From Frankiales bacterium (lineage in GTDB: Bacteria; Actinomycetota; Actinomycetes; Mycobacteriales; Geodermatophilaceae): a DNA stretch of 64,000 bases. Below, piece by piece: positions 1 through 64,000 of this stretch (position 1 is the first letter of the stretch; every line of letters starts with the position of its first letter). The position numbers and the translations under genes are program-made. The notes beneath the pieces were generated by a model, which was given only the letters and a program-made list of their open reading frames with translations, had not been told where the DNA came from and did no database searches. Location: NCBI GenBank assembly GCA_025465155.1, contig JAODNJ010000212.1:1-64000 (forward strand), read 5' to 3'.

Positions 1-69
1 TCCGACCGTCGGCGCGCCGTCCTGAGGCAGGCCGACCATCACGGCGGAGCGTCCGCATCTACGCCGCTC

Positions 70-1449
70 TCAGATCCCCATGGACAGCGGCATGAGCAGA
101 CCCGCGCGCGCGGCTAGGTCGCGCCCCAGTTCGCGGGACTCCGCGACGACGGCGCCGACGTCCACCGACACCAGGCCGCCCGGGTCGACGACGACGTCGC
201 CGTCCACCAGCACCCAATTCGGCTTCGGACCGCCTCCCGAGAGGATCAGGCTTGCCGGCGGGTTGAGCGCCGCGCCGTAGCGCGGTACCGCCATGTCGAA
301 CACCGCCAGGTCGGCTACCGCACCCGGGGTGAGCTCGCCCAGCCGCCCCCCGAGCCCGAGCGCCCGAGCACCGTTGCGCGTCCCCATGGACCACAGCTGG
401 CCCGTGCTGACCGCGGCCGGAGTCAGATACTTCGTACTGGACAGGAGGAAGCACTCGCGCATCTGGCCCAGCATGTCCACGGAGTCGTTGACCATCGGCC
501 CGTCCGTACCGAGGGCCACGTTCAGCCCGGAGGCCAGGAAGGCGCGCAGCGGCGCAGTCCCACCGGCAGTGAACGCGCCGCTCGACGGGCACGTGACGAC
601 CGAGGCCCCGGATTCCGACGCCGCCCGGATCTCGCTCTCGTCGATCCACACCGCATGGGCGAGGAGGGTGCGGTGCGTCAGAAGCCCATGCCTGGCCAGC
701 CACTGCACCTCGCCGCTGCCCTCGCGCAGCCGGAAATCGGACACGCTGCGGAAGAGCGTCCCGCCCGTGATGTGGTCGGAGACCGGCACCTCGAACCGGC
801 TGACGAGCTCAGCGGCATAGCCGGCGAGCTCGGCGTCCATCGCACCGACCTGGAGCCAGTGCTCCCCCGACTCGATCGCCAGGTTCACGCTGAACCGGTC
901 GTCCAGCCCGTGCGGGTACCGGGCCAGCAGGTGCTCGACCTGCGCCCGGTGCTCGGCCGACGGCCGCGCGGTCTTGGCGCGCAACTCCTTGCCGAAGAAC
1001 TGCCGGATACCTGTCCCCCGCGATACGTCCGCCAGCTGGTCGACGAGGGACGCCTCGACCTCCGTGACGGAGTGGTTGAAGAAGGACGTCGTCCCGGTGA
1101 GCAGCATGTCGGCCGCCGCCAGACGCATGGCAGCGAGGTAGTCCTCGGGGCGGAGCGCCTCGCCGGCGGGCAGCAGCACCTGGGTCACCCAGTCCTCGAG
1201 GTAGAGCCCCTCGGACACTCCCTTGAGCAGGTGGTACCAGTGGTGCTGGTGCATGTTGATGAGGCCGGGTGTCACCCAGCATCCCGAGGCGTCGACGACG
1301 TGGTCCACGTCGGCGTCTGAGGGGGCGTCGGACATGGGTCCGACCGCGGCGATGCGCGAGCCCTCCACGAGGACGAACCCGGAGGGGATCAGTGTGGCGG
1401 TGGCATCCATCGTGAGGATGCCACCGCCCTTCACCAGCGTGGTCGACAC
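70..1449 (-). CDS. ATZ/TRZ-type amidohydrolase (probable deaminase)
   Basis: Predicted metal-dependent hydrolase of 459 residues in the TIM-barrel amidohydrolase superfamily, closest in style to the ATZ/TRZ, guanine- and 8-oxoguanine-deaminase group. Seen: metal-binding HQH near residues 67-69 after the beta-sandwich segment, a later HAVW motif, and the LGTDG aspartate near residue 316. The family hydrolyses C-N bonds of aromatic or heterocyclic amines or chlorides; the substrate here is unknown. I place the start at the GTG at 1449, preceded by GAGG, because the coding signal begins there and the upstream DUF1989 gene stops at 1458. It is the last gene of the long minus-strand operon and a distant paralogue of the enzyme at 20975-22399. 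Each of the two sits in an operon with its own ABC importer. Confidence 0.85.
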   Translation of the reverse strand: MSTTLVKGGGILTMDATATLIPSGFVLVEGSRIAAVGPMSDAPSDADVDHVVDASGCWVTPGLINMHQHHWYHLLKGVSEGLYLEDWVTQVLLPAGEALRPEDYLAAMRLAAADMLLTGTTSFFNHSVTEVEASLVDQLADVSRGTGIRQFFGKELRAKTARPSAEHRAQVEHLLARYPHGLDDRFSVNLAIESGEHWLQVGAMDAELAGYAAELVSRFEVPVSDHITGGTLFRSVSDFRLREGSGEVQWLARHGLLTHRTLLAHAVWIDESEIRAASESGASVVTCPSSGAFTAGGTAPLRAFLASGLNVALGTDGPMVNDSVDMLGQMRECFLLSSTKYLTPAAVSTGQLWSMGTRNGARALGLGGRLGELTPGAVADLAVFDMAVPRYGAALNPPASLILSGGGPKPNWVLVDGDVVVDPGGLVSVDVGAVVAESRELGRDLAARAGLLMPLSMGI

Positions 1450-1457
1450 CGCGGTGC

Positions 1458-2411
1458 TCAGGCCTCGGCCGACTCGCGGGCCAGGTGCTTGGGGCCCTGC
1501 ATGTAGTTCTTGATCCACCAGTGGTGGAAGGCCCACCGCAGCGCCTCCGCCCGGTCCTTGCCGAAGCTTCCCGTCTGCACCAGGCCGTCGAGGAGCGCCG
1601 CGTCCTCGTCGGTCAACGCGACCGATACCTCCTCGAGTTCGATCGGCACGTTGATGAATTCCGAGACGTACGACGGGTCGCGGGTGAGCTCGCGGGTCGC
1701 CTTGACCTCCTTGACCCGGAACTGCTCCGGAGTGCGCTGGGTCTCCGTCGGGCGCATCTCCGGGCGTCGCTCGTGCTCCCGAAGCTCCTCGTCCGTGCCG
1801 GCATAGACGGCCAGACGGAGCGGCTTGTACTGGAAGTTGTTGGTGGCCATGACGTCCGCACCGCACACGTTGGCCACCATCAGGGTGTCGATCAGCGCCA
1901 GCAGCTCGACGTGGTCGCCCTTGCCAGAGACGTTCGGGCCGATGAAGGGCCGGCCGTCCTGGTCGATGCCCGTGTTCATGAAGAAGTTGAACGAGTCGTG
2001 CACGTCGTCGGACGTCAGGCCGTACTCGCGTTCCGCCTCGGCCAGCATGTCGTGGCAGTTGGCGTGCACTGGAAGCCCGTACTGGTAGTCGTAGAGCCAG
2101 GCGCTGCAGCGGCCGTACAGGATGTCGTTGTTGCCGACGGTGTCCGTCACGACGACGGCGATCGGCCGGTCTCGCGGTGGCGCGGACCAGAGGAACGCCC
2201 CGGTCGTCGGCCGCAGCCCGTGCACATGTCGGGTCCGTGCGGTGTGGAAGTGCTCCTTGTAGTCGCGGAGGTTGAAGCAGTTGAAGTCGGCGCACTGACC
2301 GCCGTCCTCCGTCTGCTCGATCCGGAGTACCTGACCCCGAAGCACCTCGAGCGCCTTGCCCGTGCCGGGCTGTATCACGGTCTCGTACAGCAGTTGTCTG
2401 TCCACGTTCAT
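1458..2411 (-). CDS. DUF1989 (urea carboxylase-associated) protein with RHH-like C-terminal tail
   Basis: 317 residues. Residues ~15-230 match the DUF1989 family, with the motifs GQCADFNCFN, TVGNNDILYGR and a conserved NFFMN. Members include urea-carboxylase-associated proteins and the two subunits of carboxyguanidine deiminase, so a hydrolase acting on a guanidino or urea-like compound is plausible but not shown. The tail from about residue 255 (VSVALTDEDAALLDGLV, then GKDRAEALRWA) is not part of the usual DUF1989 core. It resembles the separate 53-residue protein encoded just upstream at 2488-2649. ATG 2411 is annotated; a GTG at 2405 is better placed behind the GAGG sequence and may be the true start. 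A strong hairpin separates it from the upstream gene. Confidence 0.85.
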   Translation of the reverse strand: MNVDRQLLYETVIQPGTGKALEVLRGQVLRIEQTEDGGQCADFNCFNLRDYKEHFHTARTRHVHGLRPTTGAFLWSAPPRDRPIAVVVTDTVGNNDILYGRCSAWLYDYQYGLPVHANCHDMLAEAEREYGLTSDDVHDSFNFFMNTGIDQDGRPFIGPNVSGKGDHVELLALIDTLMVANVCGADVMATNNFQYKPLRLAVYAGTDEELREHERRPEMRPTETQRTPEQFRVKEVKATRELTRDPSYVSEFINVPIELEEVSVALTDEDAALLDGLVQTGSFGKDRAEALRWAFHHWWIKNYMQGPKHLARESAEA

Positions 2412-2437
2412 CCTCGACTCGTGTGGGGCCCGCCGGA

Positions 2438-2468
2438 CGCGGACCCGCGGGAGGACCGCGGGTCCGCG
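2438..2468 (-). promoter_or_regulatory. Intra-operon perfect hairpin
   Basis: Arms 2438-2450 (CGCGGACCCGCGG) and 2456-2468 pair perfectly over 13 bp around the 5-base loop GAGGA. It lies between the small RHH-like gene and the DUF1989 gene, just after the lipoprotein gene. No T-run follows on the minus strand, so it does not look like a classical terminator. An mRNA-stabilising or partial-termination element that keeps the binding protein more abundant than the enzymes is an inference. Confidence 0.6.
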
Positions 2469-2487
2469 CCAGGCGGGCGAGGGACGG

Positions 2488-2649
2488 CTATCGGCCGGAA
2501 CCGGCGCTCTGGCTCTGCTCCGCGGCGAACTCCCGCAGCGCCTGGAGGAGAACCTCCTCGCGGTTCTTGCCGGGGAACCGGGCCACGGTGTCGTCCAGCA
2601 GCTGGCGCTGCTGCTGGTTCAGCACTACATCCACGCGCTGTTCGTTCAT
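2488..2649 (-). CDS. 53-residue ribbon-helix-helix-like small protein
   Basis: Short reading frame with an ATG at 2649, 10 bp after the lipoprotein stop codon, ending in TAG at 2488. The protein starts MNEQRVDVVLNQQQRQLL and continues with GKNREEVLLQALREF. One beta strand plus two helices is the layout of CopG/MetJ/Arc-type ribbon-helix-helix proteins. The same spacing of V-x-V-x-L, LLD, GK-x-R-x-E and a final helix is found in the tail of the DUF1989 protein encoded next (about residues 262-300). It could be a small DNA-binding repressor, or a dimerisation partner of the enzyme through the shared fold. The family assignment is by eye; that it is a real gene is supported by its position and by the similarity. 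Confidence 0.7.
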   Translation of the reverse strand: MNEQRVDVVLNQQQRQLLDDTVARFPGKNREEVLLQALREFAAEQSQSAGSGR

Positions 2650-2659
2650 GTCAGCCCTC

Positions 2660-3664
2660 TCAGACCGGGGGCTTCCAGCCCTGGGGGGCCCGGATCGCGC
2701 TGAGGTCGACGCTGCTCATGGTGTCGGGGGTGATCGCCACGTTCGGGATCTCCACCTCGGTCTTGTCCGGCTTCTTGCCGGTCTTGACGGCGATCCCGAG
2801 CTTGACTGCCTCCCGCCCGATGAGGACCGGCTGGAGCGCCACGTCATAGTTCACGCAGCCGTCCTTCATGAGCTGCTCCGCCTGCTCGCCGAAGACGGCG
2901 GTGAGGACCATGGTCTTGCTGCACCGGTTCGCTGCCTGCACGGCCTTCCCGGCGCCGTCGCCGACCGTGTCGTCGGCCCCGTAGAGCAGATTCAGGTCCG
3001 GGTAGCGCTGCAGGAAGTCCGATGCGATCGACAGACCAGCCGAGATCGCCGGATCAGAGGTCTTCTCCGCGACGACGTTGATGCCGCTGCCGGCGATCTC
3101 CTGCTTGAAGCACTTGAGCCGCTCGGTCGACCAGAAGGCACCCGCGGGGCCGGCCAGCACGCCGATGTTGCCGCCCTGGGGGAGAAGCTTCTTGGCTCCG
3201 GTCGCCAGGTCCTTGCCGACGGTGCAGTGCGGGGCGGAGACCGAGCCCTGCGCGCCCGGCGCCGGGTCACCGGCCCCCAGCGTCACGAGGCCCTGGCTGA
3301 CGGCCTGCTGTATCGGTCCCTGGGTCGCCGTGGGATCCGCCGGGTCCACCAGCAGAATGTCGACCTTCTTGGCGGTCAGCGTCTGGATCTGGTTGACCTG
3401 CTGGTCGACGTTGCTGTAACTGCCGGCCGACAGGATGGTCACCTTGTACCCGGCCTTCTTGGCCTGGTCCTCGATGCCGTAGAGCATGGCGGTGAAGAAC
3501 GGCCCCTCCACCGTGGGGACGGACACACCGATCGTGCCACCGGAGGACGACGAGCCCCCGGATGAGGACCCCCCGCCGGACGACGACGTGCCGCAGGACG
3601 TGAGCGCGACGACGCCGGCGAGCCCCAGCGGCACGACGACGCGCAGTCTTCCTTTCGCGATCAT
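2660..3664 (-). CDS. Ribose-type ABC transporter substrate-binding lipoprotein
   Basis: 334 residues, family of periplasmic binding protein type 1 (RbsB-like). The N-terminus has basic residues, a hydrophobic stretch and the lipobox LTSC with the lipidated cysteine at about residue 24. A Ser/Gly-rich linker follows, then the binding domain starting TIGVSVPTVEGPFF. It would be anchored outside the membrane and deliver ligand to the permease and ATPase encoded upstream. The start at 3664 is chosen because the signal peptide begins there and AGAAAGG-like sequence lies upstream. Genes of this family bind sugars, but the surrounding amidohydrolase genes suggest a nitrogenous ligand here (inference). 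Confidence 0.9.
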   Translation of the reverse strand: MIAKGRLRVVVPLGLAGVVALTSCGTSSSGGGSSSGGSSSSGGTIGVSVPTVEGPFFTAMLYGIEDQAKKAGYKVTILSAGSYSNVDQQVNQIQTLTAKKVDILLVDPADPTATQGPIQQAVSQGLVTLGAGDPAPGAQGSVSAPHCTVGKDLATGAKKLLPQGGNIGVLAGPAGAFWSTERLKCFKQEIAGSGINVVAEKTSDPAISAGLSIASDFLQRYPDLNLLYGADDTVGDGAGKAVQAANRCSKTMVLTAVFGEQAEQLMKDGCVNYDVALQPVLIGREAVKLGIAVKTGKKPDKTEVEIPNVAITPDTMSSVDLSAIRAPQGWKPPV

Positions 3665-3725
3665 CTGACTCGAACCTTTCTTTCGTCTGGGAGTTCCGAG
3701 CACCACAGAGAGATCCGGTCGGCTG

Positions 3726-4751
3726 TCAGGCGGCCTCACCTCGTGTCCGCCACTTCCTGCCGAGGTACTGGTCCCAGGCGATGGCGGCCACCATGGCGAC
3801 GCCGATCACCATCAGCTGGGTGTAGGAGGAGACGCCGAGCAGATTCAGGCCGTTCGAGAGGATGCTCACGAAGACGACGCCGACGGCGACGCCGATCATG
3901 CTGCCGCGCCCGCCGAACAGGGAGACGCCGCCCAGGACGACGGCCGCTACAGACTGGAGCGCGAGGTCGCTGCCGAGTGTCGGCTGGCCGGACGCCACCC
4001 GTGCCGTCAGGATCAGGCCGCCCACCGCGGCCAGCAGCGCGCAGATCATGTATGCCGCGACCGCGGTGCCGCGGACGTTGATGCCGGACAGCCTGGCCGC
4101 CTCGCTGTTGCCGCCGGCGGCGTAGATGTAACGACCCAGCCGGGACACCCGCAGCACCAGATAGGCGATGATCAACAGCGCGATCGCGATCAGGACCGGC
4201 AGGGGGAAGCCGGCGAACCGCTTGTATGCCAGCGACGTGAACGACACCGGCAGTCCGGTCAACGGCGTGCCACCGCTGAGGTTGAGCGCGACTCCGGAGG
4301 CGACCGACAGCATGGCGAGGGTGGCGATGAACGGTGCCACCCGCAGCCGCGTCACCACCAACCCGTTCACCAGCCCGATCACCAGGCCCGCCAGCAGCCC
4401 GAACGCGATCCCGGCCCACCAACCCTGGTCGCGGAACCCCATCGCGCACACCACGCTCACCAGCGCGGCGGTCGAGCCCACCGAGAGGTCGAGGCCCGCG
4501 GTGAGGATGACGAAGGTCTGCCCGCACGCCACGCACGCCAGCGCAGCCGCCTGCAGTCCGACGTTCTGGAAATTGCTGGTGGACAGGAAGACGTCCGACT
4601 TGATCGCGAAGACGACGATCATGACGAGAACGGCGACAGGCAGGCCGATCTGCCGCGGGTCGACCCGGGAGAGCCTCCTCAGCACCTCCGGCCTCGCCGA
4701 GGACACCGGCACCTCGGGACGGACGGTCGTCCCGGTGGCTGGATCACTCAT
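3726..4751 (-). CDS. Ribose-type ABC transporter permease
   Basis: 341-residue integral membrane protein of the RbsC-like permease family (BPD_transp_2). Multiple hydrophobic segments, and the family motifs GLDLSVGSTAALVS and AVVLGGVSLFGGRGS, are visible. Its ATG overlaps the end of the ATPase gene by 8 bp, so the two are probably translated together. It forms the membrane channel for the ligand bound by the lipoprotein encoded at 2660-3664. Confidence 0.92.
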   Translation of the reverse strand: MSDPATGTTVRPEVPVSSARPEVLRRLSRVDPRQIGLPVAVLVMIVVFAIKSDVFLSTSNFQNVGLQAAALACVACGQTFVILTAGLDLSVGSTAALVSVVCAMGFRDQGWWAGIAFGLLAGLVIGLVNGLVVTRLRVAPFIATLAMLSVASGVALNLSGGTPLTGLPVSFTSLAYKRFAGFPLPVLIAIALLIIAYLVLRVSRLGRYIYAAGGNSEAARLSGINVRGTAVAAYMICALLAAVGGLILTARVASGQPTLGSDLALQSVAAVVLGGVSLFGGRGSMIGVAVGVVFVSILSNGLNLLGVSSYTQLMVIGVAMVAAIAWDQYLGRKWRTRGEAA

Positions 4752-6270
4752 GGCGCGCACCCGTTGCCTCTCGCTTACGGAATGCCGCGAAGGCCGCGGC
4801 GAGCAGTTCTGACTCGGAGAAGTCGACGGCGTCGAACTCGCCCTGGACCCGCCCGCCTGACATGACGATGGCCCGGTGCGCGACATTCATGATCTCTGGG
4901 AGCTCCGAGGAGACGAGGATGATCGGCACGCCTTGGGCCGCCAGGTTCTGGATGAGGTCGTAGATTTCGAACTTCGCGCCCACGTCGACCCCACGCGTCG
5001 GCTCGTCGAAGATCAACAGCTTCGCGCGGGACACCAGTCCCTTGGCGATGAGCACCTTCTGCTGATTGCCACCGGAGAGGTTGGCCGTGGCGCGGTCCAG
5101 GTCGCCGCGCACGCCGACCCGCTGGCCCATCTCCGTGGTCATGCCGCGCACCTTGCGGCCCCGCACGATCCCGTTGCGCGAGAACAGCTTCAGCGTGGGC
5201 ATCACCATGTTCTCGCGGGACGACAGCTGAAGGACCAGGCCCTCTTCCTTGCGGTCCTCCGGCAGGTAGGAGATGCCGGCCGCGATGGCGTCCCGCGGTG
5301 ACCGGACCGACAGCCGCCGTCCCTCGAGCTCGATCTCGCCGTCATCGAGCGGATCGGCTCCGACGATGGCCCGCATCACCTCGGTGCGGCCGGCCCCGAT
5401 GAGCCCGGAGAAACCGACGATCTCGCCCCGCCGAACCTCGAACGACACGTCCTCGAAGGCGCCCCTACGGGTGAGACCGGTGGCTCGGAACGCCACGTCC
5501 CCCACGGTCTTCGACCGCGGCGGGAACAGACTGTCGACCCGCCGGCCGGTCATGTGTTCGATCATCCGGCTCGTCGAGAGCTCGGTGGCCGGGACCGTGA
5601 CGACGTTCCGACCGCCGCGGAGCACGGTCACGCGGTCGGCGATCTGCATGACCTCGTCGAGCCGGTGGGAGACGAAAAGGATCGCCCGTCCTTCGTCCCG
5701 GAGCTGACGGATGATCTGCAGGAGCCGGGCGGTGTCCCGATGCGGCAGCGAGGACGTCGGCTCGTCCATGATGATCACCGGCGCGTCCAGCGTCAGCGCG
5801 CGGGCGATCTCGATGAGCTGCTTCTGCCCCGTCGACAGCCGGCCGGCGTCGGCCCTGACCGGGATCTCCTGTGCGCCGAGGCGGTCGAGCGCCTCGCGCG
5901 CGATCGCCTCGGCACGACGGGCCGACAAGAGTGCGCCCATCCCCGGTCGGCCCGGCTCGCTCCCGAGCACGACATTGGCAGCCACGCTGAGCCAGGGCTG
6001 GATCGAGAGCTCCTGGAAGATCGTGGCGATGCCGTGCTTCTTGGCGGCGGCGGGAGTCCCGAGGTGTACCTCGCGGCCGTTCATCGCCACCTGCCCGGAG
6101 TCCGGCCGGGCGGCACCCGACAGGATGCTGATCAGCGTGGACTTACCCGCGCCATTCTCACCGACGAGGGCGTGCACCTCGCCGGGCAGCAGCGCCAGCG
6201 AGACCTCGTCCAGGGCCTTGACCCCGGGAAAGGTCCTGCTGACGGTCCGGGCCTCGAGCACTGCGGGCAT
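4744..6270 (-). CDS. Ribose-type ABC transporter ATPase (two ABC domains)
   Basis: 508 residues with two nucleotide-binding domains in tandem, the usual length for RbsA/MglA-type proteins. First half: Walker A GENGAGKST, signature LSTGQKQ, Walker B VIIMDEPTSSL. Second half: degenerate Walker A (GLIGAGRTEV), signature LSGGNQQK, Walker B LLIFDEPTRGVD. An intact first site with a degenerate second P-loop is normal for the family. It energises import with the permease (overlapping gene) and the lipoprotein. It lies 6 bp after the RidA gene and belongs to the same operon. Confidence 0.93.
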   Translation of the reverse strand: MPAVLEARTVSRTFPGVKALDEVSLALLPGEVHALVGENGAGKSTLISILSGAARPDSGQVAMNGREVHLGTPAAAKKHGIATIFQELSIQPWLSVAANVVLGSEPGRPGMGALLSARRAEAIAREALDRLGAQEIPVRADAGRLSTGQKQLIEIARALTLDAPVIIMDEPTSSLPHRDTARLLQIIRQLRDEGRAILFVSHRLDEVMQIADRVTVLRGGRNVVTVPATELSTSRMIEHMTGRRVDSLFPPRSKTVGDVAFRATGLTRRGAFEDVSFEVRRGEIVGFSGLIGAGRTEVMRAIVGADPLDDGEIELEGRRLSVRSPRDAIAAGISYLPEDRKEEGLVLQLSSRENMVMPTLKLFSRNGIVRGRKVRGMTTEMGQRVGVRGDLDRATANLSGGNQQKVLIAKGLVSRAKLLIFDEPTRGVDVGAKFEIYDLIQNLAAQGVPIILVSSELPEIMNVAHRAIVMSGGRVQGEFDAVDFSESELLAAAFAAFRKREATGARHE

Positions 6271-6276
6271 CGGGGC

Positions 6277-6741
6277 CTACTCCCGACCCGGGATGTACGC
6301 GACCGCCTGGACCTCGAGCCGGGTCAGCCGGTTGGGCAGCAGTTCGGTGACCTGTACGCAGGTGCTCGCGGGCGGCACGCGGAAGAACTTCGCGCGGATC
6401 CGGCTGTAGACGGGGTAGTCCCGCAGGTCCGTGAAGTACTGCGTCACGTTGACGAGGTCGTCGAGCGTCCCGCCTGCGGTCTGGACCGTACGGCGCAGCG
6501 CGTCGAGGACGTACCAGGACTGGGCCGCGATCGGACCCTCGTGCTCGTCGGTCGACATCTCGCCGATCTGACCGGCCTCCGAACGCGCATGCTCGGGAAT
6601 GTCGGCGTAGCCGTTGATCACGCGGCCGGCCGCCGGGTCGGCGGCGATGATCCCGGCGAAGTACACGAGGTCACCCGCACGCCGGTACGGGGCATAGCCC
6701 GCGAGCGGCTTGGCGACGTCCTGGCTGGAGTCGACAGTCAT
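6277..6741 (-). CDS. RidA family (YjgF/UK114) protein
   Basis: 154 residues with the RidA-type fold signature: AGDLVYFAGII near the start, VLDALRRTVQTAGGTLDDLVNVTQYFTDL in the middle (residues ~78-107), and LTRLEVQAVAYIP at the C-terminus. RidA proteins hydrolyse reactive enamine/imine intermediates; relatives such as RutC sit in pyrimidine and other N-heterocycle catabolic operons. Position between the transporter and a hydantoinase-like gene suggests it clears an enamine or aminoacrylate-type intermediate of this pathway (inference). GGGAG stands ahead of the ATG at 6741. Confidence 0.9.
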   Translation of the reverse strand: MTVDSSQDVAKPLAGYAPYRRAGDLVYFAGIIAADPAAGRVINGYADIPEHARSEAGQIGEMSTDEHEGPIAAQSWYVLDALRRTVQTAGGTLDDLVNVTQYFTDLRDYPVYSRIRAKFFRVPPASTCVQVTELLPNRLTRLEVQAVAYIPGRE

Positions 6742-6817
6742 CGGTGGTCTCCCGTCGTGGGTGGGATGGGGCTGGGGCGGCTTCGCCGCCGCGGGATCGT
6801 GGGGCCTGCCGGTCGGG

Positions 6818-8179
6818 TCATGCAGGGGCGCGCAGAGCGCCGGCGCCGGCGCGGAACCGGCCGGTGCGCTCGTCGACGGGCTTGCCGCTCTCGGCGACCA
6901 GCTGGCCCCGGAGGTAGGTGCGCACCACCTGCCCAGTGACCTCCCGGCCGTCGAAGGGGGTCCAGCCGGCCTTCGACAGGACGTCGCTGTTGCGCAGGGT
7001 GCGCCGGGCCGCCGGGTCGACGAGCGCGATGTCGGCGTCCGCCCCCACGGCGAGCCGCCCCTTGCGCGGCCAGAGGCCGTAGAGCCGGGCGGGGTTCTCG
7101 CTGTAGACGCGGGCCACGTCCTCGTAGGCCAGGTGGCCGCGGCCGGCGGCGTCGAGGAGAAGTGCCATCGTGCTGTCCAGGCCGGGGAGCCCGAAGTGCA
7201 CGTTCCAGATGTCGCCGGCGCGCTTCTGCTCGAGCGTCGAGGGCGCGTGGTCGGTGGACATGTGGGTGAGTGAGCCGTCGCGGAGCAGGCGCCACATCTG
7301 CGCCTCGTCCTCGTCGGTCCTCGCCCGGGCCGGCGGCGTGAATTTCCGGAGCGGGCCGTGCTCGTGGACCTCGTCCTCCCGCAGGAGGAAGTACTGGGGG
7401 CAGCCCTCGGCCGCCAGGGCCGCGCCGCGCGCCCGCTCGGCGGACACGTACTGAGCGACCTCGGGGTTGCTGACGTGGGCCACGGTCGCGCGGGCGCCGG
7501 TGCGCCGGACGAGCAGCGCCGCGACCGCGGCCGCGACCAGCTCGGCGTCCCGGTTGCGCCAGTCGATCAGGAGGGCGTTGTCGGAGCGGCCCTCGTGCTT
7601 GAGGAGGGCCTCGGCGGCGCCGGTCAGGGACTCGTCCTCGCAGTGCAGCAGGCTGACCGCACCGGCCGACGCGGTCCCCTCCAGGTGGCGCTTGAGGTCG
7701 GCGGCGTCATGGCCGGGGATGCCGTGCGTCGTGCAGGTGAAGACCTTGAAGAAGGAGACGCCGGCCGTCCACAGCGCGGCGACCTCCTGCGTGAGCCCGG
7801 GCCACGCGTGAGCGGCCAGGCCGTAGTCGACGTTCGACCGACCCTCCAGGTAGCCGAGCTTGTCCCGGAGGTCGTCGACGGTCCTGACCGGCTGGCCGTG
7901 GCTGTGCTCGATGATCGTCGTCACCCCGGAGGCGGCGGCCGCGCTCGTCCCCGTGGGGAAGTCCTCGCGTTCGGGGCTGCCCGGGTCCATCAGGTGCACG
8001 TGCGTGTCCACGCCTCCGGGGAGCAGGAGCAGCCCGGTGGCATCCACGGTGCTCCGGGCCGACGGCAGGTCCGGGCCGAGGTAGCGGATGACCCCGTCCG
8101 CGACGGCGAGGTTGGCCGGCCGACGCCCCTCGGGCACGACGACCGTTCCCCCGGCGATGACGAGATCTGCGGCAGGCAT
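6818..8179 (-). CDS. Hydantoinase/allantoinase-like cyclic amidohydrolase
   Basis: 453 residues, cyclic amidohydrolase family (dihydropyrimidinase, hydantoinase, allantoinase, dihydroorotase). Seen: HVH metal motif at residues 60-62 (DTHVHLMDPG), the probable carboxylated lysine in FFKVF (Lys145), later metal ligands in LLHCEDE and VAHVSN, and the catalytic-type aspartate in STDHAPS. All metal-site residues appear present, so it should be active. It opens cyclic amide or ureide rings; the allantoinase-like HLMDPG motif hints at a hydantoin or ureide, but the exact substrate is not readable. AGGAG precedes the ATG. It lies 9 bp after the aldehyde dehydrogenase gene. Confidence 0.88.
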   Translation of the reverse strand: MPAADLVIAGGTVVVPEGRRPANLAVADGVIRYLGPDLPSARSTVDATGLLLLPGGVDTHVHLMDPGSPEREDFPTGTSAAAASGVTTIIEHSHGQPVRTVDDLRDKLGYLEGRSNVDYGLAAHAWPGLTQEVAALWTAGVSFFKVFTCTTHGIPGHDAADLKRHLEGTASAGAVSLLHCEDESLTGAAEALLKHEGRSDNALLIDWRNRDAELVAAAVAALLVRRTGARATVAHVSNPEVAQYVSAERARGAALAAEGCPQYFLLREDEVHEHGPLRKFTPPARARTDEDEAQMWRLLRDGSLTHMSTDHAPSTLEQKRAGDIWNVHFGLPGLDSTMALLLDAAGRGHLAYEDVARVYSENPARLYGLWPRKGRLAVGADADIALVDPAARRTLRNSDVLSKAGWTPFDGREVTGQVVRTYLRGQLVAESGKPVDERTGRFRAGAGALRAPA

Positions 8180-8188
8180 TTCTCTCTC

Positions 8189-9685
8189 CTATGAGTAGCG
8201 GAGCTCGTCGGCGCTGGCGAACCAGTCGAAGGTCTCGTCGGCCGAGTTGATGACCACGCTCTGCTGACGGGTGTAGGCCCGGTAGGAGTCCAACCCGTTC
8301 TCCGAGCCGATCCCGCTGTCCTTCGCCCCGCCCCACGGCGACGCAGGGTCGATGCGGTGGTGGTCGTTGACCCAGACGATCCCGATGTCGAGCCGCTCGC
8401 TGACCCGGATGGCGCGGCCCACGTCGCGGGTCCAGACGGAGGCCGCCAGGCCGTACGGGGAGTCGTTGGCCTGGGATACGGCCTCGGCCTCCGAGTCGAA
8501 GGAGGTCACCGTTGTCACCGGCCCGAACACCTCCTCGTGCCACAGGTCGTGATCGGGGGTGACGTCGGCGACGACGGTCGGTTCGTAGAACCAGCCCTGC
8601 GCGTACGCGGGCCCATCGGGGGCCCGGCCACCGCACAGCACGGTGGCCCCCTGCGCCGCGGCCCGGCTGACGGCGTCGGCCACCCGGTTCCGCTGGTTCT
8701 CCGACACCAACGGGCCGATCTGCGTCCCCAGGTCGAGGGGGTCGCCGAGCCGGAGCGCGCGAGTCCTCGCCACCAGGGCGCTCACCACTGCCTCGTACCG
8801 GTCGCGCGCCACCAGCAGTCGGGCGCCCTGGACGCAGGTCTGCCCCGTCGCGATGAACGCCGCGAACAGCGCCCCCGCGACAGCGCGGTCCGCGTCGACG
8901 TCGTCGAAGACGATGACCGGCGCCTTCCCGCCGAGCTCGGCCGTGACCGGGATCAGCGCCCGCCCCGCGTTGGCGGCGATGACCCGCCCGGTCTCGGTGC
9001 CACCCGTGACATCGAGCTTGGCCAGGCCGCGGTGCTCCGACAGCGCCCGGCCCGCGGTCGCGCCCAGACCGGGCACCACGTTGACGACGCCGGCCGGCAC
9101 GCCGGCCTCCTCCAGGAGCACGGCCAGGTGGCGCGGCACCGCCGGGCCGAGCTCGCTGGGCTTGATCACCAGCGAATTGCCGGCCGCGAGGGCGGCGGAG
9201 ACCTTTTTCATCGTGATCAGCAGTGGGTGATTCCACGGGGTGATCAGGCCCGCGACCCCCAGCGGCACCCGCCGGACCACGTTCAGGTGTCCGGGCCCGA
9301 AGTCGGGCACGCTGCCCTCGCTGGTCTGCGCCACCGCGGCGAAGTACTCGAGCCACTCCGGCAGCCGTTTGAGCTGCGCGCGCATCTCCCGCAGGGGGCG
9401 GCCGATCTGCAGCGTCTCCAGACGTGCGTAGTCGTCGATGCGCTCGGCCAGCAGCGCGGCCGCCCGGTTGAGGATCCGGGCCCGGTCCCGCGCGCGGATG
9501 CCACGCCAGCGCTGATCGTCGAAGGCCGCCCGCGCGGCGGCGACCGCCGCGTCGACGTCGGCGGCGGTCGCGGCGGCAGCCTCGTACAGCAGGCCGCCGT
9601 CCGCCGGGTTGCGCACCTCGAAGGTCCCGCCGTCCGCGGCTGGAACGTCCTTCCCGTCGATGTGCAGGAGCAGGGAATCGGCCAC
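8189..9685 (-). CDS. NAD(P)-dependent aldehyde dehydrogenase
   Basis: 498 residues, ALDH superfamily. Seen: oxyanion Asn in TPWNHPL, GGTETG cofactor-loop motif, general base Glu in TAELGGKAP and nucleophilic Cys in ATGQTCVQGAR. It oxidises an aldehyde intermediate to the acid. The start is a GTG at 9685 with GGGAGGT seven bases ahead, lying one base after the stop of the upstream amidohydrolase gene. The segment upstream of this GTG shows no ALDH similarity. The physiological aldehyde is unknown. Confidence 0.92.
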   Translation of the reverse strand: MADSLLLHIDGKDVPAADGGTFEVRNPADGGLLYEAAAATAADVDAAVAAARAAFDDQRWRGIRARDRARILNRAAALLAERIDDYARLETLQIGRPLREMRAQLKRLPEWLEYFAAVAQTSEGSVPDFGPGHLNVVRRVPLGVAGLITPWNHPLLITMKKVSAALAAGNSLVIKPSELGPAVPRHLAVLLEEAGVPAGVVNVVPGLGATAGRALSEHRGLAKLDVTGGTETGRVIAANAGRALIPVTAELGGKAPVIVFDDVDADRAVAGALFAAFIATGQTCVQGARLLVARDRYEAVVSALVARTRALRLGDPLDLGTQIGPLVSENQRNRVADAVSRAAAQGATVLCGGRAPDGPAYAQGWFYEPTVVADVTPDHDLWHEEVFGPVTTVTSFDSEAEAVSQANDSPYGLAASVWTRDVGRAIRVSERLDIGIVWVNDHHRIDPASPWGGAKDSGIGSENGLDSYRAYTRQQSVVINSADETFDWFASADELRYS

Positions 9686-9686
9686 G

Positions 9687-10679
9687 TCAGCACCTCCCGG
9701 TGAGGTCGAACAGCCGCTCCGCGTTGCGGTGGGCGACCGCGGCCATGACGTCGTCGGACAGGCCGTCGCCCAGCTGCTGATGCAGCGGACCGCCGTCCAT
9801 GTCGAAGGGCATGTCCGTGCCGTAGAGAACGCGGTCGGCACCGACCTGCTCGATGAGCCAGCGCGTCGCCTCGGGCCGATAGAGCAGGGTGTCGTAGTGG
9901 AAGCGCCGCAGGTAGCTGCTGGGCGGCATCGTCGGCCGCTGCGCCTCCGGTCGTACCTGGTACCCGTGGTCCAGGCGCCCGATCTGGTACGGCAGGTGGC
10001 CGCCGCCGTGGACGAGGGCCACGTCCAGCGTGGGCAGCGCGTCGAGGGTGCCCGAGAGGATGAGCCGCGAGGCGCAGACGGCGGTCTGCCACGGGTTGCC
10101 CTGCAGATTGGTCAGGTAGAAATCGTCCAGCGAGGGCGTGGATCCGACGTAGTACGGGTGCACGATCAGTGGCACATCGAGGTCCGCGGCCGTCGTCAGC
10201 ACCGGCCGCAGCGAATCGTCGTCGAGCGGCACGCCCTCCGCGTGCGGGCCGATCTGCGCGCCCTTCAGGCCCAGCTCACGCACCGCGCGGCGCAGCTCTG
10301 CCGCGGCCGCCTCGGGGTCCGGCAGCGGCACCGTGGCGACGCCCGCGAAGCGGTCCGGTGCCTGGGCGACCATCTTCGCGATGCCGTCGTTGACGACCCG
10401 GGCGGCATCGACGGCGGTCGCCGGGTCGGTCCAGTACAGGAACAGGGTGGGCGGGCAGGAGAGAACCGCCAGATCGATGCCGGCCTCGTCCATTGCGGCC
10501 AGTCGGGCGCCCACGTCGTGGAACGCGTCCAGCAGGGCGTAGCGGTAGCCCTGCGGGTGCACGACCCACGGCCGCCCGTCGGCCATCTCGAGGCGGATGT
10601 CGTCCGGGGCGCTTCCGGAGCGCATCGCGCCGACGAGATCCGGCGGGATCACGTGGGCGTGGAAGTCGACGATCCTCAC
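9687..10679 (-). CDS. ACMSD-type amidohydrolase (amidohydrolase_2), copy 1
   Basis: 330 residues, TIM-barrel amidohydrolase_2 family, which contains ACMS decarboxylase, resorcylate and 5-carboxyuracil decarboxylases and some hydrolases. Metal motif HAH lies right at the N-terminus (IVDFHAHVIPP); further ligands are the His in VPLIVHPYY, the His in LVHGGGHLP and the Asp in LYGTDMPFD. The start is GTG 10679, overlapping the cysteine hydrolase gene by 4 bp (GTGA). Decarboxylation or C-N hydrolysis cannot be told apart from sequence alone. A related gene lies at 15194-16183. Confidence 0.87.
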   Translation of the reverse strand: MRIVDFHAHVIPPDLVGAMRSGSAPDDIRLEMADGRPWVVHPQGYRYALLDAFHDVGARLAAMDEAGIDLAVLSCPPTLFLYWTDPATAVDAARVVNDGIAKMVAQAPDRFAGVATVPLPDPEAAAAELRRAVRELGLKGAQIGPHAEGVPLDDDSLRPVLTTAADLDVPLIVHPYYVGSTPSLDDFYLTNLQGNPWQTAVCASRLILSGTLDALPTLDVALVHGGGHLPYQIGRLDHGYQVRPEAQRPTMPPSSYLRRFHYDTLLYRPEATRWLIEQVGADRVLYGTDMPFDMDGGPLHQQLGDGLSDDVMAAVAHRNAERLFDLTGRC

Positions 10680-11302
10680 AGTGCGGCCACGGCTTCCTTC
10701 AGCGTGACGACCCACCCGAACGCCTGCCGGATGACGGCGAGAGCCGCCTCGTGCAGTTGTGGGTCCATCGTGTCGACGGCCCCGTCCACGACCACCACGG
10801 CGTAGTCCTTGGCGTTGCCCGAGACCGTCGTGGCCAGGACACAGCTGTTGGTGTTGACGCCGGTCAGCAGCAGCGTCCGCAGACCGCGGGAGCGCAGGAT
10901 GTGGTCCAGGTCGGTCGCGTGGAAACAGTCGTAGCGCTTCTTCGTGGTGACGACGAGGTCGTGGTCCTCGTCCAGGATCTGCGGCATGAGCTGCAGCCCC
11001 GGGCTGCCGGGCAGCTGGTGGCGCAGCACGTTCCGGCGCGTCGCGTCCGTGTCGGCGACCGCCGACCACCACGGGTTGGACGCGATCTCCTCCACCCCGT
11101 GGTAGGCCGTCACGACGTGAACGACCGGAATTCCCCGCTCTCGCGCCGCGGTCAGGAGCTCGACGTTGGCCGCGAGAACCCGCTCACAGACCTCCGCGGG
11201 CAGGGGCATCGTCGCCACGTCCGGGTCCAGGTGACCCCGGTGCAGGTCGATCGTGACGACCGCGACGTCATCGCCTGAGAGGTCGGGCAGAGAGGCGCTC
11301 AT
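10676..11302 (-). CDS. Isochorismatase-like cysteine hydrolase, copy 1
   Basis: 208 residues, cysteine hydrolase family (isochorismatase fold). The triad can be read as Asp in VTIDLHRGH, Lys in TTKKRYD and Cys in GVNTNSCV, as in N-carbamoylsarcosine amidase, nicotinamidase, RutB and biuret hydrolase. Such enzymes hydrolyse amide or carbamoyl bonds and release ammonia. It is close to a second copy at 14545-15177 (by eye about four of five residues identical, with triad and flanks preserved). It overlaps the next gene by 4 bp and follows the alpha/beta hydrolase by 3 bp. Confidence 0.9.
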   Translation of the reverse strand: MSASLPDLSGDDVAVVTIDLHRGHLDPDVATMPLPAEVCERVLAANVELLTAARERGIPVVHVVTAYHGVEEIASNPWWSAVADTDATRRNVLRHQLPGSPGLQLMPQILDEDHDLVVTTKKRYDCFHATDLDHILRSRGLRTLLLTGVNTNSCVLATTVSGNAKDYAVVVVDGAVDTMDPQLHEAALAVIRQAFGWVVTLKEAVAAL

Positions 11303-11305
11303 TCT

Positions 11306-12568
11306 CTAACGCTCCTTGGGGTGGGGACGTCGCTCCACGACCCCGGTGGACGGCACGTAGTCGACGTAGTCCTCCGCCGGCACTCCGTTGACCCGGTCCA
11401 GCAGCCAGTCCGCGGAGTAGGTCAGCCAGTTCGGACCGAGCGCCACGGAGGGCGTAGGAAGCGACAGGGCGTGTCGGCCCTGCTGATACACCAGCAGCGG
11501 CGACGGAGACGGGCACTGTCGCGCCAGCTCGTAGCTGTGCTCCATGGGCGAGAGCTCGTCCTCGTCCCCTGCCACGATCAGCCAGGGAACCTGCATGTCG
11601 CCGATGACCGGCCGGAGGTCGATCTCCTGTGCCATGCGGTCGAAGGCGGCCTCGTCGCGCTCCAGGCCCGACATCCACATGTACCGGGCCTTGAAGGAGG
11701 GCGAAGCCATCTCGAAGATCATGTGGCCGCCCGGCTCGTGGCAGACCAGCCCGACCGCCGCGCCCTTCAGGGACGGCTGTGAGGCAGCGATCTGGGACAT
11801 CCAGTAGGAACCGAAGGACAGACCGAAACCGACGATCCTGTCGTCGTCGACCTCGTCACGGGCACGGCACCACTGCAGGATCGCCTCGCCCGCGTCCACC
11901 CAGGCGGTCGGCGTGAACCTGACGCCGCGGATCGGCGCCTCGCCCTGGCCGGGGCCGTCGAAGGACAGGATGGCGAAGCCCCGCTGGAGGAACTTGTCGC
12001 CGTAGAGGTTGACGTTGAGTTCCTTGGGGGCGTCCATGCCTCCGCAGGCGATGACCGTGTGGATCGGGCCGCCTGAGTAGCCGACGGGCAGGTGGAACCA
12101 GGCCGGGATGTAGGAATCCCCGAACGGGATCTCCACGCGTTCGACGTGGTGGTCGGCCAGTCGCCCGTACGCCGCGTAGCAGCGATTCTTGCGGTCGTCG
12201 AGGTCGGTCAGCTGCGCGCTGTCCTCCCACAGCGGCCACTCCGCGGTCGCATACAGCAGGGCGGCGTGGAAGTAGTGCTCGCGCGCGGCGATGCCCCGCC
12301 CCGCCTTCTCGGCCTCCTCGGCCAGCCGGTCGCGACGCTCGGCCAGCTCGGTGAACACCGGCACGATGTCGGCGAACTTGTTGATGCGGGACTGCGCGAC
12401 CCGGAAGTCGGCCGTCGCGTCGACGCCCATGGGCCGAAGCGTGTACGCGACGCGGGGCTGGTCCCATTCCAGACCGTCGGTCCGCAGGACGGAGTCGACG
12501 ATCCAGCGCTGCTCGTGCCAGCGCCGTGGTCCGGGCTTGTCCGCCGAACCGCCACCATGCGTGCTCAC
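11306..12568 (-). CDS. Alpha/beta hydrolase of the FrsA/DUF1100 type
   Basis: 420 residues. A helical N-terminal part (residues ~1-140) precedes an alpha/beta-hydrolase domain with nucleophile motif GFGLSFGSYW, acid in AGDEDELSP and His in QQGRHAL. This layout resembles 2,6-dihydroxypseudooxynicotine hydrolase, a C-C bond hydrolase of nicotine breakdown, and FrsA-like esterases. The GTG at 12568 is chosen because AAGGAGG sits eight bases ahead of it; an ATG nine codons further upstream has no good ribosome site. It is the first gene of the long operon, behind the consensus-like promoter at 12703-12731. C-C or ester cleavage of a ring-derived ketone is an inference. Confidence 0.86.
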   Translation of the reverse strand: MSTHGGGSADKPGPRRWHEQRWIVDSVLRTDGLEWDQPRVAYTLRPMGVDATADFRVAQSRINKFADIVPVFTELAERRDRLAEEAEKAGRGIAAREHYFHAALLYATAEWPLWEDSAQLTDLDDRKNRCYAAYGRLADHHVERVEIPFGDSYIPAWFHLPVGYSGGPIHTVIACGGMDAPKELNVNLYGDKFLQRGFAILSFDGPGQGEAPIRGVRFTPTAWVDAGEAILQWCRARDEVDDDRIVGFGLSFGSYWMSQIAASQPSLKGAAVGLVCHEPGGHMIFEMASPSFKARYMWMSGLERDEAAFDRMAQEIDLRPVIGDMQVPWLIVAGDEDELSPMEHSYELARQCPSPSPLLVYQQGRHALSLPTPSVALGPNWLTYSADWLLDRVNGVPAEDYVDYVPSTGVVERRPHPKER

Positions 12569-12700
12569 GCCGCTCCCTCCTTCGTGCCCGGACATGTCGA
12601 CGTTCGCCGCGCCGGATCGCAGCCGGCGCCTGTGCGCCGGAGGCTCTCGTCGCGCTGGGCGTCGGTGCCGCGCGGCAGCCGGGCCACCCCCTGATGAGTG

Positions 12701-12712
12701 ACTTTATAAAGT
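12701..12712. promoter_or_regulatory. 12-bp perfect palindrome, candidate operator
   Basis: ACTTTATAAAGT reads the same on both strands and covers the predicted -10 box of the minus-strand promoter. It sits in the divergent region between the hydrolase operon and the asparaginase-GntR operon. A regulator bound here would block RNA polymerase; the GntR protein encoded at 13801-14520 is the nearest candidate (inference). Confidence 0.55.
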
Positions 12713-12731
12713 GCCATGTGTAATCTGTCAA
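12703..12731 (-). promoter_or_regulatory. Near-consensus sigma-70-type promoter
   Basis: On the minus strand TTGACA (12731-12726) is separated by exactly 17 bp from TATAAA (12708-12703). Transcription would start near 12696 and run into the hydrolase gene at 12568, leaving a leader of about 130 bases. Such a good match is unusual in high-GC DNA. Confidence 0.7.
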
Positions 12732-12768
12732 CGATGACGTGGACCGCCGGCAGCAGGCGAGGAGCGGG

Positions 12769-13788
12769 ATGACCAAGCGAGCGGTGGCGGTCGGCTCCCT
12801 GGGCGGGACCATCGCGATGACGTCCGACACGGGCGCCGGCGTCGTGCCCACCCGGGGAGCCGCCGACCTCGTGGCCGGGGTCCCGGGGCTCGCCGAGGTG
12901 GCGACCATCAGCACCGAGACGCTGGCCCTCCTCCCGGGCGCGTCCCTGGGCTACTCCGACTTGCGGCACGCGCTCGCGTGGGCCCGGTCCGAGGTCGACG
13001 CCGGAGCGGAGGGTGTCGTCCTCACGCAGGGAACCGACACCCTGGAAGAGACGGCGTATCTGCTGGATCTGTACTGGGATCGAGAACGGCCGCTGCTCGT
13101 GACCGGCGCCATGCGCGCGCCGCAGCAGGCCGGCTCCGACGGGCCGGCCAACCTCCTGGCCGCGGTGCGTACGGCCGTGGACCCCGGGGCACGGAACCTC
13201 GGTGTCCTGGTCGTGATGAACGACGAGATCCACGCGGCGTCCCGCGTCGGCAAGTCCGACGCGATGGCGGTGAACGCCTTTCGGTCGCCGGTGTTCGGGC
13301 CGCTGGGCCGGCTCGTCGAAGGACGGCCACAATGGGGCAATCGCCACCCCCCGCACCCTCCGCTCCCGGAGCCTCCGTTCCCGGAGCCTCTCGAGCGGTA
13401 CCGCGAACCCCGCGTCGCGCTGCTCACCACCCACCTGGGCGACTCCGGCGACCTCCTGTGCCATCTGGTCGAGGACGGCTACGACGGCGTCGTCATCGCC
13501 GCGCTCGGGGTGGGACACGTGCCCGCCGTGGTGGCGGAGGTCATCGGTGTGGCGAACGACCGACTCGTCGTCGTCTTCGCGACCCGCACCGGGGCCGGCT
13601 CCACCGCGGAGAGCTCCTACGGCTTCCCCGGCTCGGAGGGGGACCTGATCTCCCGGGGCGCCGTTCCGGCCGGTTGGCTGAGCCCCTACAAGGCGCGGCT
13701 CCTGCTGTGGGCACTGCTGCGCCAGGGGTGCACGCGTCCGGAGATCGCAGACGAGTTCGCGGCACGGGGGACACTGAGGCACGCGTGA
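12769..13788 (+). CDS. Asparaginase/glutaminase family protein
   Basis: 339 residues, type I/II asparaginase superfamily. The two threonine motifs are present: GSLGGTIAM at the N-terminus and VLTQGTDTLEE near residue 90; the lysine of the second triad may be the one in RVGKSDAM. The enzyme deamidates asparagine or a related amide. A proline-rich stretch at residues ~196-215 (PPHPPLPEPPFPEP) links the two domains, which is unusual. ATG 12769 has GAGGAG in front. It forms an operon with the GntR gene 12 bp downstream, and its neighbours suggest an amide substrate other than free asparagine (inference). Confidence 0.85.
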   Translation: MTKRAVAVGSLGGTIAMTSDTGAGVVPTRGAADLVAGVPGLAEVATISTETLALLPGASLGYSDLRHALAWARSEVDAGAEGVVLTQGTDTLEETAYLLDLYWDRERPLLVTGAMRAPQQAGSDGPANLLAAVRTAVDPGARNLGVLVVMNDEIHAASRVGKSDAMAVNAFRSPVFGPLGRLVEGRPQWGNRHPPHPPLPEPPFPEPLERYREPRVALLTTHLGDSGDLLCHLVEDGYDGVVIAALGVGHVPAVVAEVIGVANDRLVVVFATRTGAGSTAESSYGFPGSEGDLISRGAVPAGWLSPYKARLLLWALLRQGCTRPEIADEFAARGTLRHA

Positions 13789-13800
13789 AGGGATGACCAC

Positions 13801-14520
13801 ATGACCGAGGCCTCCGTCGACCAGCCGGCCGAACCACCGACCGAGCTGTCGGCGCTGCGTACCCTGTCCTCCGCCCCGCGGTCGCGAACCGCCCACGAGT
13901 ACGTGCGTGAGATCCTGCGGGCAGCCGTCCTCGACGGGACGCTGGCCAGTGGTCAGCGACTGGCTCAGATCGAGCTGGCCGAACAGCTGGGCGTCAGCAC
14001 CACACCCGTGCGGGAGGCGCTCCGGGACCTCGCGACAGAGGGCCTGGTGGAGTTCGACCCGCACCGCGGCGCGTTGGTCAAGTCCCTCGACATCGGCGCC
14101 GTGCGGGAGCTCTATGAGCTGCGCATGACCCTCGAACCGCTGATGGTCCGCCGTGTCATCGACGCCGTGACCGCTGAACAACTGGAGCGGGCCGAGCAGC
14201 TCCGGAAGCGGATGGAGCAGACGCAGGACACCGGCGCGTGGTCGACCCAGAACCGCGACTTCCACGCGATCTTCGAGCAGACGCAGGCCGGGACGAGGCT
14301 GGCCAATATCCTGGCCGGCCTGCGCGACAGCGCGGCGCCCTACGTGGCGCTGTCGCTCGCGGCCGGCCCCTCGCACGTGCAGCAGGCGAACGCCGAGCAC
14401 GCCGAGCTCCTGGACCTCTACCGCGCCAGGGCGGTGGACCGGGCGATCGCGGTCACCCTCGCCCACCTCCAGGCCACGCTCGCCGTGATCGAGGAAGCGC
14501 ACCAGCGCGGCAAGTTCTGA
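13801..14520 (+). CDS. GntR family regulator (FCD domain), copy 1
   Basis: 239 residues. Winged helix-turn-helix at residues ~30-100 (IELAEQLGVSTTPVREALRDLATEGLV) and an all-helical FCD ligand domain with metal-type residues in DFHAIFEQT and the final HLQATL. FCD regulators usually bind a carboxylic acid ligand and repress catabolic operons. It lies downstream of the asparaginase and convergent to the second cysteine hydrolase gene. The likely target is the divergent promoter region at about 12700 (inference). Confidence 0.9.
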   Translation: MTEASVDQPAEPPTELSALRTLSSAPRSRTAHEYVREILRAAVLDGTLASGQRLAQIELAEQLGVSTTPVREALRDLATEGLVEFDPHRGALVKSLDIGAVRELYELRMTLEPLMVRRVIDAVTAEQLERAEQLRKRMEQTQDTGAWSTQNRDFHAIFEQTQAGTRLANILAGLRDSAAPYVALSLAAGPSHVQQANAEHAELLDLYRARAVDRAIAVTLAHLQATLAVIEEAHQRGKF

Positions 14521-14544
14521 GGTCCCCATCGGCACGGCCGGTCA

Positions 14545-15177
14545 CTACCGTTCCAGCGCGGCGACGACGTCCTCGAGGCCGGCCACCCATCCGAACGCCT
14601 GACGGATGACTGCCAGCGCCGCCTCGTGCAGGGCGGGGTCCATCGTGTCGACGCACTCCTCGACGACGACGACGGCGTAGTCCCTGGCGTTCCCGGAGAC
14701 CGTGGTCGCCAGGACACAGCTGTTCGTGTTCACGCCCGTGAGCAGCAACGTCTCGATCCCCCGGGAGCGCAGGACGTGGTCCAGCTCGGAGGCGTGGAAG
14801 CTGTCGTACCGCTTCTTGTCCGTGACCCGGATGTCGTGGTCCGCGTCCCAGACCTGCGGCATCAGCTCGAGGCCGGGGCTGCCCGGCAGCTGGTGCCGCA
14901 GGACGTTGCGGCGGCTGGCGTCGGTGTCCGCGACCGCGGACCACCACGGGTTGGACGCGATCTCCTCGACCCCGTGGTAGGAGGTGACGACGTGGACAAC
15001 CGGGAGGCCACGGCGTCGGACCGCCGTGAGCAGCGCGACATTCGCGGCCAGCACCCGCTCGGCGACGTCCGCCGGGAGCGGCATGGTGGCCACGGCCGGA
15101 TCGAGGTGCCCCCTGTGCAGGTCGATCGTCACGGCTGCGACCCGCCCCGATCCGATGTCGGGCGGAGCCGCACTCAC
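14545..15177 (-). CDS. Isochorismatase-like cysteine hydrolase, copy 2
   Basis: 210 residues, with the same triad motifs as copy 1 at 10676-11302: Asp in VTIDLHRGH, Lys in TDKKRYD, Cys in GVNTNSCV. The conserved block YHGVEEIASNPWWSAVADTD is identical in both. Copy 2 is the last gene of the BMP-transporter operon, directly after its amidohydrolase_2 partner. Keeping both copies intact suggests two induction patterns or slightly different substrates. Confidence 0.9.
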   Translation of the reverse strand: MSAAPPDIGSGRVAAVTIDLHRGHLDPAVATMPLPADVAERVLAANVALLTAVRRRGLPVVHVVTSYHGVEEIASNPWWSAVADTDASRRNVLRHQLPGSPGLELMPQVWDADHDIRVTDKKRYDSFHASELDHVLRSRGIETLLLTGVNTNSCVLATTVSGNARDYAVVVVEECVDTMDPALHEAALAVIRQAFGWVAGLEDVVAALER

Positions 15178-15193
15178 CGCGCGTCCCTTCCGG

Positions 15194-16183
15194 TCACAGG
15201 TCGAAGATCCGTGTCGCCGTGCCGTTGAGGACCTCCTCGGCGGCCGAACCGTCGAAGGTCGCGCGGATCGCCCGGAGGTTCTCCGCGGGATCCGAGATCG
15301 CGAACGGGTGGTCGGTTCCGAAGGCCATGTGATCGGTCCCGACCAGGTCGGCCACCGTCCGCAGCGAACGTGGGTGGTAGACGAGGGCGTCGAGGTAGAG
15401 CCTGCTCATCTCACCGCTCGGGAGGCTGGAGGAGATGGCCTGCGCCACGTCGTCCGGGCGCCAGCAGCCGTCGATCCGGCCCGCCAGGAAGGGCAGAGCT
15501 CCTCCCCCGTGCGACCCGACGATGCTCAGGTCCGGCATGCGGGAGAAGATCCCGGACAGCGCCAGCCGCGCCAGCGCCGTCGTCGTCTCGAAGGTGAAGG
15601 ACAGCGCCAGCGGGAGGACGTGGCCGTAGCCCTCCATCTGCTCCAGGCCCAGCCCGTAGTGCGGGTGCAGCATGACCGGCACGCGCGTGTCGTTGAACGC
15701 CTGCCACAGCGGCTCGAGCGCCGGGTCGTCGAGCGCCATCCCGCAGATCCGGCTGCCGATCACCACCCCGTGCAGCTCGGGGCGGCTAGCGATCGCATCG
15801 ACGGCGTCCACTGCGTCGGACACGCTGCTGCTGGGGAGGCAGCCCATGCCGGTGATCCGGCCGTCCGTGTCCTTGGCCAAGCGCGCGAAATAGTCGTTGA
15901 GGTCGCGGGCCAGCGGCACGCTCTCCGGACCGTTGATCGGGTCGAGCCAGGGATTGCCGAGGGAGAGCACAGTCCGGTCGATCCCGGACCGGTCCATGTA
16001 TTCGAGTTTCTTCCCGATGTCCCAGTACGTGGCGTCCATGGGGCGGCCGGACTCTCCGGGGAAGATCACGAACATCTGCTGACCGCCGTCTTCGCGGATC
16101 AGCGGCTCGGCGTTCCGGGCGGACAGGAAGTCGATGTAGGGCTCGGGGTAGATGTGGGAGTGGATGTCGACGACGTCGCTCAC
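15194..16183 (-). CDS. ACMSD-type amidohydrolase (amidohydrolase_2), copy 2
   Basis: 329 residues, same family as 9687-10679 but clearly diverged. HSH metal motif at the N-terminus (VVDIHSHIYPEPY), His in MLHPHYGLG, His in VGSHGGGALPF and Asp in FGTDHPFAI. Start GTG 16183 with AAAGGG upstream. It stands between the transporter permease and the second cysteine hydrolase. As with copy 1, a decarboxylase or a hydrolase function is possible. Confidence 0.86.
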   Translation of the reverse strand: MSDVVDIHSHIYPEPYIDFLSARNAEPLIREDGGQQMFVIFPGESGRPMDATYWDIGKKLEYMDRSGIDRTVLSLGNPWLDPINGPESVPLARDLNDYFARLAKDTDGRITGMGCLPSSSVSDAVDAVDAIASRPELHGVVIGSRICGMALDDPALEPLWQAFNDTRVPVMLHPHYGLGLEQMEGYGHVLPLALSFTFETTTALARLALSGIFSRMPDLSIVGSHGGGALPFLAGRIDGCWRPDDVAQAISSSLPSGEMSRLYLDALVYHPRSLRTVADLVGTDHMAFGTDHPFAISDPAENLRAIRATFDGSAAEEVLNGTATRIFDL

Positions 16184-16266
16184 GTGCGGGCCAACCCTTT
16201 CTGACAACAAGTGCGGAAGTCGGTGCTGATGCGGCTGATACGGCTCTGGCTGCCGTGCGCGGGCCG

Positions 16267-17178
16267 CTAGACGTTGACGCCGAGCGCCGACGGGGCGCGC
16301 CGCCGACGGACCAGGACCGCCAGGGCGAGGATGGTCACGAGGTAGGGCAGCATCGCGAGGAACTGGTACGGGATGTGTGCACCGAACGCCTGAGCCCGGA
16401 TCTGGAACGCATCCGCGGTCGAGAAGAGCAGGATCGCCCCCAGCACTCCCCACGGCCGCCAGCCGCCGAAGACGACGGCCGCCAGTGCGATGAAGCCCCG
16501 CCCCGCGGTCACGTTCTGGGTGAAGGCCCCGAGGCCGGCCAGGGTGAGCTGTCCGCCACCGAGGCCGGCCAGCGCACCGCAGATCAGCAGGGCGAGCCAG
16601 CGCATGCGGGCTACCGCGACGCCCAGGGAGCTGGCGGCCTGCGGGCGCTCGCCGACCGCCTGCAGCGCGAGGCCGAATCCGGTCCGCCGAAGCACCCACC
16701 AGACCACCGGCACCAGCAGGAAGGCCACGTAGACCATGACGTTCTGGTCGAACAGGGCGGGCCCGATGACCGGGATGGACGAGAGCAGCGGGATGCGGAC
16801 GCGGGCCAGCGTCGGGACGGAATTGCCGGCGGAGGAGCCGAGCAGGACCACGAGGCCGTAACTCGTGGCGCCCAGCGCGAGGATGTTGAGCACGACGCCG
16901 CTGACGATCTGGTTGGCCCGGAACACCAGGCAGGCCACACCGTGCACCGCCGCCAGGGCAACGCCTCCCGCGACAGCGCACAAGAAGCCGAGCCAGGTGC
17001 TGTGGAAGACGTGCGCCCCGTAGACGCCGGTGAACGCGCCCACCAGCATCATGCCCTCGAGCTGGATGTTGATGACGCCGGCGTTCTCCGAGATGGTCTC
17101 GCCGAGGGCGGCGTAGAGAAGAGGTGCGGCCAGGGAGATGGCCGCCACCAAGAGCAGGCTGATCGACGACGACGTCAT
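16267..17178 (-). CDS. BMP-type ABC transporter permease (second)
   Basis: 303-residue membrane protein of the nucleoside-type permease group (BPD_transp_2; NupQ/YufQ-like). It begins in the manner typical of this subunit, with LGETISENAGVINIQLEGMM at residues ~25-45, followed by many hydrophobic helices. Its ATG overlaps the first permease gene (ATGA). Together with 17175-18386, 18383-19936 and 19941-20963 it makes a full importer. Confidence 0.92.
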   Translation of the reverse strand: MTSSSISLLLVAAISLAAPLLYAALGETISENAGVINIQLEGMMLVGAFTGVYGAHVFHSTWLGFLCAVAGGVALAAVHGVACLVFRANQIVSGVVLNILALGATSYGLVVLLGSSAGNSVPTLARVRIPLLSSIPVIGPALFDQNVMVYVAFLLVPVVWWVLRRTGFGLALQAVGERPQAASSLGVAVARMRWLALLICGALAGLGGGQLTLAGLGAFTQNVTAGRGFIALAAVVFGGWRPWGVLGAILLFSTADAFQIRAQAFGAHIPYQFLAMLPYLVTILALAVLVRRRRAPSALGVNV

Positions 17179-18386
17179 GGCCCCTCGGCTTTCCGCGCCG
17201 TCAACAGCGCCGTGGTCGCATCGTCGGCATCGGGATGACGCCGACCTGTCGCGGGCGGCCGGGGACCGGTCGTCCCCGACTCGGCGGCCGACTCGTCCGC
17301 CGGGGCCGGGACGACGCTCCGCCGCAGCGCGTCGGCGGCGAGCTGCCGTGCACGCATCCGCTCGAAGATCCCGAGGCCGATGAGCAGGAAGACCACCGCG
17401 AGTGCCTCGACGATCGGCACGATCGCGGCCGGCGTGCCCTGCGCCGCCGTCTGCAGCCCGGCGCCCCCGGCGTCGAGCGCACCGAAGAGCAGGGAGGCCG
17501 CCACGATGCCGAGCGGGTTCAGCCGGCCCAACAGCGCGATGGCGATCGCCTCGAAGCCGTAGTTCGACGACAGTCCCTCCAGCAGGCGGCCCCGGGTGCC
17601 CAGCACCTCGACCCCGCCCGCCAGCCCGGCGAGTGCGCCGCTGACCGCCATGGCGGAGACCACCACGCCCGAGACGCGCACGCCCAGGACGCGCGATCCG
17701 CGTTCGTTGGCACCGACCGAGCGGACCCGCAGCCCCCAGGAGGTGCGGGAGATCAGGAACCAGGTCACGACGACCGCCACCAGGGCCACGATCAGCCCCG
17801 CGTTGACCAGCGTCCCGGGGACCAGGATGGGCAGGCGGAACGCGTTCGCCACGATCGACGTCGCGGGGAACGTCGAGTGCGGGGCCAGCCAGGGTCCCTC
17901 GACGATGTAGTTGACCAGCTGGATCGCCACGTAGACGAGCATCAGCGAGATGATCACTTCGTTGATGCCACGGAACGCCCGCAGGACGCCGGGGATCGCG
18001 CCCCACAGCGCTCCGGCTGCCATGGCCGCCACGAGTGCCAGGGCGGCGCCGAACGGGAAGCTCAGCGCCGGGCCGTACAGCGCGACTCCGGCGGCCGCGA
18101 GCGCGCCGATGTAGAGCTGCCCCTCGGCTCCGATGTTCCAGAGCCCTGCCCGGAGCGCGATCGCGATGCCCAGCGCAGGCAGCAGCCTGGGGACGGCCTT
18201 CACCAGCGTCGTGCCGAGCGCGAACGGTGAGCCGACGGCCGAGCTGATCATGTCCTGGTAGGCCGCGATCGGATTCGAGCCGCTGGCGCGCAGGAGCGCC
18301 GCCGCCACCGCCAGGGCCAGGAAGACGCTGAGGACCGGGATCGCGAGGCTGACGCCTTGCAGGCGCAGCCGTTGACGGTTGATCAC
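17175..18386 (-). CDS. BMP-type ABC transporter permease (first)
   Basis: 403 residues, NupP/YufP-like permease. The family block LRAGLWNIGAEGQLYIGALA and many hydrophobic segments are visible. The last ~60 residues form a polar, Pro/Ala-rich cytoplasmic tail that is longer than usual. The start is GTG 18386, overlapping the ATPase stop by 4 bp. It pairs with the permease encoded next. Confidence 0.9.
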   Translation of the reverse strand: MINRQRLRLQGVSLAIPVLSVFLALAVAAALLRASGSNPIAAYQDMISSAVGSPFALGTTLVKAVPRLLPALGIAIALRAGLWNIGAEGQLYIGALAAAGVALYGPALSFPFGAALALVAAMAAGALWGAIPGVLRAFRGINEVIISLMLVYVAIQLVNYIVEGPWLAPHSTFPATSIVANAFRLPILVPGTLVNAGLIVALVAVVVTWFLISRTSWGLRVRSVGANERGSRVLGVRVSGVVVSAMAVSGALAGLAGGVEVLGTRGRLLEGLSSNYGFEAIAIALLGRLNPLGIVAASLLFGALDAGGAGLQTAAQGTPAAIVPIVEALAVVFLLIGLGIFERMRARQLAADALRRSVVPAPADESAAESGTTGPRPPATGRRHPDADDATTALLTARKAEGP

Positions 18387-19936
18387 GCCGCTTCCACTCC
18401 ACCCATGAGCCGGCCGATCCCCTCCGCCGTGGCGTTGCTGGAGGAGACCTCGCCGACGATGCGGCCCCCCTGCATCACGAGGATGCGATCGCAGATGGCA
18501 AGTAACTCGTCGAGATCCACCGACGCCACCAGCACTGCAGCCCCCTCTGCCCGCCGCCGGCGCAGCTCCGCGTGGACTGCCGACGTCGCCGCGAAGTCCA
18601 GGCCCCAGGTCGGATAGGCACAGAGGATGACCTCCGGGTCCCGGGACAGTTCCCTGGCGAGAACGACCTTCTGCTGGTTGCCCCCGGAGAGCGTGGACAC
18701 CAGGGCGGCGGGGCCTCCGACGCGGATGTCGTAGCGCGCGATGAGTTCCTGCGCGCGGCGGGTCATCTCCCTCTTTCGCAGCAGCCCGAAATGCGTGCAC
18801 TTTCCGCCGCCGAGCTCTGTCAGCGACAGGTTCTCCGAGACCGACAGGCCCCCGACGAGACCGTCGTTCCGCCGGTCGGCCGGGATGTGCGCGATCCCCG
18901 CCTGCTGGCGCTCCCGGATGGACCGGCCGGCCATGGGGACGCCACCGCTGAGCACCCGTCCGGAGGTGGCCGTCCGCACGCCGGCGACCACCTCGATGAG
19001 CTCGACCTGGCCGCTGCCCTCCAGCCCGGCCAGGCCGACGATCTCCCCCGCGGAGACGGAGAGCGAGACGCCCCGGAGGACGTCCGCTTTCCGGTCTCCC
19101 GCGACAGTGAGGTCCTCGATCGAGAGCCGCGGCGGAGCGTCGGACGGCGAGGCGGCCGCTGCCGGCCGGCCCGCCTCCTGCACCGTGGCCAGGTCGCCGA
19201 CCATCAGTCGGCCCAACTCGTGCTCGCTGGTCGAGGCGGTCTCCACGGTCGCGACCTTCCGGCCGCGACGCAGCACCGTCACCCGGTCGGAGACCCGCAG
19301 GACCTCCTCGAGCTTGTGGCTGATCAGCAGGATGGCCAGCCCGTCACCGGCCATCCTGCCGAGGATCTCCAGCAGCTCTTCGGCTTCCTGCGGCCCCAGC
19401 AGGGACGACGGCTCGTCCAGGATCAGCACCCGGGGCTCGACGGCAAGCGCCTTGAGCAGCTCCACCCGTTGCTGACCGCTCACCGACAGCTGGCCGACGG
19501 GCCGGTGCGGCTCCACGCCCAGGCCGTAGCGGGCCGAGAGCTCCTGGATGCGAGCGGGCACCGTACGCCGCGGAATCGGTCGCCCGGCGCCTTGCAGGGC
19601 GAGGGCCAGGTTCTCGCCCACGGTGAGCGTCGGGATGGACGAGAAGTGTTGCTGCACGAAGCCGATGCCGAGGGCCGCGGCGTCGCGCGGCCCTCGGACA
19701 CGGACTTCGGCGCCCTCGACCCTGATCCGACCGCTATCGGGTTGCTGCAGCCCGAAGAGCAGACCCACCAGCGTGCTCTTGCCCGCTCCGTTCTCCCCCA
19801 GCAGCGCGTGCACCTCGCCCGCACGCAGGTCCAGGTCGACGGAGTCGCACGCGAGGACCCCGGGATACGCCTTGGTGACGCCTTCCAGAGCGATGAGTGC
19901 GGGACCATGAGGGCGCCCCGAACCGACCCGGCTCAT
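18383..19936 (-). CDS. BMP-type ABC transporter ATPase (two ABC domains)
   Basis: 517 residues, NupO/YufO-like. First domain: Walker A GENGAGKST, Q-loop VQQHFSSIPTLTV, signature LSVSGQQ, Walker B VLILDEPSSLL. Second domain: degenerate Walker A (GLEGSGQVEL), signature LSGGNQQK and an altered Walker B (VILCAYPTWGLD) where the usual DE-P is lost. Only the first site is likely to hydrolyse ATP well, as in relatives. The gene starts 5 bp after the lipoprotein gene, with no clear ribosome site, which suggests translational coupling. Confidence 0.92.
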   Translation of the reverse strand: MSRVGSGRPHGPALIALEGVTKAYPGVLACDSVDLDLRAGEVHALLGENGAGKSTLVGLLFGLQQPDSGRIRVEGAEVRVRGPRDAAALGIGFVQQHFSSIPTLTVGENLALALQGAGRPIPRRTVPARIQELSARYGLGVEPHRPVGQLSVSGQQRVELLKALAVEPRVLILDEPSSLLGPQEAEELLEILGRMAGDGLAILLISHKLEEVLRVSDRVTVLRRGRKVATVETASTSEHELGRLMVGDLATVQEAGRPAAAASPSDAPPRLSIEDLTVAGDRKADVLRGVSLSVSAGEIVGLAGLEGSGQVELIEVVAGVRTATSGRVLSGGVPMAGRSIRERQQAGIAHIPADRRNDGLVGGLSVSENLSLTELGGGKCTHFGLLRKREMTRRAQELIARYDIRVGGPAALVSTLSGGNQQKVVLARELSRDPEVILCAYPTWGLDFAATSAVHAELRRRRAEGAAVLVASVDLDELLAICDRILVMQGGRIVGEVSSSNATAEGIGRLMGGVEAA

Positions 19937-19940
19937 CGGG

Positions 19941-20963
19941 TCACTTCGGGCAGGTCTCGTCGTGCTTCGGCTTGATCGACCCGTCCGAGATCTTCTTCTG
20001 GACGTCGAGCGCCGCCTGGTACACGTCGTTCGGCAGGAGCTTCGACTGGGAGAGCGCGGGGCCCCAGTCCGCGGGCAGAGGGAACTGGTAGTGCTTGCCG
20101 CCGAACGCCCCGTCCTGCACCTTCTTGAGGACGTCGACCACGAACTTGCCCTGCGACTTGAGCACGGCGGCTGCGATGACGCCCGGAGCGAGGTTGCTGC
20201 TCTCGATCCACTCGTTGGCCACGGTGACGCCCTGGCCGCCCTCGGCGGCCTTGTAGACGCCGAACCAGCCGTTGTTCAGGTTGCCCGTAATGACATCGGC
20301 ACCGTTGCCCATCAGCGCCTGCGTGGCCTGCTGGGCCTTCGTCGGGTCCTCGAAGTCACCGGTGAAGGTGGACAGGACCTTGACGCCCGGGTTCGCGTAT
20401 TTCGCGCCTTCCTCCACGCCGTGCAGGTTGGCCGCCGTGGCAGGGAAGCACTGCCCGCCGACCCACGCAATGGTCCCCGACTTCGACAGCTTCGCCGCCG
20501 CGAATCCGCGCACGAACTCCCATTGCTCGATGTCGGTGTCGATCGAGCCGAGGTTGCTGCCGTTCTCGGACGCGCCGTTGACGACGATGAAGTCGGTCTT
20601 CGGGAATTCGGCAGAGACCGACGTGGCGCCATCGGTGAACTGGCCGCCCCAGCCGATGACGACGTTGTACCCCTTGGCGGCGTACTGGCGGTAGACGTCC
20701 GCCTGGTTCGGCACAGCGACGTTGTCGGTCACAGCGACGTCGGCGCCCAGTTCCTTCTTGACCAGGTCGGCCGACCGCTTCCCGTCGGCGTTGTATCCCT
20801 GGTCGGTCGGGCTCCCCGGCAGGATGAAGGCGACCTTCAGCTTCCCGGTGGACGCGGCATCGGCTGCTCCGGATCCCGATCCGGAGCCGGAGCTGCCGCC
20901 GCAGCCGGCCAGGGCGAGCAGGACGATGGACGCCCCTGCCGCCACGCGCAGTTGGATTCGCAT
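19941..20963 (-). CDS. BMP family ABC transporter substrate-binding lipoprotein
   Basis: 340 residues, basic membrane protein (BMP/PnrA/Med) family. The signal peptide ends at the lipobox LAGC (Cys ~21), then a Gly/Ser linker and the domain starting KVAFILPGSPTDQGYN, the family's hallmark. Further: AVPNQADVYRQYAAKG and ITGNLNNGWFG. BMP proteins mostly bind nucleosides or other purine-like ligands, which fits an operon starting with a deaminase-type amidohydrolase. GAGG lies ahead of ATG 20963. Confidence 0.92.
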   Translation of the reverse strand: MRIQLRVAAGASIVLLALAGCGGSSGSGSGSGAADAASTGKLKVAFILPGSPTDQGYNADGKRSADLVKKELGADVAVTDNVAVPNQADVYRQYAAKGYNVVIGWGGQFTDGATSVSAEFPKTDFIVVNGASENGSNLGSIDTDIEQWEFVRGFAAAKLSKSGTIAWVGGQCFPATAANLHGVEEGAKYANPGVKVLSTFTGDFEDPTKAQQATQALMGNGADVITGNLNNGWFGVYKAAEGGQGVTVANEWIESSNLAPGVIAAAVLKSQGKFVVDVLKKVQDGAFGGKHYQFPLPADWGPALSQSKLLPNDVYQAALDVQKKISDGSIKPKHDETCPK

Positions 20964-20974
20964 GTCTGGAAACC

Positions 20975-22399
20975 TCACTTCTGCCAGTGGACGAAGATGT
21001 CGTCGGTGAGTCCGGCGCGTTCGATGGCATCGGCGGCGCGCCGCCGGGCCTCTGCGAGCACTTCCTGCTCCGAGTCGAAGCCGACCAGCTCGCCGTTCAG
21101 GAGGCGTGGTTCTCCGTTGATGATCACTGCGTCGACGTCCGTGCCGTGCGCAGAGAAGACCAGCGCCCCGACCAGCCTGTTCGGAACGCTGGTGTGCGCC
21201 TTCCCGAGGTCGAAGATCGCGATGTCGGCCTTCTTCCCGACCTCCAGGGAACCGATCTGGTCCCCCAGGCCGAGCGCCCTGGCCGAGTTGATCGTCGCCA
21301 TCTCGATCACCCGCTCGGCGCTCATGAGGGTGGGATCGAGGTGGGTGACGTTGTGGATCAGTGCGGTGAACTTCATCTGCTCGACCATGTCGGCCGAGCA
21401 GTTGACGTACGTCCCGTCCGTGCCGAGACCGACGTTGATGCCGGCCTCGAACATCTCCTTGAGCGGAGCGATACCGTCCGAGCTGTAGGCGTTGCTCACG
21501 GGATTGCTGATGACGCTGGCGCCCGATCCCGCGACCGCCGCGATCTCCCGCTCCTTCAGATGGAGCGCGTGGATGAGCACCCAGTTGTCCACCAGCGCGC
21601 CCAGCCGGACGAGATAGTCCACGTCCCCACCGCCGGTGGCCTTGCCGAACTCGTCGATGGAGAGCCACGGGGTGCCGGCCGAACAGTGATTGGTGATCTT
21701 CAGGTTCCGCCGCTGGGCGAGCGCGACCCCCTGCTCGATCAGCTGGTCCGAGGTGGCGTTGTGCAGCATCCAGTTGGCGCCGGTCTCGATGGCCAGACCC
21801 ATGTGGACGAGGCCGCCGGACCCGTCCCAGGTGTCGATGATCTCCTCGGCGAGCGCCAGTTCGTCATCGAGTCCCCGGACGTGCGGACGGGCCTCGTGCC
21901 GGTCCGAGAAAGGCGGATTCGGCGTGTTCCGCATTTCCTTGGTGACCAGCTGGCGAATTCCCATGTCGAGCACCGGCTCGATGATGGCCCGCATGCTGTC
22001 GGCGTCATTGTTGTTGACGGCGTGATTGAGCGAGCAGGTCGTACCTGTCCGAATCTGCTCGATCGCGCCCAGGTAGGCGGCTATGCGCAAGTCGTCGTTG
22101 GACAGCTGCGCCCCGAGCGGCAGCGTGATCTTGTCCAGCCACGGCTCGAGCAGCAGCCCTTCGCCGGTGTTCTTGAACAGGCTCCCCCAGTGGTGGTTGT
22201 GCCCGTTGACGAGACCGGGGATGACGACCTTGCCGCCGGCGTCGATGACCTGGACCCCCTCGCCGGGGACCGGCACGGTCTCCATCGGGCCCAGGCCGCT
22301 GATGCGGTCCTCGTCCACGCTGATCCAGCCGTCAGGGAATACCCGGCGCTCGGCGTCGACCGTGACGACGTAGCCGTGGGTGATGAGCAGTTGGGCCAC
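20975..22399 (-). CDS. ATZ/TRZ-type amidohydrolase (probable deaminase), second
   Basis: 474 residues, amidohydrolase superfamily, guanine/8-oxoguanine/ATZ-type deaminase group. Metal motif HNHHW after VIPGLVNG (residues ~60-70), later His in NHCSAG, HALHL motif, and Asp in GLGTDGTYVN. Start GTG 22399 with GGAGG six bases ahead. It is the first gene of the BMP-transporter operon, so the imported compound is probably its substrate or a precursor. It resembles 70-1449 but with low identity. Expression is likely controlled through the GGTATACC sites upstream. Confidence 0.88.
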   Translation of the reverse strand: MAQLLITHGYVVTVDAERRVFPDGWISVDEDRISGLGPMETVPVPGEGVQVIDAGGKVVIPGLVNGHNHHWGSLFKNTGEGLLLEPWLDKITLPLGAQLSNDDLRIAAYLGAIEQIRTGTTCSLNHAVNNNDADSMRAIIEPVLDMGIRQLVTKEMRNTPNPPFSDRHEARPHVRGLDDELALAEEIIDTWDGSGGLVHMGLAIETGANWMLHNATSDQLIEQGVALAQRRNLKITNHCSAGTPWLSIDEFGKATGGGDVDYLVRLGALVDNWVLIHALHLKEREIAAVAGSGASVISNPVSNAYSSDGIAPLKEMFEAGINVGLGTDGTYVNCSADMVEQMKFTALIHNVTHLDPTLMSAERVIEMATINSARALGLGDQIGSLEVGKKADIAIFDLGKAHTSVPNRLVGALVFSAHGTDVDAVIINGEPRLLNGELVGFDSEQEVLAEARRRAADAIERAGLTDDIFVHWQK

Positions 22400-22443
22400 A
22401 GCGAACCTCCGTGAGGACCTGCCAGCAAGCACTGAGGCCGCTT

Positions 22444-22451
22444 GGTATACC
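22444..22451. promoter_or_regulatory. GGTATACC operator-like site 1
   Basis: Perfect 8-bp palindrome in the context TTGGTATACCGG. Palindromes with a central GTATAC are typical of operators bound by FCD-type GntR regulators. Two such regulators are encoded immediately to the right. Confidence 0.55.
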
Positions 22452-22473
22452 GGTCCCGGAGCACGAAAGGCAA
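22444..22473 (-). promoter_or_regulatory. Candidate promoter of the BMP-transporter operon
   Basis: Minus strand: TTGCCT (22473-22468), 18 bp, TATACC (22449-22444). The start would fall near 22437, about 38 bases ahead of the GTG at 22399. Each box matches the consensus at four of six positions. The -10 box is part of the GGTATACC palindrome, so a repressor there would compete with polymerase. Confidence 0.45.
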
Positions 22474-22503
22474 GGTGTTGACACGGATGTAACGTGGCGG
22501 CAC

Positions 22504-22511
22504 GGTATACC
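22504..22511. promoter_or_regulatory. GGTATACC operator-like site 2
   Basis: Identical palindrome in the context ACGGTATACCGA, exactly 60 bp from site 1 and 47 bp ahead of the GntR start codon. Two sites on either side of the divergent promoters would suit joint control of the transporter operon and autoregulation. A TTGACA at 22478-22483 lies in between, but with a 22-bp gap to TATACC. Confidence 0.55.
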
Positions 22512-22557
22512 GAGGGTCCACAGTATGCAGGGAACATCCAGGGAACGGAGGCGCCGG

Positions 22558-23202
22558 ATGGTCTCGGTCGCAGGCCCCGAACCCCGCGAGCGTGCCGGAT
22601 CGCTCGCCGAGGTGGCCTACGAGCACATCCGGGCGGAGCTGCTCAAACACGGCGAAACCGCCTTCGGAGGCCGGCTCGTCGAGCAGCAGGTGGCCGCCGA
22701 GCTGTCGCTCAGCCGCACCCCGGTGCGGGAGGCCCTGCGGCGGCTCCATCTGGCCGGCTGGCTGGACGCCCTGCCCGGTGGCGGCTTCGCCGCGCGCCGC
22801 AGCACGATGCGCGACGTCCTGGACACCTTCGAGCTGCGCCTCCTCCTCGAGCCGCTGGCGGCGTCCCTCGTCGCCCGCCGCTTAGGGGGACAAGCGGCCG
22901 GATACCTTTCCGGATCGACCGAGGAGGACCAGGGTGTGGCCATTCATCTGGCCATCGCAAGCGCTTGTGGAGTCAATTCTTTGACCACCTCAATCCGCAC
23001 TTTGATCGAGTCCACGATGGTGACCAAGAATGGCGGTGGATCGGTCCGGTTCGACGACGACCACATCGAGATTCGCGCTGCCATCGAAGCGGGTGACGCC
23101 GACGCTGCACGAGACCTCATGACGGCTCATCTCCTCCGTGTCCGGGGGGATCGGCTCACCAGCTTCTCCGGGAATGGGCCGACCCCGGGTGGTCTCGCAT
23201 GA
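22558..23202 (+). CDS. GntR family regulator, short FCD domain
   Basis: 214 residues. Winged helix at residues ~15-85 (LSLSRTPVREALRRLHLAGW is the recognition region), then a helical FCD-like domain that looks about 20-30 residues shorter than usual in its first half. Residues of the ligand/metal pocket remain as His in VAIHLAIASACG, Asp in the DDDH segment and the last HLLRV. GGAGG precedes ATG 22558. It is transcribed away from the BMP operon and followed by another GntR gene; the two may act together. Confidence 0.85.
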   Translation: MVSVAGPEPRERAGSLAEVAYEHIRAELLKHGETAFGGRLVEQQVAAELSLSRTPVREALRRLHLAGWLDALPGGGFAARRSTMRDVLDTFELRLLLEPLAASLVARRLGGQAAGYLSGSTEEDQGVAIHLAIASACGVNSLTTSIRTLIESTMVTKNGGGSVRFDDDHIEIRAAIEAGDADAARDLMTAHLLRVRGDRLTSFSGNGPTPGGLA

Positions 23203-23236
23203 CCGGACCGAGCGCGTACCTCCAGGAGCCGGCAGC

Positions 23237-24049
23237 GTGAGCCGCTCCTCGTTGGCCGACCAGGCATACCTGCGGCTGCGCGAAGGCATCCTGCACGGCC
23301 TGGTTCCGCTCGATCGTCCGGTCTCCGAGAAGGACCTGACGGGGATGCTCCACGTGAGCCGGACGCCGATCAGGGAAGCGCTCCTGCGCCTGGAACTGGA
23401 GGGATACCTCACACGCGACCAGACGAATCGGCTTTCCGTCACGGTCCCCTCGGTCGAGGAGATCATCGAGGATTTCTGGTTGCGGGAACTGCTGGAAGTG
23501 CATGCGGCGCGGCTGTCGGCTCGCCGCATCTCCGATGAGGAGCTCGCCCAACTCGAGCGACTCGTCGCGACCGACCGGGATGCTCTGCGCTCTCGCGCCG
23601 TCGACGGACTCGCGAGCAAGAACGAGGAGATCCACACGCTGGTCCTGCGCGCCTCCAGGAACCGCGCGCTCGTCAGGCTGATCCAAACACTGCACGCCAA
23701 GTTCCACGGACTTCAGGCCTTCGCTGTCGGGAGCATGGAAGACCAGGAAGAGTTCGTCGCCCAGCACGCCAACCTGAGTGCTGCGCTGGCCGAAGGCAAC
23801 AGCGCGCGGGCTGCCGAAGTGACCCGGGCGCACCTCCACAAGGCCCGGGACCTGCTTCTCGCGGCACTGGATCCGTCCGGAGCCCACGAGGGCCGTCTGG
23901 CGGACGTGGTCCTCCCCTCCTCGGCCACGGTGTTCGCGGACGCCGAGGCAGCGCTGAGCCAGGTGCCGGGCGCCCTTGGCCGAGTTCCGGCCCTTGCACG
24001 ACCGATCCCCAATAGCCGGAACCCGTCCCCCGAGGAGGACCCCCCGTGA
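23237..24049 (+). CDS. GntR family regulator (FCD domain), third
   Basis: 270 residues from GTG 23237 (AGGAG eight bases ahead). Winged helix at ~1-75 (LTGMLHVSRTPIREALLRLELEGYL), FCD domain to about residue 215, then a ~55-residue tail rich in Ala, Pro and Ser without clear family similarity. Upstream in-frame codons fall inside the preceding gene and lack a ribosome site. It overlaps the nitrilase gene by 4 bp, so regulator and enzyme are made together, suggesting a shared pathway. Confidence 0.88.
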   Translation: MSRSSLADQAYLRLREGILHGLVPLDRPVSEKDLTGMLHVSRTPIREALLRLELEGYLTRDQTNRLSVTVPSVEEIIEDFWLRELLEVHAARLSARRISDEELAQLERLVATDRDALRSRAVDGLASKNEEIHTLVLRASRNRALVRLIQTLHAKFHGLQAFAVGSMEDQEEFVAQHANLSAALAEGNSARAAEVTRAHLHKARDLLLAALDPSGAHEGRLADVVLPSSATVFADAEAALSQVPGALGRVPALARPIPNSRNPSPEEDPP

Positions 24050-24894
24050 GCTTTCGTCTGGCTGCCGTACAGCCGCGGGCCTTTTCCGACCAGGAGGAGG
24101 AGCGCAACCTCGAGGCGGCACTGCGGTGGCTCCAGCGCGCGAGTGAGGCCGGCGCCGATCTAGTGGTCTTCCCCGAGGGATATCCCGGGCCGACGAACCC
24201 GGCGAACGAGTACGACTCCCTGGGGCCGTTGCGCGCAACCGCTCGTGAGCTGGGGCTGCACGTCGTCGCGGGGGGCTTGGCGCCGGCCGACGACGGAAAG
24301 CACTACGTCACATCCTTCCTGATCGACGACGACGGGGAAATCGCCGGGGCCTACCGCAGGACGACGCCGCTCGGCCCCTACATCTACCGCGACATCCCGG
24401 CCTGGAACTTCGACTACGAGGCCTCCGCGGAGGCTCCGCGGGTGTTCTCCACCCGTCTGGGGCGGATCGGGATCCTCACGTGCAGCGAGGTCTACGTCCC
24501 GGAACTCTCGCGCACGCTCGCCCTCCAGGGCGCCGATTTGATCGTCTACCCGGCCGGCGGTGCGATCAACGAGTTGCTGCCGACGTGGCGAACCATGATC
24601 TGGGCCCGCGCGATCGAGAACCTGACCTACACCGCAGCGGTGCAGAATCTCTACGCCTCCGACGAGGAAGGGGTCGCCACCATCGCGTCCCCGGAGGCCG
24701 TGGTGGCGTCGTCCTTGGACGAGGCGCTGCTCATCTCCGAGGTCGACACCGATCGACTCGCCTTTCTCCGTGAGCGCGACGAACACATCGAGTTTCCCAA
24801 GCCCTACAGGACCATTCCCGGCGTCATCCGTTGGCGGCGGCCGGAGCTCTACTCCTCGCTGGTCGACTCAACGATGGCTCCGGGGAGTAGCTGA
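24046..24894 (+). CDS. Nitrilase-superfamily hydrolase with Arg in place of the catalytic Lys
   Basis: 282 residues, carbon-nitrogen hydrolase family. Catalytic Glu in VVFPEGYPG (~44) and Cys in GILTCSEVYVPE (~145) are present. At the place of the family's catalytic Lys (usually YRK) the sequence is AYRRTTPLG, i.e. Arg encoded by AGG, one base from AAG. The family hydrolyses nitriles, amides or carbamoyl groups. Start GTG 24046 has GAGGAGG six bases ahead. Either the Arg is tolerated, the enzyme has another role, or a recent change has impaired it. Confidence 0.85.
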   Translation: MSFRLAAVQPRAFSDQEEERNLEAALRWLQRASEAGADLVVFPEGYPGPTNPANEYDSLGPLRATARELGLHVVAGGLAPADDGKHYVTSFLIDDDGEIAGAYRRTTPLGPYIYRDIPAWNFDYEASAEAPRVFSTRLGRIGILTCSEVYVPELSRTLALQGADLIVYPAGGAINELLPTWRTMIWARAIENLTYTAAVQNLYASDEEGVATIASPEAVVASSLDEALLISEVDTDRLAFLRERDEHIEFPKPYRTIPGVIRWRRPELYSSLVDSTMAPGSS

Positions 24895-24982
24895 CCAGTA
24901 CTCCGCCACCCCGACCGACAGACGGCGGACACCCGCAAAGTCGAGTACCTGTGCCGCGCCAGCGGTGATAGAACGGAGAGAC

Positions 24983-24998
24983 GTGATATCGATATCAC
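24983..24998. repeat. 16-bp perfect palindrome over a start codon
   Basis: GTGATATC-GATATCAC, with no spacer, beginning exactly at the GTG start of the small membrane protein gene. It could be an operator or an mRNA structure hiding the start codon. It may also be chance. Confidence 0.5.
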
Positions 24999-25177
24999 TG
25001 GTCGGGGCTCTCATCGTCGTGTGCGCGAAGCCACTAGCCCGCCACGCTGAGGTATCCGGAAGCATCCTCAGCGAACTGGGTCCACAACCATTGCCCGCGA
25101 TGGCACACCCTGCGCTTGTCTGGTACATGCGGATATGCGGGGTTGCCGTTATTGCTGCGGCTTTACTGCTGACATAG
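24983..25177 (+). CDS. Small two-helix membrane protein
   Basis: 64 residues from GTG 24983, with GGAGAG seven bases ahead. The first hydrophobic segment (SLVGALIVVCAKPLA) and the last (MRICGVAVIAAALLLT) are likely membrane helices, with a polar loop ending in WYMR between them. This matches the general layout of small uncharacterised actinobacterial membrane proteins. Base composition is lower in GC than the neighbours. No function can be assigned; it stands alone between the nitrilase gene and the aldehyde dehydrogenase region. Confidence 0.5.
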   Translation: MISISLVGALIVVCAKPLARHAEVSGSILSELGPQPLPAMAHPALVWYMRICGVAVIAAALLLT

Positions 25178-25546
25178 GTCCGCGTACGGCCCCCCGGTCG
25201 AACGCACGTCCGACTGGCGCGACTAGAGGGCGATCCTCCGCGAAGCGGGCGTCCGCGATGTCGAGTTGTACGAGAGCCGCCGCCCCGGGGCGAGCGGTCC
25301 TCCGTGTTTGGGGCGGGCACGGCTGAAGGGTCTGCCAGTTCCGGCAGCACGGAGGCGTGATCGGCGCCCCCGGCATCCCCACCCGTCGCACACCACCTTG
25401 GCGGACGCCACTGGCCGGGATACGCGGATCCCATGTCTGACCGGGATACCCGCGTCGGACCCGTAGTTGTCCGGAAGAGGCCCCGGCGTGCTAGGGAGGC
25501 GCCCAGTTGTGACGGCACGCCGCTGGAAGTCAGATTCTTGGACAGA
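25178..25546. other. Intergenic stretch without a recognisable gene
   Basis: I found no convincing coding sequence on either strand. Two imperfect copies of CCGGGATAC (around 25411 and 25443) and a short CTGCC/GGCAG inverted repeat near 25332 are present. They have no obvious role. Confidence 0.5.
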
Positions 25547-25569
25547 GTGTCTGACAATATGTCCGACAC
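25547..25569. promoter_or_regulatory. Candidate TetR operator upstream of aldehyde dehydrogenase
   Basis: Inverted repeat with arms GTGTCTGAC (25547-25555) and GTCCGACAC (25561-25569), one mismatch, and the spacer AATAT. The size and shape suit a TetR-family dimer. It lies 60 bp ahead of the aldehyde dehydrogenase start region, and a TetR gene follows in the same operon. Confidence 0.55.
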
Positions 25570-25628
25570 CGCGTCAGAATCAGACCATGGCGCCGTCCGG
25601 CGTCGGTTGGCTGAGTTGGGAGACGAAC

Positions 25629-25721
25629 ATGACTACGACGACTGGTAGCGAGGTGTCGGTGTCGACGACGCTGACAATCGATGGGAGGACCTCGAGGGCG
25701 ATGGTTGCTTCGATGTCGTGA
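25629..25721 (+). pseudogene. Displaced N-terminus of the aldehyde dehydrogenase
   Basis: ATG 25629 has GGGAG seven bases ahead and encodes MTTTTGSEVSVSTTLTIDGR, a normal ALDH beginning, before running out of frame to a stop at 25719-25721. The continuation EGDGCFDVVNPATES is found in the next frame just before 25718. One missing base near 25691 (ACCTCGAG where ACC-nTC-GAG is expected) explains the break. Confidence 0.75.
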
Positions 25722-27058
25722 ACCCGGCAACGGAAAGCGTGTTCGCGACGGCGCCGGCGGCCTCGCCTGGCCAGCTGGATGCGGCGTTCGCGGCCGCGGA
25801 CCGAGCATTCCCTGCCTGGAGTCGCGACGAGGACGCCCGCCGGGCCGCACTGAGGGGCATCGCCGATGCGCTGGTTAGGGCCGTCGAAGAGGTCGCGCCG
25901 GTGCTGACCGCCGAGCAGGGGAAAATACTGAGCGAGTCCCGCCGCGAGATCAGCGGCGCGGTGGCCTGGTTCCGGTACTACGCCGACCTGGAGATTCCCC
26001 GGCAGATCGTGCAGGACGACGACCGCGTCTTCTCCGAGGTGGTGCGCCGCCCGCTGGGGCCGGCGGTGGCCATCACCCCGTGGAACGCGCCGATCTCCAT
26101 CGGCATGGCGAAGGTCGCGACCGCACTTCGCGCTGGGGACACCGTCGTCCTCAAGCCCTCGCCGTACGCACCCCTGTCGACATTGCTCGTCGGACGCATC
26201 GCCAGCCAACTACTGCCCGCCGGTGTGCTGAACGTGGTCAGCGGCAGCGACGAGCTCGGCCCGCTGATGACCAGCCACCCGCTGACCCGCAAGATCAGCT
26301 TCACCGGCTCCATCGCCACCGGCAAGAAGATCGCCGCCGACGCGTCCCAGGATCTCAAGCGACTCACCCTGGAACTGGGCGGCAACGACGCCGCGATCGT
26401 GCTGGCCGACGCCGACCCGGAGTTCACCGCTGCGGGTCTGTTCGCGGCGGCGTTCTCCAACACCGGCCAGGTCTGCGTCGCACCGAAACGGATTTACATC
26501 GCGCAGTCGCTGTACCCGGCCCTCGTCGACGCCCTGGTCGCGCAGGCCCGCGCGGCCCGGATCGGCAACGGCGCCGACCCAGACGTCGATCTCGGGCCGC
26601 TGAACAACCGCCCGCAACTCGACTACGTCGCCGGACTGGTCGCCGGACTGGTCGCGGCCGGCGGCCGAGCCGTGACCGGCGGATCGGTCATCGACGGTCC
26701 CGGCTACTTCCACGAATCGACGATCATCACCGGAGTCGACGACACGACCCGCATCGTCGCCGAGGAACAATTCGGCCCCGCGCTACCCGTCATGGCCTAC
26801 TCCGATCTCGACGACGCCATCGCACGGGCCAACGCCACCGAATACGGACTCGGCGGGTCAGTCTGGAGCGCCGACCCGGAACGAGCCACGCAGATCGCCG
26901 CCCGGATCGAGGCCGGCACCGTGTGGGTCAACACCCACAAGGCGCTGGCGCCGCATCAGCCCTTCGCTGGTAGAAAATGGAGCGGCCAGGGAACCGAGGG
27001 CGGCCCGTCGGGCCTGGACGGGTTCACCGACGCGCAGTTCCTGTACCGCACACGCTGA
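25718..27058 (+). CDS. Aldehyde dehydrogenase (N-terminus frameshifted)
   Basis: 446 residues from the first available start, GTG 25718. ALDH motifs: TPWNAPISIGMAK, FTGSIATGK, general base in LELGGNDAA, nucleophilic Cys in FSNTGQVCVAPKR, and EEQFGPALPV. Length and start lack the first ~30 residues, which are present just upstream in another frame from ATG 25629; repairing one base would give about 475 residues. If the frameshift is real, only the shortened form can be made. The product would be soluble and oxidise an unknown aldehyde. A TetR gene follows 33 bp downstream. Confidence 0.85.
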   Translation: MNPATESVFATAPAASPGQLDAAFAAADRAFPAWSRDEDARRAALRGIADALVRAVEEVAPVLTAEQGKILSESRREISGAVAWFRYYADLEIPRQIVQDDDRVFSEVVRRPLGPAVAITPWNAPISIGMAKVATALRAGDTVVLKPSPYAPLSTLLVGRIASQLLPAGVLNVVSGSDELGPLMTSHPLTRKISFTGSIATGKKIAADASQDLKRLTLELGGNDAAIVLADADPEFTAAGLFAAAFSNTGQVCVAPKRIYIAQSLYPALVDALVAQARAARIGNGADPDVDLGPLNNRPQLDYVAGLVAGLVAAGGRAVTGGSVIDGPGYFHESTIITGVDDTTRIVAEEQFGPALPVMAYSDLDDAIARANATEYGLGGSVWSADPERATQIAARIEAGTVWVNTHKALAPHQPFAGRKWSGQGTEGGPSGLDGFTDAQFLYRTR

Positions 27059-27091
27059 CGCCGAGCTCGACCAGACGCGAGGAGATCGGAC

Positions 27092-27724
27092 ATGCCCTCG
27101 ACGACGCGGCGCCACTCGAACACCGAAGACCGTCGCTCCGTAGTCGAAGCGCAGATCCTCGCCGCGACAGAGCAGCTGCTCGGCGAGGGCAACAACTTCA
27201 CCGATCTGGGTGTGCAACGCATCGCGAGCACTGCCGGCGTCGCGAGATCAAGCTTCTACGTCGGCTTCCGCGACAAAACCGATCTGCTCATCCGACTCGC
27301 CGGCACCATGAAACAGCAGGTGTTCGATCTCGCGAAGGACTGGCGCCCATCCGGGCCGAACGGCGGCCCGGATGGCCTGGCGTCGGTGTTTCTGGACATC
27401 ACCGCGTTCTACCGACGCCACGCGAACCTGCTGGCGGCGATCACCGAGGTCGCCGCCTACGACCCCGCCGTCGCGGAATTCTGGACCAGCCAACTCGACC
27501 GGTTCACCGACCTCACCGCGCAGATCATCGAAGAAGAGCAGGAAGCAGGTCGGACGCCGCCAGACATCAACCCACGCATCCTGGCCCAGGTCCTCACCTG
27601 GGACGGCGACCGTGTCATCGCCCGCCACGTCGCCACCAACGCCGACGTCACCACCGACCCGGTCCTCGCCCGCGAACTCGCCCTCGTCCGCTGGCACGGC
27701 GCCTACCGCCGCCCAACCAGCTGA
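27092..27724 (+). CDS. TetR family regulator
   Basis: 210 residues with an N-terminal helix-turn-helix at ~20-65 (VQRIASTAGVARSSFYVGFR) and a helical ligand domain. GAGGAG lies ahead of ATG 27092. It follows the aldehyde dehydrogenase, so it probably controls that gene and itself through the inverted repeat at 25547-25569. The ligand is unknown. Confidence 0.9.
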   Translation: MPSTTRRHSNTEDRRSVVEAQILAATEQLLGEGNNFTDLGVQRIASTAGVARSSFYVGFRDKTDLLIRLAGTMKQQVFDLAKDWRPSGPNGGPDGLASVFLDITAFYRRHANLLAAITEVAAYDPAVAEFWTSQLDRFTDLTAQIIEEEQEAGRTPPDINPRILAQVLTWDGDRVIARHVATNADVTTDPVLARELALVRWHGAYRRPTS

Positions 27725-27837
27725 CTCAGTCGAGATCGGCCAGACCCGTCAAGCTGGCAGCCACGTAGGCCGGCGCGCTGACCGCGCATGCCCCTGGGCC
27801 GAGATGCCTGCGCCGAGGTGCATGCCCAGGAGGTCGA

Positions 27838-27854
27838 CCCCGGCCAGGCCGGGG
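27838..27854. terminator. GC-rich hairpin between convergent genes
   Basis: CCCCGGCC, A, GGCCGGGG: seven to eight paired bases with a tiny loop, between the ends of the TetR gene and the histidine kinase gene. There is no T-run, so a role in ending transcription is a guess. The rest of 27725-27992 shows nothing that I can support. Confidence 0.3.
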
Positions 27855-27992
27855 CCACATGTGAGGAGCAGGAGGGCGCGCCATGGTGCTCTTCTGCGTG
27901 GCGCACCGTCAGCTGGTGCGGGCATCGCCGACGGCATCGGGAGCTGACCGCCTTCCACTCAGTCCGTCCAGTGGCGGGATTCGGCGGCCGTT

Positions 27993-29811
27993 TCAAGGTC
28001 GGCTCTGTCCCGCGACCCGGGGACGGCGGCTACTTGCCGAGGGCGGCGAGGCGGTGAGGGGCAGTTCCATCTGGATGGCGGTGCCCTCTCCGGGCGTGCT
28101 GGTCACCCGGATGTGGCCCCCGAGGGCCTCGACGCGGTCGATGAGACCGACCAGGCCGGAGCCGCGTGTGGGGTCGGCACCGCCACGCCCGTCATCGCGG
28201 ACGCGAACCCGCAGCACCCCGGGGTCGGTGACGACCTGGACGTCGATGACGGCCGCGTGCGCGTGCTTGGTGGTGTTGGTGAGTGCCTCGGACACGACGT
28301 AGTAGGCGGCGAGCTCGATCGGCTCGGGCAGCCGTCCGTCGACGGCGATGTCGAGGCGGACGGGGACGGCGGAGCGGCGGGCCAGCGCCTTCAACGCCGG
28401 TCGCAGGCCGCCCTCGGCGAGGGCGGCCGGGTGGGAGGCCGTGGGCGATCTCGCGAAGCTCCTCCAAGACCCCGGTCAGCCCGTTGACCACGCCGTCCAG
28501 CGACGTGGCCAGCTGGCTCGCTTCCGGCGGCGCCGCCGCCTGCGCCGCGCGGACCTGCAGCGCCAGTGAGACAAGGGTTTGCTGGGCGCCGTCGTGCAGA
28601 TCCCGCTCGATCCGGCGGCGGGTGGTGTCGGCGGCGGCCACGATCCGTGCCCGTGAGGCGGCCAGCGCGGCCTGGGCCTCGGCGTTGGCCAGGGCCGTGG
28701 CGACCAGTTCGGTGAAGCCGGCCAGCCGCGCCTCGGTGTCCGCCGGCAGCGGCTCCTCCCGCCTGGACAGCACGATCATGACGCCCCACAGCCTCCCCCC
28801 AACGCTGATCGGCGCCCCGACGCCGGAGCGGAAACCCCAGTCGGTGGCCAGGTCCGCGGCTCGCCCCGTGGTGCCGGCGTAGTCGTCGACCCGCGCCGGC
28901 CGGCCAGTGTGGAACACCAGCGTGAACAGGTTGTGGCCGCCGAGGCTCCACCGGGTACCGACAGGAAAGGGCGCGGCGGCGCCGGTGCTGCTCCACGGGG
29001 CTAGCGCCGTGGCAGCGCCGTCCGGGTCGTAACGGTCCAGCAGCGCCAGATCCACCGACAGCAGCTGCCCGACCTCCGCAGTGACAGCGGCAAACAACGC
29101 CTCCGGCGGCGCCCCGCTCGCGACCAGTGTCGCCACTCGCCGCAGCGCCGCCTGCTCGTCGGCGCGGGCGCGCAGCTCTACCCGGGCCTGGGCGTTGGCG
29201 ATCGCGGTGGCGACCAGCTCGGTGAAGCCGGCCAGCCGCGCCTCGGTGTCCGCCGGCGGCGGCTGCTCGGAGGCGGACGCCACCATCATGACGCCCCACC
29301 GCTGGTCCTCGACGCTGATCGGCACGCCGACAATCGAGCGGATGCCCCGATCCCGGGCGCGAGCCGCAGCCTCACCGGAGGCGCCGGCGTACTCCTCGAT
29401 CCGCGCCGCCCGGCCCGTTCGGAACACCAGCGTGGTCACGTTCCGACCGCCGGCTTCCATTCGCCTGCCGACCGGGACACGGGCGGTGTCACCGCTCCTG
29501 ACCCAGCCGCCGACGACCGTGACCGTGCCGTCCGGGTCGTACCGGCTCATGGCCGTGACGTCGGCGGAGAGCACACGCCCGACCTCCTCGGCAACCGCGG
29601 TGAACACGTCCTCAGGCGCCGCCGCCCGTGCGACCAGCGTCGCCACCCGACGCAGCGCAGCCTGTTCCTCGGCGATCCCATCGCTCTGCGCGAATGCCAC
29701 CAGAACCTCGGCCTCGGCGGCAGCTCCACCGGTTCTTCGCCAGGTGCCCACCGGTGCCCAGCCTGCTCGCATCGACCGGACCGAACAAGCCCGTCCCGGC
29801 GGTCCCCGCAT
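27993..29811 (-). pseudogene. Two-GAF sensor histidine kinase, one-base frameshift
   Basis: Two GAF domains (residues ~49-218 and 219-388), a HisKA_3 dimerisation domain with the phospho-acceptor in IERDLHDGAQQ (His ~406), then a HATPase_c domain in another frame with N box EALTNTTKHAHA and G box DDGRGGADPTRGSG. The joint is near 28433-28435, where one extra G in GGG turns the expected HGLHPAALAEGG into HGLPPGRPRRG. Without that base the protein would be about 605 residues, cytosolic and NarL-type. No response regulator gene is nearby. The exact start is unsure. The break may be a sequencing error; if real, the ATPase domain is lost and the kinase is dead. Confidence 0.75.
28648..29667 (-). 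repeat. Tandem in-frame GAF module duplication (2 x 510 bp)
   Basis: Residues 49-218 (29667-29158) and 219-388 (29157-28648) align end to end at a constant offset of 170 residues. Shared blocks include EQAALRRVATLVA, YDPDG, TLVF-TGR-AR and PADTEARLAGFTELVATA. The absence of any length change suggests a fairly recent duplication. Confidence 0.75.
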
Positions 29812-30043
29812 CCCGGTGGCCAGCGCCGGGTTCGGCGACGACCGGCCGGCGCTCCACGCCTGGTCACGAGTCGGGACCTCTTGGGCGACGCACTCGCGGT
29901 ATCCGACGATCAGGCCGCCGCGGATGGTGAAGAAGGCGCGGAGTCCTTCCTGTCAGCCCGCGAGATCCAGCGCCCTGGCACGGGACTCCGGCGGCTTCGG
30001 TGCAGGCATCCAGGACCGTTTCCGGCACCGGCCGTGACATCGG

Positions 30044-30478
30044 TCAGGCTAGGCCGATCTGGCCGAGGAACGTGCTGTTGTCCCAGAAGAGAAACTCCTC
30101 GATGATCCGGCCTTCGCGCCACTTGGCGGTGGTGGAGTATACGACATCGAACGACTTGCCGGTGGGCTCGATCACGCTCCCGTCGGGCTGCTCGAGCGGG
30201 GCGGTGAAGGTGCCGGTGAACCGGGTGACGAAGCAGGTGAAGTCCCCTTCACCGAACAGGATCTCGTAGGGCTCGTTGTGGACCCGATTGTCCGGGAAAG
30301 CGGCGCAGAACGCGATCGACTCGGCCCGATGGTCCGGCCCTCCGTGAGTGGGGTCGGCCTCCCGGCCCGGCCAGTGCACGACGCACTCCGGGTCGTGCAG
30401 GGCGTCGAAGGCGTCCCAGTCGCGACCGTTCCAGGCCTTGTCCACGTGCTGCATGCGGCTCGCGTTCTCGGTTGTCAC
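30044..30478 (-). CDS. SnoaL-like/NTF2-fold protein
   Basis: 144 residues from GTG 30478 (GAAGGAG six bases ahead). Typical SnoaL-like polyketide-cyclase fold pattern: HVDKAWNGRDWDAFDALHDPECVVHWPG at residues ~10-37, and a C-terminal VVYSTTAKWREGRIIEEFLFWDN. Members are small isomerases, cyclases or hydratases, or have no known activity. It is the only intact gene between the kinase and the recombinase remnant, so no pathway can be named. Confidence 0.8.
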   Translation of the reverse strand: MTTENASRMQHVDKAWNGRDWDAFDALHDPECVVHWPGREADPTHGGPDHRAESIAFCAAFPDNRVHNEPYEILFGEGDFTCFVTRFTGTFTAPLEQPDGSVIEPTGKSFDVVYSTTAKWREGRIIEEFLFWDNSTFLGQIGLA

Positions 30479-30776
30479 CAGGGTCTCCTTCGCCGTCGCT
30501 TTTCGCGCTCCGTCGACGGAGCGCGGCCGATCGCCTGTCCCCGCACCCGCCGGCAACGGCCTTCGCATTCATGCTCCGCCAACCTCATCCGAGGAGAGCG
30601 GTCGCATTTCAGGCCTGTGATGTGTCGTCCGATGCGATGTCGAGAATCCTGTGCGGCAGGCGATGCGTCGCCGGGGCTACCGGCCATCGCCGGTACCGGC
30701 CTTCAGGTGTCGCGGCCTCCGGGTAGCCGGAAAGGACCCAGGCCTTCAGAAAGTCCTCGCGGTCCGGCGAGGCACA
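30479..30776. other. No gene recognised
   Basis: Upstream of the SnoaL-like gene. Only a short inverted repeat, TACCGG/CCGGTA near 30680, was noticed. It may hold further, unrecognisable remains of the recombinase gene that follows. Confidence 0.4.
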
Positions 30777-31110
30777 GTCGTTGACCGCGAGTGGGGCAAG
30801 GCCGCGTTCGGGGTATCCAAGACCGACCGCCGGCGGCCCGCCCCCTTCCCCGCTCGCCGCTGGAGTCGCTCACCGCGCTCGGTGTGGGACGCGCGCCCGA
30901 CGAACTGCTCTTTGCCAGCGCCGCCTGGGGAGTGCTTCGCGTCTCCGTCGCACCGTCGCCAGCGTGGCCGTCTCCGCCGGCGCCAACGTCAGGCAGTACA
31001 GCGGCTCCTCGGGCATGCCTCGTCGGCCCCTGACCTCGACGTCTACTACGGCCTGTTCGCCGACGACCTCGACGCCGTCGCGGATCGGCTGGACGCAGGC
31101 GCGGTGTGCG
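30777..31110 (+). pseudogene. Decayed tyrosine recombinase (phage-type integrase)
   Basis: Fragments of an integrase catalytic domain can be followed across three frames: AAFGVSKTDRRRPAPFP (expected pKT..Rr..plP), SLTALGVGRAPDELLFASAA, LRRTVASVAVSAGANVRQ (expected HDLRHTaASla..GAnv) and VQRLLGHASSAPDLDVYYGL followed by FADDLDAVADRLDAG. The stretch between the second and third pieces is deleted, the HxxR histidine is gone, and at least three frame changes occur. The LGH and tyrosine motifs survive. It is the mark of a former mobile element at the junction between the two metabolic regions. Confidence 0.75.
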
Positions 31111-31206
31111 CTCGTACGGACTCACCGCGGCATCACTCACCCAGGCAAACGATGGATACCCTCCGACCAGCGTGTTGACGGTGGGCCTGTCCAGCTTCGA
31201 GGGCCG

Positions 31207-32617
31207 GAGAACGATGCGGTCGGGCGTGCGTGACCCGCGAAGGCGCTCACGCGCCCAGGCTCGCAGGGGCTCCGGCTCCAGGTTGGCGCCCGGACGCGGC
31301 ACGACCGCAGCATAGATGAGCTGCCCCCACTCGTCGTCCGGCAGGCCGACGACGCCGACGTCGGCGATGTCCGGATGCTGAATCAGGACGTCCTCGACCT
31401 CGGCCGGCGCGATGTTCTCGCCTCCGCGGATGATGGTGTCGTCGGACCTCCCGTGGAGGAAGAGGTAACCCTCGTCGTCGACATGGGCTAGGTCGCGGGT
31501 GGGGAACCATCCGGCCGGGTCGAGCACGGTTCCGCGTCCCACGTACTCACCGGAGATCTGCGGCCCACGCACCCAGAGCTCGCCGGGCGTTCCACCGTGC
31601 ACCTCAGCGCCGTCGGCGTCGCGGATCACCGCCTCGACACCGGGCACCATCCGCCCGGCGGAAGCGAGACGTCCACGGACCGCGGGATCGGAGGAGCAGA
31701 TCGCGGCGCGATGGTCGTCGGGGGTCAGCACGGCGATGGTCGAGCTGGTCTCGGTTAACCCATAGGCGTTGGTGAAGTTGACATCGGGCAGCAGTGCGAG
31801 CGCACGTTCCAGGACAGGTCGCGGGACACGCGCACCGCCGTAGGCGACGGCCCGCAAAGTGGGCACGACATCGGGATGGTGCTCCAAATGCTCCACGAGC
31901 CGAGCCAGCATGGTCGGAACCAGCATGGCGCTGCGGATGCCCTCCCGGTTGACCACGTCGACCCACGCCTCGGCCGTGAAGTCCGGCAGGTAGACCAGAC
32001 CGCGTCCGGCATAGAGGTTGGTGAGGATCGCCCCCACTCCAGCGATGTGATACGGCGGAACGCTCACCACCGTCGCGTCGTCGGGCTCCGCCGCGCCGAA
32101 CTCGACGGTTCCGAGCACATAGCTGAGGAGGTGGTCATGGCGGAGCACCACCTGCTTCGGCGCGGAGGTGGTGCCGCTGGTGAAGAGGGTGACCGCGACC
32201 GCGGCCATCCGTGGGGGGCATGTCGGTGCCGACGTCGCCGGCGAGGCTCGCCAGCCACTCGCTCGTCTCGACGAGGCGGGCCCCCGCCCCGACCGCCGCG
32301 TGATATCGCTGGTCCGCCACGACGAGCGGATTCGGCAGGACCCCGATCTGGTCACGGATCGCCTCCGGCGCCAGCCGGAAGTTGAGTGGTGTCAGCGGGA
32401 TGCCCGCCTGCGCCGACGCGAGCAGGGCGATCGGGAGCGCCGGACCGTTGACCCCGAGGAAGGCCACGGAGCGGGCCCCGTCCTCGAGCAGTCGACCTGC
32501 TCCCGCACGCGCATACCGGGCAAGATCGGCAGCCGTCAGTCCCGAGGACTCGGAGCCGAGCACGACTCGATCGGGCATGGCCCCGGAGGCCATCTCCAGA
32601 AGGAGCTCGAGTCCCAT
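31207..32617 (-). pseudogene. Acyl-CoA synthetase (AMP-forming), frameshifted and truncated
   Basis: N-terminal part MGLELLLEMASGAMPDRVVL... from 32617; AMP-binding motif TLFTSGTTSAPKQ and later YGLTETSS, GELWVRGPQISGEY and GRSDDTIIRGGENI are in another frame. One extra base in the six-G run 32213-32218 separates them. After RTPDRIVLRP (about 31200) similarity stops: the C-terminal P-x-TGK segment with the catalytic lysine is absent, next to the recombinase remnant. The start overlaps the stop of the upstream small gene (TGATG). An intact protein would activate a carboxylic acid for the CoA pathway to the right. Confidence 0.8.
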
Positions 32618-32913
32618 CAGTCGCTCGAGGGCAGCGCCTTTGCGGCGCGGACCGTGAGGGGAACGCCGTCGGCGGCGAGCGTTCCGGCACCCGCCTTGGT
32701 CACCAGCAGCTCGAGGGCCTCAGTGGGGTCGGTGTACCGCTTGCCCAGCTGGTTGCCGTCCGCGAAGGCCGCGTCGAGGCTCAACGAGGCATCCGGCTGG
32801 TCGGACAGCTCGATCATCGGATGCCCTCCACATGACAACGCGACGTCGACCGGGCGGACCACGATGACCTCGGTGGCGCAGACTTGGCTCCGATAGCGGG
32901 TTCCAGGTTTCAT
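32617..32913 (-). CDS. Small conserved protein linked to CoA ligases
   Basis: 98 residues starting MKPGTRYRSQVCATEVIVVR and ending LPSSD, with the conserved block LGKRYTDPTEALELLVTKAG. I recall proteins of this kind next to AMP-dependent CoA ligase and acyl-CoA dehydrogenase genes in actinomycetes, but no function is established that I can cite. A conserved Cys (QVCATE) and a CGG motif are notable. AGAGG lies close to the ATG. Its stop overlaps the synthetase start, so the two were translated together, divergent from the dehydrogenase operon. Confidence 0.7.
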   Translation of the reverse strand: MKPGTRYRSQVCATEVIVVRPVDVALSCGGHPMIELSDQPDASLSLDAAFADGNQLGKRYTDPTEALELLVTKAGAGTLAADGVPLTVRAAKALPSSD

Positions 32914-32959
32914 CGACCTCTTCCATCCCCACGCGCGGCGGGTGACCGTCGGTTGAGCC

Positions 32960-32988
32960 TTGACACACCCCACCCGCCTACCTAGCGT
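32960..32988 (+). promoter_or_regulatory. Candidate promoter of the ChsE/ChsH/Ltp2-like operon
   Basis: TTGACA (32960-32965), 17 bp, TAGCGT (32983-32988). Transcription would begin at about 32995, exactly where the operator-like repeat starts. An earlier in-frame TTG at 32960 is the -35 box itself and therefore cannot be the translation start. Confidence 0.55.
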
Positions 32989-32991
32989 CCA

Positions 32992-33016
32992 CCTTGTAGA
33001 CAATACTTCCACAAAG
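32992..33016. promoter_or_regulatory. GTGGA-N7-TCCAC operator, site A (one mismatch)
   Basis: Core GTAGA (32996-33000), CAATACT, TCCAC (33008-33012), with CCTT on the left and AAAG on the right. Shape and spacing equal those of sites at 47294-47310 and 54390-54414. It covers the predicted transcription start of the dehydrogenase operon. Confidence 0.6.
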
Positions 33017-33028
33017 TGTAGGACATTG

Positions 33029-34198
33029 GTGAACGCACAGGAGACTGCGGGATTCCGGGATGCCTATGTCGCTTATCTCAACAGCCTGCTCGCGGGGGAC
33101 ACGCTCCGGCTCCTGCACGACGAGGAGCGGTCCGCGACAGCTCCCCCGCGGACCGAGAGCCTGCGCCGCAAGCTGATCGCCCGGATGGGTGCCGCCGGTT
33201 GGCTCGGTGTGGGCTTCCCGGAGGAGCTGGGCGGCCGGCCCGGCACCAACCTCGATCAAGTGGCCCTGGTCGAGGAGAGCGAGCGTCTGGGTGCGCCGCT
33301 CCCGCTGATCACGTTGATGACGGTGGCGCCGACGCTGCTGCAATACGGCACCGATGAGCAGCGCGAGCGCTACCTGAGGCCCGTGCTCCGAGGGCACGTG
33401 GAGTTCGCGATCGGCTACACCGAGCCGTCCGCCGGGACCGATCTCGCGTCGCTTCGCACGCGCGCCGAGATCCGTGGCGACGAGCTCGTCATCAACGGGA
33501 GCAAGATCTTCACGAGCAACGCCGACCTCGCCGACTACATCTGGCTGGCGGTGCGCACCGATCCCGATGCCGAGAAGCACGCGGGCATCAGCATCGTGAT
33601 CGTCCCGGTCGATACCCCCGGTGTTTCGGTGACGACGATCAACACGCTGGCGGAGCACCGCACGACGGCGACCTTCTACGACAACGTCGTCGTCCCGGTC
33701 AGCAATCTCGTCGGCGGACTCGGTGGTGGCTGGCGCCTCATGACCTCCCAGCTCAACCGCGAACGGCTGGCGATGGCCGCGCGCGTGGAGGCGGCGCGCG
33801 GCCTGCTCCGCGACGTGATCGACTGGGCCTCGCGCACCCCGGTCGGCAACGGTGTCCTGGCCGAACAGCCGTGGGCGCGGACGAGCCTCGCCGATGCCTA
33901 CGTTCGGCTCTCTGCGGCTCGGCTCTTCGTCGAGCGTGTGGCCCGCGCCGAGACACCGGACCGGGTCGAGGCATCGATGGCGAAGGCGTACGGCACCGAG
34001 GCGGTTCTCGAGGCCCTTCGTCTCATGCTGGAGGTGAGTGGCAACGCGGGGCTCGTGCGCGGCGAGGACGCGATGCTGAGCGGCCGGCTCGAGCACGCCT
34101 ACCGGCGCGCCGTGATCAACACCTTCGGCGGGGGAACCAACGAGATCCAGCGACAGATCATCGCCAGCTCCGGCCTCGATCTGCCCCGCGCGCTCTGA
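33029..34198 (+). CDS. Acyl-CoA dehydrogenase, ChsE-like subunit
   Basis: 389 residues, full three-domain acyl-CoA dehydrogenase: FAD-binding GYTEPSAGTDLASLRT, beta-domain GSKIFTSNADLADYIWL and the C-terminal FGGGTNEIQR. At the place of the MCAD-type catalytic Glu (YEGT) it has Gly. This is also seen in heteromeric ChsE-type enzymes, where one subunit supplies the base from another position. Start GTG 33029, AGGA five bases ahead. It is the first gene of the operon; the second subunit is likely the protein at 35159-36250. It introduces the 2,3-double bond into an acyl-CoA. Confidence 0.87.
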   Translation: MNAQETAGFRDAYVAYLNSLLAGDTLRLLHDEERSATAPPRTESLRRKLIARMGAAGWLGVGFPEELGGRPGTNLDQVALVEESERLGAPLPLITLMTVAPTLLQYGTDEQRERYLRPVLRGHVEFAIGYTEPSAGTDLASLRTRAEIRGDELVINGSKIFTSNADLADYIWLAVRTDPDAEKHAGISIVIVPVDTPGVSVTTINTLAEHRTTATFYDNVVVPVSNLVGGLGGGWRLMTSQLNRERLAMAARVEAARGLLRDVIDWASRTPVGNGVLAEQPWARTSLADAYVRLSAARLFVERVARAETPDRVEASMAKAYGTEAVLEALRLMLEVSGNAGLVRGEDAMLSGRLEHAYRRAVINTFGGGTNEIQRQIIASSGLDLPRAL

Positions 34199-34235
34199 CG
34201 GCGTCGAGTCGACACGTACGGAAAGGACCCCCTGG

Positions 34236-35162
34236 ATGAGCTCCGACCTGCTTACGTCTCTCAGCCCGTTCCTCGGCAAGGTGTGCGAGGACGTCGTCGC
34301 TGCCGACCCGGTCAACGCCCCGATGGTGCGCGCCTGGTGCCACGCGCTCGGGGACGACGTCGATCGCTACCTCGGGGCCGATGGCGTGGTCGCCCCTCCG
34401 GCCATGCTCCAGGCGTGGTGCAAGCGGGTGGCGACCCCGGCGGCCGAGGGGCAGGACGTGCGTGCCGAGCTGCTCCAGGTGTGTGACGACGCGGGCTTCG
34501 TCTCCATCGTCGCCACCGACTGCGAGCAGCGCTACGTCCGCCGCCTGAACGAGGGCGATCTCCTGCGGTGCGTCGTCACGGTGGCCGACATCTCGCCGCT
34601 CAAGACGACCTCGTTGGGTGAGGGTCACTTCATCACGTTCAACCACGACTACACCGACCAGGCCGGCGAGACCGTCGCGGAGATGACCTATCGCGTGCTG
34701 AAGTTCCGGGCCTCCGAGAGCGCCGCGCCCGCGCGCCTCCCCCGGCGCGGCGAGCAGCTCCGGCCCGCGATCAACCGCGACAACGCGTTCTTCTGGGAGG
34801 GGACGCAGCTCGGCGAATTCCGGATCCAGAAGTGCTCCTCGTGCGGCTCGCTGCGCAATCCCCCCGGCCCGATGTGCCCGCACTGTCGATCCACTCAGTG
34901 GGGCTGGATCCTCGCGAGCGGCGAGGGCACCGTCCACAGTTTCACCGTGCCGCACTACCCGAAGGTCGAAGGCCTGGAGATGCCGTACGTCGTCGCCCTC
35001 GTCGATCTGACCGAGGGCGTGCGGACCATCACCAACATCGTGGACGTCGACCCAGCCGACGTCCAGGTCGGCATGCCCGTGGAGCTGCAGTTCGACGCCG
35101 TCGACAAGGACCTCACGCTGCCTCGCTTCCACACCGTTCCGTCAGGAACGAACCGAGCATGA
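34236..35162 (+). CDS. ChsH2-like hotdog hydratase fused to DUF35
   Basis: 308 residues. N-terminal FAS1/MaoC-type hotdog domain (~1-165), linker, then a DUF35 domain: zinc ribbon C-x2-C...C-x2-C in KCSSCGSLRNPPGPMCPHC (~205-222) and an OB-fold (GEGTVHSFTV to the end). Length and architecture match ChsH2 of the mycobacterial cholesterol side-chain system, whose hotdog pairs with ChsH1 and whose DUF35 part pairs with the aldolase Ltp2. Both partner types are encoded just downstream. Predicted role: hydration of an enoyl-CoA and handing the product to the aldolase. Confidence 0.85.
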   Translation: MSSDLLTSLSPFLGKVCEDVVAADPVNAPMVRAWCHALGDDVDRYLGADGVVAPPAMLQAWCKRVATPAAEGQDVRAELLQVCDDAGFVSIVATDCEQRYVRRLNEGDLLRCVVTVADISPLKTTSLGEGHFITFNHDYTDQAGETVAEMTYRVLKFRASESAAPARLPRRGEQLRPAINRDNAFFWEGTQLGEFRIQKCSSCGSLRNPPGPMCPHCRSTQWGWILASGEGTVHSFTVPHYPKVEGLEMPYVVALVDLTEGVRTITNIVDVDPADVQVGMPVELQFDAVDKDLTLPRFHTVPSGTNRA

Positions 35163-36250
35163 CGGGTCTCACCCCCGACCAGGACGAGATCGACTCGCTG
35201 GCGAGCCGCGTGCTGGCGGCCGGGAGCGAGGGCGCCGAAGCATCCTGGGAATCGCTGGCAGGTAGTGGGCTGCTGGGCCTCAGCCTGCCCGAGGCCGCCG
35301 GCGGGAGTGACCGCGGGCTGGCCGACTTCTGCCTGGTGATGCTCCACGCCGGCAGGCACCTGGCCACGGAGCCGCTGTGGCCGACCGTCTGTGCCTTGGG
35401 TCTCCCGTGGAGCCACTTCGGCGGCAAGGCCGGGAACGAGTTGCTGAACGGGATCGCCACCGGCCAGGTCCGAAGCGGTGCCGCCCTGCTCGAGGGGCCC
35501 ACTGGTCGGTGGGGCGCTCCCACTGTCACGGTCGCCCCGGCGGACGGAGGGTGGCGGGTCGACGGAACCAAGACCTACGCCGAGGTTCCGGAGCGCGCCA
35601 CCCATCTCGTCGTGTCCGCCGTCGGGTCCAGCGGTGACGTCTGCCTGGTGCTACTGGACCCGACGGACCCGGCGCTCACCTACGAGTCGGTCGACATGAG
35701 CGACGGCCGCCGTGCGGCGACCGTCCGGCTGGACGCAGCACGCGCCATGCTTCCTCCGCTGTCGGGAGAAGGGCTGCTCGACTGGGTGACCACACGCATC
35801 ACGCTCGCCATCTGCGCCTATCACGCCGGCGTCGCCCGCTCCGCGGTGGAGCTCACAGCCGCTCACCTCCGAGAGCGCGAGCAGTTCGGACGACCGTTGG
35901 GCGCATTCCAGGCGGTGGCCATGCGAGCTGCCGACGCCTACATGGACGCCGACGCCATGTGGGCGACGACCTGGGCCGCCGCCCAGGCCGTCGACGCGGG
36001 CGAGCCGTCGGGCGCGGTCGACGTGGCGGTGGCCAACGCCTTCGGGCGGGCGGCTGGCGCCAGGGTCCTCGCGGCCGCCCAGCACCTGCACGGCGGGGTG
36101 GGTGTCGACATCACGTATCCGCTGCACCGCTACTTCCTCGCCTCCAAACGCGCGCAGCTCTCCTTCGGATCGGCAGCCGCCCACCTGGACACCCTCGGTG
36201 CCGCCCTCTGCACCTCGGGGACCCTCAGTTCTGACAGGAGCCGATCATGA
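35159..36250 (+). CDS. Acyl-CoA dehydrogenase, second ChsE-like subunit
   Basis: 363 residues, compact acyl-CoA dehydrogenase-like protein. The N-terminal helical part is followed by a reduced beta region and the C-terminal helices with REREQFGRPLGAFQAVAMR and LHGGVGVDITYPLHRYF. The YEGT glutamate region reads LSFGSAAAHL, so that base is absent. Presumed non-identical partner of 33029-34198 in an alpha2beta2 enzyme. ATGA overlap with the ChsH2-like gene. Confidence 0.83.
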   Translation: MTGLTPDQDEIDSLASRVLAAGSEGAEASWESLAGSGLLGLSLPEAAGGSDRGLADFCLVMLHAGRHLATEPLWPTVCALGLPWSHFGGKAGNELLNGIATGQVRSGAALLEGPTGRWGAPTVTVAPADGGWRVDGTKTYAEVPERATHLVVSAVGSSGDVCLVLLDPTDPALTYESVDMSDGRRAATVRLDAARAMLPPLSGEGLLDWVTTRITLAICAYHAGVARSAVELTAAHLREREQFGRPLGAFQAVAMRAADAYMDADAMWATTWAAAQAVDAGEPSGAVDVAVANAFGRAAGARVLAAAQHLHGGVGVDITYPLHRYFLASKRAQLSFGSAAAHLDTLGAALCTSGTLSSDRSRS

Positions 36251-36675
36251 ACACGAGCCCTGCAAGCGCAACCGCGCCGACGCTCAGCGTCGGCGCGGAG
36301 CTCCCATCCGTCCGCATCCCGGTGACGACGACGCTGATCGTGGAGGCCGCCCTCGCCTCCCAGGACCTGTATCCGGGTCATCACGACCGCGACTTCGCCG
36401 TCGACCACGGCATGCCCGACGTGTTCATGAACATCCTCACGACCAACGGCCTGGTGGGCCGCTACCTGACCGACTGGGCCGGCCCGGGGAGCGTCCTGAA
36501 GCGGCTGAAGATCCGGCTCGGGGTGCCGAACCTCCCCGGCGACACCATGACGCTCAGGGGCCAGGTGACCGCGCACGACGAGTCCACGGGCAACATCACG
36601 GTCTCCTTCCGGGGCGAGAACTCCAAGGGAGCCCACGTCACCGGCGAGGCCGACCTCACGGCGGTGTCGGCATGA
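36247..36675 (+). CDS. ChsH1-like MaoC hydratase subunit
   Basis: 142 residues, single hotdog domain of the MaoC family. The motif DLYPGHHDRDFAVDHGMPDVFMN is the hydratase-2-like active-site region (residues ~41-60), with D...H in the usual places. Stand-alone small MaoC proteins of this type (ChsH1) combine with the N-terminal domain of ChsH2. ATGA overlaps on both sides show tight translation coupling with the dehydrogenase and the aldolase genes. Confidence 0.82.
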   Translation: MNTSPASATAPTLSVGAELPSVRIPVTTTLIVEAALASQDLYPGHHDRDFAVDHGMPDVFMNILTTNGLVGRYLTDWAGPGSVLKRLKIRLGVPNLPGDTMTLRGQVTAHDESTGNITVSFRGENSKGAHVTGEADLTAVSA

Positions 36676-37850
36676 TCGGCGCGAGCACGGCCATCGCCGG
36701 CGTAGGTGCCACCGACTTCTCCAGCGACTCTGGCCGCAGCGAGCTCCAACTCGCCCTGGAGGCGATCCTGGCCGCGCTCGAGGACGCCGGCGTGTCTCCG
36801 GAGGACGTCGACGGGATGGTCACCTACACCCTGGACACGAGTCCGGAGTGGGAGATCGCCCGCAACATGGGCACCGGCCCCCTGACGTTCTTCAACCGGG
36901 TCCCGCACGGCGGGGGTGCGGCCTGCGGCACGATCGCCCAGGCCGTCATGGCGGTGAAGAGCGGCGCGGCCTCGACCGTCGTCTGCTACCGGGCCTTCAA
37001 CGAGCGCTCCGGCCGCCGGTTCGGGATCGGCCCCCAGGAGGGCAATGCGCCGACGGCCGAGATGGTTCATCTCGGCTGGCATCGTCCGTACGGTCATCTG
37101 TCGGCCGGCTCGTGGGTCGGCATGTATGCACGGCGCTACATGGCGAAGTACGGCGCCACCAGCGCCGACTTCGGCCGCGTCACCGTGGCGATGCGTCAGT
37201 GGGCGGCCACCAACCCTGCAGCCAGGTTCTTCGAGCGCCCGCTCACCCTCGAGGAGCACCAGGCCTCCCGGTGGATCGCGGAGCCGCTCCGGCTCCTCGA
37301 CTGCTGCCTCGAGAGCGACGGCGGGGTGGCCTTCGTCGTGACCTCGCTCGAGCGGGCTCGCGACCTGCGCAAGCCGCCGGTCGTGGTGTCGTCCGTCGGG
37401 CAGATCTCCGCCCCCGGACAGGAGCGCATGACCGGCTACTACTTGCGCGACGACCTGACCCGCCTGCCGGAGGTCGAGATGCTGGGCGGCCAGCTGTGGC
37501 GCGAGTCGGGCCGCTCGCGGTCGGACGTGGACGTCGCCGTCGTCTACGACCACTTCACTCCGATGGTGCTCATGCAGCTCGAGGCGCTGGGCTTCTGCGC
37601 TCCGGGCGAGGCGGCGGCGTTCGTGGCGGACGGACATCTCGGCCGTGACGGATCGCTTCCGACCAATCCCAACGGCGGTCAGCTGGGCGAGGCCTACATC
37701 CACGGCATGAACGGCATCGCGGAAGCGGCGCGGCAGGTCCGCGGGGAGTCCGTCAACCAGGTGGCGTCGGTGGAGACGGCACTCGTCACCTCAGGGACCG
37801 GGGTGCCGACCAGCGCGATGATCCTGACGGCGGACACGGATCGACCATGA
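36672..37850 (+). CDS. Ltp2-like thiolase-fold retro-aldolase
   Basis: 392 residues, SCP-x/thiolase fold. The usual second thiolase cysteine motif (C-A-G-G near the C-terminus) is replaced by TSGTGVPTSAMIL, and VYDHFTPMVLMQLEALGFC carries the tyrosine found in Ltp2-type enzymes. The block NPNGGQLGEAYIHGMNGI is typical of this lipid-transfer group. Ltp2 cleaves a 3-hydroxyacyl-CoA by retro-aldol reaction together with DUF35, and the ChsH2-like protein of the same operon offers such a domain. True thiolysis is therefore unlikely. Confidence 0.83.
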   Translation: MIGASTAIAGVGATDFSSDSGRSELQLALEAILAALEDAGVSPEDVDGMVTYTLDTSPEWEIARNMGTGPLTFFNRVPHGGGAACGTIAQAVMAVKSGAASTVVCYRAFNERSGRRFGIGPQEGNAPTAEMVHLGWHRPYGHLSAGSWVGMYARRYMAKYGATSADFGRVTVAMRQWAATNPAARFFERPLTLEEHQASRWIAEPLRLLDCCLESDGGVAFVVTSLERARDLRKPPVVVSSVGQISAPGQERMTGYYLRDDLTRLPEVEMLGGQLWRESGRSRSDVDVAVVYDHFTPMVLMQLEALGFCAPGEAAAFVADGHLGRDGSLPTNPNGGQLGEAYIHGMNGIAEAARQVRGESVNQVASVETALVTSGTGVPTSAMILTADTDRP

Positions 37851-40051
37851 CGGAGGCCGCCCCGCGACCGGACGATCTCCTGTCCGACGTCACGGTCATC
37901 CAGCTCGGTGATGGCCCGCGCATGGCGTACGGCGGCCGGCTCCTGGCCGATCTCGGCGCCGACGTGGTCGTGCCGTCTCGCTCCGCGCCGGCCCGCAGCT
38001 CGCGCCGTGTGCTCCTCGACTCGTTCCTCGATCAGGGCAAGCGCATGGTGGCGCTTCCCCCTGGCGGCGATGCGCGCTCGTCGGCGATAGCGGAACTGAC
38101 CCGGTCCGCGTCGGTGGTGCTGCTGGATCTCCACGCCGCCCATGCCGCCGAGGACCTCGCCGCGATCGAGGCCCTGGCGGTCCCGCAGCTCCACGTCCGC
38201 GACAGGCCCACGTCGGCTGTCGGCTCGCCTCCCACCCCGGAGTTGCTCCTTCAGGCCGAGGCCGGCTGGATCTACCGGCGCGGGCCGGTGCCGCAACCGG
38301 TGCGCGTAGGCGGTCGACTGGCGGACTTCTCGATCGGCGCATACGTGGCGGTGGGCGCTCTCGTGGCGCTCGCCGGGGTCGAGACCACCGCGGCCCCCAC
38401 CGTCGAGCTGTGCGGGCTGGAGGCCCTGTACAACACCCTCCCCCTCAGCCGGTTCTACCGCGGCCCGCAGACGAACCCGCTGCTGGATGCCGGCCCTCCC
38501 GGCATCGTGCGCTGCTCCGACGGCTGGGCCGGCATCAACTGCCTGACTGGTCAGCACTGGGAGGACCTCTGCACGCTCCTCGGTCTCGAGGAGCACATGT
38601 CCCGACTGCCCGAGATCAAGGCCTCGGAGGCCGCCCTGGCCGAGTTCCGGAAGCAGATCCCGGAGTGGTTCCTCGATCAGCCGGCTACCGAGATCGTCTC
38701 CCTGTGCCAGGCGTTACGCATCCCGTCGGCGCCCGTGGGCACCGGGGCGACGATGCCCGGCTTCGAGCACTGGGTGGAACGCGGATCGATCGCTTCGACG
38801 CAGATCGACGGGCGCAGTCTGCCCAGCCCACGCCCACCCTTTCGCGTGCACGGACGAGCGACCGGGGGCTCGCGTCCATCCTCGCCGCCGTCGGAACTGC
38901 CGGACCTTCCGTTCGCCGGACGTCGCGTGCTCGACCTCGGCAGCTTCTGGGCGGCGCCCTATCTCACCTGCCTGCTCGGTGCCCTCGGCGCGGATGTGGT
39001 GAAGGTCGAGGGGCCGCGCCGGCCCGATGGCTTCCGCTACTTCGGCGTCTCCCCCGACGACGGCGAGCTCTGGTACGAGTCCGGTGCCGCCTGGCAGGCC
39101 ACCAACCTGAATAAGCGGGGTATCGCGCTCGACCTGACCCGGCCCGAAGGTCGCGAGCTCCTGCTCCGGCTCGCGGAGGACGCCGAGGTCGTCATCGAGA
39201 ACTTCTCACCCCGGGTGATCGAGCAGTTCGGCCTCGACCACGCGGCGCTGTCCGAGCGCAACCCTCGGATCTCGCTGATGAGGATGCCCGCCTATGGGAC
39301 CGACGGCCCGTGGCGCGACTACGTCGGGTGGGCCGCCACCTTCGAGGAGATCGGGGGGCTCGCCGAGGTCACCGGCTTCCCCGAGGGCCCGCCGAACATC
39401 CCCGGCGGCCAGTCCGACCCCATCGCGGGCCTGCACGCCGCGGTCGCGGTTCTCGCCGCGATGCGCCGAGCCGCTCGGACGGGCGTGGGGTACGACCTCG
39501 AGGTCGCGACCTCGGACGTCATGCTCTATCTCGCCGCCGAGCAGCTGCTCGACTCCGCCGATCGCGGCATCTCGACGACCCGGCTCGGCAACGAGGGCGC
39601 TGACCTCGCGGCCGAGAGCGTGACGGGCGACGACGCCTCGGGGTGGCAGGCACGGGTCGATGCACCGGGCGCACAGCCTCGGGTCGCCGACGTGATCTCC
39701 GCCCACGCGCTGCCCGGACGGCTCGAGGAGGGCAACACGGGCATCACGACACGATTCCCCGTCGTCGGCGCACTCGACGGGCGAATCTTCCTCAACTGGC
39801 CGCTGCACGTGGGGGGACGCAGGGTCGTCCAGCACGCCGGCCCACCGAGACTCGGCGAGCACACCGCAGTCGTGCTCGCCGAGCTGGGCCTCGACGAGCC
39901 GCAGGTCGTCGAGCTGATCGAGAACGGCACCGTCCTGGTGGGCGCTGCCGGCCCGAACGCACACGTGCGAGCCACCGAGGCGCGCACTGGCCAGGAACCC
40001 GCTCGGGGATGCTCGAGCGGGAGAAGGGAAGTTGATCATGGAGGCGGGTAG
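37847..40051 (+). CDS. Double-domain CaiB/BaiF CoA transferase
   Basis: 734 residues, two family III CoA-transferase domains in one chain. N-terminal half ~1-330 (catalytic-Asp region RLADFSIGAYVAVG), C-terminal half ~350-734 (RRVLDLGSFWAAPYLTCLLGALGADVVKVEG; Asp region GQSDPIAGLHAA). Both aspartates look present. Family III enzymes are interlocked dimers of single-domain chains, so this could be a covalent pseudo-dimer. It would load CoA onto the acid entering the pathway. ATGA overlap with the aldolase gene. Confidence 0.85.
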   Translation: MTEAAPRPDDLLSDVTVIQLGDGPRMAYGGRLLADLGADVVVPSRSAPARSSRRVLLDSFLDQGKRMVALPPGGDARSSAIAELTRSASVVLLDLHAAHAAEDLAAIEALAVPQLHVRDRPTSAVGSPPTPELLLQAEAGWIYRRGPVPQPVRVGGRLADFSIGAYVAVGALVALAGVETTAAPTVELCGLEALYNTLPLSRFYRGPQTNPLLDAGPPGIVRCSDGWAGINCLTGQHWEDLCTLLGLEEHMSRLPEIKASEAALAEFRKQIPEWFLDQPATEIVSLCQALRIPSAPVGTGATMPGFEHWVERGSIASTQIDGRSLPSPRPPFRVHGRATGGSRPSSPPSELPDLPFAGRRVLDLGSFWAAPYLTCLLGALGADVVKVEGPRRPDGFRYFGVSPDDGELWYESGAAWQATNLNKRGIALDLTRPEGRELLLRLAEDAEVVIENFSPRVIEQFGLDHAALSERNPRISLMRMPAYGTDGPWRDYVGWAATFEEIGGLAEVTGFPEGPPNIPGGQSDPIAGLHAAVAVLAAMRRAARTGVGYDLEVATSDVMLYLAAEQLLDSADRGISTTRLGNEGADLAAESVTGDDASGWQARVDAPGAQPRVADVISAHALPGRLEEGNTGITTRFPVVGALDGRIFLNWPLHVGGRRVVQHAGPPRLGEHTAVVLAELGLDEPQVVELIENGTVLVGAAGPNAHVRATEARTGQEPARGCSSGRREVDHGGG

Positions 40052-40556
40052 CCGCAACTTCGAGCTGGGGTACGACTTCAGCCACATCGTCCCGATACCG
40101 CACGACGCGGACAGCACGGCCTACGTAAGCGCCGGAGCGGTCGAGCTCGGCCTCGAGTACCGCTCGCTCGATCAGGACACGCAGGTCGAGACCATTGCTC
40201 CCGACGGAACCACCGTCGTCAGGCAGGTCGAGCTCGTCGAGAGCGGCCTGTCGATCCACGTGTTCGACGCGGCGAAGCGCACCGAGCGGCTGCGGTTCGA
40301 CGACCTGGACGACGATCCGCACTACCACTACCTCGACCCCGGGAAGCTCAACCACTTGGTCGTCTACGACCGCGCTGCCAACGGCGACATGATGGAGTGG
40401 GCGATGGCCGCGATCGGAGCGAACCTTCGCGCCATGCTGACGGAGGCCCGAGCCGAGGAGTTGGCGGCGCAGGTCGACGATGCGCTGCTCGCGTCGGCGC
40501 TGCAGGAGCTGAGGGGACTCGTCGCGAAGCATCGCTCCGTGCCGGCTGCGGGCTGA
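40038..40556 (+). CDS. Unrecognised operon protein
   Basis: 172 residues from ATG 40038 (AAGGG ahead; a TTG two codons earlier is possible). I do not recognise the family. The N-terminal half looks like beta strands (AGAVELGLEYRSLD, TVVRQVELVESGLSIHVFD), then DDDPHYHYLDPG with several His/Asp that could bind a metal, then a helical half (ANGDMMEWAMAAIGANLRAML). There is no signal peptide or membrane segment. It overlaps the CoA transferase by 14 bp and precedes the ThDP enzyme by 3 bp, so it is a regular member of the operon. Confidence 0.75.
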   Translation: MEAGSRNFELGYDFSHIVPIPHDADSTAYVSAGAVELGLEYRSLDQDTQVETIAPDGTTVVRQVELVESGLSIHVFDAAKRTERLRFDDLDDDPHYHYLDPGKLNHLVVYDRAANGDMMEWAMAAIGANLRAMLTEARAEELAAQVDDALLASALQELRGLVAKHRSVPAAG

Positions 40557-40559
40557 CGC

Positions 40560-42179
40560 GTGGCGGATGCTACTGACGGGGTGTTTCGCGCGCTCCTCGA
40601 TCGTCTGATCACCCTCGGCGTCGAGCGGGTGTTCGGCGTCGTCGGAGACGGCAACGTCGGCTTCGTTCGTGTCGTCGACGAGGCCTCCCGTCTGCGGCCG
40701 GACGCGCCCGTCTACGTGCGCGCCCGGCACGAGGCCGGCGCGGTGTCGATGGCCGACGGATTCGCTCGGATGCGACGCACTGTCGCGGTAGCCACCCTGA
40801 CCCAAGGCCCAGGGCTGGCCAACGCCGTGACGGCCCTCGCGACGGCCAGTCGGCATCGGACTCCGCTCCTGGTCGTGGTCGGGGACCTCGACGACGGCCA
40901 GCGCTCGGAGCATCTCCAGTGGATCGACCAGTCGGCGATGCTGTCGGCGGCCGGCGTCTCGGTGGTCCGGGCCGACGGACGTACACCAGGAGCCGCCGAG
41001 GTCGCGGTGGCGCGCGCGGCCGCGGGAGAGACCGTCGTCCTGGGCGTGACACCGGCCGGCCGAATTCTCGACGCCGAGCTTCGGCCGGAGGGCGGGGCGC
41101 CCGGCGCCGAGGATGCGCCGCCGCTCGACGACCGCGAGCTGACCGACCTCCTCACCCTGGTCGAGCGCAGCGTGCGGCCACTTGTCCTCGCGGGCGCCGG
41201 CGGCATCCAGGCGCGCGAGGAGTTGATCGGTCTCGCGGAACGACTCGGCGCTCCGCTCCTCACCACGGTGCAGGCGAAGGGCCTCTTCACCGGTGCGCCG
41301 TCGGCGCTCGGCGTGGTGGGCGGATTCGCCACCGAGGCCACCAAGCGAGTCACGGCGCAGGCCGACCTGGTGCTGGCCTTCGGCGCCGGGCTCAACCGTT
41401 ACACGGTCGACCACGGCGCCGCCTTCGGAGATGCGCAGATCGTCGCCGTCGACCCGGATCCGGATCCGCTCCGGCGCTCCCCATCCGTCGCCCCGCGGCT
41501 CCGGCGGGTCCTGGCCGACGGCCGGCTGACCGCGGCCCGCCTGTCCGCCGGCGTCGGCGTCGGGTCCGGCGCTCGCACTGCGTGGTGGCCGAGGCCCGAG
41601 CCCGAGACCTCCCCCGGCGCGGCGTCCGGCCTGCTGCACCCGAAGGCGGCGATGCTTGCGCTGGGCCGTCTGCTCCCGCCCGATCGGGTGCTGGTCGTCG
41701 AAGGTGGCAGCTGCGTGGGCTGGCCGTGCACCTATCTCGACGTACAGCACCCCGACGACTTCGTCTTCGGGATGGACTTCGGAGCCATCGGCGTGTCGAC
41801 GGCCCTCGCCGCGGGCGTGGCGTTCGCTCGCCCCGATCGCACGGTGGTGGCCGTTGCCGGCGACGGCGGCTTCATGATGGGCATCGCCGATCTGGACACC
41901 GTGGCCCGCTACCGGCTGCCGATCCTCTTCGTCGTCCTGAACGACGAGTGCCTCGGGATCGAGGCGCTTCTCCTGCGAGGACTGCAGGCGCCGACCGATC
42001 CGGCCGACTATGCGGACGGACCGACGCTGCAGCAGGTCGTCTCAGGATTCGGGATCCGAGCCGTTCGGGTGACGACCCTGGACGAGCTGGAGGCGGCGCT
42101 GTCCACCACGATCACGGTTCCGACGCTACTCGACCTGCGGATCGACGGGAGCATCCGGCCGGAGTGGCTCCGCCGTTGA
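40560..42179 (+). CDS. Thiamine-diphosphate-dependent enzyme (acetolactate synthase-like)
   Basis: 539 residues. Three ThDP-enzyme domains: N-terminal pyrimidine domain with catalytic Glu in ARHEAGAVSMADGFAR (~55), central domain with RPLVLAGAGGIQ, C-terminal diphosphate domain with GDGGFMMGIADLDTV ending in N-D of VVLND. Family members are 2-oxoacid decarboxylases, carboligases or 2-hydroxyacyl-CoA lyases. Which one applies is not decided by sequence. Start GTG 40560. Last gene of the operon, convergent with the SDR gene. Confidence 0.87.
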   Translation: MADATDGVFRALLDRLITLGVERVFGVVGDGNVGFVRVVDEASRLRPDAPVYVRARHEAGAVSMADGFARMRRTVAVATLTQGPGLANAVTALATASRHRTPLLVVVGDLDDGQRSEHLQWIDQSAMLSAAGVSVVRADGRTPGAAEVAVARAAAGETVVLGVTPAGRILDAELRPEGGAPGAEDAPPLDDRELTDLLTLVERSVRPLVLAGAGGIQAREELIGLAERLGAPLLTTVQAKGLFTGAPSALGVVGGFATEATKRVTAQADLVLAFGAGLNRYTVDHGAAFGDAQIVAVDPDPDPLRRSPSVAPRLRRVLADGRLTAARLSAGVGVGSGARTAWWPRPEPETSPGAASGLLHPKAAMLALGRLLPPDRVLVVEGGSCVGWPCTYLDVQHPDDFVFGMDFGAIGVSTALAAGVAFARPDRTVVAVAGDGGFMMGIADLDTVARYRLPILFVVLNDECLGIEALLLRGLQAPTDPADYADGPTLQQVVSGFGIRAVRVTTLDELEAALSTTITVPTLLDLRIDGSIRPEWLRR

Positions 42180-42197
42180 GGACTCGGCGATCGCGGA

Positions 42198-42905
42198 CTA
42201 GCCGAGATGCAGGCCGCCGTCGACGCAGATGAGCTCTCCGGTGACGTAGCCCATCCGGTCGAGTCCGAGGACGGCGTCGGCGACGTCGGCAGGCCGGCCG
42301 TGAACCCTCAGCGGAATCTGCTCGAGGGTCGTGTCCCGCCCGGGCCACGCGGCGTTGCGGGGCGAGTCGATCCAGCCCGGTGCGATCGCGTTCACGCGGA
42401 TGGTGGGCGCCAGCGACCGGGCCAGGAGGCGCGTGAGGTGAGCCAGGCCGGCCTTGCTCACGGAGTAGGGGATCGAGCTCCCGCGCGCGGAGACGGCGGC
42501 GATCGATGCAATGTTGACGACGTGCCCACGACCTGACTGCTCGAGCAGGCGGCGGGCAGACACGACGACGTGCCACGGACCGAGAAGGTTGACGCCGAGG
42601 ATCTCCTGCCACAGCTCGGGTGTCGCGGCGTCGAGGTCGGCATGGGGGATCTGCGGGCCGACGCCGGCGTTGTTGACGACCAGGTCCAGGCGGCCCACGT
42701 CCTCGCGGATGACGTCGATGAGGTGGGCCACCGCGTCACGGTCGGACACGTCGGCGGCGACGTACCGGGTGCCTCCCGGCGCACCCTCGCCGCTCCGACG
42801 CGACGTCACGACCACTCGCCAGCCCTCCTCGACCAGTCCCCGGGCGACGCCTTGACCTATGCCGGAGGTCCCACCGGTCACCAGCGCCACTCGTTCGCCG
42901 GTCAC
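42198..42905 (-). CDS. Short-chain dehydrogenase/reductase
   Basis: 235 residues, classical SDR: cofactor loop TGGTSGIG, NNAG motif VVNNAGVGP, catalytic Ser in IASIAAVSA and Y-x3-K in IPYSVSKAG, C-terminal GYVTGELICVDGG. Start GTG 42905 overlaps the preceding reductase gene (GTGA). It oxidises or reduces a hydroxyl/keto group; substrate unknown. Final gene of the minus-strand operon starting at 47239. Confidence 0.9.
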   Translation of the reverse strand: MTGERVALVTGGTSGIGQGVARGLVEEGWRVVVTSRRSGEGAPGGTRYVAADVSDRDAVAHLIDVIREDVGRLDLVVNNAGVGPQIPHADLDAATPELWQEILGVNLLGPWHVVVSARRLLEQSGRGHVVNIASIAAVSARGSSIPYSVSKAGLAHLTRLLARSLAPTIRVNAIAPGWIDSPRNAAWPGRDTTLEQIPLRVHGRPADVADAVLGLDRMGYVTGELICVDGGLHLG

Positions 42906-43900
42906 GGGACCAGCCACCTCTCGTCGGGCTCCGCCTCGCGCTGGTCGATGCGGCTGATGACGTCCACGAAGTGCTCGTTCCACGGCACGGCGATGCCCAG
43001 CCGGCGCGCCTCCGCGACGACGACACCGTTCAGCGCGTCGATCTCCGTGGCACGCCGGCGCTCGACGTCGGTGAGCATCGAGGGGCGCATGTCGGACTCG
43101 CCGAAATCGGCCAACAGCGCCGCCTCCAGCAGCGCGATGCCCCTGGGTCCCCGGAGCTCCTCCGGCGAGACGCCGTGCAGCCAGGTCGGCGCGAGCACGG
43201 CGCCGGCCGCGGACGCGACTGCAGCGGCCTCCCGCGCTGTCTCGGCGCAGGCACGACGGCCAGGCTCGCTGAGGACGAGGTGCTGGAGGTCGAGACCCGA
43301 CGCGGCTGCTGGCGCGTTGACCATGCAGTTCACGATCAGCTTGCCCCAGAGGTCGGACCGGATGTCGTCACTGACGACCACGGGCAGAGCCGCTCCCAGC
43401 ACGGCGGCCAGACGCGCGACCTGATCGCTCGACCCCGAGGGCCATGCGCCGATGGTGAGGGCGGCGGCAGGGTGCCGGGTCATTGCGTGCCCGGGCTCGA
43501 GGATGATCCCGTCGAACATCACGACCGCCCCGACCGTGCGTTTATCGCCGGCCAACTCCGCGATCCGGCGCTCGTTGAGTCCGTTCTGCAGCGAGACGAT
43601 CGGCACGCTCGCCCCCAGGAGCGGCAGGAGCCAGGTGAGGACGCGCTCCGTGTCGTAGGACTTCACCGCGAGGAAGACCGCGTCGACACCCGCTAGCGCA
43701 CCGCCGACCCTGAGATCGTCGAAACGGCGTGCGTGCACGGCTCCGATCACGCTCCCATCCGGCAGGCTCAGGGTGAGGCCGGACTCGCGGATCGCGGTCA
43801 CATGCTCGGACCAACCGTCGGCCACCGTCACGGGAACGTGCAGGGACAACCGAGCCGCGACCGAGGCGCCGATGCCGCCTGCGCCGATGAAGAGATACGT
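42902..43900 (-). CDS. Ketopantoate reductase-like (ApbA/PanE) oxidoreductase, apparent ACG start
   Basis: 332 residues. Rossmann motif FIGAGGIGASVAARL at the very N-terminus, the lysine/asparagine catalytic region VFLAVKSYDT and SLQNGLNE, and the C-terminal helical domain with DLWGKLIVNCMVN. No ATG, GTG or TTG exists in this frame between the upstream gene's stop and the Rossmann motif. GGAGGG is followed, six bases later, by ACG (43900), which I take as the start or a mutated ATG. It reduces a 2-keto acid-like compound with NAD(P)H. It is in one operon with the SDR and the SMP-30 lactonase. Confidence 0.8.
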   Translation of the reverse strand, partial: TYLFIGAGGIGASVAARLSLHVPVTVADGWSEHVTAIRESGLTLSLPDGSVIGAVHARRFDDLRVGGALAGVDAVFLAVKSYDTERVLTWLLPLLGASVPIVSLQNGLNERRIAELAGDKRTVGAVVMFDGIILEPGHAMTRHPAAALTIGAWPSGSSDQVARLAAVLGAALPVVVSDDIRSDLWGKLIVNCMVNAPAAASGLDLQHLVLSEPGRRACAETAREAAAVASAAGAVLAPTWLHGVSPEELRGPRGIALLEAALLADFGESDMRPSMLTDVERRRATEIDALNGVVVAEARRLGIAVPWNEHFVDVISRIDQREAEPDERWLVP

Positions 43901-43914
43901 GGTGTTCCCTCCAG

Positions 43915-44829
43915 CTACTGGTGGGAGTAGAGCGGCAGGGCGCGGTGTTTCCAGGGCGCTCGCAGCACCGAGCCGGACTCGGCTTCGGTGAGGAACAGGC
44001 CCCCCTCGGTCGGGTGGAACGCCACGCTCGTGACGGTGATGCCCTGCGGAACGTGGACGATCGCCAGCGGGTCGCCGTGACCGGTGAAGATGAACGCTCG
44101 GCCGCCGCCGGCGTGCGCCACCGCGAGGTTGCCCTCGATGTCGTGCGCCATGCCGTCCGGGCCATGTCCCCCGGAGAGCTGCACGTGGATGCCGACCTTC
44201 GTGACGTCGCCGCTCGGAAGCAGCGGAACCCGCCACACCTGGTTCGCCCGCGTCACCGCGACGTACGCCGTCTGCTCCGCCGCGTCGAGGACCACGCCGT
44301 TCGGGCTCGGGATGTTCGAGATGAGCTTGTGCAGCTTGCCGTCGGCCGAGAGTCGGAACAGGCGGCCCGTCGGGTCGTGCATGCCGGTGAGACCCTGGTC
44401 GGTGAAGTAGAGGTCGCCATTGCTCGCGTAGATGACGTCGCTGAGGCCTTTGAACCCCTCGATCTCGGCACGACCGAGTAGCTCGGTGATCTGGCCAGTG
44501 CCCGGATCGAGCAGCATGAGTCCGTTCTTCATGTCCGCCACGAGCAGCCTGCCGTCCGGGCGCACCGCCATGCCGTTGGGCTCGCCGTCGTACTCGACCA
44601 CGAGGTCCCACTGGCCCTGGGGATCGATCCGGAAGATCCGGCCCCAGGGAATGTCCGAGACGTACAGATTGCCGTCCTTGTCGAACGACGGGCCCTCGAG
44701 CACGCAGTCCGCGTGCTTGCCCCCTCGTTGGACGACGACCCAGGTGGTCGGCTCGCGGACCCCTCGGAACTTGTCGGGGAGCGCGGAGAAGACCTCGGCC
44801 TGCAGGCGCTCCACTTCGTGCCACATCAT
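43915..44829 (-). CDS. SMP-30/gluconolactonase-like protein
   Basis: 304 residues, six-bladed beta-propeller of the SMP-30 family. Metal ligands readable as Glu in VLEGPSFD (~45), Asn in IPSPNGVVLD and Asp in GHGPDGMAHD. Such enzymes hydrolyse lactones. No signal peptide, so cytosolic. Its ATG overlaps the stop of the oxidoreductase gene (ATGA). A lactone-ring opening step in the right-hand pathway is an inference. Confidence 0.88.
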   Translation of the reverse strand: MMWHEVERLQAEVFSALPDKFRGVREPTTWVVVQRGGKHADCVLEGPSFDKDGNLYVSDIPWGRIFRIDPQGQWDLVVEYDGEPNGMAVRPDGRLLVADMKNGLMLLDPGTGQITELLGRAEIEGFKGLSDVIYASNGDLYFTDQGLTGMHDPTGRLFRLSADGKLHKLISNIPSPNGVVLDAAEQTAYVAVTRANQVWRVPLLPSGDVTKVGIHVQLSGGHGPDGMAHDIEGNLAVAHAGGGRAFIFTGHGDPLAIVHVPQGITVTSVAFHPTEGGLFLTEAESGSVLRAPWKHRALPLYSHQ

Positions 44830-46880
44830 GCGACTCCAGCCCTCTCCACTTTCGTGACCGGCTCCGGGAGGTAGGTCACCCGGAGCCCCTCGTAGATCGC
44901 CTCGTCAAGACCGCGCGGTGCCTGGCAGTCACCGACACGCACGATGCGGGTGGTGGCGAGCTGCGACGGCGGAGCGGCACCGGGCTCGAGACCCGGTACG
45001 TCGATCACCTGGTTCCCGCAGACGAAGACGATGTCGTCGATGCCCTCGATCAGCCGCCTGCGCTGAGGGGCGTACATGTTGCGCAGCGTGACCGATGTAC
45101 CGTCGATCGAGGCGATCGCGTGCGACCCGATGACGTCGACGCCCGATTGCAACAGCCTGCCCATGATCATGGGCAGGTCGCCCGTGGCGCGGATCCGATC
45201 GCCCACGGTGTCCATGGTCGAGACGACGGTCACCTCCCGGCCGTCCTGTCGGAGCAGCTCGGCGACGCCAAGGCCCTCGTAGCGTCCGCGCTCGTCGACC
45301 ACGAGGATGCGGGAGCCCGATGGCTTCAGGGCCACCGCGTCCCACACGTTCCAGGCGCGTGCCGGCTCGATGCCAGGGATCGTCTCGCCGGGGTACTCCG
45401 CGAACGGGTACGACCGCGGGCTCGAGCCGGTCGCCAGCGCCAGGACGTGGGGCCCGGTACCCACCAGCCGCGTGGTGTCCCAGGTCTCGTCGAAGTGGAT
45501 GCGTACGCCGAGCCGCCGGCACTCGGCCGCGAGGAAGTCGACGATCAGGGCGATCTCGGAACGGGCAGGGAGCTGTGCCGCCCGCAGCACCTGACCACCG
45601 AGGCGGTCCGTGGCCTCGTAGAGGTCGACGGAGGCGCCGTGCTCGGCGAGTGCCACCGCCGCCTGCAGCCCGGCGGGGCCGCCGCCCACCACGATCGCGG
45701 TCCGATGCGCGGGCGCGGGCAACCACGACCTGCTCCTGAGTTCCCGCCCGCTCAGCGGGTTGGTGGTGCAGGTGATGGACTTGCCCAGGAAGAAGCGCTC
45801 GCGGCAGCCCTGGTTGCAGCCGATGCACGGCCGGATCTGGTCGGTCCGTCCGGTGAGGACCTTGTTGGCGAACTCGGGCTCGGCGATCTGGGCTCGCGTC
45901 ATCGCGATGAGGTCGGCGTTGCCGGCCTCGAGCACCTGCTCGGCCATGTCGGGATGCGTGATGCGCCCGATCACGATGACCGGCAGGCCGATGGCGTGCT
46001 TGATCTGGCTGGCGAAGGGCAACTGGTAGCCCTGCGGCGCGGCCATCGGCGGCACGATCATGTGACGGGTGTGCATGCTCCCGGCACTGACGCTGAGGTA
46101 GTCGACGAGTCCGCTCTCCTCGACCAGCTTCGAGATGGCGATGGAGTCCTCGACGTGCATGCCGAAGCTCGTCAGCTCGTCGCCACTGATCCTCAGGCCG
46201 AGGATCTTGTCCAGGCCGATGGCCGCGCGTACGGCGGTCAGCACCTCGCGCAGGAAGCGGAAACGGCCCTCGAGGCTGCCGCCGTACTCGTCGGTGCGGC
46301 GGTTGTAGTAGGGCGAGAGGAACTGCGCGGGCAGGTAGGAGTGCGAGGCGCTGACCTCGACGCCGTCGAGGTCGCCGGCGACGGCGTTGGCGGCGCTGGC
46401 GGCATAGGCGTCCACGAGCTCGGCGATCTCGGCCGCGGTCAGGATGTGCGGGATCTCGCGCTCGACGACCGAGGGCACCAGGGACGGGGCCCAGCCGTAG
46501 GTCCAGTTCTTGTGGAAGTTCATGTGCACGCCCTGGTGCGCGAGCTGCACGACGATGGCCGTGCCGTGCTCGTGGATGCGGGCGGCCAGATCGCGATAGC
46601 CGGGCACCACGCCTGCGTCGTACGCGTGCACCGATGTTCCGTGGATCTCGGCGGTGGGGTGGACGCTCGAGGCCTCCATGACGATGAACCCGACGCCGCC
46701 GGCGGCGCGGGCAACGAAGTAGTCGGCCTGCTCGGGGCTGACGTGGTGGGACCTGTCCGCCATGTTGGTGTCATGGGCGGTCCAGACCATTCGGTTCTTC
46801 AGCGTGTGCCCGTTCAGGATGAACGGCTCGGCGAGCCGGGGGTGCTGCATCGCACCTCGCTCTGCGTCGTCAGTGGCCAC
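44826..46880 (-). CDS. FMN/4Fe-4S/FAD oxidoreductase of the 2,4-dienoyl-CoA reductase type
   Basis: 684 residues. N-terminal old-yellow-enzyme TIM barrel (~10-370, with HSYLPAQFLSPYYNRRTDEY), an Fe-S cluster motif CIGCNQGC...C at about 345-365, then an FAD/NAD(P) domain with IVVGGGPAGLQAAVALAEHG. This is the layout of FadH-type 2,4-dienoyl-CoA reductases and trimethylamine dehydrogenase. It likely removes a double bond of an unsaturated or alicyclic intermediate. GTG 46880 (AAGGGAAGG ahead) chosen; ATG 46850 is an alternative. Confidence 0.88.
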   Translation of the reverse strand: MATDDAERGAMQHPRLAEPFILNGHTLKNRMVWTAHDTNMADRSHHVSPEQADYFVARAAGGVGFIVMEASSVHPTAEIHGTSVHAYDAGVVPGYRDLAARIHEHGTAIVVQLAHQGVHMNFHKNWTYGWAPSLVPSVVEREIPHILTAAEIAELVDAYAASAANAVAGDLDGVEVSASHSYLPAQFLSPYYNRRTDEYGGSLEGRFRFLREVLTAVRAAIGLDKILGLRISGDELTSFGMHVEDSIAISKLVEESGLVDYLSVSAGSMHTRHMIVPPMAAPQGYQLPFASQIKHAIGLPVIVIGRITHPDMAEQVLEAGNADLIAMTRAQIAEPEFANKVLTGRTDQIRPCIGCNQGCRERFFLGKSITCTTNPLSGRELRSRSWLPAPAHRTAIVVGGGPAGLQAAVALAEHGASVDLYEATDRLGGQVLRAAQLPARSEIALIVDFLAAECRRLGVRIHFDETWDTTRLVGTGPHVLALATGSSPRSYPFAEYPGETIPGIEPARAWNVWDAVALKPSGSRILVVDERGRYEGLGVAELLRQDGREVTVVSTMDTVGDRIRATGDLPMIMGRLLQSGVDVIGSHAIASIDGTSVTLRNMYAPQRRRLIEGIDDIVFVCGNQVIDVPGLEPGAAPPSQLATTRIVRVGDCQAPRGLDEAIYEGLRVTYLPEPVTKVERAGVA

Positions 46881-46909
46881 GGCCTTCCCTTCCTCCTCGC
46901 CCGCGCGTC

Positions 46910-47239
46910 TCACGCGTTCGCCACGGGCTCGCGGAGGATGTGCTCCTTCACGACGCCCACGGTGATCGCTCCGATGAAGTGCCCTCGATCCGCCTCGATC
47001 TCGTCGGCCAGCGCCGCGAAACCGCGCGCCATTGCGTCCTCGTCCTCGAACCAGAGCTCGGCGAACCCGTCCCAGTCCTGGGTGTTCTCGCCGACCCACT
47101 TCTCCACGAAGTTCAGGCGGTAGGCGAGCAGGCCGGGGATGCGCAGCGCGATCGGGCCATGCACCTCGAGCCAGTGCTTGCAGAACGCTTCGTGAGTCAT
47201 GCCCTCGGGTCGCTTGATGATCCCGATCCGCTTGAGCAC
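46910..47239 (-). CDS. EthD-like dimeric alpha-beta barrel protein
   Basis: 109 residues, EthD family: LKRIGIIKRPEGMTHEAFCKHWLEVHGPIA at the N-terminus, then NFVEKWVGEN and WDGFAELWFED. Such proteins support oxidations or act as small cyclases/decarboxylases. Start GTG 47239 with AAGGAG ahead. First gene of the minus-strand operon, next to the operator at 47294-47310. Confidence 0.85.
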   Translation of the reverse strand: MLKRIGIIKRPEGMTHEAFCKHWLEVHGPIALRIPGLLAYRLNFVEKWVGENTQDWDGFAELWFEDEDAMARGFAALADEIEADRGHFIGAITVGVVKEHILREPVANA

Positions 47240-47293
47240 CTCGACTCCTTCGACCGCCGCGCCTCCGACCGCTGCTGACAGGTCGGCGAGGAC

Positions 47294-47310
47294 GTGGACA
47301 CCCTATCCAC
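47294..47310. promoter_or_regulatory. GTGGA-N7-TCCAC operator, site B
   Basis: GTGGA (47294-47298), CACCCTA, TCCAC (47306-47310); the seven-base arms GTGGACA and TATCCAC differ at one pair. It lies midway between the divergent EthD-like and CoA-transferase genes. Same spacing as sites A and C. Confidence 0.6.
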
Positions 47311-47367
47311 AAGATGGAAGAGTGGGGACCGTATCACGACGAGGACGCCAAGAAGGAGATGTGCGGC

Positions 47368-49704
47368 TTGGATTTCCTCTCGGACCTACGGGTCGTGGAG
47401 ATCGCCGAGGGCATCGCGGGACCGTACTGCGGCAAGCTCTTCGTCGACGCGGGCGCCGACGTGCTCAAGATCGAGACCGCGCTCGGCGACCACCTCCGCG
47501 GACGAGCTGTGCACGGGGAAGATCAGGGCGACGGCGACAGCGCCCTCTTCCGCTATCTCAACGCCGCGAAGCGATCCACGGTTCTGTCCGGGACGGACGT
47601 GGTCGAGGTGGCGGCGCGAGCCGACGTCGTCATCGAGGGAAACACCCCCGCACGCGTCGACATCGCAGCGCTCCGGGCCGCGAATCCCCGGCTCGTCGTC
47701 GTCTCGATCACGCCGTACGGTCGCGGCGGAGCGTGGGAGACGAGGCCTGCCACCGAGTTCACCGTGCAGGCCGAGGGCGGCGGGATCCTGGGCCGCGGGC
47801 TCGACGCCGAGCCGCCGGTCCAGGTCGGCGCACGACTCTCCGAGTACATCGCAGGCGCATACGGCGCCGTCGGCGCGCTGGCGGCGGCCCGGCACGCGCG
47901 CAGGACCGGACGTGGCGAGCACGTCGACGTCTCGCTGATGGAGACCATCACGTTGACGTACACCAACTTCCGCGACCTGTCGCAGAGGCTTTCGGGGCAG
48001 CCCCTCGCGGGGTTGGCACGCCTGGTGGAGCGTCCCTCGATCGAGCCGACCCTCGACGGCTGGGTGGGCTTCAACACCAACACGCGGCCGCAGCTCGACG
48101 CCTTCCTCGTCCTCCTGGGGCGGGCGGACCTGCTCGACGACGAGCGCTTCACCACCGCCAACGCCCGGCGTGAGAACGCCGAGGAGTTCGACCGGATCGT
48201 GCGGGAGGTGACCACGACCCGCACGACCGCCGACCTGGTGGAGCAGGCGACCCTCCTCCGTGTCCCAGTGGCGCCGGTGCTCGACGGGCCCGGCATCCTC
48301 GCTCACGAGCACTTCCGTGGCCGGGAGGCGCTCGGGCCCGCCCCCGACCTCGCCTTCGAACAGCCCTACCCGCCCTATCGCCTTAACGGCGAACGGCCGT
48401 ATCCGCGGGGACGGGCGCCGCGGCTGGGCGAGCACAGCCCCAGGGCCGGTGTGCCGGTCCCACCACCACTGCATCCGGGCGAGGCCGACGCGCTGCCACT
48501 CAGCGATCTCCGGGTGCTCGATGCGACCGCCTGGTGGGCCGGGCCCTCGTCGACCCAGTTGCTCGCCTCGCTCGGCGCCGACGTGATCCACCTCGAGTCG
48601 GTCAGCCATCCGGACGGCGCCCGCATGGTCGCGCAGCCGAGCGAGCGCTTCTGGGAGCGCTCGCACCTCTACCTGGCCACCAACACCAACAAGCGCGACC
48701 TGACGCTGAGCCTGGGCGATCCGCGGGCGCGCGGGCATGTCGAGCGGCTGATCGGTTCGGTGGACCTGGTCGTCGAGAACTTCTCGCCCCGCGTCTTCGA
48801 CGGCTTCGGACTGACCTGGGACCTGATCCGTTCGCTCAATCCCCGTGCCAGCCTGATCCGGATGCCCGCCTTCGGGCTGGACGGGCCGTGGCGCGACAAC
48901 GTCGGCTTCGCCCAGACGATGGAGCAGATGACGGGGATGGCCTGGATGACGGGCTATCCCGACCAGCAGCCCCGCATCCCGCTCGGCCCCTGCGATCCCA
49001 ACGCCGGCTCCCATGCGACCTTCGCCCTGCTCGTCGCGCTGTGGCACCGCGACCGGACCGGCGGGGGCTCGTTCGTCGAGGCCTGCATGGCGGAGGCCGC
49101 GCTCAACGTCGCCGCGGAGGTCACTGTCTGCTTCTCGGCGTACCAGGTACGGCTGTCACGGAACGGAAACCGCGGACCGGACGCCGCGCCGCAGGGCCTC
49201 TATCGGTGCGGCGCCGCCGAGGAATGGCTGGCGATCGCCGTCGCGACCGACGAGCAGTGGGCAGGGCTCGTGGCCCTGCTCGGGCATCCGACCTGGGCGA
49301 GCGACCCCGCCCTTGCTCACCGGGCGGGGCGGATCGCCGACCATGACCTCATCGACCGGGAGCTCGCCGCCTGGCTGCGCGACCGCGACGTCGCGGCGAC
49401 GGCGGACCTGCTCGTGGGTGCCGGGATACCCGCGGCGCACGCCCGTGATCCGCGGCGCACCAGCGGGCATCCACGCCACGTCGAGCGAGGTTTCTTCGAG
49501 CCGGTCGCACACCCTCTGGCCGGCGAGCTGTCCGTGCCGCGCCCTCCCTTCCGGTTCTCGTCGATACGACGTTGGAACCGGACCCCGGCGCCGCTGTTCG
49601 GGGAGCACAACCGGGAGTTGATCACCGGCCTGCTGGGCGCCGCCGACGAGGACTATCGGCAGCTGGTCCGGGCCGGCGTCGTCGGGCACCGGCCGCTGAC
49701 CTGA
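47368..49704 (+). CDS. Double-domain CaiB/BaiF CoA transferase, second
   Basis: 778 residues from TTG 47368, chosen because AAGGAG lies nine bases ahead and the family pattern (LRVVEIAEGIAGPYCGKLFV) begins right there. In-frame ATGs at 47314 and 47359 are less well placed, the first only 3 bp after the operator. N-terminal CoA-transferase domain ~1-350, C-terminal one ~385-778 (LRVLDATAWWAGPSSTQLLA). The C-terminal half keeps the catalytic Asp (GPCDPNAGSHA); the N-terminal half has Glu at that place (RLSEYIAGAYG). Organisation equals that of 37847-40051. Convergent with the dehydrogenase genes to the right. Confidence 0.83.
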   Translation: MDFLSDLRVVEIAEGIAGPYCGKLFVDAGADVLKIETALGDHLRGRAVHGEDQGDGDSALFRYLNAAKRSTVLSGTDVVEVAARADVVIEGNTPARVDIAALRAANPRLVVVSITPYGRGGAWETRPATEFTVQAEGGGILGRGLDAEPPVQVGARLSEYIAGAYGAVGALAAARHARRTGRGEHVDVSLMETITLTYTNFRDLSQRLSGQPLAGLARLVERPSIEPTLDGWVGFNTNTRPQLDAFLVLLGRADLLDDERFTTANARRENAEEFDRIVREVTTTRTTADLVEQATLLRVPVAPVLDGPGILAHEHFRGREALGPAPDLAFEQPYPPYRLNGERPYPRGRAPRLGEHSPRAGVPVPPPLHPGEADALPLSDLRVLDATAWWAGPSSTQLLASLGADVIHLESVSHPDGARMVAQPSERFWERSHLYLATNTNKRDLTLSLGDPRARGHVERLIGSVDLVVENFSPRVFDGFGLTWDLIRSLNPRASLIRMPAFGLDGPWRDNVGFAQTMEQMTGMAWMTGYPDQQPRIPLGPCDPNAGSHATFALLVALWHRDRTGGGSFVEACMAEAALNVAAEVTVCFSAYQVRLSRNGNRGPDAAPQGLYRCGAAEEWLAIAVATDEQWAGLVALLGHPTWASDPALAHRAGRIADHDLIDRELAAWLRDRDVAATADLLVGAGIPAAHARDPRRTSGHPRHVERGFFEPVAHPLAGELSVPRPPFRFSSIRRWNRTPAPLFGEHNRELITGLLGAADEDYRQLVRAGVVGHRPLT

Positions 49705-49708
49705 GCGG

Positions 49709-50386
49709 TCAGGCTGCGCCCGCCGCGATCCTCATGGCGTGGTCGAGGTAGCGATGAAAGCCGGCCTCCCACGTGAACCCGATGGCGCCGTGCAGCTGCA
49801 GCGCCTCCTCGACGGCGTCCTGGTAGGTCGAGCACAGCAACGCGAGCACCGCCCGGGGATCGACGGCGCCGTCGGCCTCTGGCGAGGCGAGCCAGCGCAG
49901 CCCCCCGAGCGCCGCGGTCTCGATGAGGTGCTGGCGGACACTGACGTCGGCCAGCCGGTGCTGCAGCACCTGGAACTCCAGGAGCGGCCGGCCGAACTGG
50001 ACCCGCTGACTCAGGTAGCGCCGCGTCGCCCCGACCAGGCCGCCCAGCGCACCCGCCATCTCGAAGAGGTCGAGCATCGCCCGGACCTGCGGATCGGTCG
50101 TGCCCACGAGCTCCGCGGCCGAGAAGGGCAGCAGCCGCCTGCCGATCTCGGCGGCAAGAGCCGCGACGTCGGCGAGGTCGCCACCGACGCCACCCTCGCT
50201 CTCCGGCGTCAGGAGGAGCGGCACGTCCAGCGCCCCGAGCCGATCCCGGAGGCGAGCAACCACCTCGGTCGGACGGTCGGCCCGCTCGAGCGGACCCCAG
50301 AGCTCGTCCGCGACAGCGCCGACCGAGCACCGCAGGGCGACGCGCTCCTCGCTGTCGAGCGCGTCCCAGGCCCACACGCCCGTCAC
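49709..50386 (-). CDS. Acyl-CoA dehydrogenase-like protein lacking the central beta domain
   Basis: 225 residues, far below the usual ~380. The N-terminal helical domain (~1-95, ending LAAEIGRRLLPFSAAELVG) runs straight into the C-terminal domain (LGGLVGATRRYLSQRVQFGRPLLEFQ, LQLHGAIGFTWEAGFHRYL). The middle beta-barrel that holds flavin and substrate is missing cleanly, without a frameshift. GTG 50386 overlaps the upstream full-length dehydrogenase (GTGA). I infer a non-catalytic or half-site partner of that enzyme. Confidence 0.78.
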   Translation of the reverse strand: MTGVWAWDALDSEERVALRCSVGAVADELWGPLERADRPTEVVARLRDRLGALDVPLLLTPESEGGVGGDLADVAALAAEIGRRLLPFSAAELVGTTDPQVRAMLDLFEMAGALGGLVGATRRYLSQRVQFGRPLLEFQVLQHRLADVSVRQHLIETAALGGLRWLASPEADGAVDPRAVLALLCSTYQDAVEEALQLHGAIGFTWEAGFHRYLDHAMRIAAGAA

Positions 50387-51525
50387 GAGGACGTCGTCCT
50401 CATGAGGGAGCGGGTGATGACCGTGCGCTGGACCTCGGACGTGCCGGCGTAGATCGTCTCGGCGCGCGACTCGAGGTAGGCGCCGCGCCAGCGCTCCAGC
50501 ACTACGGAGTCGATCGCGCCACGAACGTGAAGGGCGGTGCAGTGGTCGGCCATCGTCCTGAGGAAACGCTGGTGGGCCTCGCTCCAGGCGAGCTTGAGGT
50601 AGGACCCCTGGAGCGCGCCCTCGGTGGGCGGCACCGAGACGGCGCGGTAGCAGAGCGCCCGGAGCACGGCGGCCATCGCCTGCTCGCGTGCAGCTGTCGC
50701 AGCAAGTGCGGGATCCCCGCAGCCTTCGGCCAGCTCTCGCGCCTCCTCGGTCTCGCGCAGCATCGCGACGACCCGCGGCACCATGTTGATGACGCGCTCG
50801 TGCGTGAGCGCGGCATGCGCCACGCGCCAACCCTCGTTGAGGGGACCGACCACATCGGTGAGCTGGATGGTGACATCGTCGAGGAAGACCTCGCAGAAGC
50901 CGCTGTCGCCCGTGATCTTCCGGATGGGTCGGACCTCGACCCCCTGTGCGTGCATGTCGATGATGACCAGGCTGATCCCGCGGTGGCGCTCTGCGGCCTC
51001 GTCGGTGCGGACGAGGGCGAACATGAAGTCGGCGAAGGCCGCATTGCTCGACCAGACCTTCTGGCCGCGGACCAGAAAGCGATCACCGTCGGGCCGGGCC
51101 ACGGTCCGCAGGCTCGCGAGATCGGAGCCCGCCTCGGGCTCGGAGAACCCCTGACACCACACCTCGGTGGCCGACAGCAGTCCGGGCAGGTAGCGCTGCT
51201 TCTGCTCGGACGTGCCGTACATCATCAGCGTCGGCGCGAAGGTCCGCTTTCCGGGGCGGTTGGTCTCGTCTGGCGCTCCCTGACGCGCGAGCTCCTCGTA
51301 GCAGGCGACCTGCTCGGTGATCGAGAGCCCCATGCCGCCGTACTCGACCGGCCAACCCGGCGCGCCCCAACCCGCCGCGGCGAGGTGCTGCTCCCAGGCG
51401 AGGCCGAGCCGGTCGCGGTCGTCGAGGAGGTCCGCGTGGTCGCGGAGGAAGCCAGGAAGCTCGTCGGCCAGCCACGCGCGCAGCCGCGAACGCAGCCCGA
51501 CACCCGTGTCAGCGTTTGAGGGCAT
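50383..51525 (-). CDS. Acyl-CoA dehydrogenase
   Basis: 380 residues, full-length. FAD/substrate motifs GFSEPEAGSDLASLRT and GQKVWSSNAAFADFMFAL; C-terminal IYAGTSEVQRTVITR. The YEGT glutamate is Ala here. Its ATG lies 17 bases inside the 3' end of the enoyl-CoA hydratase gene. Likely works with the shortened protein encoded next. Confidence 0.87.
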   Translation of the reverse strand: MPSNADTGVGLRSRLRAWLADELPGFLRDHADLLDDRDRLGLAWEQHLAAAGWGAPGWPVEYGGMGLSITEQVACYEELARQGAPDETNRPGKRTFAPTLMMYGTSEQKQRYLPGLLSATEVWCQGFSEPEAGSDLASLRTVARPDGDRFLVRGQKVWSSNAAFADFMFALVRTDEAAERHRGISLVIIDMHAQGVEVRPIRKITGDSGFCEVFLDDVTIQLTDVVGPLNEGWRVAHAALTHERVINMVPRVVAMLRETEEARELAEGCGDPALAATAAREQAMAAVLRALCYRAVSVPPTEGALQGSYLKLAWSEAHQRFLRTMADHCTALHVRGAIDSVVLERWRGAYLESRAETIYAGTSEVQRTVITRSLMRTTSS

Positions 51526-52288
51526 CGCTGATCCGATCACCGACCACGTCATGCCACTCGTTCGTGAAGTGGGTGAGCATGTGAGTGTCGAAGTGGGCTT
51601 CGAGGGAAGCACCGCGGCCGGCGATGTCCTGCATCCGGTTGATCGAGCGCTTGACCATCTGTACGGCAAACGGCGGGGCCGCCGCGATGCGCGTCGCGAT
51701 CTCGCGCGTGGCGGCGTCGAGTTCGTGGCGCGGCACGACGTGGTTGGCCAGCCCGAGCGCTGCCGCCTCGTTCGCCTCGATCGAGCGGCCCGTGAACAGC
51801 AGCTCCTTGGCGACGCGTACGGGCAGCACCCAGGGATGGAAGAGCACCTCGACGCCCGCCGCGCCGAGCTTGTGGACGACCGGGTCGGAGAAGACAGCAT
51901 CGTCGGAGCAGACGATCAGGTCGGCCATCGCGGCGATCATGAAGCCGGCCGCGATGCAGTTGCCCTGCACCCGCGCGATAGTCGGCTGACGGAGGTTGAG
52001 CAGCCGGATGCAGAGGTTGAAGTAGAGGCGGTACTCGTACTCGAAGCGCTCCTCGACGCTGAATCCGGAGCGGGACTGGGCGTCCTTGAGGTCATGGCCC
52101 GCCGAGAAGTCCGGTCCCGCACCCCCGATCACCACGACGCGAACGTCGTTGTCCGCGTCCAGCCTCGTGAATATCCTTTCTAGGTCGACGAGCAAGGCCT
52201 TGTTCTGGGCGTTGCGCACCTCAGGACGGTTCAGCTCGACGTAGGCGACGCCGTCCTCGACGGTTAGCGTGACGAGGTCATGGGGCAT
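51509..52288 (-). CDS. Enoyl-CoA hydratase/isomerase family protein without the usual Glu pair
   Basis: 259 residues, crotonase fold. Oxyanion-hole motifs FSAGHDLKD and QGNCIAAGFM are present. At the two catalytic glutamates of crotonase I read Met (AAGFMIAAMADL) and Val (FSDPVVHKLG), so simple hydration is doubtful. Isomerase, hydrolase or C-C bond activity is possible. AAGGAG precedes ATG 52288. Confidence 0.85.
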   Translation of the reverse strand: MPHDLVTLTVEDGVAYVELNRPEVRNAQNKALLVDLERIFTRLDADNDVRVVVIGGAGPDFSAGHDLKDAQSRSGFSVEERFEYEYRLYFNLCIRLLNLRQPTIARVQGNCIAAGFMIAAMADLIVCSDDAVFSDPVVHKLGAAGVEVLFHPWVLPVRVAKELLFTGRSIEANEAAALGLANHVVPRHELDAATREIATRIAAAPPFAVQMVKRSINRMQDIAGRGASLEAHFDTHMLTHFTNEWHDVVGDRISDALKR

Positions 52289-54347
52289 GGCGGTCTCCTT
52301 CTCGGGTTCCGGTGCGCAGGATCACGCAATCGACGGCCATCCCGCCGGGGTGAGCGGCCGAGATCCGTAGGGGGTTGATCTCCAGGACCGAGGCGTCGGG
52401 GATCGCCACCGCGAGCTCACCGAGCCGCTCGACGCTGGCGGCCACCTCGGGCGACTCGACCCCGAGACGGCAGAGGGCACGGCGAGCGGCGTCGCGTGGG
52501 AGCGGCACCGGCAGCTGGATGCGGAGCCGCTGGCCGGCTTCGACGTCACCCCCGCCGTAGGAGAGGATCATCGTCGGTCCGAACGCGTCGGCGAGGCGGA
52601 TGCCGACGAACAGCTCGGTCTCCGCGTCGGCGTACTGCTGGACGAGGACCGTCGCCCCCCGGAGGCCGGCGCTCCGGGCACCGTCGACGAGCGCCTCGAA
52701 GCGGTCGCGCGCGTCCTGCTCGTTCCGGATGCCGACGGCGACCAGGCCGAGACGGGCACGGTGCAGGAGGCCAGGAGCGTCCGCCTTCATCACCACGGGC
52801 CAGCCCAGCGCGCGAGCCGCCGCTGCGGCGTCGTCGGCGTTTGCCACGACGCGCGTCAGCGGGACCCCGAGTCCCGCCGCACGCAGGAGGGTCTCGGCCT
52901 CGGGCCAGGGCAGGACGTCGAGCGTCGCATCGGCCGGCGTCGCGTCGTCCGCCGCAGACGACCCCGAGTCCTCGGGCGGCGGGCCGAAGGCGTGCGCGAG
53001 GCTCCGTACGGCGCTCCTGGGCTCCTCGACCATCACCAAGTTGGGCGGCAGGGGGCGATCCCAGCCGGCCGGGCGGCGGCCGATCACGACGACGGGGTGG
53101 GTCAGGGCGGCGGCACCGTCTGCGATGACGCCCAGTACCTCGGCGCCGACACGATCCATCGCCGTGACATGCCCGGTGAAGAGGACCGTCGCACCGATCT
53201 CCGGGTCGGCGCCGGCGCGCAGCAGCTCGGCGATCGATGTCGTGTCCCGCAGGGCGGCAGGCCCGAAGTCCGCGGGGTTGGCCCCTTCGGGTTTGTCCGG
53301 GTCGAGCCGGGCGAGATGCAGGCCCCGATCGGCGAGCTGGTCGACGATGAGCGCGTTCATGCCTCCGGAGAAGGAGCCCAGCAGGACTCGTCTCGGCCGG
53401 TCGGCGACCAGGCGGCGGGGCACCGTGAGCGCGTCGAGGAACGCGCTCTCGTCGGAAGCGCAGGTGGCGCCCGCGGCCTCCACGACTGTCCGGAAAGCCC
53501 CGGCGGTGCCGCCGACGGCGCCTGTGTGGGAGGCGCTGATGGCGCGGCCCTCCACCGACCTCCCGACCTGGAGCGCCACCACGTCGACGCCTGCGGCGTG
53601 CGCCGCGGCCACGGATTCCCGGAAGCGTCGCCAATCAGGAGTCCCCTCGAGCACCAGCCCGACGCGTTCGGCTCGCTGGGAGACGAGGAACGACAGGCAC
53701 TCCGCGGCATCGACGTCGATCTCGTTCCCGGTGTCCACCACGTAGCCGAGCTCGACGCCGCGGTCCATCAGCAACGTGCCGCCGAGGTAGGCCAACATCG
53801 CTCCGCTCTGGCTGAGCAGGCTGACCCGCGGACCGCCCGAACCCGTGCCGAGCCGGCGGGAGCCCGGCCCGACATCACCTGCGAAGGTCGCGAAGAGTTC
53901 AGCGCCGTAGTTGCGGAAGCCCGAGCTGTTCGGGCCCAGCACTCGGGTTCCCGACGACCGGGCATAGGCAGCCACGACGGCCTCGAACGCCCGCCGCTCC
54001 GACGCGTTTCCCGCAGCCTCCGCCAGGACGACGACACCACCGAGGTCGGGCGCAAGTGGTCCCCGACCGAGGAGCTCGGCGGCTACTCCGGCGGGGACGG
54101 CCAGGACCGCGACGTCAATGCCGTCGGGCACATGGGCCGGCTCGGCCACCCACGTGACCCCGGCGGCGTCGGCGCCGTCGGCCGCGGCCTTGGGGTTGAC
54201 GCAGAAGAGCGGCCCCGGGAACCGTCCCTTGAGGTTGGCCAGGACCTTGCCGCCGAGCTTGTCCGGGTCGCGACTGGCGCCGACGATCGCGATCGAGCGC
54301 GGGTTCAGCATTCGCGTGACCGGAGCGCGGTCGGCCGACATCGGCAC
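52278..54347 (-). CDS. ADP-forming acyl-CoA synthetase (acetate-CoA ligase family)
   Basis: 689 residues. CoA-binding domain (PRSIAIVGASRDPDKLGGKV, ~15-130), succinyl-CoA-ligase-like domains (GPRVSLLSQSGAMLAYLG; phospho-His candidate in AISASHTGAVGG at ~275) and a C-terminal ATP-grasp domain (from ~465, with PVVMKADAPGLLHRA). It makes an acyl-CoA from acid, CoA and ATP, or the reverse. Start GTG 54347 behind AGGAGG. First gene of the operon running to 49709, with site C in front. Confidence 0.88.
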   Translation of the reverse strand: MPMSADRAPVTRMLNPRSIAIVGASRDPDKLGGKVLANLKGRFPGPLFCVNPKAAADGADAAGVTWVAEPAHVPDGIDVAVLAVPAGVAAELLGRGPLAPDLGGVVVLAEAAGNASERRAFEAVVAAYARSSGTRVLGPNSSGFRNYGAELFATFAGDVGPGSRRLGTGSGGPRVSLLSQSGAMLAYLGGTLLMDRGVELGYVVDTGNEIDVDAAECLSFLVSQRAERVGLVLEGTPDWRRFRESVAAAHAAGVDVVALQVGRSVEGRAISASHTGAVGGTAGAFRTVVEAAGATCASDESAFLDALTVPRRLVADRPRRVLLGSFSGGMNALIVDQLADRGLHLARLDPDKPEGANPADFGPAALRDTTSIAELLRAGADPEIGATVLFTGHVTAMDRVGAEVLGVIADGAAALTHPVVVIGRRPAGWDRPLPPNLVMVEEPRSAVRSLAHAFGPPPEDSGSSAADDATPADATLDVLPWPEAETLLRAAGLGVPLTRVVANADDAAAAARALGWPVVMKADAPGLLHRARLGLVAVGIRNEQDARDRFEALVDGARSAGLRGATVLVQQYADAETELFVGIRLADAFGPTMILSYGGGDVEAGQRLRIQLPVPLPRDAARRALCRLGVESPEVAASVERLGELAVAIPDASVLEINPLRISAAHPGGMAVDCVILRTGTREGDRHAP

Positions 54348-54389
54348 CGCCGACCTCCTGCTCTCACGCCGGACGTCTCTCCGGGCAAC

Positions 54390-54414
54390 CTTCGTGGAAT
54401 ACTATTCCACGAAG
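54390..54414. promoter_or_regulatory. 25-bp perfect interrupted palindrome, operator site C
   Basis: Left arm CTTCGTGGAATA (54390-54401), centre C, right arm TATTCCACGAAG (54403-54414): all 12 pairs match. It lies between the divergent ADP-forming synthetase and thiolase operons and contains GTGGA-N7-TCCAC. The strongest of the three similar sites; size fits a TetR-family dimer. Confidence 0.75.
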
Positions 54415-54478
54415 AAGTAGGTTAGTGACGGCTCGCATACCGGTCAAGCGCGCCCAGACTCGACAAGGCGGGTGTGAC

Positions 54479-55624
54479 ATGGGAGTTCCGGTCGTCGTCG
54501 ACGCAGCGCGCACCCCTTTCGGCAAGCGCGGAGGCGACCTCGCCGGGCTGCATCCTGCGATCCTGCTCGCCAGCGCCCAGCGTGGGATCCTGGACAGGCT
54601 GGGGCTCGATCCCGCGCTGGTGGAGCAGGTGATCGGCGGCTGCGTCACGCAGGCGGGCGAGCAGTCGGCGAGCGTCACGCGCAACGCCTGGCTGCACGCC
54701 GGCCTCCCCGCGGCGGCGGGAGCGACCACGATCGACTCGCAGTGCAGCTCGGCCCAGCAGTCACTGCACCTCATCACCGCCCTGGTCGCCGCCGACGTGA
54801 TCTCGGCCGGCATGGCCTGCGGCGTGGAGTCCATGTCGCGCGTGCCCCTGTACGGCAACATCACCGAGGCGACCGGCCGGCCGCGGCCCCCGTACCTCTC
54901 CTTCACGGCACCTACCCAGTTCGAGGCGGCCGACCGGATCGCCGAGCTGCGCGGCCTGAGCCGTGAGGACATCGACGCGTTCGGCCTGCGCTCTCAGCAG
55001 CGCGCCGCGCACGCGTGGGACGCCGGCCACCTCGACCGGCAGATCATTCCCGTGACGGTCACCGACGAAGACGGCGACGAGCGCGTCGTGCGGCGCGACC
55101 AGGGGCTCCGCGAGACCGGCATGGAGGCACTCGCCGCCCTGAAACCGGTGCGCGGGGGCGGTCTCCACACCGCCGGGACCTCGTCCCAGATCACCGACGG
55201 CGCCAGCGTGGCCGTCGTGATGGACGAACGGCTCGCGCTGGCCCAGGGGCTTCGTCCGCGGGCCCGGATCCGCACCCAAGGGCTCGTGGGGGGCGACCAG
55301 TACTACCTGCTGGACGGCCCGGTGCAGGCGACGGCGCACGTGCTCGACCGCGCCGGCATGAAGCCCGGTGACATCGACGTCTGGGAGGTCAACGAGGCCT
55401 TCGCCTCGGTCCCGCTCTCGCTCATGCAGGTGTACGACGTCGACCCCGGCCGCTTGAACGTCAACGGCGGCGCGATCGCCATCGGCCACCCGATCGGCGC
55501 CAGCGGCCTTCGGCTGATCGCGACCGCGCTCGACGAGCTCGAGCGGACCGACGGTCAGACCGCGTTGGTGTCGGTGTGCGCCGGTGGAGGCCTCGCCAGC
55601 GGTGCCGTGCTGGAGAGGATCTGA
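54479..55624 (+). CDS. Thiolase (acetyl-CoA acyltransferase)
   Basis: 381 residues, true thiolase. Nucleophilic Cys in DSQCSSAQQS (~89), His in NGGAIAIGHPIGASG and second Cys in SVCAGGG. Cleaves a 3-ketoacyl-CoA with free CoA. ATG 54479 chosen because the family N-terminus (VVVDAARTPFGKRGG) begins here; the 18 upstream codons are not conserved-looking. Operon with the SDR gene 8 bp downstream. Confidence 0.9.
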   Translation: MGVPVVVDAARTPFGKRGGDLAGLHPAILLASAQRGILDRLGLDPALVEQVIGGCVTQAGEQSASVTRNAWLHAGLPAAAGATTIDSQCSSAQQSLHLITALVAADVISAGMACGVESMSRVPLYGNITEATGRPRPPYLSFTAPTQFEAADRIAELRGLSREDIDAFGLRSQQRAAHAWDAGHLDRQIIPVTVTDEDGDERVVRRDQGLRETGMEALAALKPVRGGGLHTAGTSSQITDGASVAVVMDERLALAQGLRPRARIRTQGLVGGDQYYLLDGPVQATAHVLDRAGMKPGDIDVWEVNEAFASVPLSLMQVYDVDPGRLNVNGGAIAIGHPIGASGLRLIATALDELERTDGQTALVSVCAGGGLASGAVLERI

Positions 55625-55632
55625 GGACGACG

Positions 55633-56541
55633 ATGTCGAACGAATCGCTGGCCGGTCTCGTCGCCGTCGTCACCGGCGCTGGAGACGGGTTGGGACGCGC
55701 GGAGGCGCTGGCCCTGGCCGAGGCGGGGGCGAACGTGGTAGTCAACGACGTCGGCAACCGCGCGCACGAGGTGGTCGAGGAGGTCCGTACGCGCGGACGT
55801 GAGGCGGTTGCCGTCGTGGCCGACATCGGGGACTGGCCCACGGGCGACATGCTGGTCGAGGCCGCGACCAGGGCCTTCGGCCGCCTCGACATCGTGGTCA
55901 ACAACGCCGGCGTCCTCCGCGACATGATGCTCTTCAACCTGACCGAATCCGCATGGGACGAGGTGCTGCGTGTGCACCTCCGGGGGCACGCGTCGGTCTC
56001 GAGGGCGGCCGGCGCCCACTGGCGCGCCCGGTCGAAGTCGACGGGCGAGCCGGTGTACGGACGACTCGTCAACACCTCCTCGGAGGCCGGGCTCTACGGA
56101 GGCGCGGGCCAGCCGAACTATTCCGCCGCCAAGGCGGGCATCACCGCACTGACCCTCTCGGCCGCCCGCGGCCTCGCGCGGTACGGCGTCAAGGCCAACG
56201 TCATCTGCCCCCGAGCGCGGACCGCAATGACGGCGCCCGTGTTCGGTGAGGCCCCGCCCGTTGACGCTCCCGACCTGCTGGCCCCGGAGCGGGTCGGGAC
56301 GTTCGTCGCCTTCCTTGCCTCACCCGCCGCCGAGGACGTCACCGGCCAGGTCTTCGTCGTCTACGGCAAGACGATCGGACTGGTAGGGGCACCCCAGCTC
56401 GAGCAGACCTTCCGCACCACCGGGGACGCCTTCACGCTCGACGAGCTGAGCGCCGTCGTGACGCCGTACTTCGAGGGGCGCGACGCCGGCCGCGGCTTCG
56501 CCGCCGATGGCCTGCGAGTGCTCGAGCGACTCAGCCGCTGA
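55633..56541 (+). CDS. Short-chain dehydrogenase (17beta-HSD4/MFE-2-like N-terminal domain)
   Basis: 302 residues. TGAGDGLGRAEALALAEAGA, NNAGVLRDMMLFNLTE, catalytic Y-x3-K in PNYSAAKAG. The RDMML segment and the ~45-residue C-terminal extension are typical of hydroxyacyl-CoA dehydrogenases of the multifunctional-enzyme type, here without hydratase domain. Probably oxidises 3-hydroxyacyl-CoA for the thiolase. Its end overlaps the convergent hydrolase gene by 11 bp. Confidence 0.88.
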   Translation: MSNESLAGLVAVVTGAGDGLGRAEALALAEAGANVVVNDVGNRAHEVVEEVRTRGREAVAVVADIGDWPTGDMLVEAATRAFGRLDIVVNNAGVLRDMMLFNLTESAWDEVLRVHLRGHASVSRAAGAHWRARSKSTGEPVYGRLVNTSSEAGLYGGAGQPNYSAAKAGITALTLSAARGLARYGVKANVICPRARTAMTAPVFGEAPPVDAPDLLAPERVGTFVAFLASPAAEDVTGQVFVVYGKTIGLVGAPQLEQTFRTTGDAFTLDELSAVVTPYFEGRDAGRGFAADGLRVLERLSR

Positions 56542-57472
56542 GGGCGGCGCGGAGCACCGCGACCTCCTCGGCCATCTCGCGCCGCGTCACGGGGGCGTCG
56601 CCGATGTTCGAGGAGCCGTGGTAGGTGCCCGGGAACAGGTGGAGCTCGACGCTGACACCCGCAGCCGCGAGAGCCACTGCGTAGGCGACGCCCTCGTCGC
56701 GCAGCGGGTCGAACTCCATCACGTTGATGTAGGCGGGCGGCAGGCCCCTCAGGTCTTCGGCACGGGCAGGAGCAGCGTACGGCGACACGGCGGCCGTTCC
56801 GGGCACGCCGGTGCCGACGTAGGCGTCCCAGCTGAGCTGCGCCTTGGCGCTGTCCCACACCGGCGTGTCGCCGAAGCGACGCATGCTCTCGGTCTCGAGC
56901 CGGTCGTCGAGCTCGGGAATGGAGAGGAATTGGAAGCAGAGCCGCGGACCGCCGTGGTCGCGGACGTGCAGCGCGGTGGCGGCGGCCAGTCCGGCGCCCG
57001 CGCTGATGCCGTGGATGGCGAGCCGGTCCCGGTCGATGCCGAGTTCGTCGAGGTGGCCGCCCACCCATGCCAGTGCGGCGAGGACGTCGTGGAGTGCCGC
57101 CGGGTACTGATGCTCGGGGGCCAGCCGGTAGTCGACCGAGATCGTCACCGCCGCCAGCTCCCGCGCCAGGCGGCAGAGCCGCGCATGGCTGTTCTCGAGG
57201 TCGCCCAGGACGAACCCGCCGCCGTGCACGTGGAAGAGGCCGGCGCACGACGTCTCCATCCGATCCGGTCGCACGATCCGGATGCCGACGTCGGGATCAC
57301 CCGGCCAACCCGGCACCGTACGTTCCTCGACGACCAGTCCCGTGGTGTCCGCACCGTTGGTCGTGAACGCCTCCCGCATGACCGCGCGCGTCGTCGTCAG
57401 ATCGGTGAGGTCCAACGGTTGGAGCGTCGGGACGACGGCGGCCAACTCCGGTGCGAACCGGTAGTCGCTCAC
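56531..57472 (-). CDS. Alpha/beta hydrolase, hormone-sensitive lipase family
   Basis: 313 residues. HGGGF oxyanion motif (~84), nucleophile in GISAGAG (~156), acid in EFDPLRDEG and His in GTYHGS. Hydrolyses a carboxylic ester or lactone. GTG 57472 overlaps the DUF35 gene. Last gene of the long minus-strand operon entering from the right edge. Confidence 0.88.
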   Translation of the reverse strand: MSDYRFAPELAAVVPTLQPLDLTDLTTTRAVMREAFTTNGADTTGLVVEERTVPGWPGDPDVGIRIVRPDRMETSCAGLFHVHGGGFVLGDLENSHARLCRLARELAAVTISVDYRLAPEHQYPAALHDVLAALAWVGGHLDELGIDRDRLAIHGISAGAGLAAATALHVRDHGGPRLCFQFLSIPELDDRLETESMRRFGDTPVWDSAKAQLSWDAYVGTGVPGTAAVSPYAAPARAEDLRGLPPAYINVMEFDPLRDEGVAYAVALAAAGVSVELHLFPGTYHGSSNIGDAPVTRREMAEEVAVLRAALSG

Positions 57473-57897
57473 CGGGACCCGTCCGCGGTGAACTTCAGCA
57501 GGGTCACGTCCGTGCCCGGCACGTCGTCGAAGACGGCCGTGAGCGGCATGCCGATCCGCACCTCCTCGACCGCGACGCCCACCAGCTCGGTGGTCACCCT
57601 CGGGCCCTCAGCGAGCTCGACGACGGCGAGGAACTGCGGAAGCGAGTCGGCCCACGGCGGCGCCGTGGGCCGGTGTGCGATCGAGAACGTGTAGAGCGTC
57701 GCGTCGCCCGACGCCTCCCGCCACTCGAGGTCGTCGGCGAGGCTGCCGGGCGCCAGCGACCGCGGATAGAAGACCCACTGGTCGGTCGACGGCGAGTACT
57801 GCAGGCGGAGTCGGTGCTCCCGCAGTCCGTCCCAGAAGGGGCGGCTGACGTCGGTGGCCAGCGGCAGCGGCTTCGGCGGCGTCAGGCCGGTGCTCAT
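57469..57897 (-). CDS. DUF35/OB-fold protein without the zinc-ribbon cysteines
   Basis: 142 residues. Layout of DUF35: N-terminal helix PFWDGLREHRLRLQ, ribbon region YSPSTDQWVFYPR, then OB-fold (SGDATLYTFSIAH to the end). The four ribbon cysteines are replaced. It overlaps the thiolase-like gene (ATGA), so it is probably that protein's partner, as DUF35 is for Ltp2. Confidence 0.82.
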   Translation of the reverse strand: MSTGLTPPKPLPLATDVSRPFWDGLREHRLRLQYSPSTDQWVFYPRSLAPGSLADDLEWREASGDATLYTFSIAHRPTAPPWADSLPQFLAVVELAEGPRVTTELVGVAVEEVRIGMPLTAVFDDVPGTDVTLLKFTADGSR

Positions 57898-59093
57898 CGG
57901 GCCCCCTCCAGGACCAGCGCGACCTGCTCGCTCATGATGCCTCCGTTGCCGGAGACGAACGCCCTGTCGCAGTCCGGCACCTGCGCACCGCCGGCGCGAC
58001 CCATGATCTGCCTCGTCGCATCGCACACGTGCGACATGCCGCCCGCCCGGGTGGGCTGGCCGAACGAGAGCTGGCCGCCGTGGGTGTTGCAGGGGAAGTC
58101 GCCACGGTAGGTGAGGTCGTGGTCGCGGACGAACTGGGCGCCCGTGCCCTTCTCGCAGAAGCCGGCGTCCTCCAGCGTCATGAGCACCGTGATGGTGTAG
58201 CAGTCGTAGACCGACACCATGTCGATGTCGCCGCGTGCCAGCCCGGCCATCGCGAACGCCTGGTCGGCGGCCGGCCCGATCGGCGTCCGGATCAGGTCCT
58301 GCGCGTAGGTCGGCGTCTTGTACGCCAGCCGCTCGCCGAATCCGGTGATACGCACCGGGCGATGGCGCGACCGGGCGGCGACGTCGGCGCCGGCCACGAC
58401 CACCGCGGCGCCCCCGGACACCGGCATCACGATCTCGAGCATGTGGATGGGGTCGGCAATCATCGGGCTCGCGAGCACGTCGTCCACCGTCAGCGGCGTG
58501 TCGTGGAAGTACGCCGGCGGGTAGGCATTGGCATTGGCGCGCTGGTCGGCCGCGATCTTCGCGAGGGCCCAGGCGTCGTACCCGAACTCATGGGCGTAGC
58601 GCTGCGCGATCTGGGCGTACGGCGCGTTCTGCGCGAGGTTGCCGTACGGGATCTCGAACTCCGCCTGGGGAGAGCCGTACCGGTCGCTCGACGAGCCGAC
58701 ATAGCCTCGGGGCAGCGTTCCGCGGGGGTCGGGCGGTGTCGGCGAGGCCGGGAGTGCGCATACCACGACATCGGCGATGCCGAGCTCGATCGCCACCGCG
58801 GCGCGCCAGATCATGCCGGCGGCGGTGGCACCGCCGAGATCGACGAACTCGGCGAAGTTCACTGGGATCCCCAGATACTCGGCCACCGTGGCCGGGGCAA
58901 ACATCTCGGTCTCGAAGACGCTCGAGGTCACGATGCCGTTCACGATGCGGGGGTCGACGCCGGCGTCGTCGAGGGCGGCCTTCGCCAGCCGCGCCCACTG
59001 GTCGATCGCGGGCGTGGGCGATGCGGTGGGACGACGTTCCGGGCGCCACTCTGCGAACCCGATGATGCTCGCCGCACCGCTCAACCCGGCCAC
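57894..59093 (-). CDS. SCP-x/Ltp2-like thiolase-fold protein, second
   Basis: 399 residues. Thiolase fold with VYDCYTITVLMTLEDAGFC and FPCNTHGGQLSFGQPTRAGG typical of the lipid-transfer/aldolase group; C-terminal VSGNGGIMSEQVALVLE lacks the usual cysteine, and the N-terminal nucleophile region reads FVDLGGATAAGMIW without Cys. Retro-aldol cleavage with the neighbouring DUF35 protein is more likely than thiolysis. GTG 59093 lies 1 bp after the MaoC stop. Confidence 0.84.
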   Translation of the reverse strand: MAGLSGAASIIGFAEWRPERRPTASPTPAIDQWARLAKAALDDAGVDPRIVNGIVTSSVFETEMFAPATVAEYLGIPVNFAEFVDLGGATAAGMIWRAAVAIELGIADVVVCALPASPTPPDPRGTLPRGYVGSSSDRYGSPQAEFEIPYGNLAQNAPYAQIAQRYAHEFGYDAWALAKIAADQRANANAYPPAYFHDTPLTVDDVLASPMIADPIHMLEIVMPVSGGAAVVVAGADVAARSRHRPVRITGFGERLAYKTPTYAQDLIRTPIGPAADQAFAMAGLARGDIDMVSVYDCYTITVLMTLEDAGFCEKGTGAQFVRDHDLTYRGDFPCNTHGGQLSFGQPTRAGGMSHVCDATRQIMGRAGGAQVPDCDRAFVSGNGGIMSEQVALVLEGAR

Positions 59094-59094
59094 C

Positions 59095-59547
59095 TCAGGC
59101 TCCCGTTCCGACCGGGGCTCGACGCGGGAGGCTCACGGTGGCGGTCGCGGGGATGAGCAGGACGCCTTCGCCCTTCTCCTCGGTCAGCTCGACGTCGACC
59201 AGGCAGCGGCCGTCCTCCTCTCGCTTGGCCACGACGGTGCCCTGGATGCGGAGTTCCTCACCCGGGTAGGCGCTGGCCCGGTTCTGCAGGCTCAGCGACA
59301 CGAGTCGGCCATCGGGACTCACCCAGTCGGTGAGCGTGCGGGCGATGACCGCGACCTGGAGGGGGCCCTGGACGACGACGTCGGGATGCCCCTCGACGCC
59401 GACCGCGAACGGGTGGTCGTAGTGGATCCGGTGCCCGTTGTAGGTGGCCGCACTGAAGAAGAACATCTGCAGCTGGCTGGGGGTCTCCGTGCCGGCGGGC
59501 ACCGCGTCACCGACGGTCACGTCCTCGAAGTGCACCTGATCGCTCAT
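59095..59547 (-). CDS. MaoC-like hydratase, C-terminal-type hotdog
   Basis: 150 residues. Hydratase motif ATYNGHRIHYDHPFAV (~34-49) with HPDVVVQGPLQ. Pairs naturally with the hotdog protein encoded just before it, giving a two-hotdog hydratase. AGGAG precedes the ATG. Confidence 0.84.
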   Translation of the reverse strand: MSDQVHFEDVTVGDAVPAGTETPSQLQMFFFSAATYNGHRIHYDHPFAVGVEGHPDVVVQGPLQVAVIARTLTDWVSPDGRLVSLSLQNRASAYPGEELRIQGTVVAKREEDGRCLVDVELTEEKGEGVLLIPATATVSLPRRAPVGTGA

Positions 59548-59554
59548 CCTGCTC

Positions 59555-60043
59555 CTATCGCGCGATCATCGAGTGGCTGCTGATCGCGACCACGGCGTCG
59601 TCCTGGTTGCGGTAGGTCGTCTCGAAGACCACGAGCACGAAGGCGCCCGACCGGCCCTCCTTCTCGGTCAGGTCCTTGAGCACGCCGTCCGCGGTCAGCA
59701 CGTCGCCGTCGTAGATGACCTCCACGAACGTCGTCTGCTCGCCGCCCGCCATTCGCTTCGGCGGCAGCGGGACGTCGAGAGCCGAAGGGCCGCCGGTGCC
59801 GTCGGGACGCAACTCGTCGAGCCGGACCGAGTCGTGCATGACGTGGCGCAGGAAGAGGGGCGGCATCACCAGCGTGCGGTAACCGTGCGCCTGCGCGTAG
59901 GCCTCGTCGAAGTAGAGCGGGTTGTGGTCGTTGACCGCCCGGGCCCAGCGCTGGAACTCCTTGCGGTATACGGTGCCGCGCAGCTGCGGGACCGTGCTGC
60001 CGACCATGGCCCTCGCCTCGGAAGTGAGCAGCGTGTCGCTCAT
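59555..60043 (-). CDS. MaoC-like hydratase, N-terminal-type hotdog
   Basis: 162 residues, FAS1-like dehydratase domain: FQRWARAVNDHNPLYFDEAYAQ is the active-site-like helix (~30-51), then LVMPPLFLRHVM. Together with 59095-59547 it should hydrate an enoyl-CoA. AGGAGAGG lies ahead of ATG 60043. Confidence 0.84.
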   Translation of the reverse strand: MSDTLLTSEARAMVGSTVPQLRGTVYRKEFQRWARAVNDHNPLYFDEAYAQAHGYRTLVMPPLFLRHVMHDSVRLDELRPDGTGGPSALDVPLPPKRMAGGEQTTFVEVIYDGDVLTADGVLKDLTEKEGRSGAFVLVVFETTYRNQDDAVVAISSHSMIAR

Positions 60044-60058
60044 CGACCTCTCCTCTTC

Positions 60059-61327
60059 TCAGCCGAACTGCCGGGTGCCGACCATGCCGCTCGCGATCAG
60101 CTCCTGGTAGCGCTCCTCGGAGTAGCCGAGGAGATCGCGGTACACGTAGGCGTTGTCCTCCCCGAAGCCCGGGACGGGGCGGCCCCAGGCCAGGTCGTAC
60201 GCGTCCACGCGCCAGGGATGCCCGAGGTAGCGGTGGGTGCCGATCGCGGGATGCGAGCGGGTGCGGAACCATTGCCTGCTCTCGAGGTGAGGGTCGGCCA
60301 GCAGCCGTGTCTCCGACATCACCTCGGACGCCGGCAGGCCCTCGGCCTGCAACACCGACATCACGGTGGCGGCGTCCTGGGTGCGGGTCCACGCCTCGAC
60401 GGCGCCCAGGAGCTCCGCGGAGCGCGAGGGCCAATCGTCGAACGCCAGGTCGTCCCGCCCGATGATCCGTGCCACCGCCTTCCACTCCGTGCCGTCCCGG
60501 ATCGAGACGACGACCCACCGGTCCTCGTCTCGGGTGGCCAGGACGCCCTGCAGCAGGAGCGGGTCGGATGTCCCGCGGATCGGAGGCACGCGGTCGTTGA
60601 CCTGGTAGTCGAGGATGTACTCGCCCATCTCGAGCAGCAGGTTCTCGGCCTGGGCGAACTCGATCATCTGCCCCCTCCCGGTGTGCTCGCGGTCCCACAG
60701 CGCTGCCATCGCAGCGAACGCGACACCCCCAGGCGCGGCCTCGTCCATGTGGTAGTTCTCGCCGGCGGTCGTGGGGTCCTCGCCCTCGTAGCCGTCCATG
60801 GCCGCGATGCCGACAAGGGAGTTGAAGTTCGGCCCGTAGCCGAGGTAGCTGCTCAGGGGACCGCTCATCCCCAGGGGCGGCATCCGGACCACGACGATGC
60901 GGTCGTTGCGGGCGGCCAGAGTCTGGTAGTCGAGACCCAGCTTCTCCATGACGCCGGGTGAGTTGTTCTCGATCACGAGGTCGGAGACCGCGACGAGGTC
61001 GAGGAAGGCCTCCTTCCCGGCCTCCTCCCCCAGCGACATGGTGACGCTCAGCTTGTTGCGCGCGTGCCAGTTGAATATGGCGCAGCGGTCGTAGGGCCGG
61101 TCGCCGGGGTCGCCGTCGGCGAACGTGCTCTGGTGGTAGCGGAACTTCCCCGCCGTCTCCCGCGAGATCTTGCTCGAGATGTTGCGGCTCGACCGATGCA
61201 CGTCCTCGACGCGGATCACCTCGGCCCCCAGGTCCCCCAGCAGGGCGGTGCCACCGGGGCCGGACCACACCACGGTCAGATCGATCACGCGGACGCCGGA
61301 GAGCGGCAGCGAGACGGCGTCGGTCAT
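60059..61327 (-). CDS. CaiB/BaiF CoA transferase, single domain
   Basis: 422 residues, usual length. LSGVRVIDLTVVWSGPGGTALLGDLGAEVIRVED at the start; NKLSVTMSLG; Asp candidate in NYHMDEAAPGGVAFAA. The gene next upstream codes for a second single-domain member, so the two may form a heterodimer. Role: CoA transfer to the pathway acid. Confidence 0.88.
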   Translation of the reverse strand: MTDAVSLPLSGVRVIDLTVVWSGPGGTALLGDLGAEVIRVEDVHRSSRNISSKISRETAGKFRYHQSTFADGDPGDRPYDRCAIFNWHARNKLSVTMSLGEEAGKEAFLDLVAVSDLVIENNSPGVMEKLGLDYQTLAARNDRIVVVRMPPLGMSGPLSSYLGYGPNFNSLVGIAAMDGYEGEDPTTAGENYHMDEAAPGGVAFAAMAALWDREHTGRGQMIEFAQAENLLLEMGEYILDYQVNDRVPPIRGTSDPLLLQGVLATRDEDRWVVVSIRDGTEWKAVARIIGRDDLAFDDWPSRSAELLGAVEAWTRTQDAATVMSVLQAEGLPASEVMSETRLLADPHLESRQWFRTRSHPAIGTHRYLGHPWRVDAYDLAWGRPVPGFGEDNAYVYRDLLGYSEERYQELIASGMVGTRQFG

Positions 61328-61328
61328 G

Positions 61329-62576
61329 TCAGATCACTCCTTCGGCCCGCAGCACGGCCCGACGCTGCTGCGGAACTCCGAGCTCGTCCAGGATGTCGCC
61401 GGTATCGGCTCCCAGAAGCGGCGCGGTCGAGCCCAGCGCCCATCCGTCCCGCATCCGCCAGGGGGCTCCGGGGTAGTCGAGACTGCCCGCTCTCGGGTGT
61501 TCCGCCGACACGAACGAGCCGCGCTCGCGGTAGTGCTCGTGATGGAAGACCTCGCCGACGTCGAGGATCGCGGTGACGGGGATCCGCCGCGCCTCGGCCT
61601 CGGTCATGATCTCGACCTTGTCGTGCCGCGCGAGCCAGCCGAGGAGGCCGTCCATGAAGCGGCTCCACTCCTCGGGCGTGTCGAGCGTCTGGCGACCTCG
61701 GAAGTAGGAGCGGAAATCCTCGTCGCCGTCGTGGATGAGGTCGATCAGCCGGTCCCAGAACGCCGCCGTCGTCACGTAGATCATCACGAAGCCGTCCCGG
61801 CACGGGAACGGGCCCGTGAAGGTCGCGGACCCGCGATGCACGCTGCGATGTCCGCGGGGCGCGTTCTCGCCCGAGTAGGCGCCCGTCAGCAGGTAGGCCG
61901 CGCGGCGGTCGGCCCCGGAGAGCAGCACCTCAGCAGCCGCGACGTCGGCCATGGCCCCCTTGCCGGTACGGCGGGCCCACATCAGATTGCCCATGCTTGC
62001 CACCGCCGCGAACCGTCCGACCGTGTAGAGCGCGAGGTGTCCCGGCTTGCGCTGCGGGGGACGCTCCTTCATCCCGGTGGCGTTCATCGGGCCGCCGAAC
62101 GCCTCCAGCACGATCGATGTGGCCTCGTGGTCACGGTAGGGCCCGGTCTGCCCGAAGTTGCTGATGCGTGTAACCGAGACGCGCGGGTTGACCTCCTGCA
62201 GCTCGCTGGGTCCGAGCCCGTGCCGCTCGAGCGACCTCGGGCGGAAGGACTCGACCACGAGGTCGGCCGACGCCGTGAGATCGAGCAGCACCTCGCGGCC
62301 CGCGGAGTTCTCGAAGTCGAGTGCGATCGATCGCTTGTTGGTATTGAGGTGGAGGAACAGCGCGCTGCGTTCGGGGTCGATGACGTCGTCCGGGAACGGC
62401 CCCTCCCACCGGGTGAGACTGCCCGTGCCCGGGCGTTCCACCTTGATGACCTCGGCACCGAAGTCGGCGAAGATCTTGGTGCAGAACTCGCCGGCCACCG
62501 TGCGCGTCAGGTCGATGACTCGGATGCCGGAGAGCACCTGTCGAGGGAGCACGGGATCGGAGGCGGTCTCCGTCAT
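61329..62576 (-). CDS. CaiB/BaiF CoA transferase, single domain, atypical catalytic region
   Basis: 415 residues. LSGIRVIDLTRTVAGEFCTKIFADFGAEVIKVE, TNKRSIALDFENSAGREVLL. In the stretch that normally carries the catalytic Asp I read GHLALYTVGRFAAVASMG, without Asp. A structural partner of 60059-61327 is possible. ATGA overlap with the dehydrogenase gene upstream. Confidence 0.86.
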   Translation of the reverse strand: MTETASDPVLPRQVLSGIRVIDLTRTVAGEFCTKIFADFGAEVIKVERPGTGSLTRWEGPFPDDVIDPERSALFLHLNTNKRSIALDFENSAGREVLLDLTASADLVVESFRPRSLERHGLGPSELQEVNPRVSVTRISNFGQTGPYRDHEATSIVLEAFGGPMNATGMKERPPQRKPGHLALYTVGRFAAVASMGNLMWARRTGKGAMADVAAAEVLLSGADRRAAYLLTGAYSGENAPRGHRSVHRGSATFTGPFPCRDGFVMIYVTTAAFWDRLIDLIHDGDEDFRSYFRGRQTLDTPEEWSRFMDGLLGWLARHDKVEIMTEAEARRIPVTAILDVGEVFHHEHYRERGSFVSAEHPRAGSLDYPGAPWRMRDGWALGSTAPLLGADTGDILDELGVPQQRRAVLRAEGVI

Positions 62577-63718
62577 GCGGTCGCTCCCAACCCGAGGGCA
62601 CCGGCAAGTCGGCGCATCTGCACGTCGACCGCGCCCCCGGTCAGCTCCGTCACCTTCGCCCGCTCCGACCACAGGTGGAGGTCGGTCTCCCGCAGATAGC
62701 CCATGCCCCCGTGGAGCTGGTGTGCGGTCAAGGTGGCCCGCTTGTACGCCTCGTTGCAGCAGGCCTTCGCGATCACGGTGAACCGCTCGGCCAGCTCGCC
62801 CTCGGCCAACCACCACAGCGCCTGGTAGGTCGCCAGGCGCGCTCCGTCGACGCCGATGCGCACGTCCGCGACCTGGTGCTGGACCGCCTGGAAGCCCCCG
62901 ATGGGGCGGCCAAACTGGTGGCGGGTGCGGACGTAGTCGAGCGTCCGCTCGAGCACCGCCTGCGCGCCGCCCACCATCTCGGCGCAGCGAAGGGCGAGGT
63001 CGGCGTTGCGCAGCCAATGCACCGAGCCGGCCTCCGCCGAGCCGGCGTCGTGCCGACTGATCACGGCGTCGTCGGTGACGGCCACGTCCCGGAGATCGAC
63101 GGTGAACTGGCTGTCCCGGCCGAAGGTCATCACCCGGCTCGACGTCACACCCTCGGCGGGTAGGCGAAGCAGCACGATCACCGTCTGCTCAGGCCTGGTG
63201 GGCTCCGAGGTTTGCGCCGCCACCAGGAGGTAGTCGGAGGCCTCGACGTTCGGAACGAAGCCCAGCCGGCCGCTCAGCCGCCACCGGCCCGCGGCGTAGC
63301 GAGCCTGTACGGCCGGCCGGTCGAGCTCGCCATCGGGATGCCACAGGGCCGACGTGCCCCGGAGCTGGCCCTGGGCGATCCGACCGATGAGGTCCTTGCG
63401 AACGTCGTCGTCGGCCAGTCGGTCGACGGCCAAGCCGAAAGCCATCGTGCTGTAGACGTCGGTCGGGCAGAGCACACGTCCGGCCTCTTGGTAGGCGAGG
63501 CCGAGGTCCAAGAGCGACCCGCCCTCGCCGCCGACCTCGCCGTCGAACGGGAGACCGAGGAATCCGACCCTCACCAAGGCCGACCAGAGCTGAGGCGGAA
63601 CGGGCGCCGGATCGGGGTTGCGCAACGAGCGCACGAGCTCGACCGTGCACTCGCGCTCCAAGAGCTGGCGCAGACTGTGCTGGTACTCGATCTGCGGGGA
63701 CGTGAGCGTGAGCTTCAT
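62573..63718 (-). CDS. Acyl-CoA dehydrogenase
   Basis: 381 residues, full length. Recognisable C-terminal block RTRHQFGRPIGGFQAVQHQVADV and HQLHGGMGYLRETDLHLW. The FAD-region motif is weak (ALWHPDGELDRPAV), and no YEGT glutamate is seen. Probably one half of a heteromeric enzyme with the protein encoded upstream (63742 on). Confidence 0.86.
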   Translation of the reverse strand: MKLTLTSPQIEYQHSLRQLLERECTVELVRSLRNPDPAPVPPQLWSALVRVGFLGLPFDGEVGGEGGSLLDLGLAYQEAGRVLCPTDVYSTMAFGLAVDRLADDDVRKDLIGRIAQGQLRGTSALWHPDGELDRPAVQARYAAGRWRLSGRLGFVPNVEASDYLLVAAQTSEPTRPEQTVIVLLRLPAEGVTSSRVMTFGRDSQFTVDLRDVAVTDDAVISRHDAGSAEAGSVHWLRNADLALRCAEMVGGAQAVLERTLDYVRTRHQFGRPIGGFQAVQHQVADVRIGVDGARLATYQALWWLAEGELAERFTVIAKACCNEAYKRATLTAHQLHGGMGYLRETDLHLWSERAKVTELTGGAVDVQMRRLAGALGLGATA

Positions 63719-63741
63719 CGAGTCGGTGTCCTCTTCCGGAA

Positions 63742-64000
63742 TCAGCGATCGTGCCGAGGGAGGCCTTGACCACGCTGGGCGATCACGTCGCGAAGCACCT
63801 CGTTGGCCCCGGCCCCGAACCGCATGAGGGGCGCCTCGCGATAGAGCCGTTCGATTCGACCGCGCAGGGGGGCTTCGCGGTCGTGCCAGTCGAGCTGGCC
63901 GTACATGCCGAGCAACTGGGTTCCCCAGTCGGCCACTCGCTGGCGGAGTTCCGACTGGAAGATCTTCGCCTCCGTGGCCGGAATGGTCGGCACCTGGCCG
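63742..64000 (-). CDS. Acyl-CoA dehydrogenase, C-terminal part (runs off the window)
   Basis: Only the last ~86 residues are inside the window. The ending LYREAPLMRFGAGANEVLRD is the usual dehydrogenase C-terminus, with Gly-Ala where YEGT would be. The gene continues past 64000 and belongs to the same operon. Partner of 62573-63718 by position. Confidence 0.8.
   Translation of the reverse strand, partial: GQVPTIPATEAKIFQSELRQRVADWGTQLLGMYGQLDWHDREAPLRGRIERLYREAPLMRFGAGANEVLRDVIAQRGQGLPRHDR

Follow-up and report, generated by a model that had tools for sequence, protein, structure and literature searches.

Regulons in which one palindrome recurs at many, often divergent, lipid-catabolism promoters are known from mycobacteria and other actinomycetes, one of the closest described cases being KstR. 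KstR is a repressor that acts as a dimer on a site overlapping the -10 region, with intergenic motif counts of 16 and 31 in two genomes (PMC1995591). The locus analysed here lies on a Frankiales contig, C592, the first 64,000 nucleotides of which form the window, the whole stretch of DNA that was presented. It is like the KstR regulon in having one palindrome at many, often divergent, catabolic promoters, and in a predicted dimeric repressor that would bind near the transcription start. It is unlike it in that the KstR motif, TnnAACnnGTTnnA, is even and is carried by none of the six sites, and in that the KstR sites are counted across two genomes and have a known regulator, whereas we describe one cluster with a predicted regulator.

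A second comparison is offered by E. coli IclR and AllR (IclR group 2), whose odd 15-bp core TGGAA-N5-TTCCA (PMC8222616) also occurs in sites C and D. Unlike that group, the other four sites match only in part, there is no inner CA/TG, and no IclR gene lies beside the sites. The third comparison is on the same contig: the TetR/acyl-CoA dehydrogenase pair g77/g78 and its relatives share with our cluster an involvement in acyl-CoA metabolism and a TetR related to g67, but their gaps carry RGTACY repeats instead of the GTGGA-N7-TCCAC palindrome. No mention of the motif spellings, or of GTGGAATA together with TetR and regulon, was found in open-licence literature.

Palindromic sites at divergent promoters

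An earlier note on this DNA had reported GTGGA-N7-TCCAC at three positions in one frame, each between divergent operons. Both observations hold, with B and C exact, A carrying one mismatch, and all three lying between divergent genes in our own gene calls. The third site sits, as had been stated, inside a perfect 25-bp odd palindrome (12/12 positions pair about the centre). Just past the window end, the next divergent promoter carries a further exact copy (D), and a matrix built from A-D retrieved two more (E and F), which precede both right-hand tandem units of the cluster.

Operator A (predicted): 32996..33012, unstranded; GTAGACAATACTTCCAC, one mismatch; between g30 (minus) and g31 (plus)
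Operator B (predicted): 47294..47310, unstranded; GTGGACACCCTATCCAC, no mismatches; between g43 (minus) and g44 (plus)
Operator C (predicted): 54390..54414, with the 17-mer at 54394-54410, unstranded; CTTCGTGGAATACTATTCCACGAAG, exact; between g48 (minus) and g49 (plus)
Operator D (predicted): C592:64963-64979; exact GTGGA-N7-TCCAC
Operator E (predicted): C592:67729-67745; beyond the window
Operator F (predicted): C592:68613-68629; beyond the window

The matrix score of site A is 25.8. Site B is the weakest among A-D, and a promoter at B is not obvious. Ahead of the g68-g67 operon, a possible further site at 74812 is weak; it scored 8.3 with the four-site matrix and 6.0 with the six-site matrix and was assigned to background.

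Genes under the predicted operators

Genes were called with our own codon-usage script. For g44 the TTG at 47368 was chosen as the start (the script called 47314, and Pfam was run from 47371); g54 is MaoC-like by eye and has no Pfam match.

Unit left of A: 30703..32817, minus; short ORF g30 (no Pfam match) and an acyl-CoA ligase broken into two frames (g29, g28)
Unit right of A, g31-g38: 33029..42179, plus; two acyl-CoA dehydrogenases, ChsH2-like protein, MaoC, thiolase-like, double CoA transferase, DUF7700, ThDP enzyme
Unit left of B, g43-g39: 42198..47239, minus; EthD, OYE/FadH-type reductase, SMP-30-like, ketopantoate-reductase-like, SDR
Right of B, g44: 47368..49704, plus; double CoA transferase
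Unit left of C, g48-g45: 49709..54347, minus; ADP-forming acyl-CoA synthetase-like, enoyl-CoA hydratase, two acyl-CoA dehydrogenases
Unit right of C: 54479..56541, plus; g49 thiolase, g50 SDR
Unit left of D, g59-g51: 56531..64000 in the window, continuing to 64920, minus; two acyl-CoA dehydrogenases, two CoA transferases, MaoC-like g55 and g54, thiolase-like, ChsH2-like OB protein, hydrolase
Units E and F: C592:67762-73398, outside the window; E, g62 hydratase; F, g63 mutase large subunit, g64 ligase, g65 B12-binding, g66 thiolase

By these annotations, the genes form a coherent acyl-CoA catabolic set. The six operons and about 20 genes attributed by the earlier note to its three sites correspond to six flanking units with 23 called genes, g28 and g29 being one broken gene. 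Its proposal of one operator and one regulon is supported and now extends from three sites to six, from six units to ten and from 23 called genes to about 38. We read this acid-degradation cluster, which spans 43 kb (contig 30.7-73.4 kb), as a single putative regulon whose ten units hold about 38 called genes.

Occurrence of the motif on the contig and in the assembly

The genome-wide search used motif patterns, and the matrix scan was run on C592 (129,680 positions), which makes up 2.5% of the 5.23-Mb assembly and extends 65.7 kb past the window. The exact pattern occurs 8 times in the assembly versus 2 for a reversed control. Three of the eight lie on C592, all in promoter gaps outside called genes; the other five fall inside open frames of 315-751 codons, two of them (L001, L002) with a clear coding GC pattern, an open frame in GC-rich DNA being weak proof of coding. 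Elsewhere in the assembly no exact match lies in clearly non-coding DNA.

The reading that the palindromes are chance matches to a GC-rich composition has the relaxed matching on its side: the window holds 39 matches at up to two mismatches against 36.8 expected, which is chance level, and the assembly holds 156 at up to one mismatch against 85 for the reversed control. Relaxed matching thus hardly rises above background, if at all, and proves nothing; the evidence lies in the exact matches and in position. On C592, 6 of the 8 matches at up to one mismatch fall within promoter-like bases (5.5% of the contig), and the remaining two sit inside g18 and g70. Seven control palindromes gave 0-3 matches in promoter-like bases, the highest, GAGGT-N7-ACCTC, placing 3 of 4 there, all with one mismatch. 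With leave-one-out matrices, A, B, C and D ranked 4th, 7th, 4th and 6th of the 129,680 positions, respectively. The sole exact match in the 65.7 kb past the window (D, 64963) sits at a divergent promoter, and E and F are two hits where 0.18 were expected; a matrix hit at 52175 ranks between E and F but falls inside a gene. Exact matches are thus rare, enriched on C592 and promoter-bound, and D, E and F came from sequence that had not been used to define the motif, which makes chance a very improbable explanation. The random spread across the genome that, in the earlier note, would speak against the regulon was not seen for exact matches; one-mismatch matches are many genome-wide and were placed on C592 only.

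With all six sites counted and the cluster limits drawn after the sites were seen, divergent gaps carry a site in 4/4 cases inside the 30.7-73.4 kb cluster versus 0/11 outside (Fisher p 7e-4), and tandem gaps of at least 40 bp in 2/4 versus 0/29. One motif is present at every divergent promoter of the functional cluster and absent from the other divergent gaps of C592.

Promoter geometry

Five promoter stretches were scanned under strict sigma-70 settings and gave no hit. For the earlier placement of site A on a predicted transcription start, reading by eye gives TTGACA-17-TAGCGT ending 7 nt before the site. A -10-like hexamer, also by eye, ends 3-8 nt before the 17-mer at A, leftward C, leftward D, E and F. 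From motif, position and gene content, we consider that the six palindromes are probably operators at which a single transcription factor acts over the whole 43-kb cluster, and that this factor is most likely a repressor binding as a homodimer. Such a dimer would bind around the transcription start and shut off the two units of every divergent pair; an acyl-CoA or acid of the pathway might release it, so that all units would switch on together.

Candidate regulators

A regulator census of C592 covered 116 called genes; since only about 45 were scanned against a library and the rest were judged by eye, further regulators may have been missed. Against the model, none of the candidate regulator genes examined has the site at its own promoter, although many repressors autoregulate.

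The earlier note had suggested looking for TetR genes with the same site upstream. A TetR regulator is not supported: none of the 38 TetR loci found off C592 with PF00440 has the site, and the TetR at the cluster edge belongs to a family with another predicted operator, RGTACY repeats. On C592, of the best 25 matrix hits, those with scores close to the sites are not next to any of the TetR genes (27092, 73388, 84639 and 121929). The same regulon could still be run by the TetR g67 (73388-73990, minus), which lies at the right border of the cluster and overlaps the end of g66. The protein weakly resembles the TetR model BetI (7.6e-6, far under the model cut-off), and actinobacterial acyl-CoA catabolic regulons are run by TetR repressors such as KstR (PMC1995591). 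However, g67 has no Pfam match at 1e-3, and its recognition helix CSKSTIYAL is close to the CSKxTLY of relatives whose divergent gaps, at 20/20 loci examined, hold 1-4 RGTACY words and no GTGGA-N7-TCCAC. RGTACY occurs in none of the six sites, and before g67's own operon there is only a very weak match (6.0, six-site matrix). We consider g67 an unlikely regulator. The g67 search gave matches in 39 of 98 genomes, source genome included; a g78-type acyl-CoA dehydrogenase adjoins the g67-type TetR at all 20 loci extracted, a further contig search for g67 relatives found none, and on C592 RGTACY repeats lie at 85259-85291.

An IclR-family protein controlling the same regulon, for example that of C592 95261-96142 or 108079-108873, is a possibility we take seriously without counting it probable. 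Two IclR genes lie on C592, and the published group 2 consensus has outer half-sites, TGRAA-N5-TTYCA, that are found in sites C and D, in the frame of E. coli IclR TGGAAATNATTTCCA and AllR KTTGGAAWAWTWTTCCAAC (PMC8222616). Both half-sites, 5 bp apart, are present in only these two of the six sites, however, and by reading, the six sites lack the inner CA/TG of the consensus TGRAACAN1-2TGTTYCA. The 26 IclR-HTH loci (from a search that scored 150 of 264 first-look candidates) showed no site, the best scoring 10.9 versus 20.1-30.4 for the six sites. Both C592 genes also lie 22-35 kb past the cluster, where the contig has a GC content of 64%. The group 1 operator GKTYCRYW3-4RYGRAMC matches 0/6 sites. 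IclR 95261-96142 has relatives of 30-38% in 8 other genomes among the 316 searched, a 47% paralogue on C219 and matches of up to 36.7% in plasmids; for IclR 108079 the plasmid matches listed reach 44.8%.

The only regulator gene found strictly inside the cluster is the MarR g60 (65974-66450; MarR_2 match 4.3e-7), and its position speaks for it. It is followed by an MFS transporter, and MarR plus MFS transporter is a common self-contained pair; its own promoter shows a different imperfect repeat by eye, ATGTATGCAGTACACAT. We regard control by g60 as quite improbable.

By motif shape, our first guess would be an IclR-family protein of the IclR/AllR type and our second a TetR; as a guess, IclR is at least as good as TetR. 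The results are compatible with a regulator encoded outside the window, as the earlier note supposed. The contig has a GC step within 70-75 kb, perhaps a chimeric join, and its right-hand part seems to be of foreign origin, so the regulator gene may be missing from this assembly.

Relatives of the cluster

Searches of the order, the phylum, relative genomes and plasmids found no close copy of the cluster for footprinting. At E <= 1e-160 (3 candidates scored per genome) the mutase was found in 1 of 397 order genomes, the source genome. The core TGGAATANTATTCCA likewise occurs in 1 of the 397, again the source genome. Among 61 relatives and 396 phylum genomes (2 candidates scored per genome in the latter), the synthetase g48 turned up in no genome but its own, and it had no plasmid match at 1e-40; the CoA transferase g44 reached at most 35% among the plasmid matches listed. 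TGGAA-N5-TTCCA showed no excess in the 19 genomes with the nearest mutases or IclR relatives (31 versus 39 for the reversed control).

The mutase contig scan covered at least 80 loci. Among the matches listed, the closest operon is in an Acidimicrobiaceae MAG (L106; mutase 58% identical), whose genome has no TGGAA-N5-TTCCA. A degenerate site lies in the expected gap, before the related thiolase-mutase-ligase operon; it is the top hit of the 21.6-kb locus, and 0 of 4000 simulated gaps were as good. For at least 10 of the 80 mutase loci listed, the top hit reaches a nominal E <= 0.066, about twice the chance prediction, and given this excess the L106 site lends only moderate support. Conservation at orthologous promoters could be tested at this one promoter only.

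Discussion

The gene-control circuit would be real but of an ordinary kind, and the pathway beneath it unfamiliar. Taken as a whole, we hold as doubtful the fuller picture of a catabolic island not described before, with about 38 genes, in which two ChsH2/thiolase retro-aldol-type sets would feed an uncharacterised B12-dependent acyl-CoA mutase, and which an unlinked IclR/AllR-type repressor would run as one regulon through a motif not found in the papers searched. The palindrome gives a 25-bp probe for fishing out the regulator. The operator would join many acyl-CoA genes, now only loosely annotated, in a single unit open to testing, marking which genes belong together, and would tie the B12-dependent mutase to the same pathway.

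Occurrence of the shared palindrome

The earlier note placed the motif GTGGA-N7-TCCAC at three promoters of the window (bases 1-64000 of contig C592), and all three positions and mismatch counts were reproduced, as was the perfect 25-bp odd palindrome around site C. Matches were counted over C592 (129,704 bp) and the assembly (5.23 Mb in 612 contigs), with genes called over all of C592 by a simple codon-usage script (g0-g115; starts approximate). Loose matching to the motif is uninformative. With up to two mismatches the window holds 39 matches (36.8 expected), and with up to one the whole assembly holds 156, versus 85 for the reversed pattern. The exact motif occurs eight times in the assembly as compared to two for the reversed control, and C592, at 2.5% of the assembly, holds three of these. 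The random genome-wide spread that would have spoken against a shared operator was not seen for the exact motif: the three matches on C592 lie outside called genes and the other five in open frames of 315-751 codons, an open frame alone being weak proof of coding in DNA so GC-rich and a clear coding GC pattern being present in only two of the five. Allowing one mismatch, six of eight matches on C592 fall in promoter-like bases (5.5% of bases), and the remaining two lie within g18 and g70. Seven control palindromes of like shape gave 0-3 such matches; for one of them, GAGGT-N7-ACCTC, these were three of four, all with one mismatch.

The third exact match on C592, site D, stands at the next divergent promoter past the window and therefore had no part in the discovery of the motif. 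From sites A-D a 25-bp matrix was built, then rebuilt with each site left out in turn, whereupon the sites ranked 4th, 7th, 4th, and 6th of 129,680 positions. The best further matches were, in order, 67737 (site E, 25 bp upstream of g62), 52175 (inside g47), and 68621 (site F, 60 bp upstream of g63). In promoter-like bases (7,083 bp), 0.18 matches of this quality would be expected, and E and F are the two observed. Matrix scores of the six sites span 20.1-30.4.

Layout and gene content of the cluster

The limits of the acid-degradation (acyl-CoA) cluster, 30.7-73.4 kb, were drawn by us from gene content after the sites were already known; within them, four of four divergent gaps carry a site versus 0/11 elsewhere on C592, as do two of four tandem gaps 40 bp or longer (0/29 elsewhere). 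The single regulon proposed from the shared motif is supported and grows to six sites, ten units (gene runs led by a site), and about 38 called genes.

Sites on C592 and the units they lead
Site A, 32996-33012, one mismatch: left, three ORFs, two being pieces of one broken ligase; right, eight genes
Site B, 47294-47310, exact: five genes on one side, one on the other
Site C, 54394-54410, exact: four genes on one side, two on the other
Site D, 64963-64979, exact: left, nine genes; right, a broken hydrolase
Site E, 67737: one gene
Site F, 68621: four genes

Pfam and NCBIfam models identify acyl-CoA dehydrogenases, CoA transferase III proteins, thiolases, ChsH2-type OB and MaoC proteins, a ThDP enzyme, an old-yellow-type reductase, a relative of ADP-forming acyl-CoA synthetases, and a methylmalonyl-CoA-mutase-like large subunit with a separate B12-binding subunit; g30 and g54 have no match in Pfam. 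The two ChsH2/thiolase sets are reminiscent of the retro-aldol reaction in the breakdown of steroid side chains. The mutase-like pair (L009:5681-9210, in the coordinates of the extracted locus) has relatives of at most 58% identity among the 80 loci listed. Two double-length proteins (window 37847-40051 and 47368-49704) contain two CoA transferase III stretches each. The acyl-CoA ligase (window 30703-32617) is broken into two Pfam pieces in different frames, and the alpha/beta-hydrolase-like frames at C592:65080-65900 appear broken by eye; both reflect decay or assembly error. The cluster also contains a MarR gene followed by an MFS transporter (C592:65974-67693); this pair lacks the shared operator, and an imperfect repeat, ATGTATGCAGTACACAT, is found upstream of the MarR gene.

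Promoter geometry

Site A had been placed on the predicted transcription start. Strict sigma-70 scans of the site-bearing gaps returned no promoter. By eye, a promoter-like TTGACA-17-TAGCGT ends 7 nt upstream of site A. Also by eye, TTGACA-17-TAGGTT ends 5 nt upstream of site F, and CATTAT-like, TATCGT-like, and AACCTA-like hexamers precede D (leftward), E, and C (leftward), respectively. With this geometry, a regulator bound at the sites would cover the transcription start.

Candidate regulators

Regulator genes of four families were found in the part of the called genes of C592 that was scanned, and the matrix scan placed no strong site at any of their own promoters.

Regulator genes on C592
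GntR: 13801, 22558, 23237, 103634
TetR: 27092, 73388, 84639, 121929
MarR: 65974
IclR: 95261, 108079

TetR genes preceded by the same site, a check suggested in the earlier note, did not emerge: none of 38 off-contig TetR loci has one (best score 13.0 versus 20.1-30.4) in a PF00440 search that would miss TetR genes too divergent for the model, such as g67. An IclR-HTH model gave 26 loci, two of them on C592, all without the site (best score 10.9).

The TetR gene g67 borders the cluster on its right. Its relatives (20 loci examined, from 38 other genomes with a match) adjoin an acyl-CoA dehydrogenase with RGTACY words in between, and their recognition helix is nearly that of g67; g67 is therefore predicted to read a sequence other than the shared palindrome. 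Elsewhere on C592, g77/g78 form a divergent TetR/acyl-CoA dehydrogenase pair (gap C592:85184-85402; L010:2184-2402) that is conserved in the taxonomic order. RGTACY words occur in this gap and in those of 20/20 relatives examined (L084-L103), making RGTACY a candidate operator of this TetR family.

The published IclR group 2 consensus, TGRAACAN1-2TGTTYCA, and the IclR and AllR boxes share the frame TGGAA-N5-TTCCA (PMC8222616). Both outer half-sites of that consensus are matched by sites C and D and by none of the other four. On sequence grounds we tentatively lean toward an IclR-family regulator over a TetR one.

Conservation and origin of the contig

Searches for a close copy of the cluster found none, some of them scoring few candidates per genome or covering the matches listed. 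The nearest mutase among the matches listed (58% identity) belongs to an Acidimicrobiaceae MAG (L106) with the order thiolase-mutase-ligase. The gap before this operon holds the best matrix match of the 21.6-kb locus, TACTGTGGAAAGCAGATCGACATCA, directly downstream of a -10-like hexamer. In 4000 simulated gaps no match reached this score, and the site ties for first among the 80 loci listed, at least 10 of which have a nominal E up to 0.066 (about 5 expected). Exact TGGAA-N5-TTCCA is absent from the L106 genome and shows no excess over 19 genomes (31 versus 39 reversed). The L106 site lends moderate support to operator conservation.

GC content of C592 falls from about 70% in the first 70 kb to about 64% in the rest, with the step at about 70000-75000. 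Tetranucleotide correlation with 46 other stretches of the assembly was 0.990 for the first 32 kb, 0.974 for the cluster, and 0.880 for the last 55 kb; for reference, halves of the 46 stretches gave 0.998 mutually and same-genus DNA 0.991 with them. Because composition deviates and no orthologous cluster was found in related genomes, part of C592 probably represents a transferred island, a plasmid fragment, or mis-binned or chimeric sequence. If so, the regulator gene may lie outside the DNA held by this assembly. The shared palindromes themselves are most likely a real operator set, at which regulator binding is predicted, and would define a regulon of a known kind.
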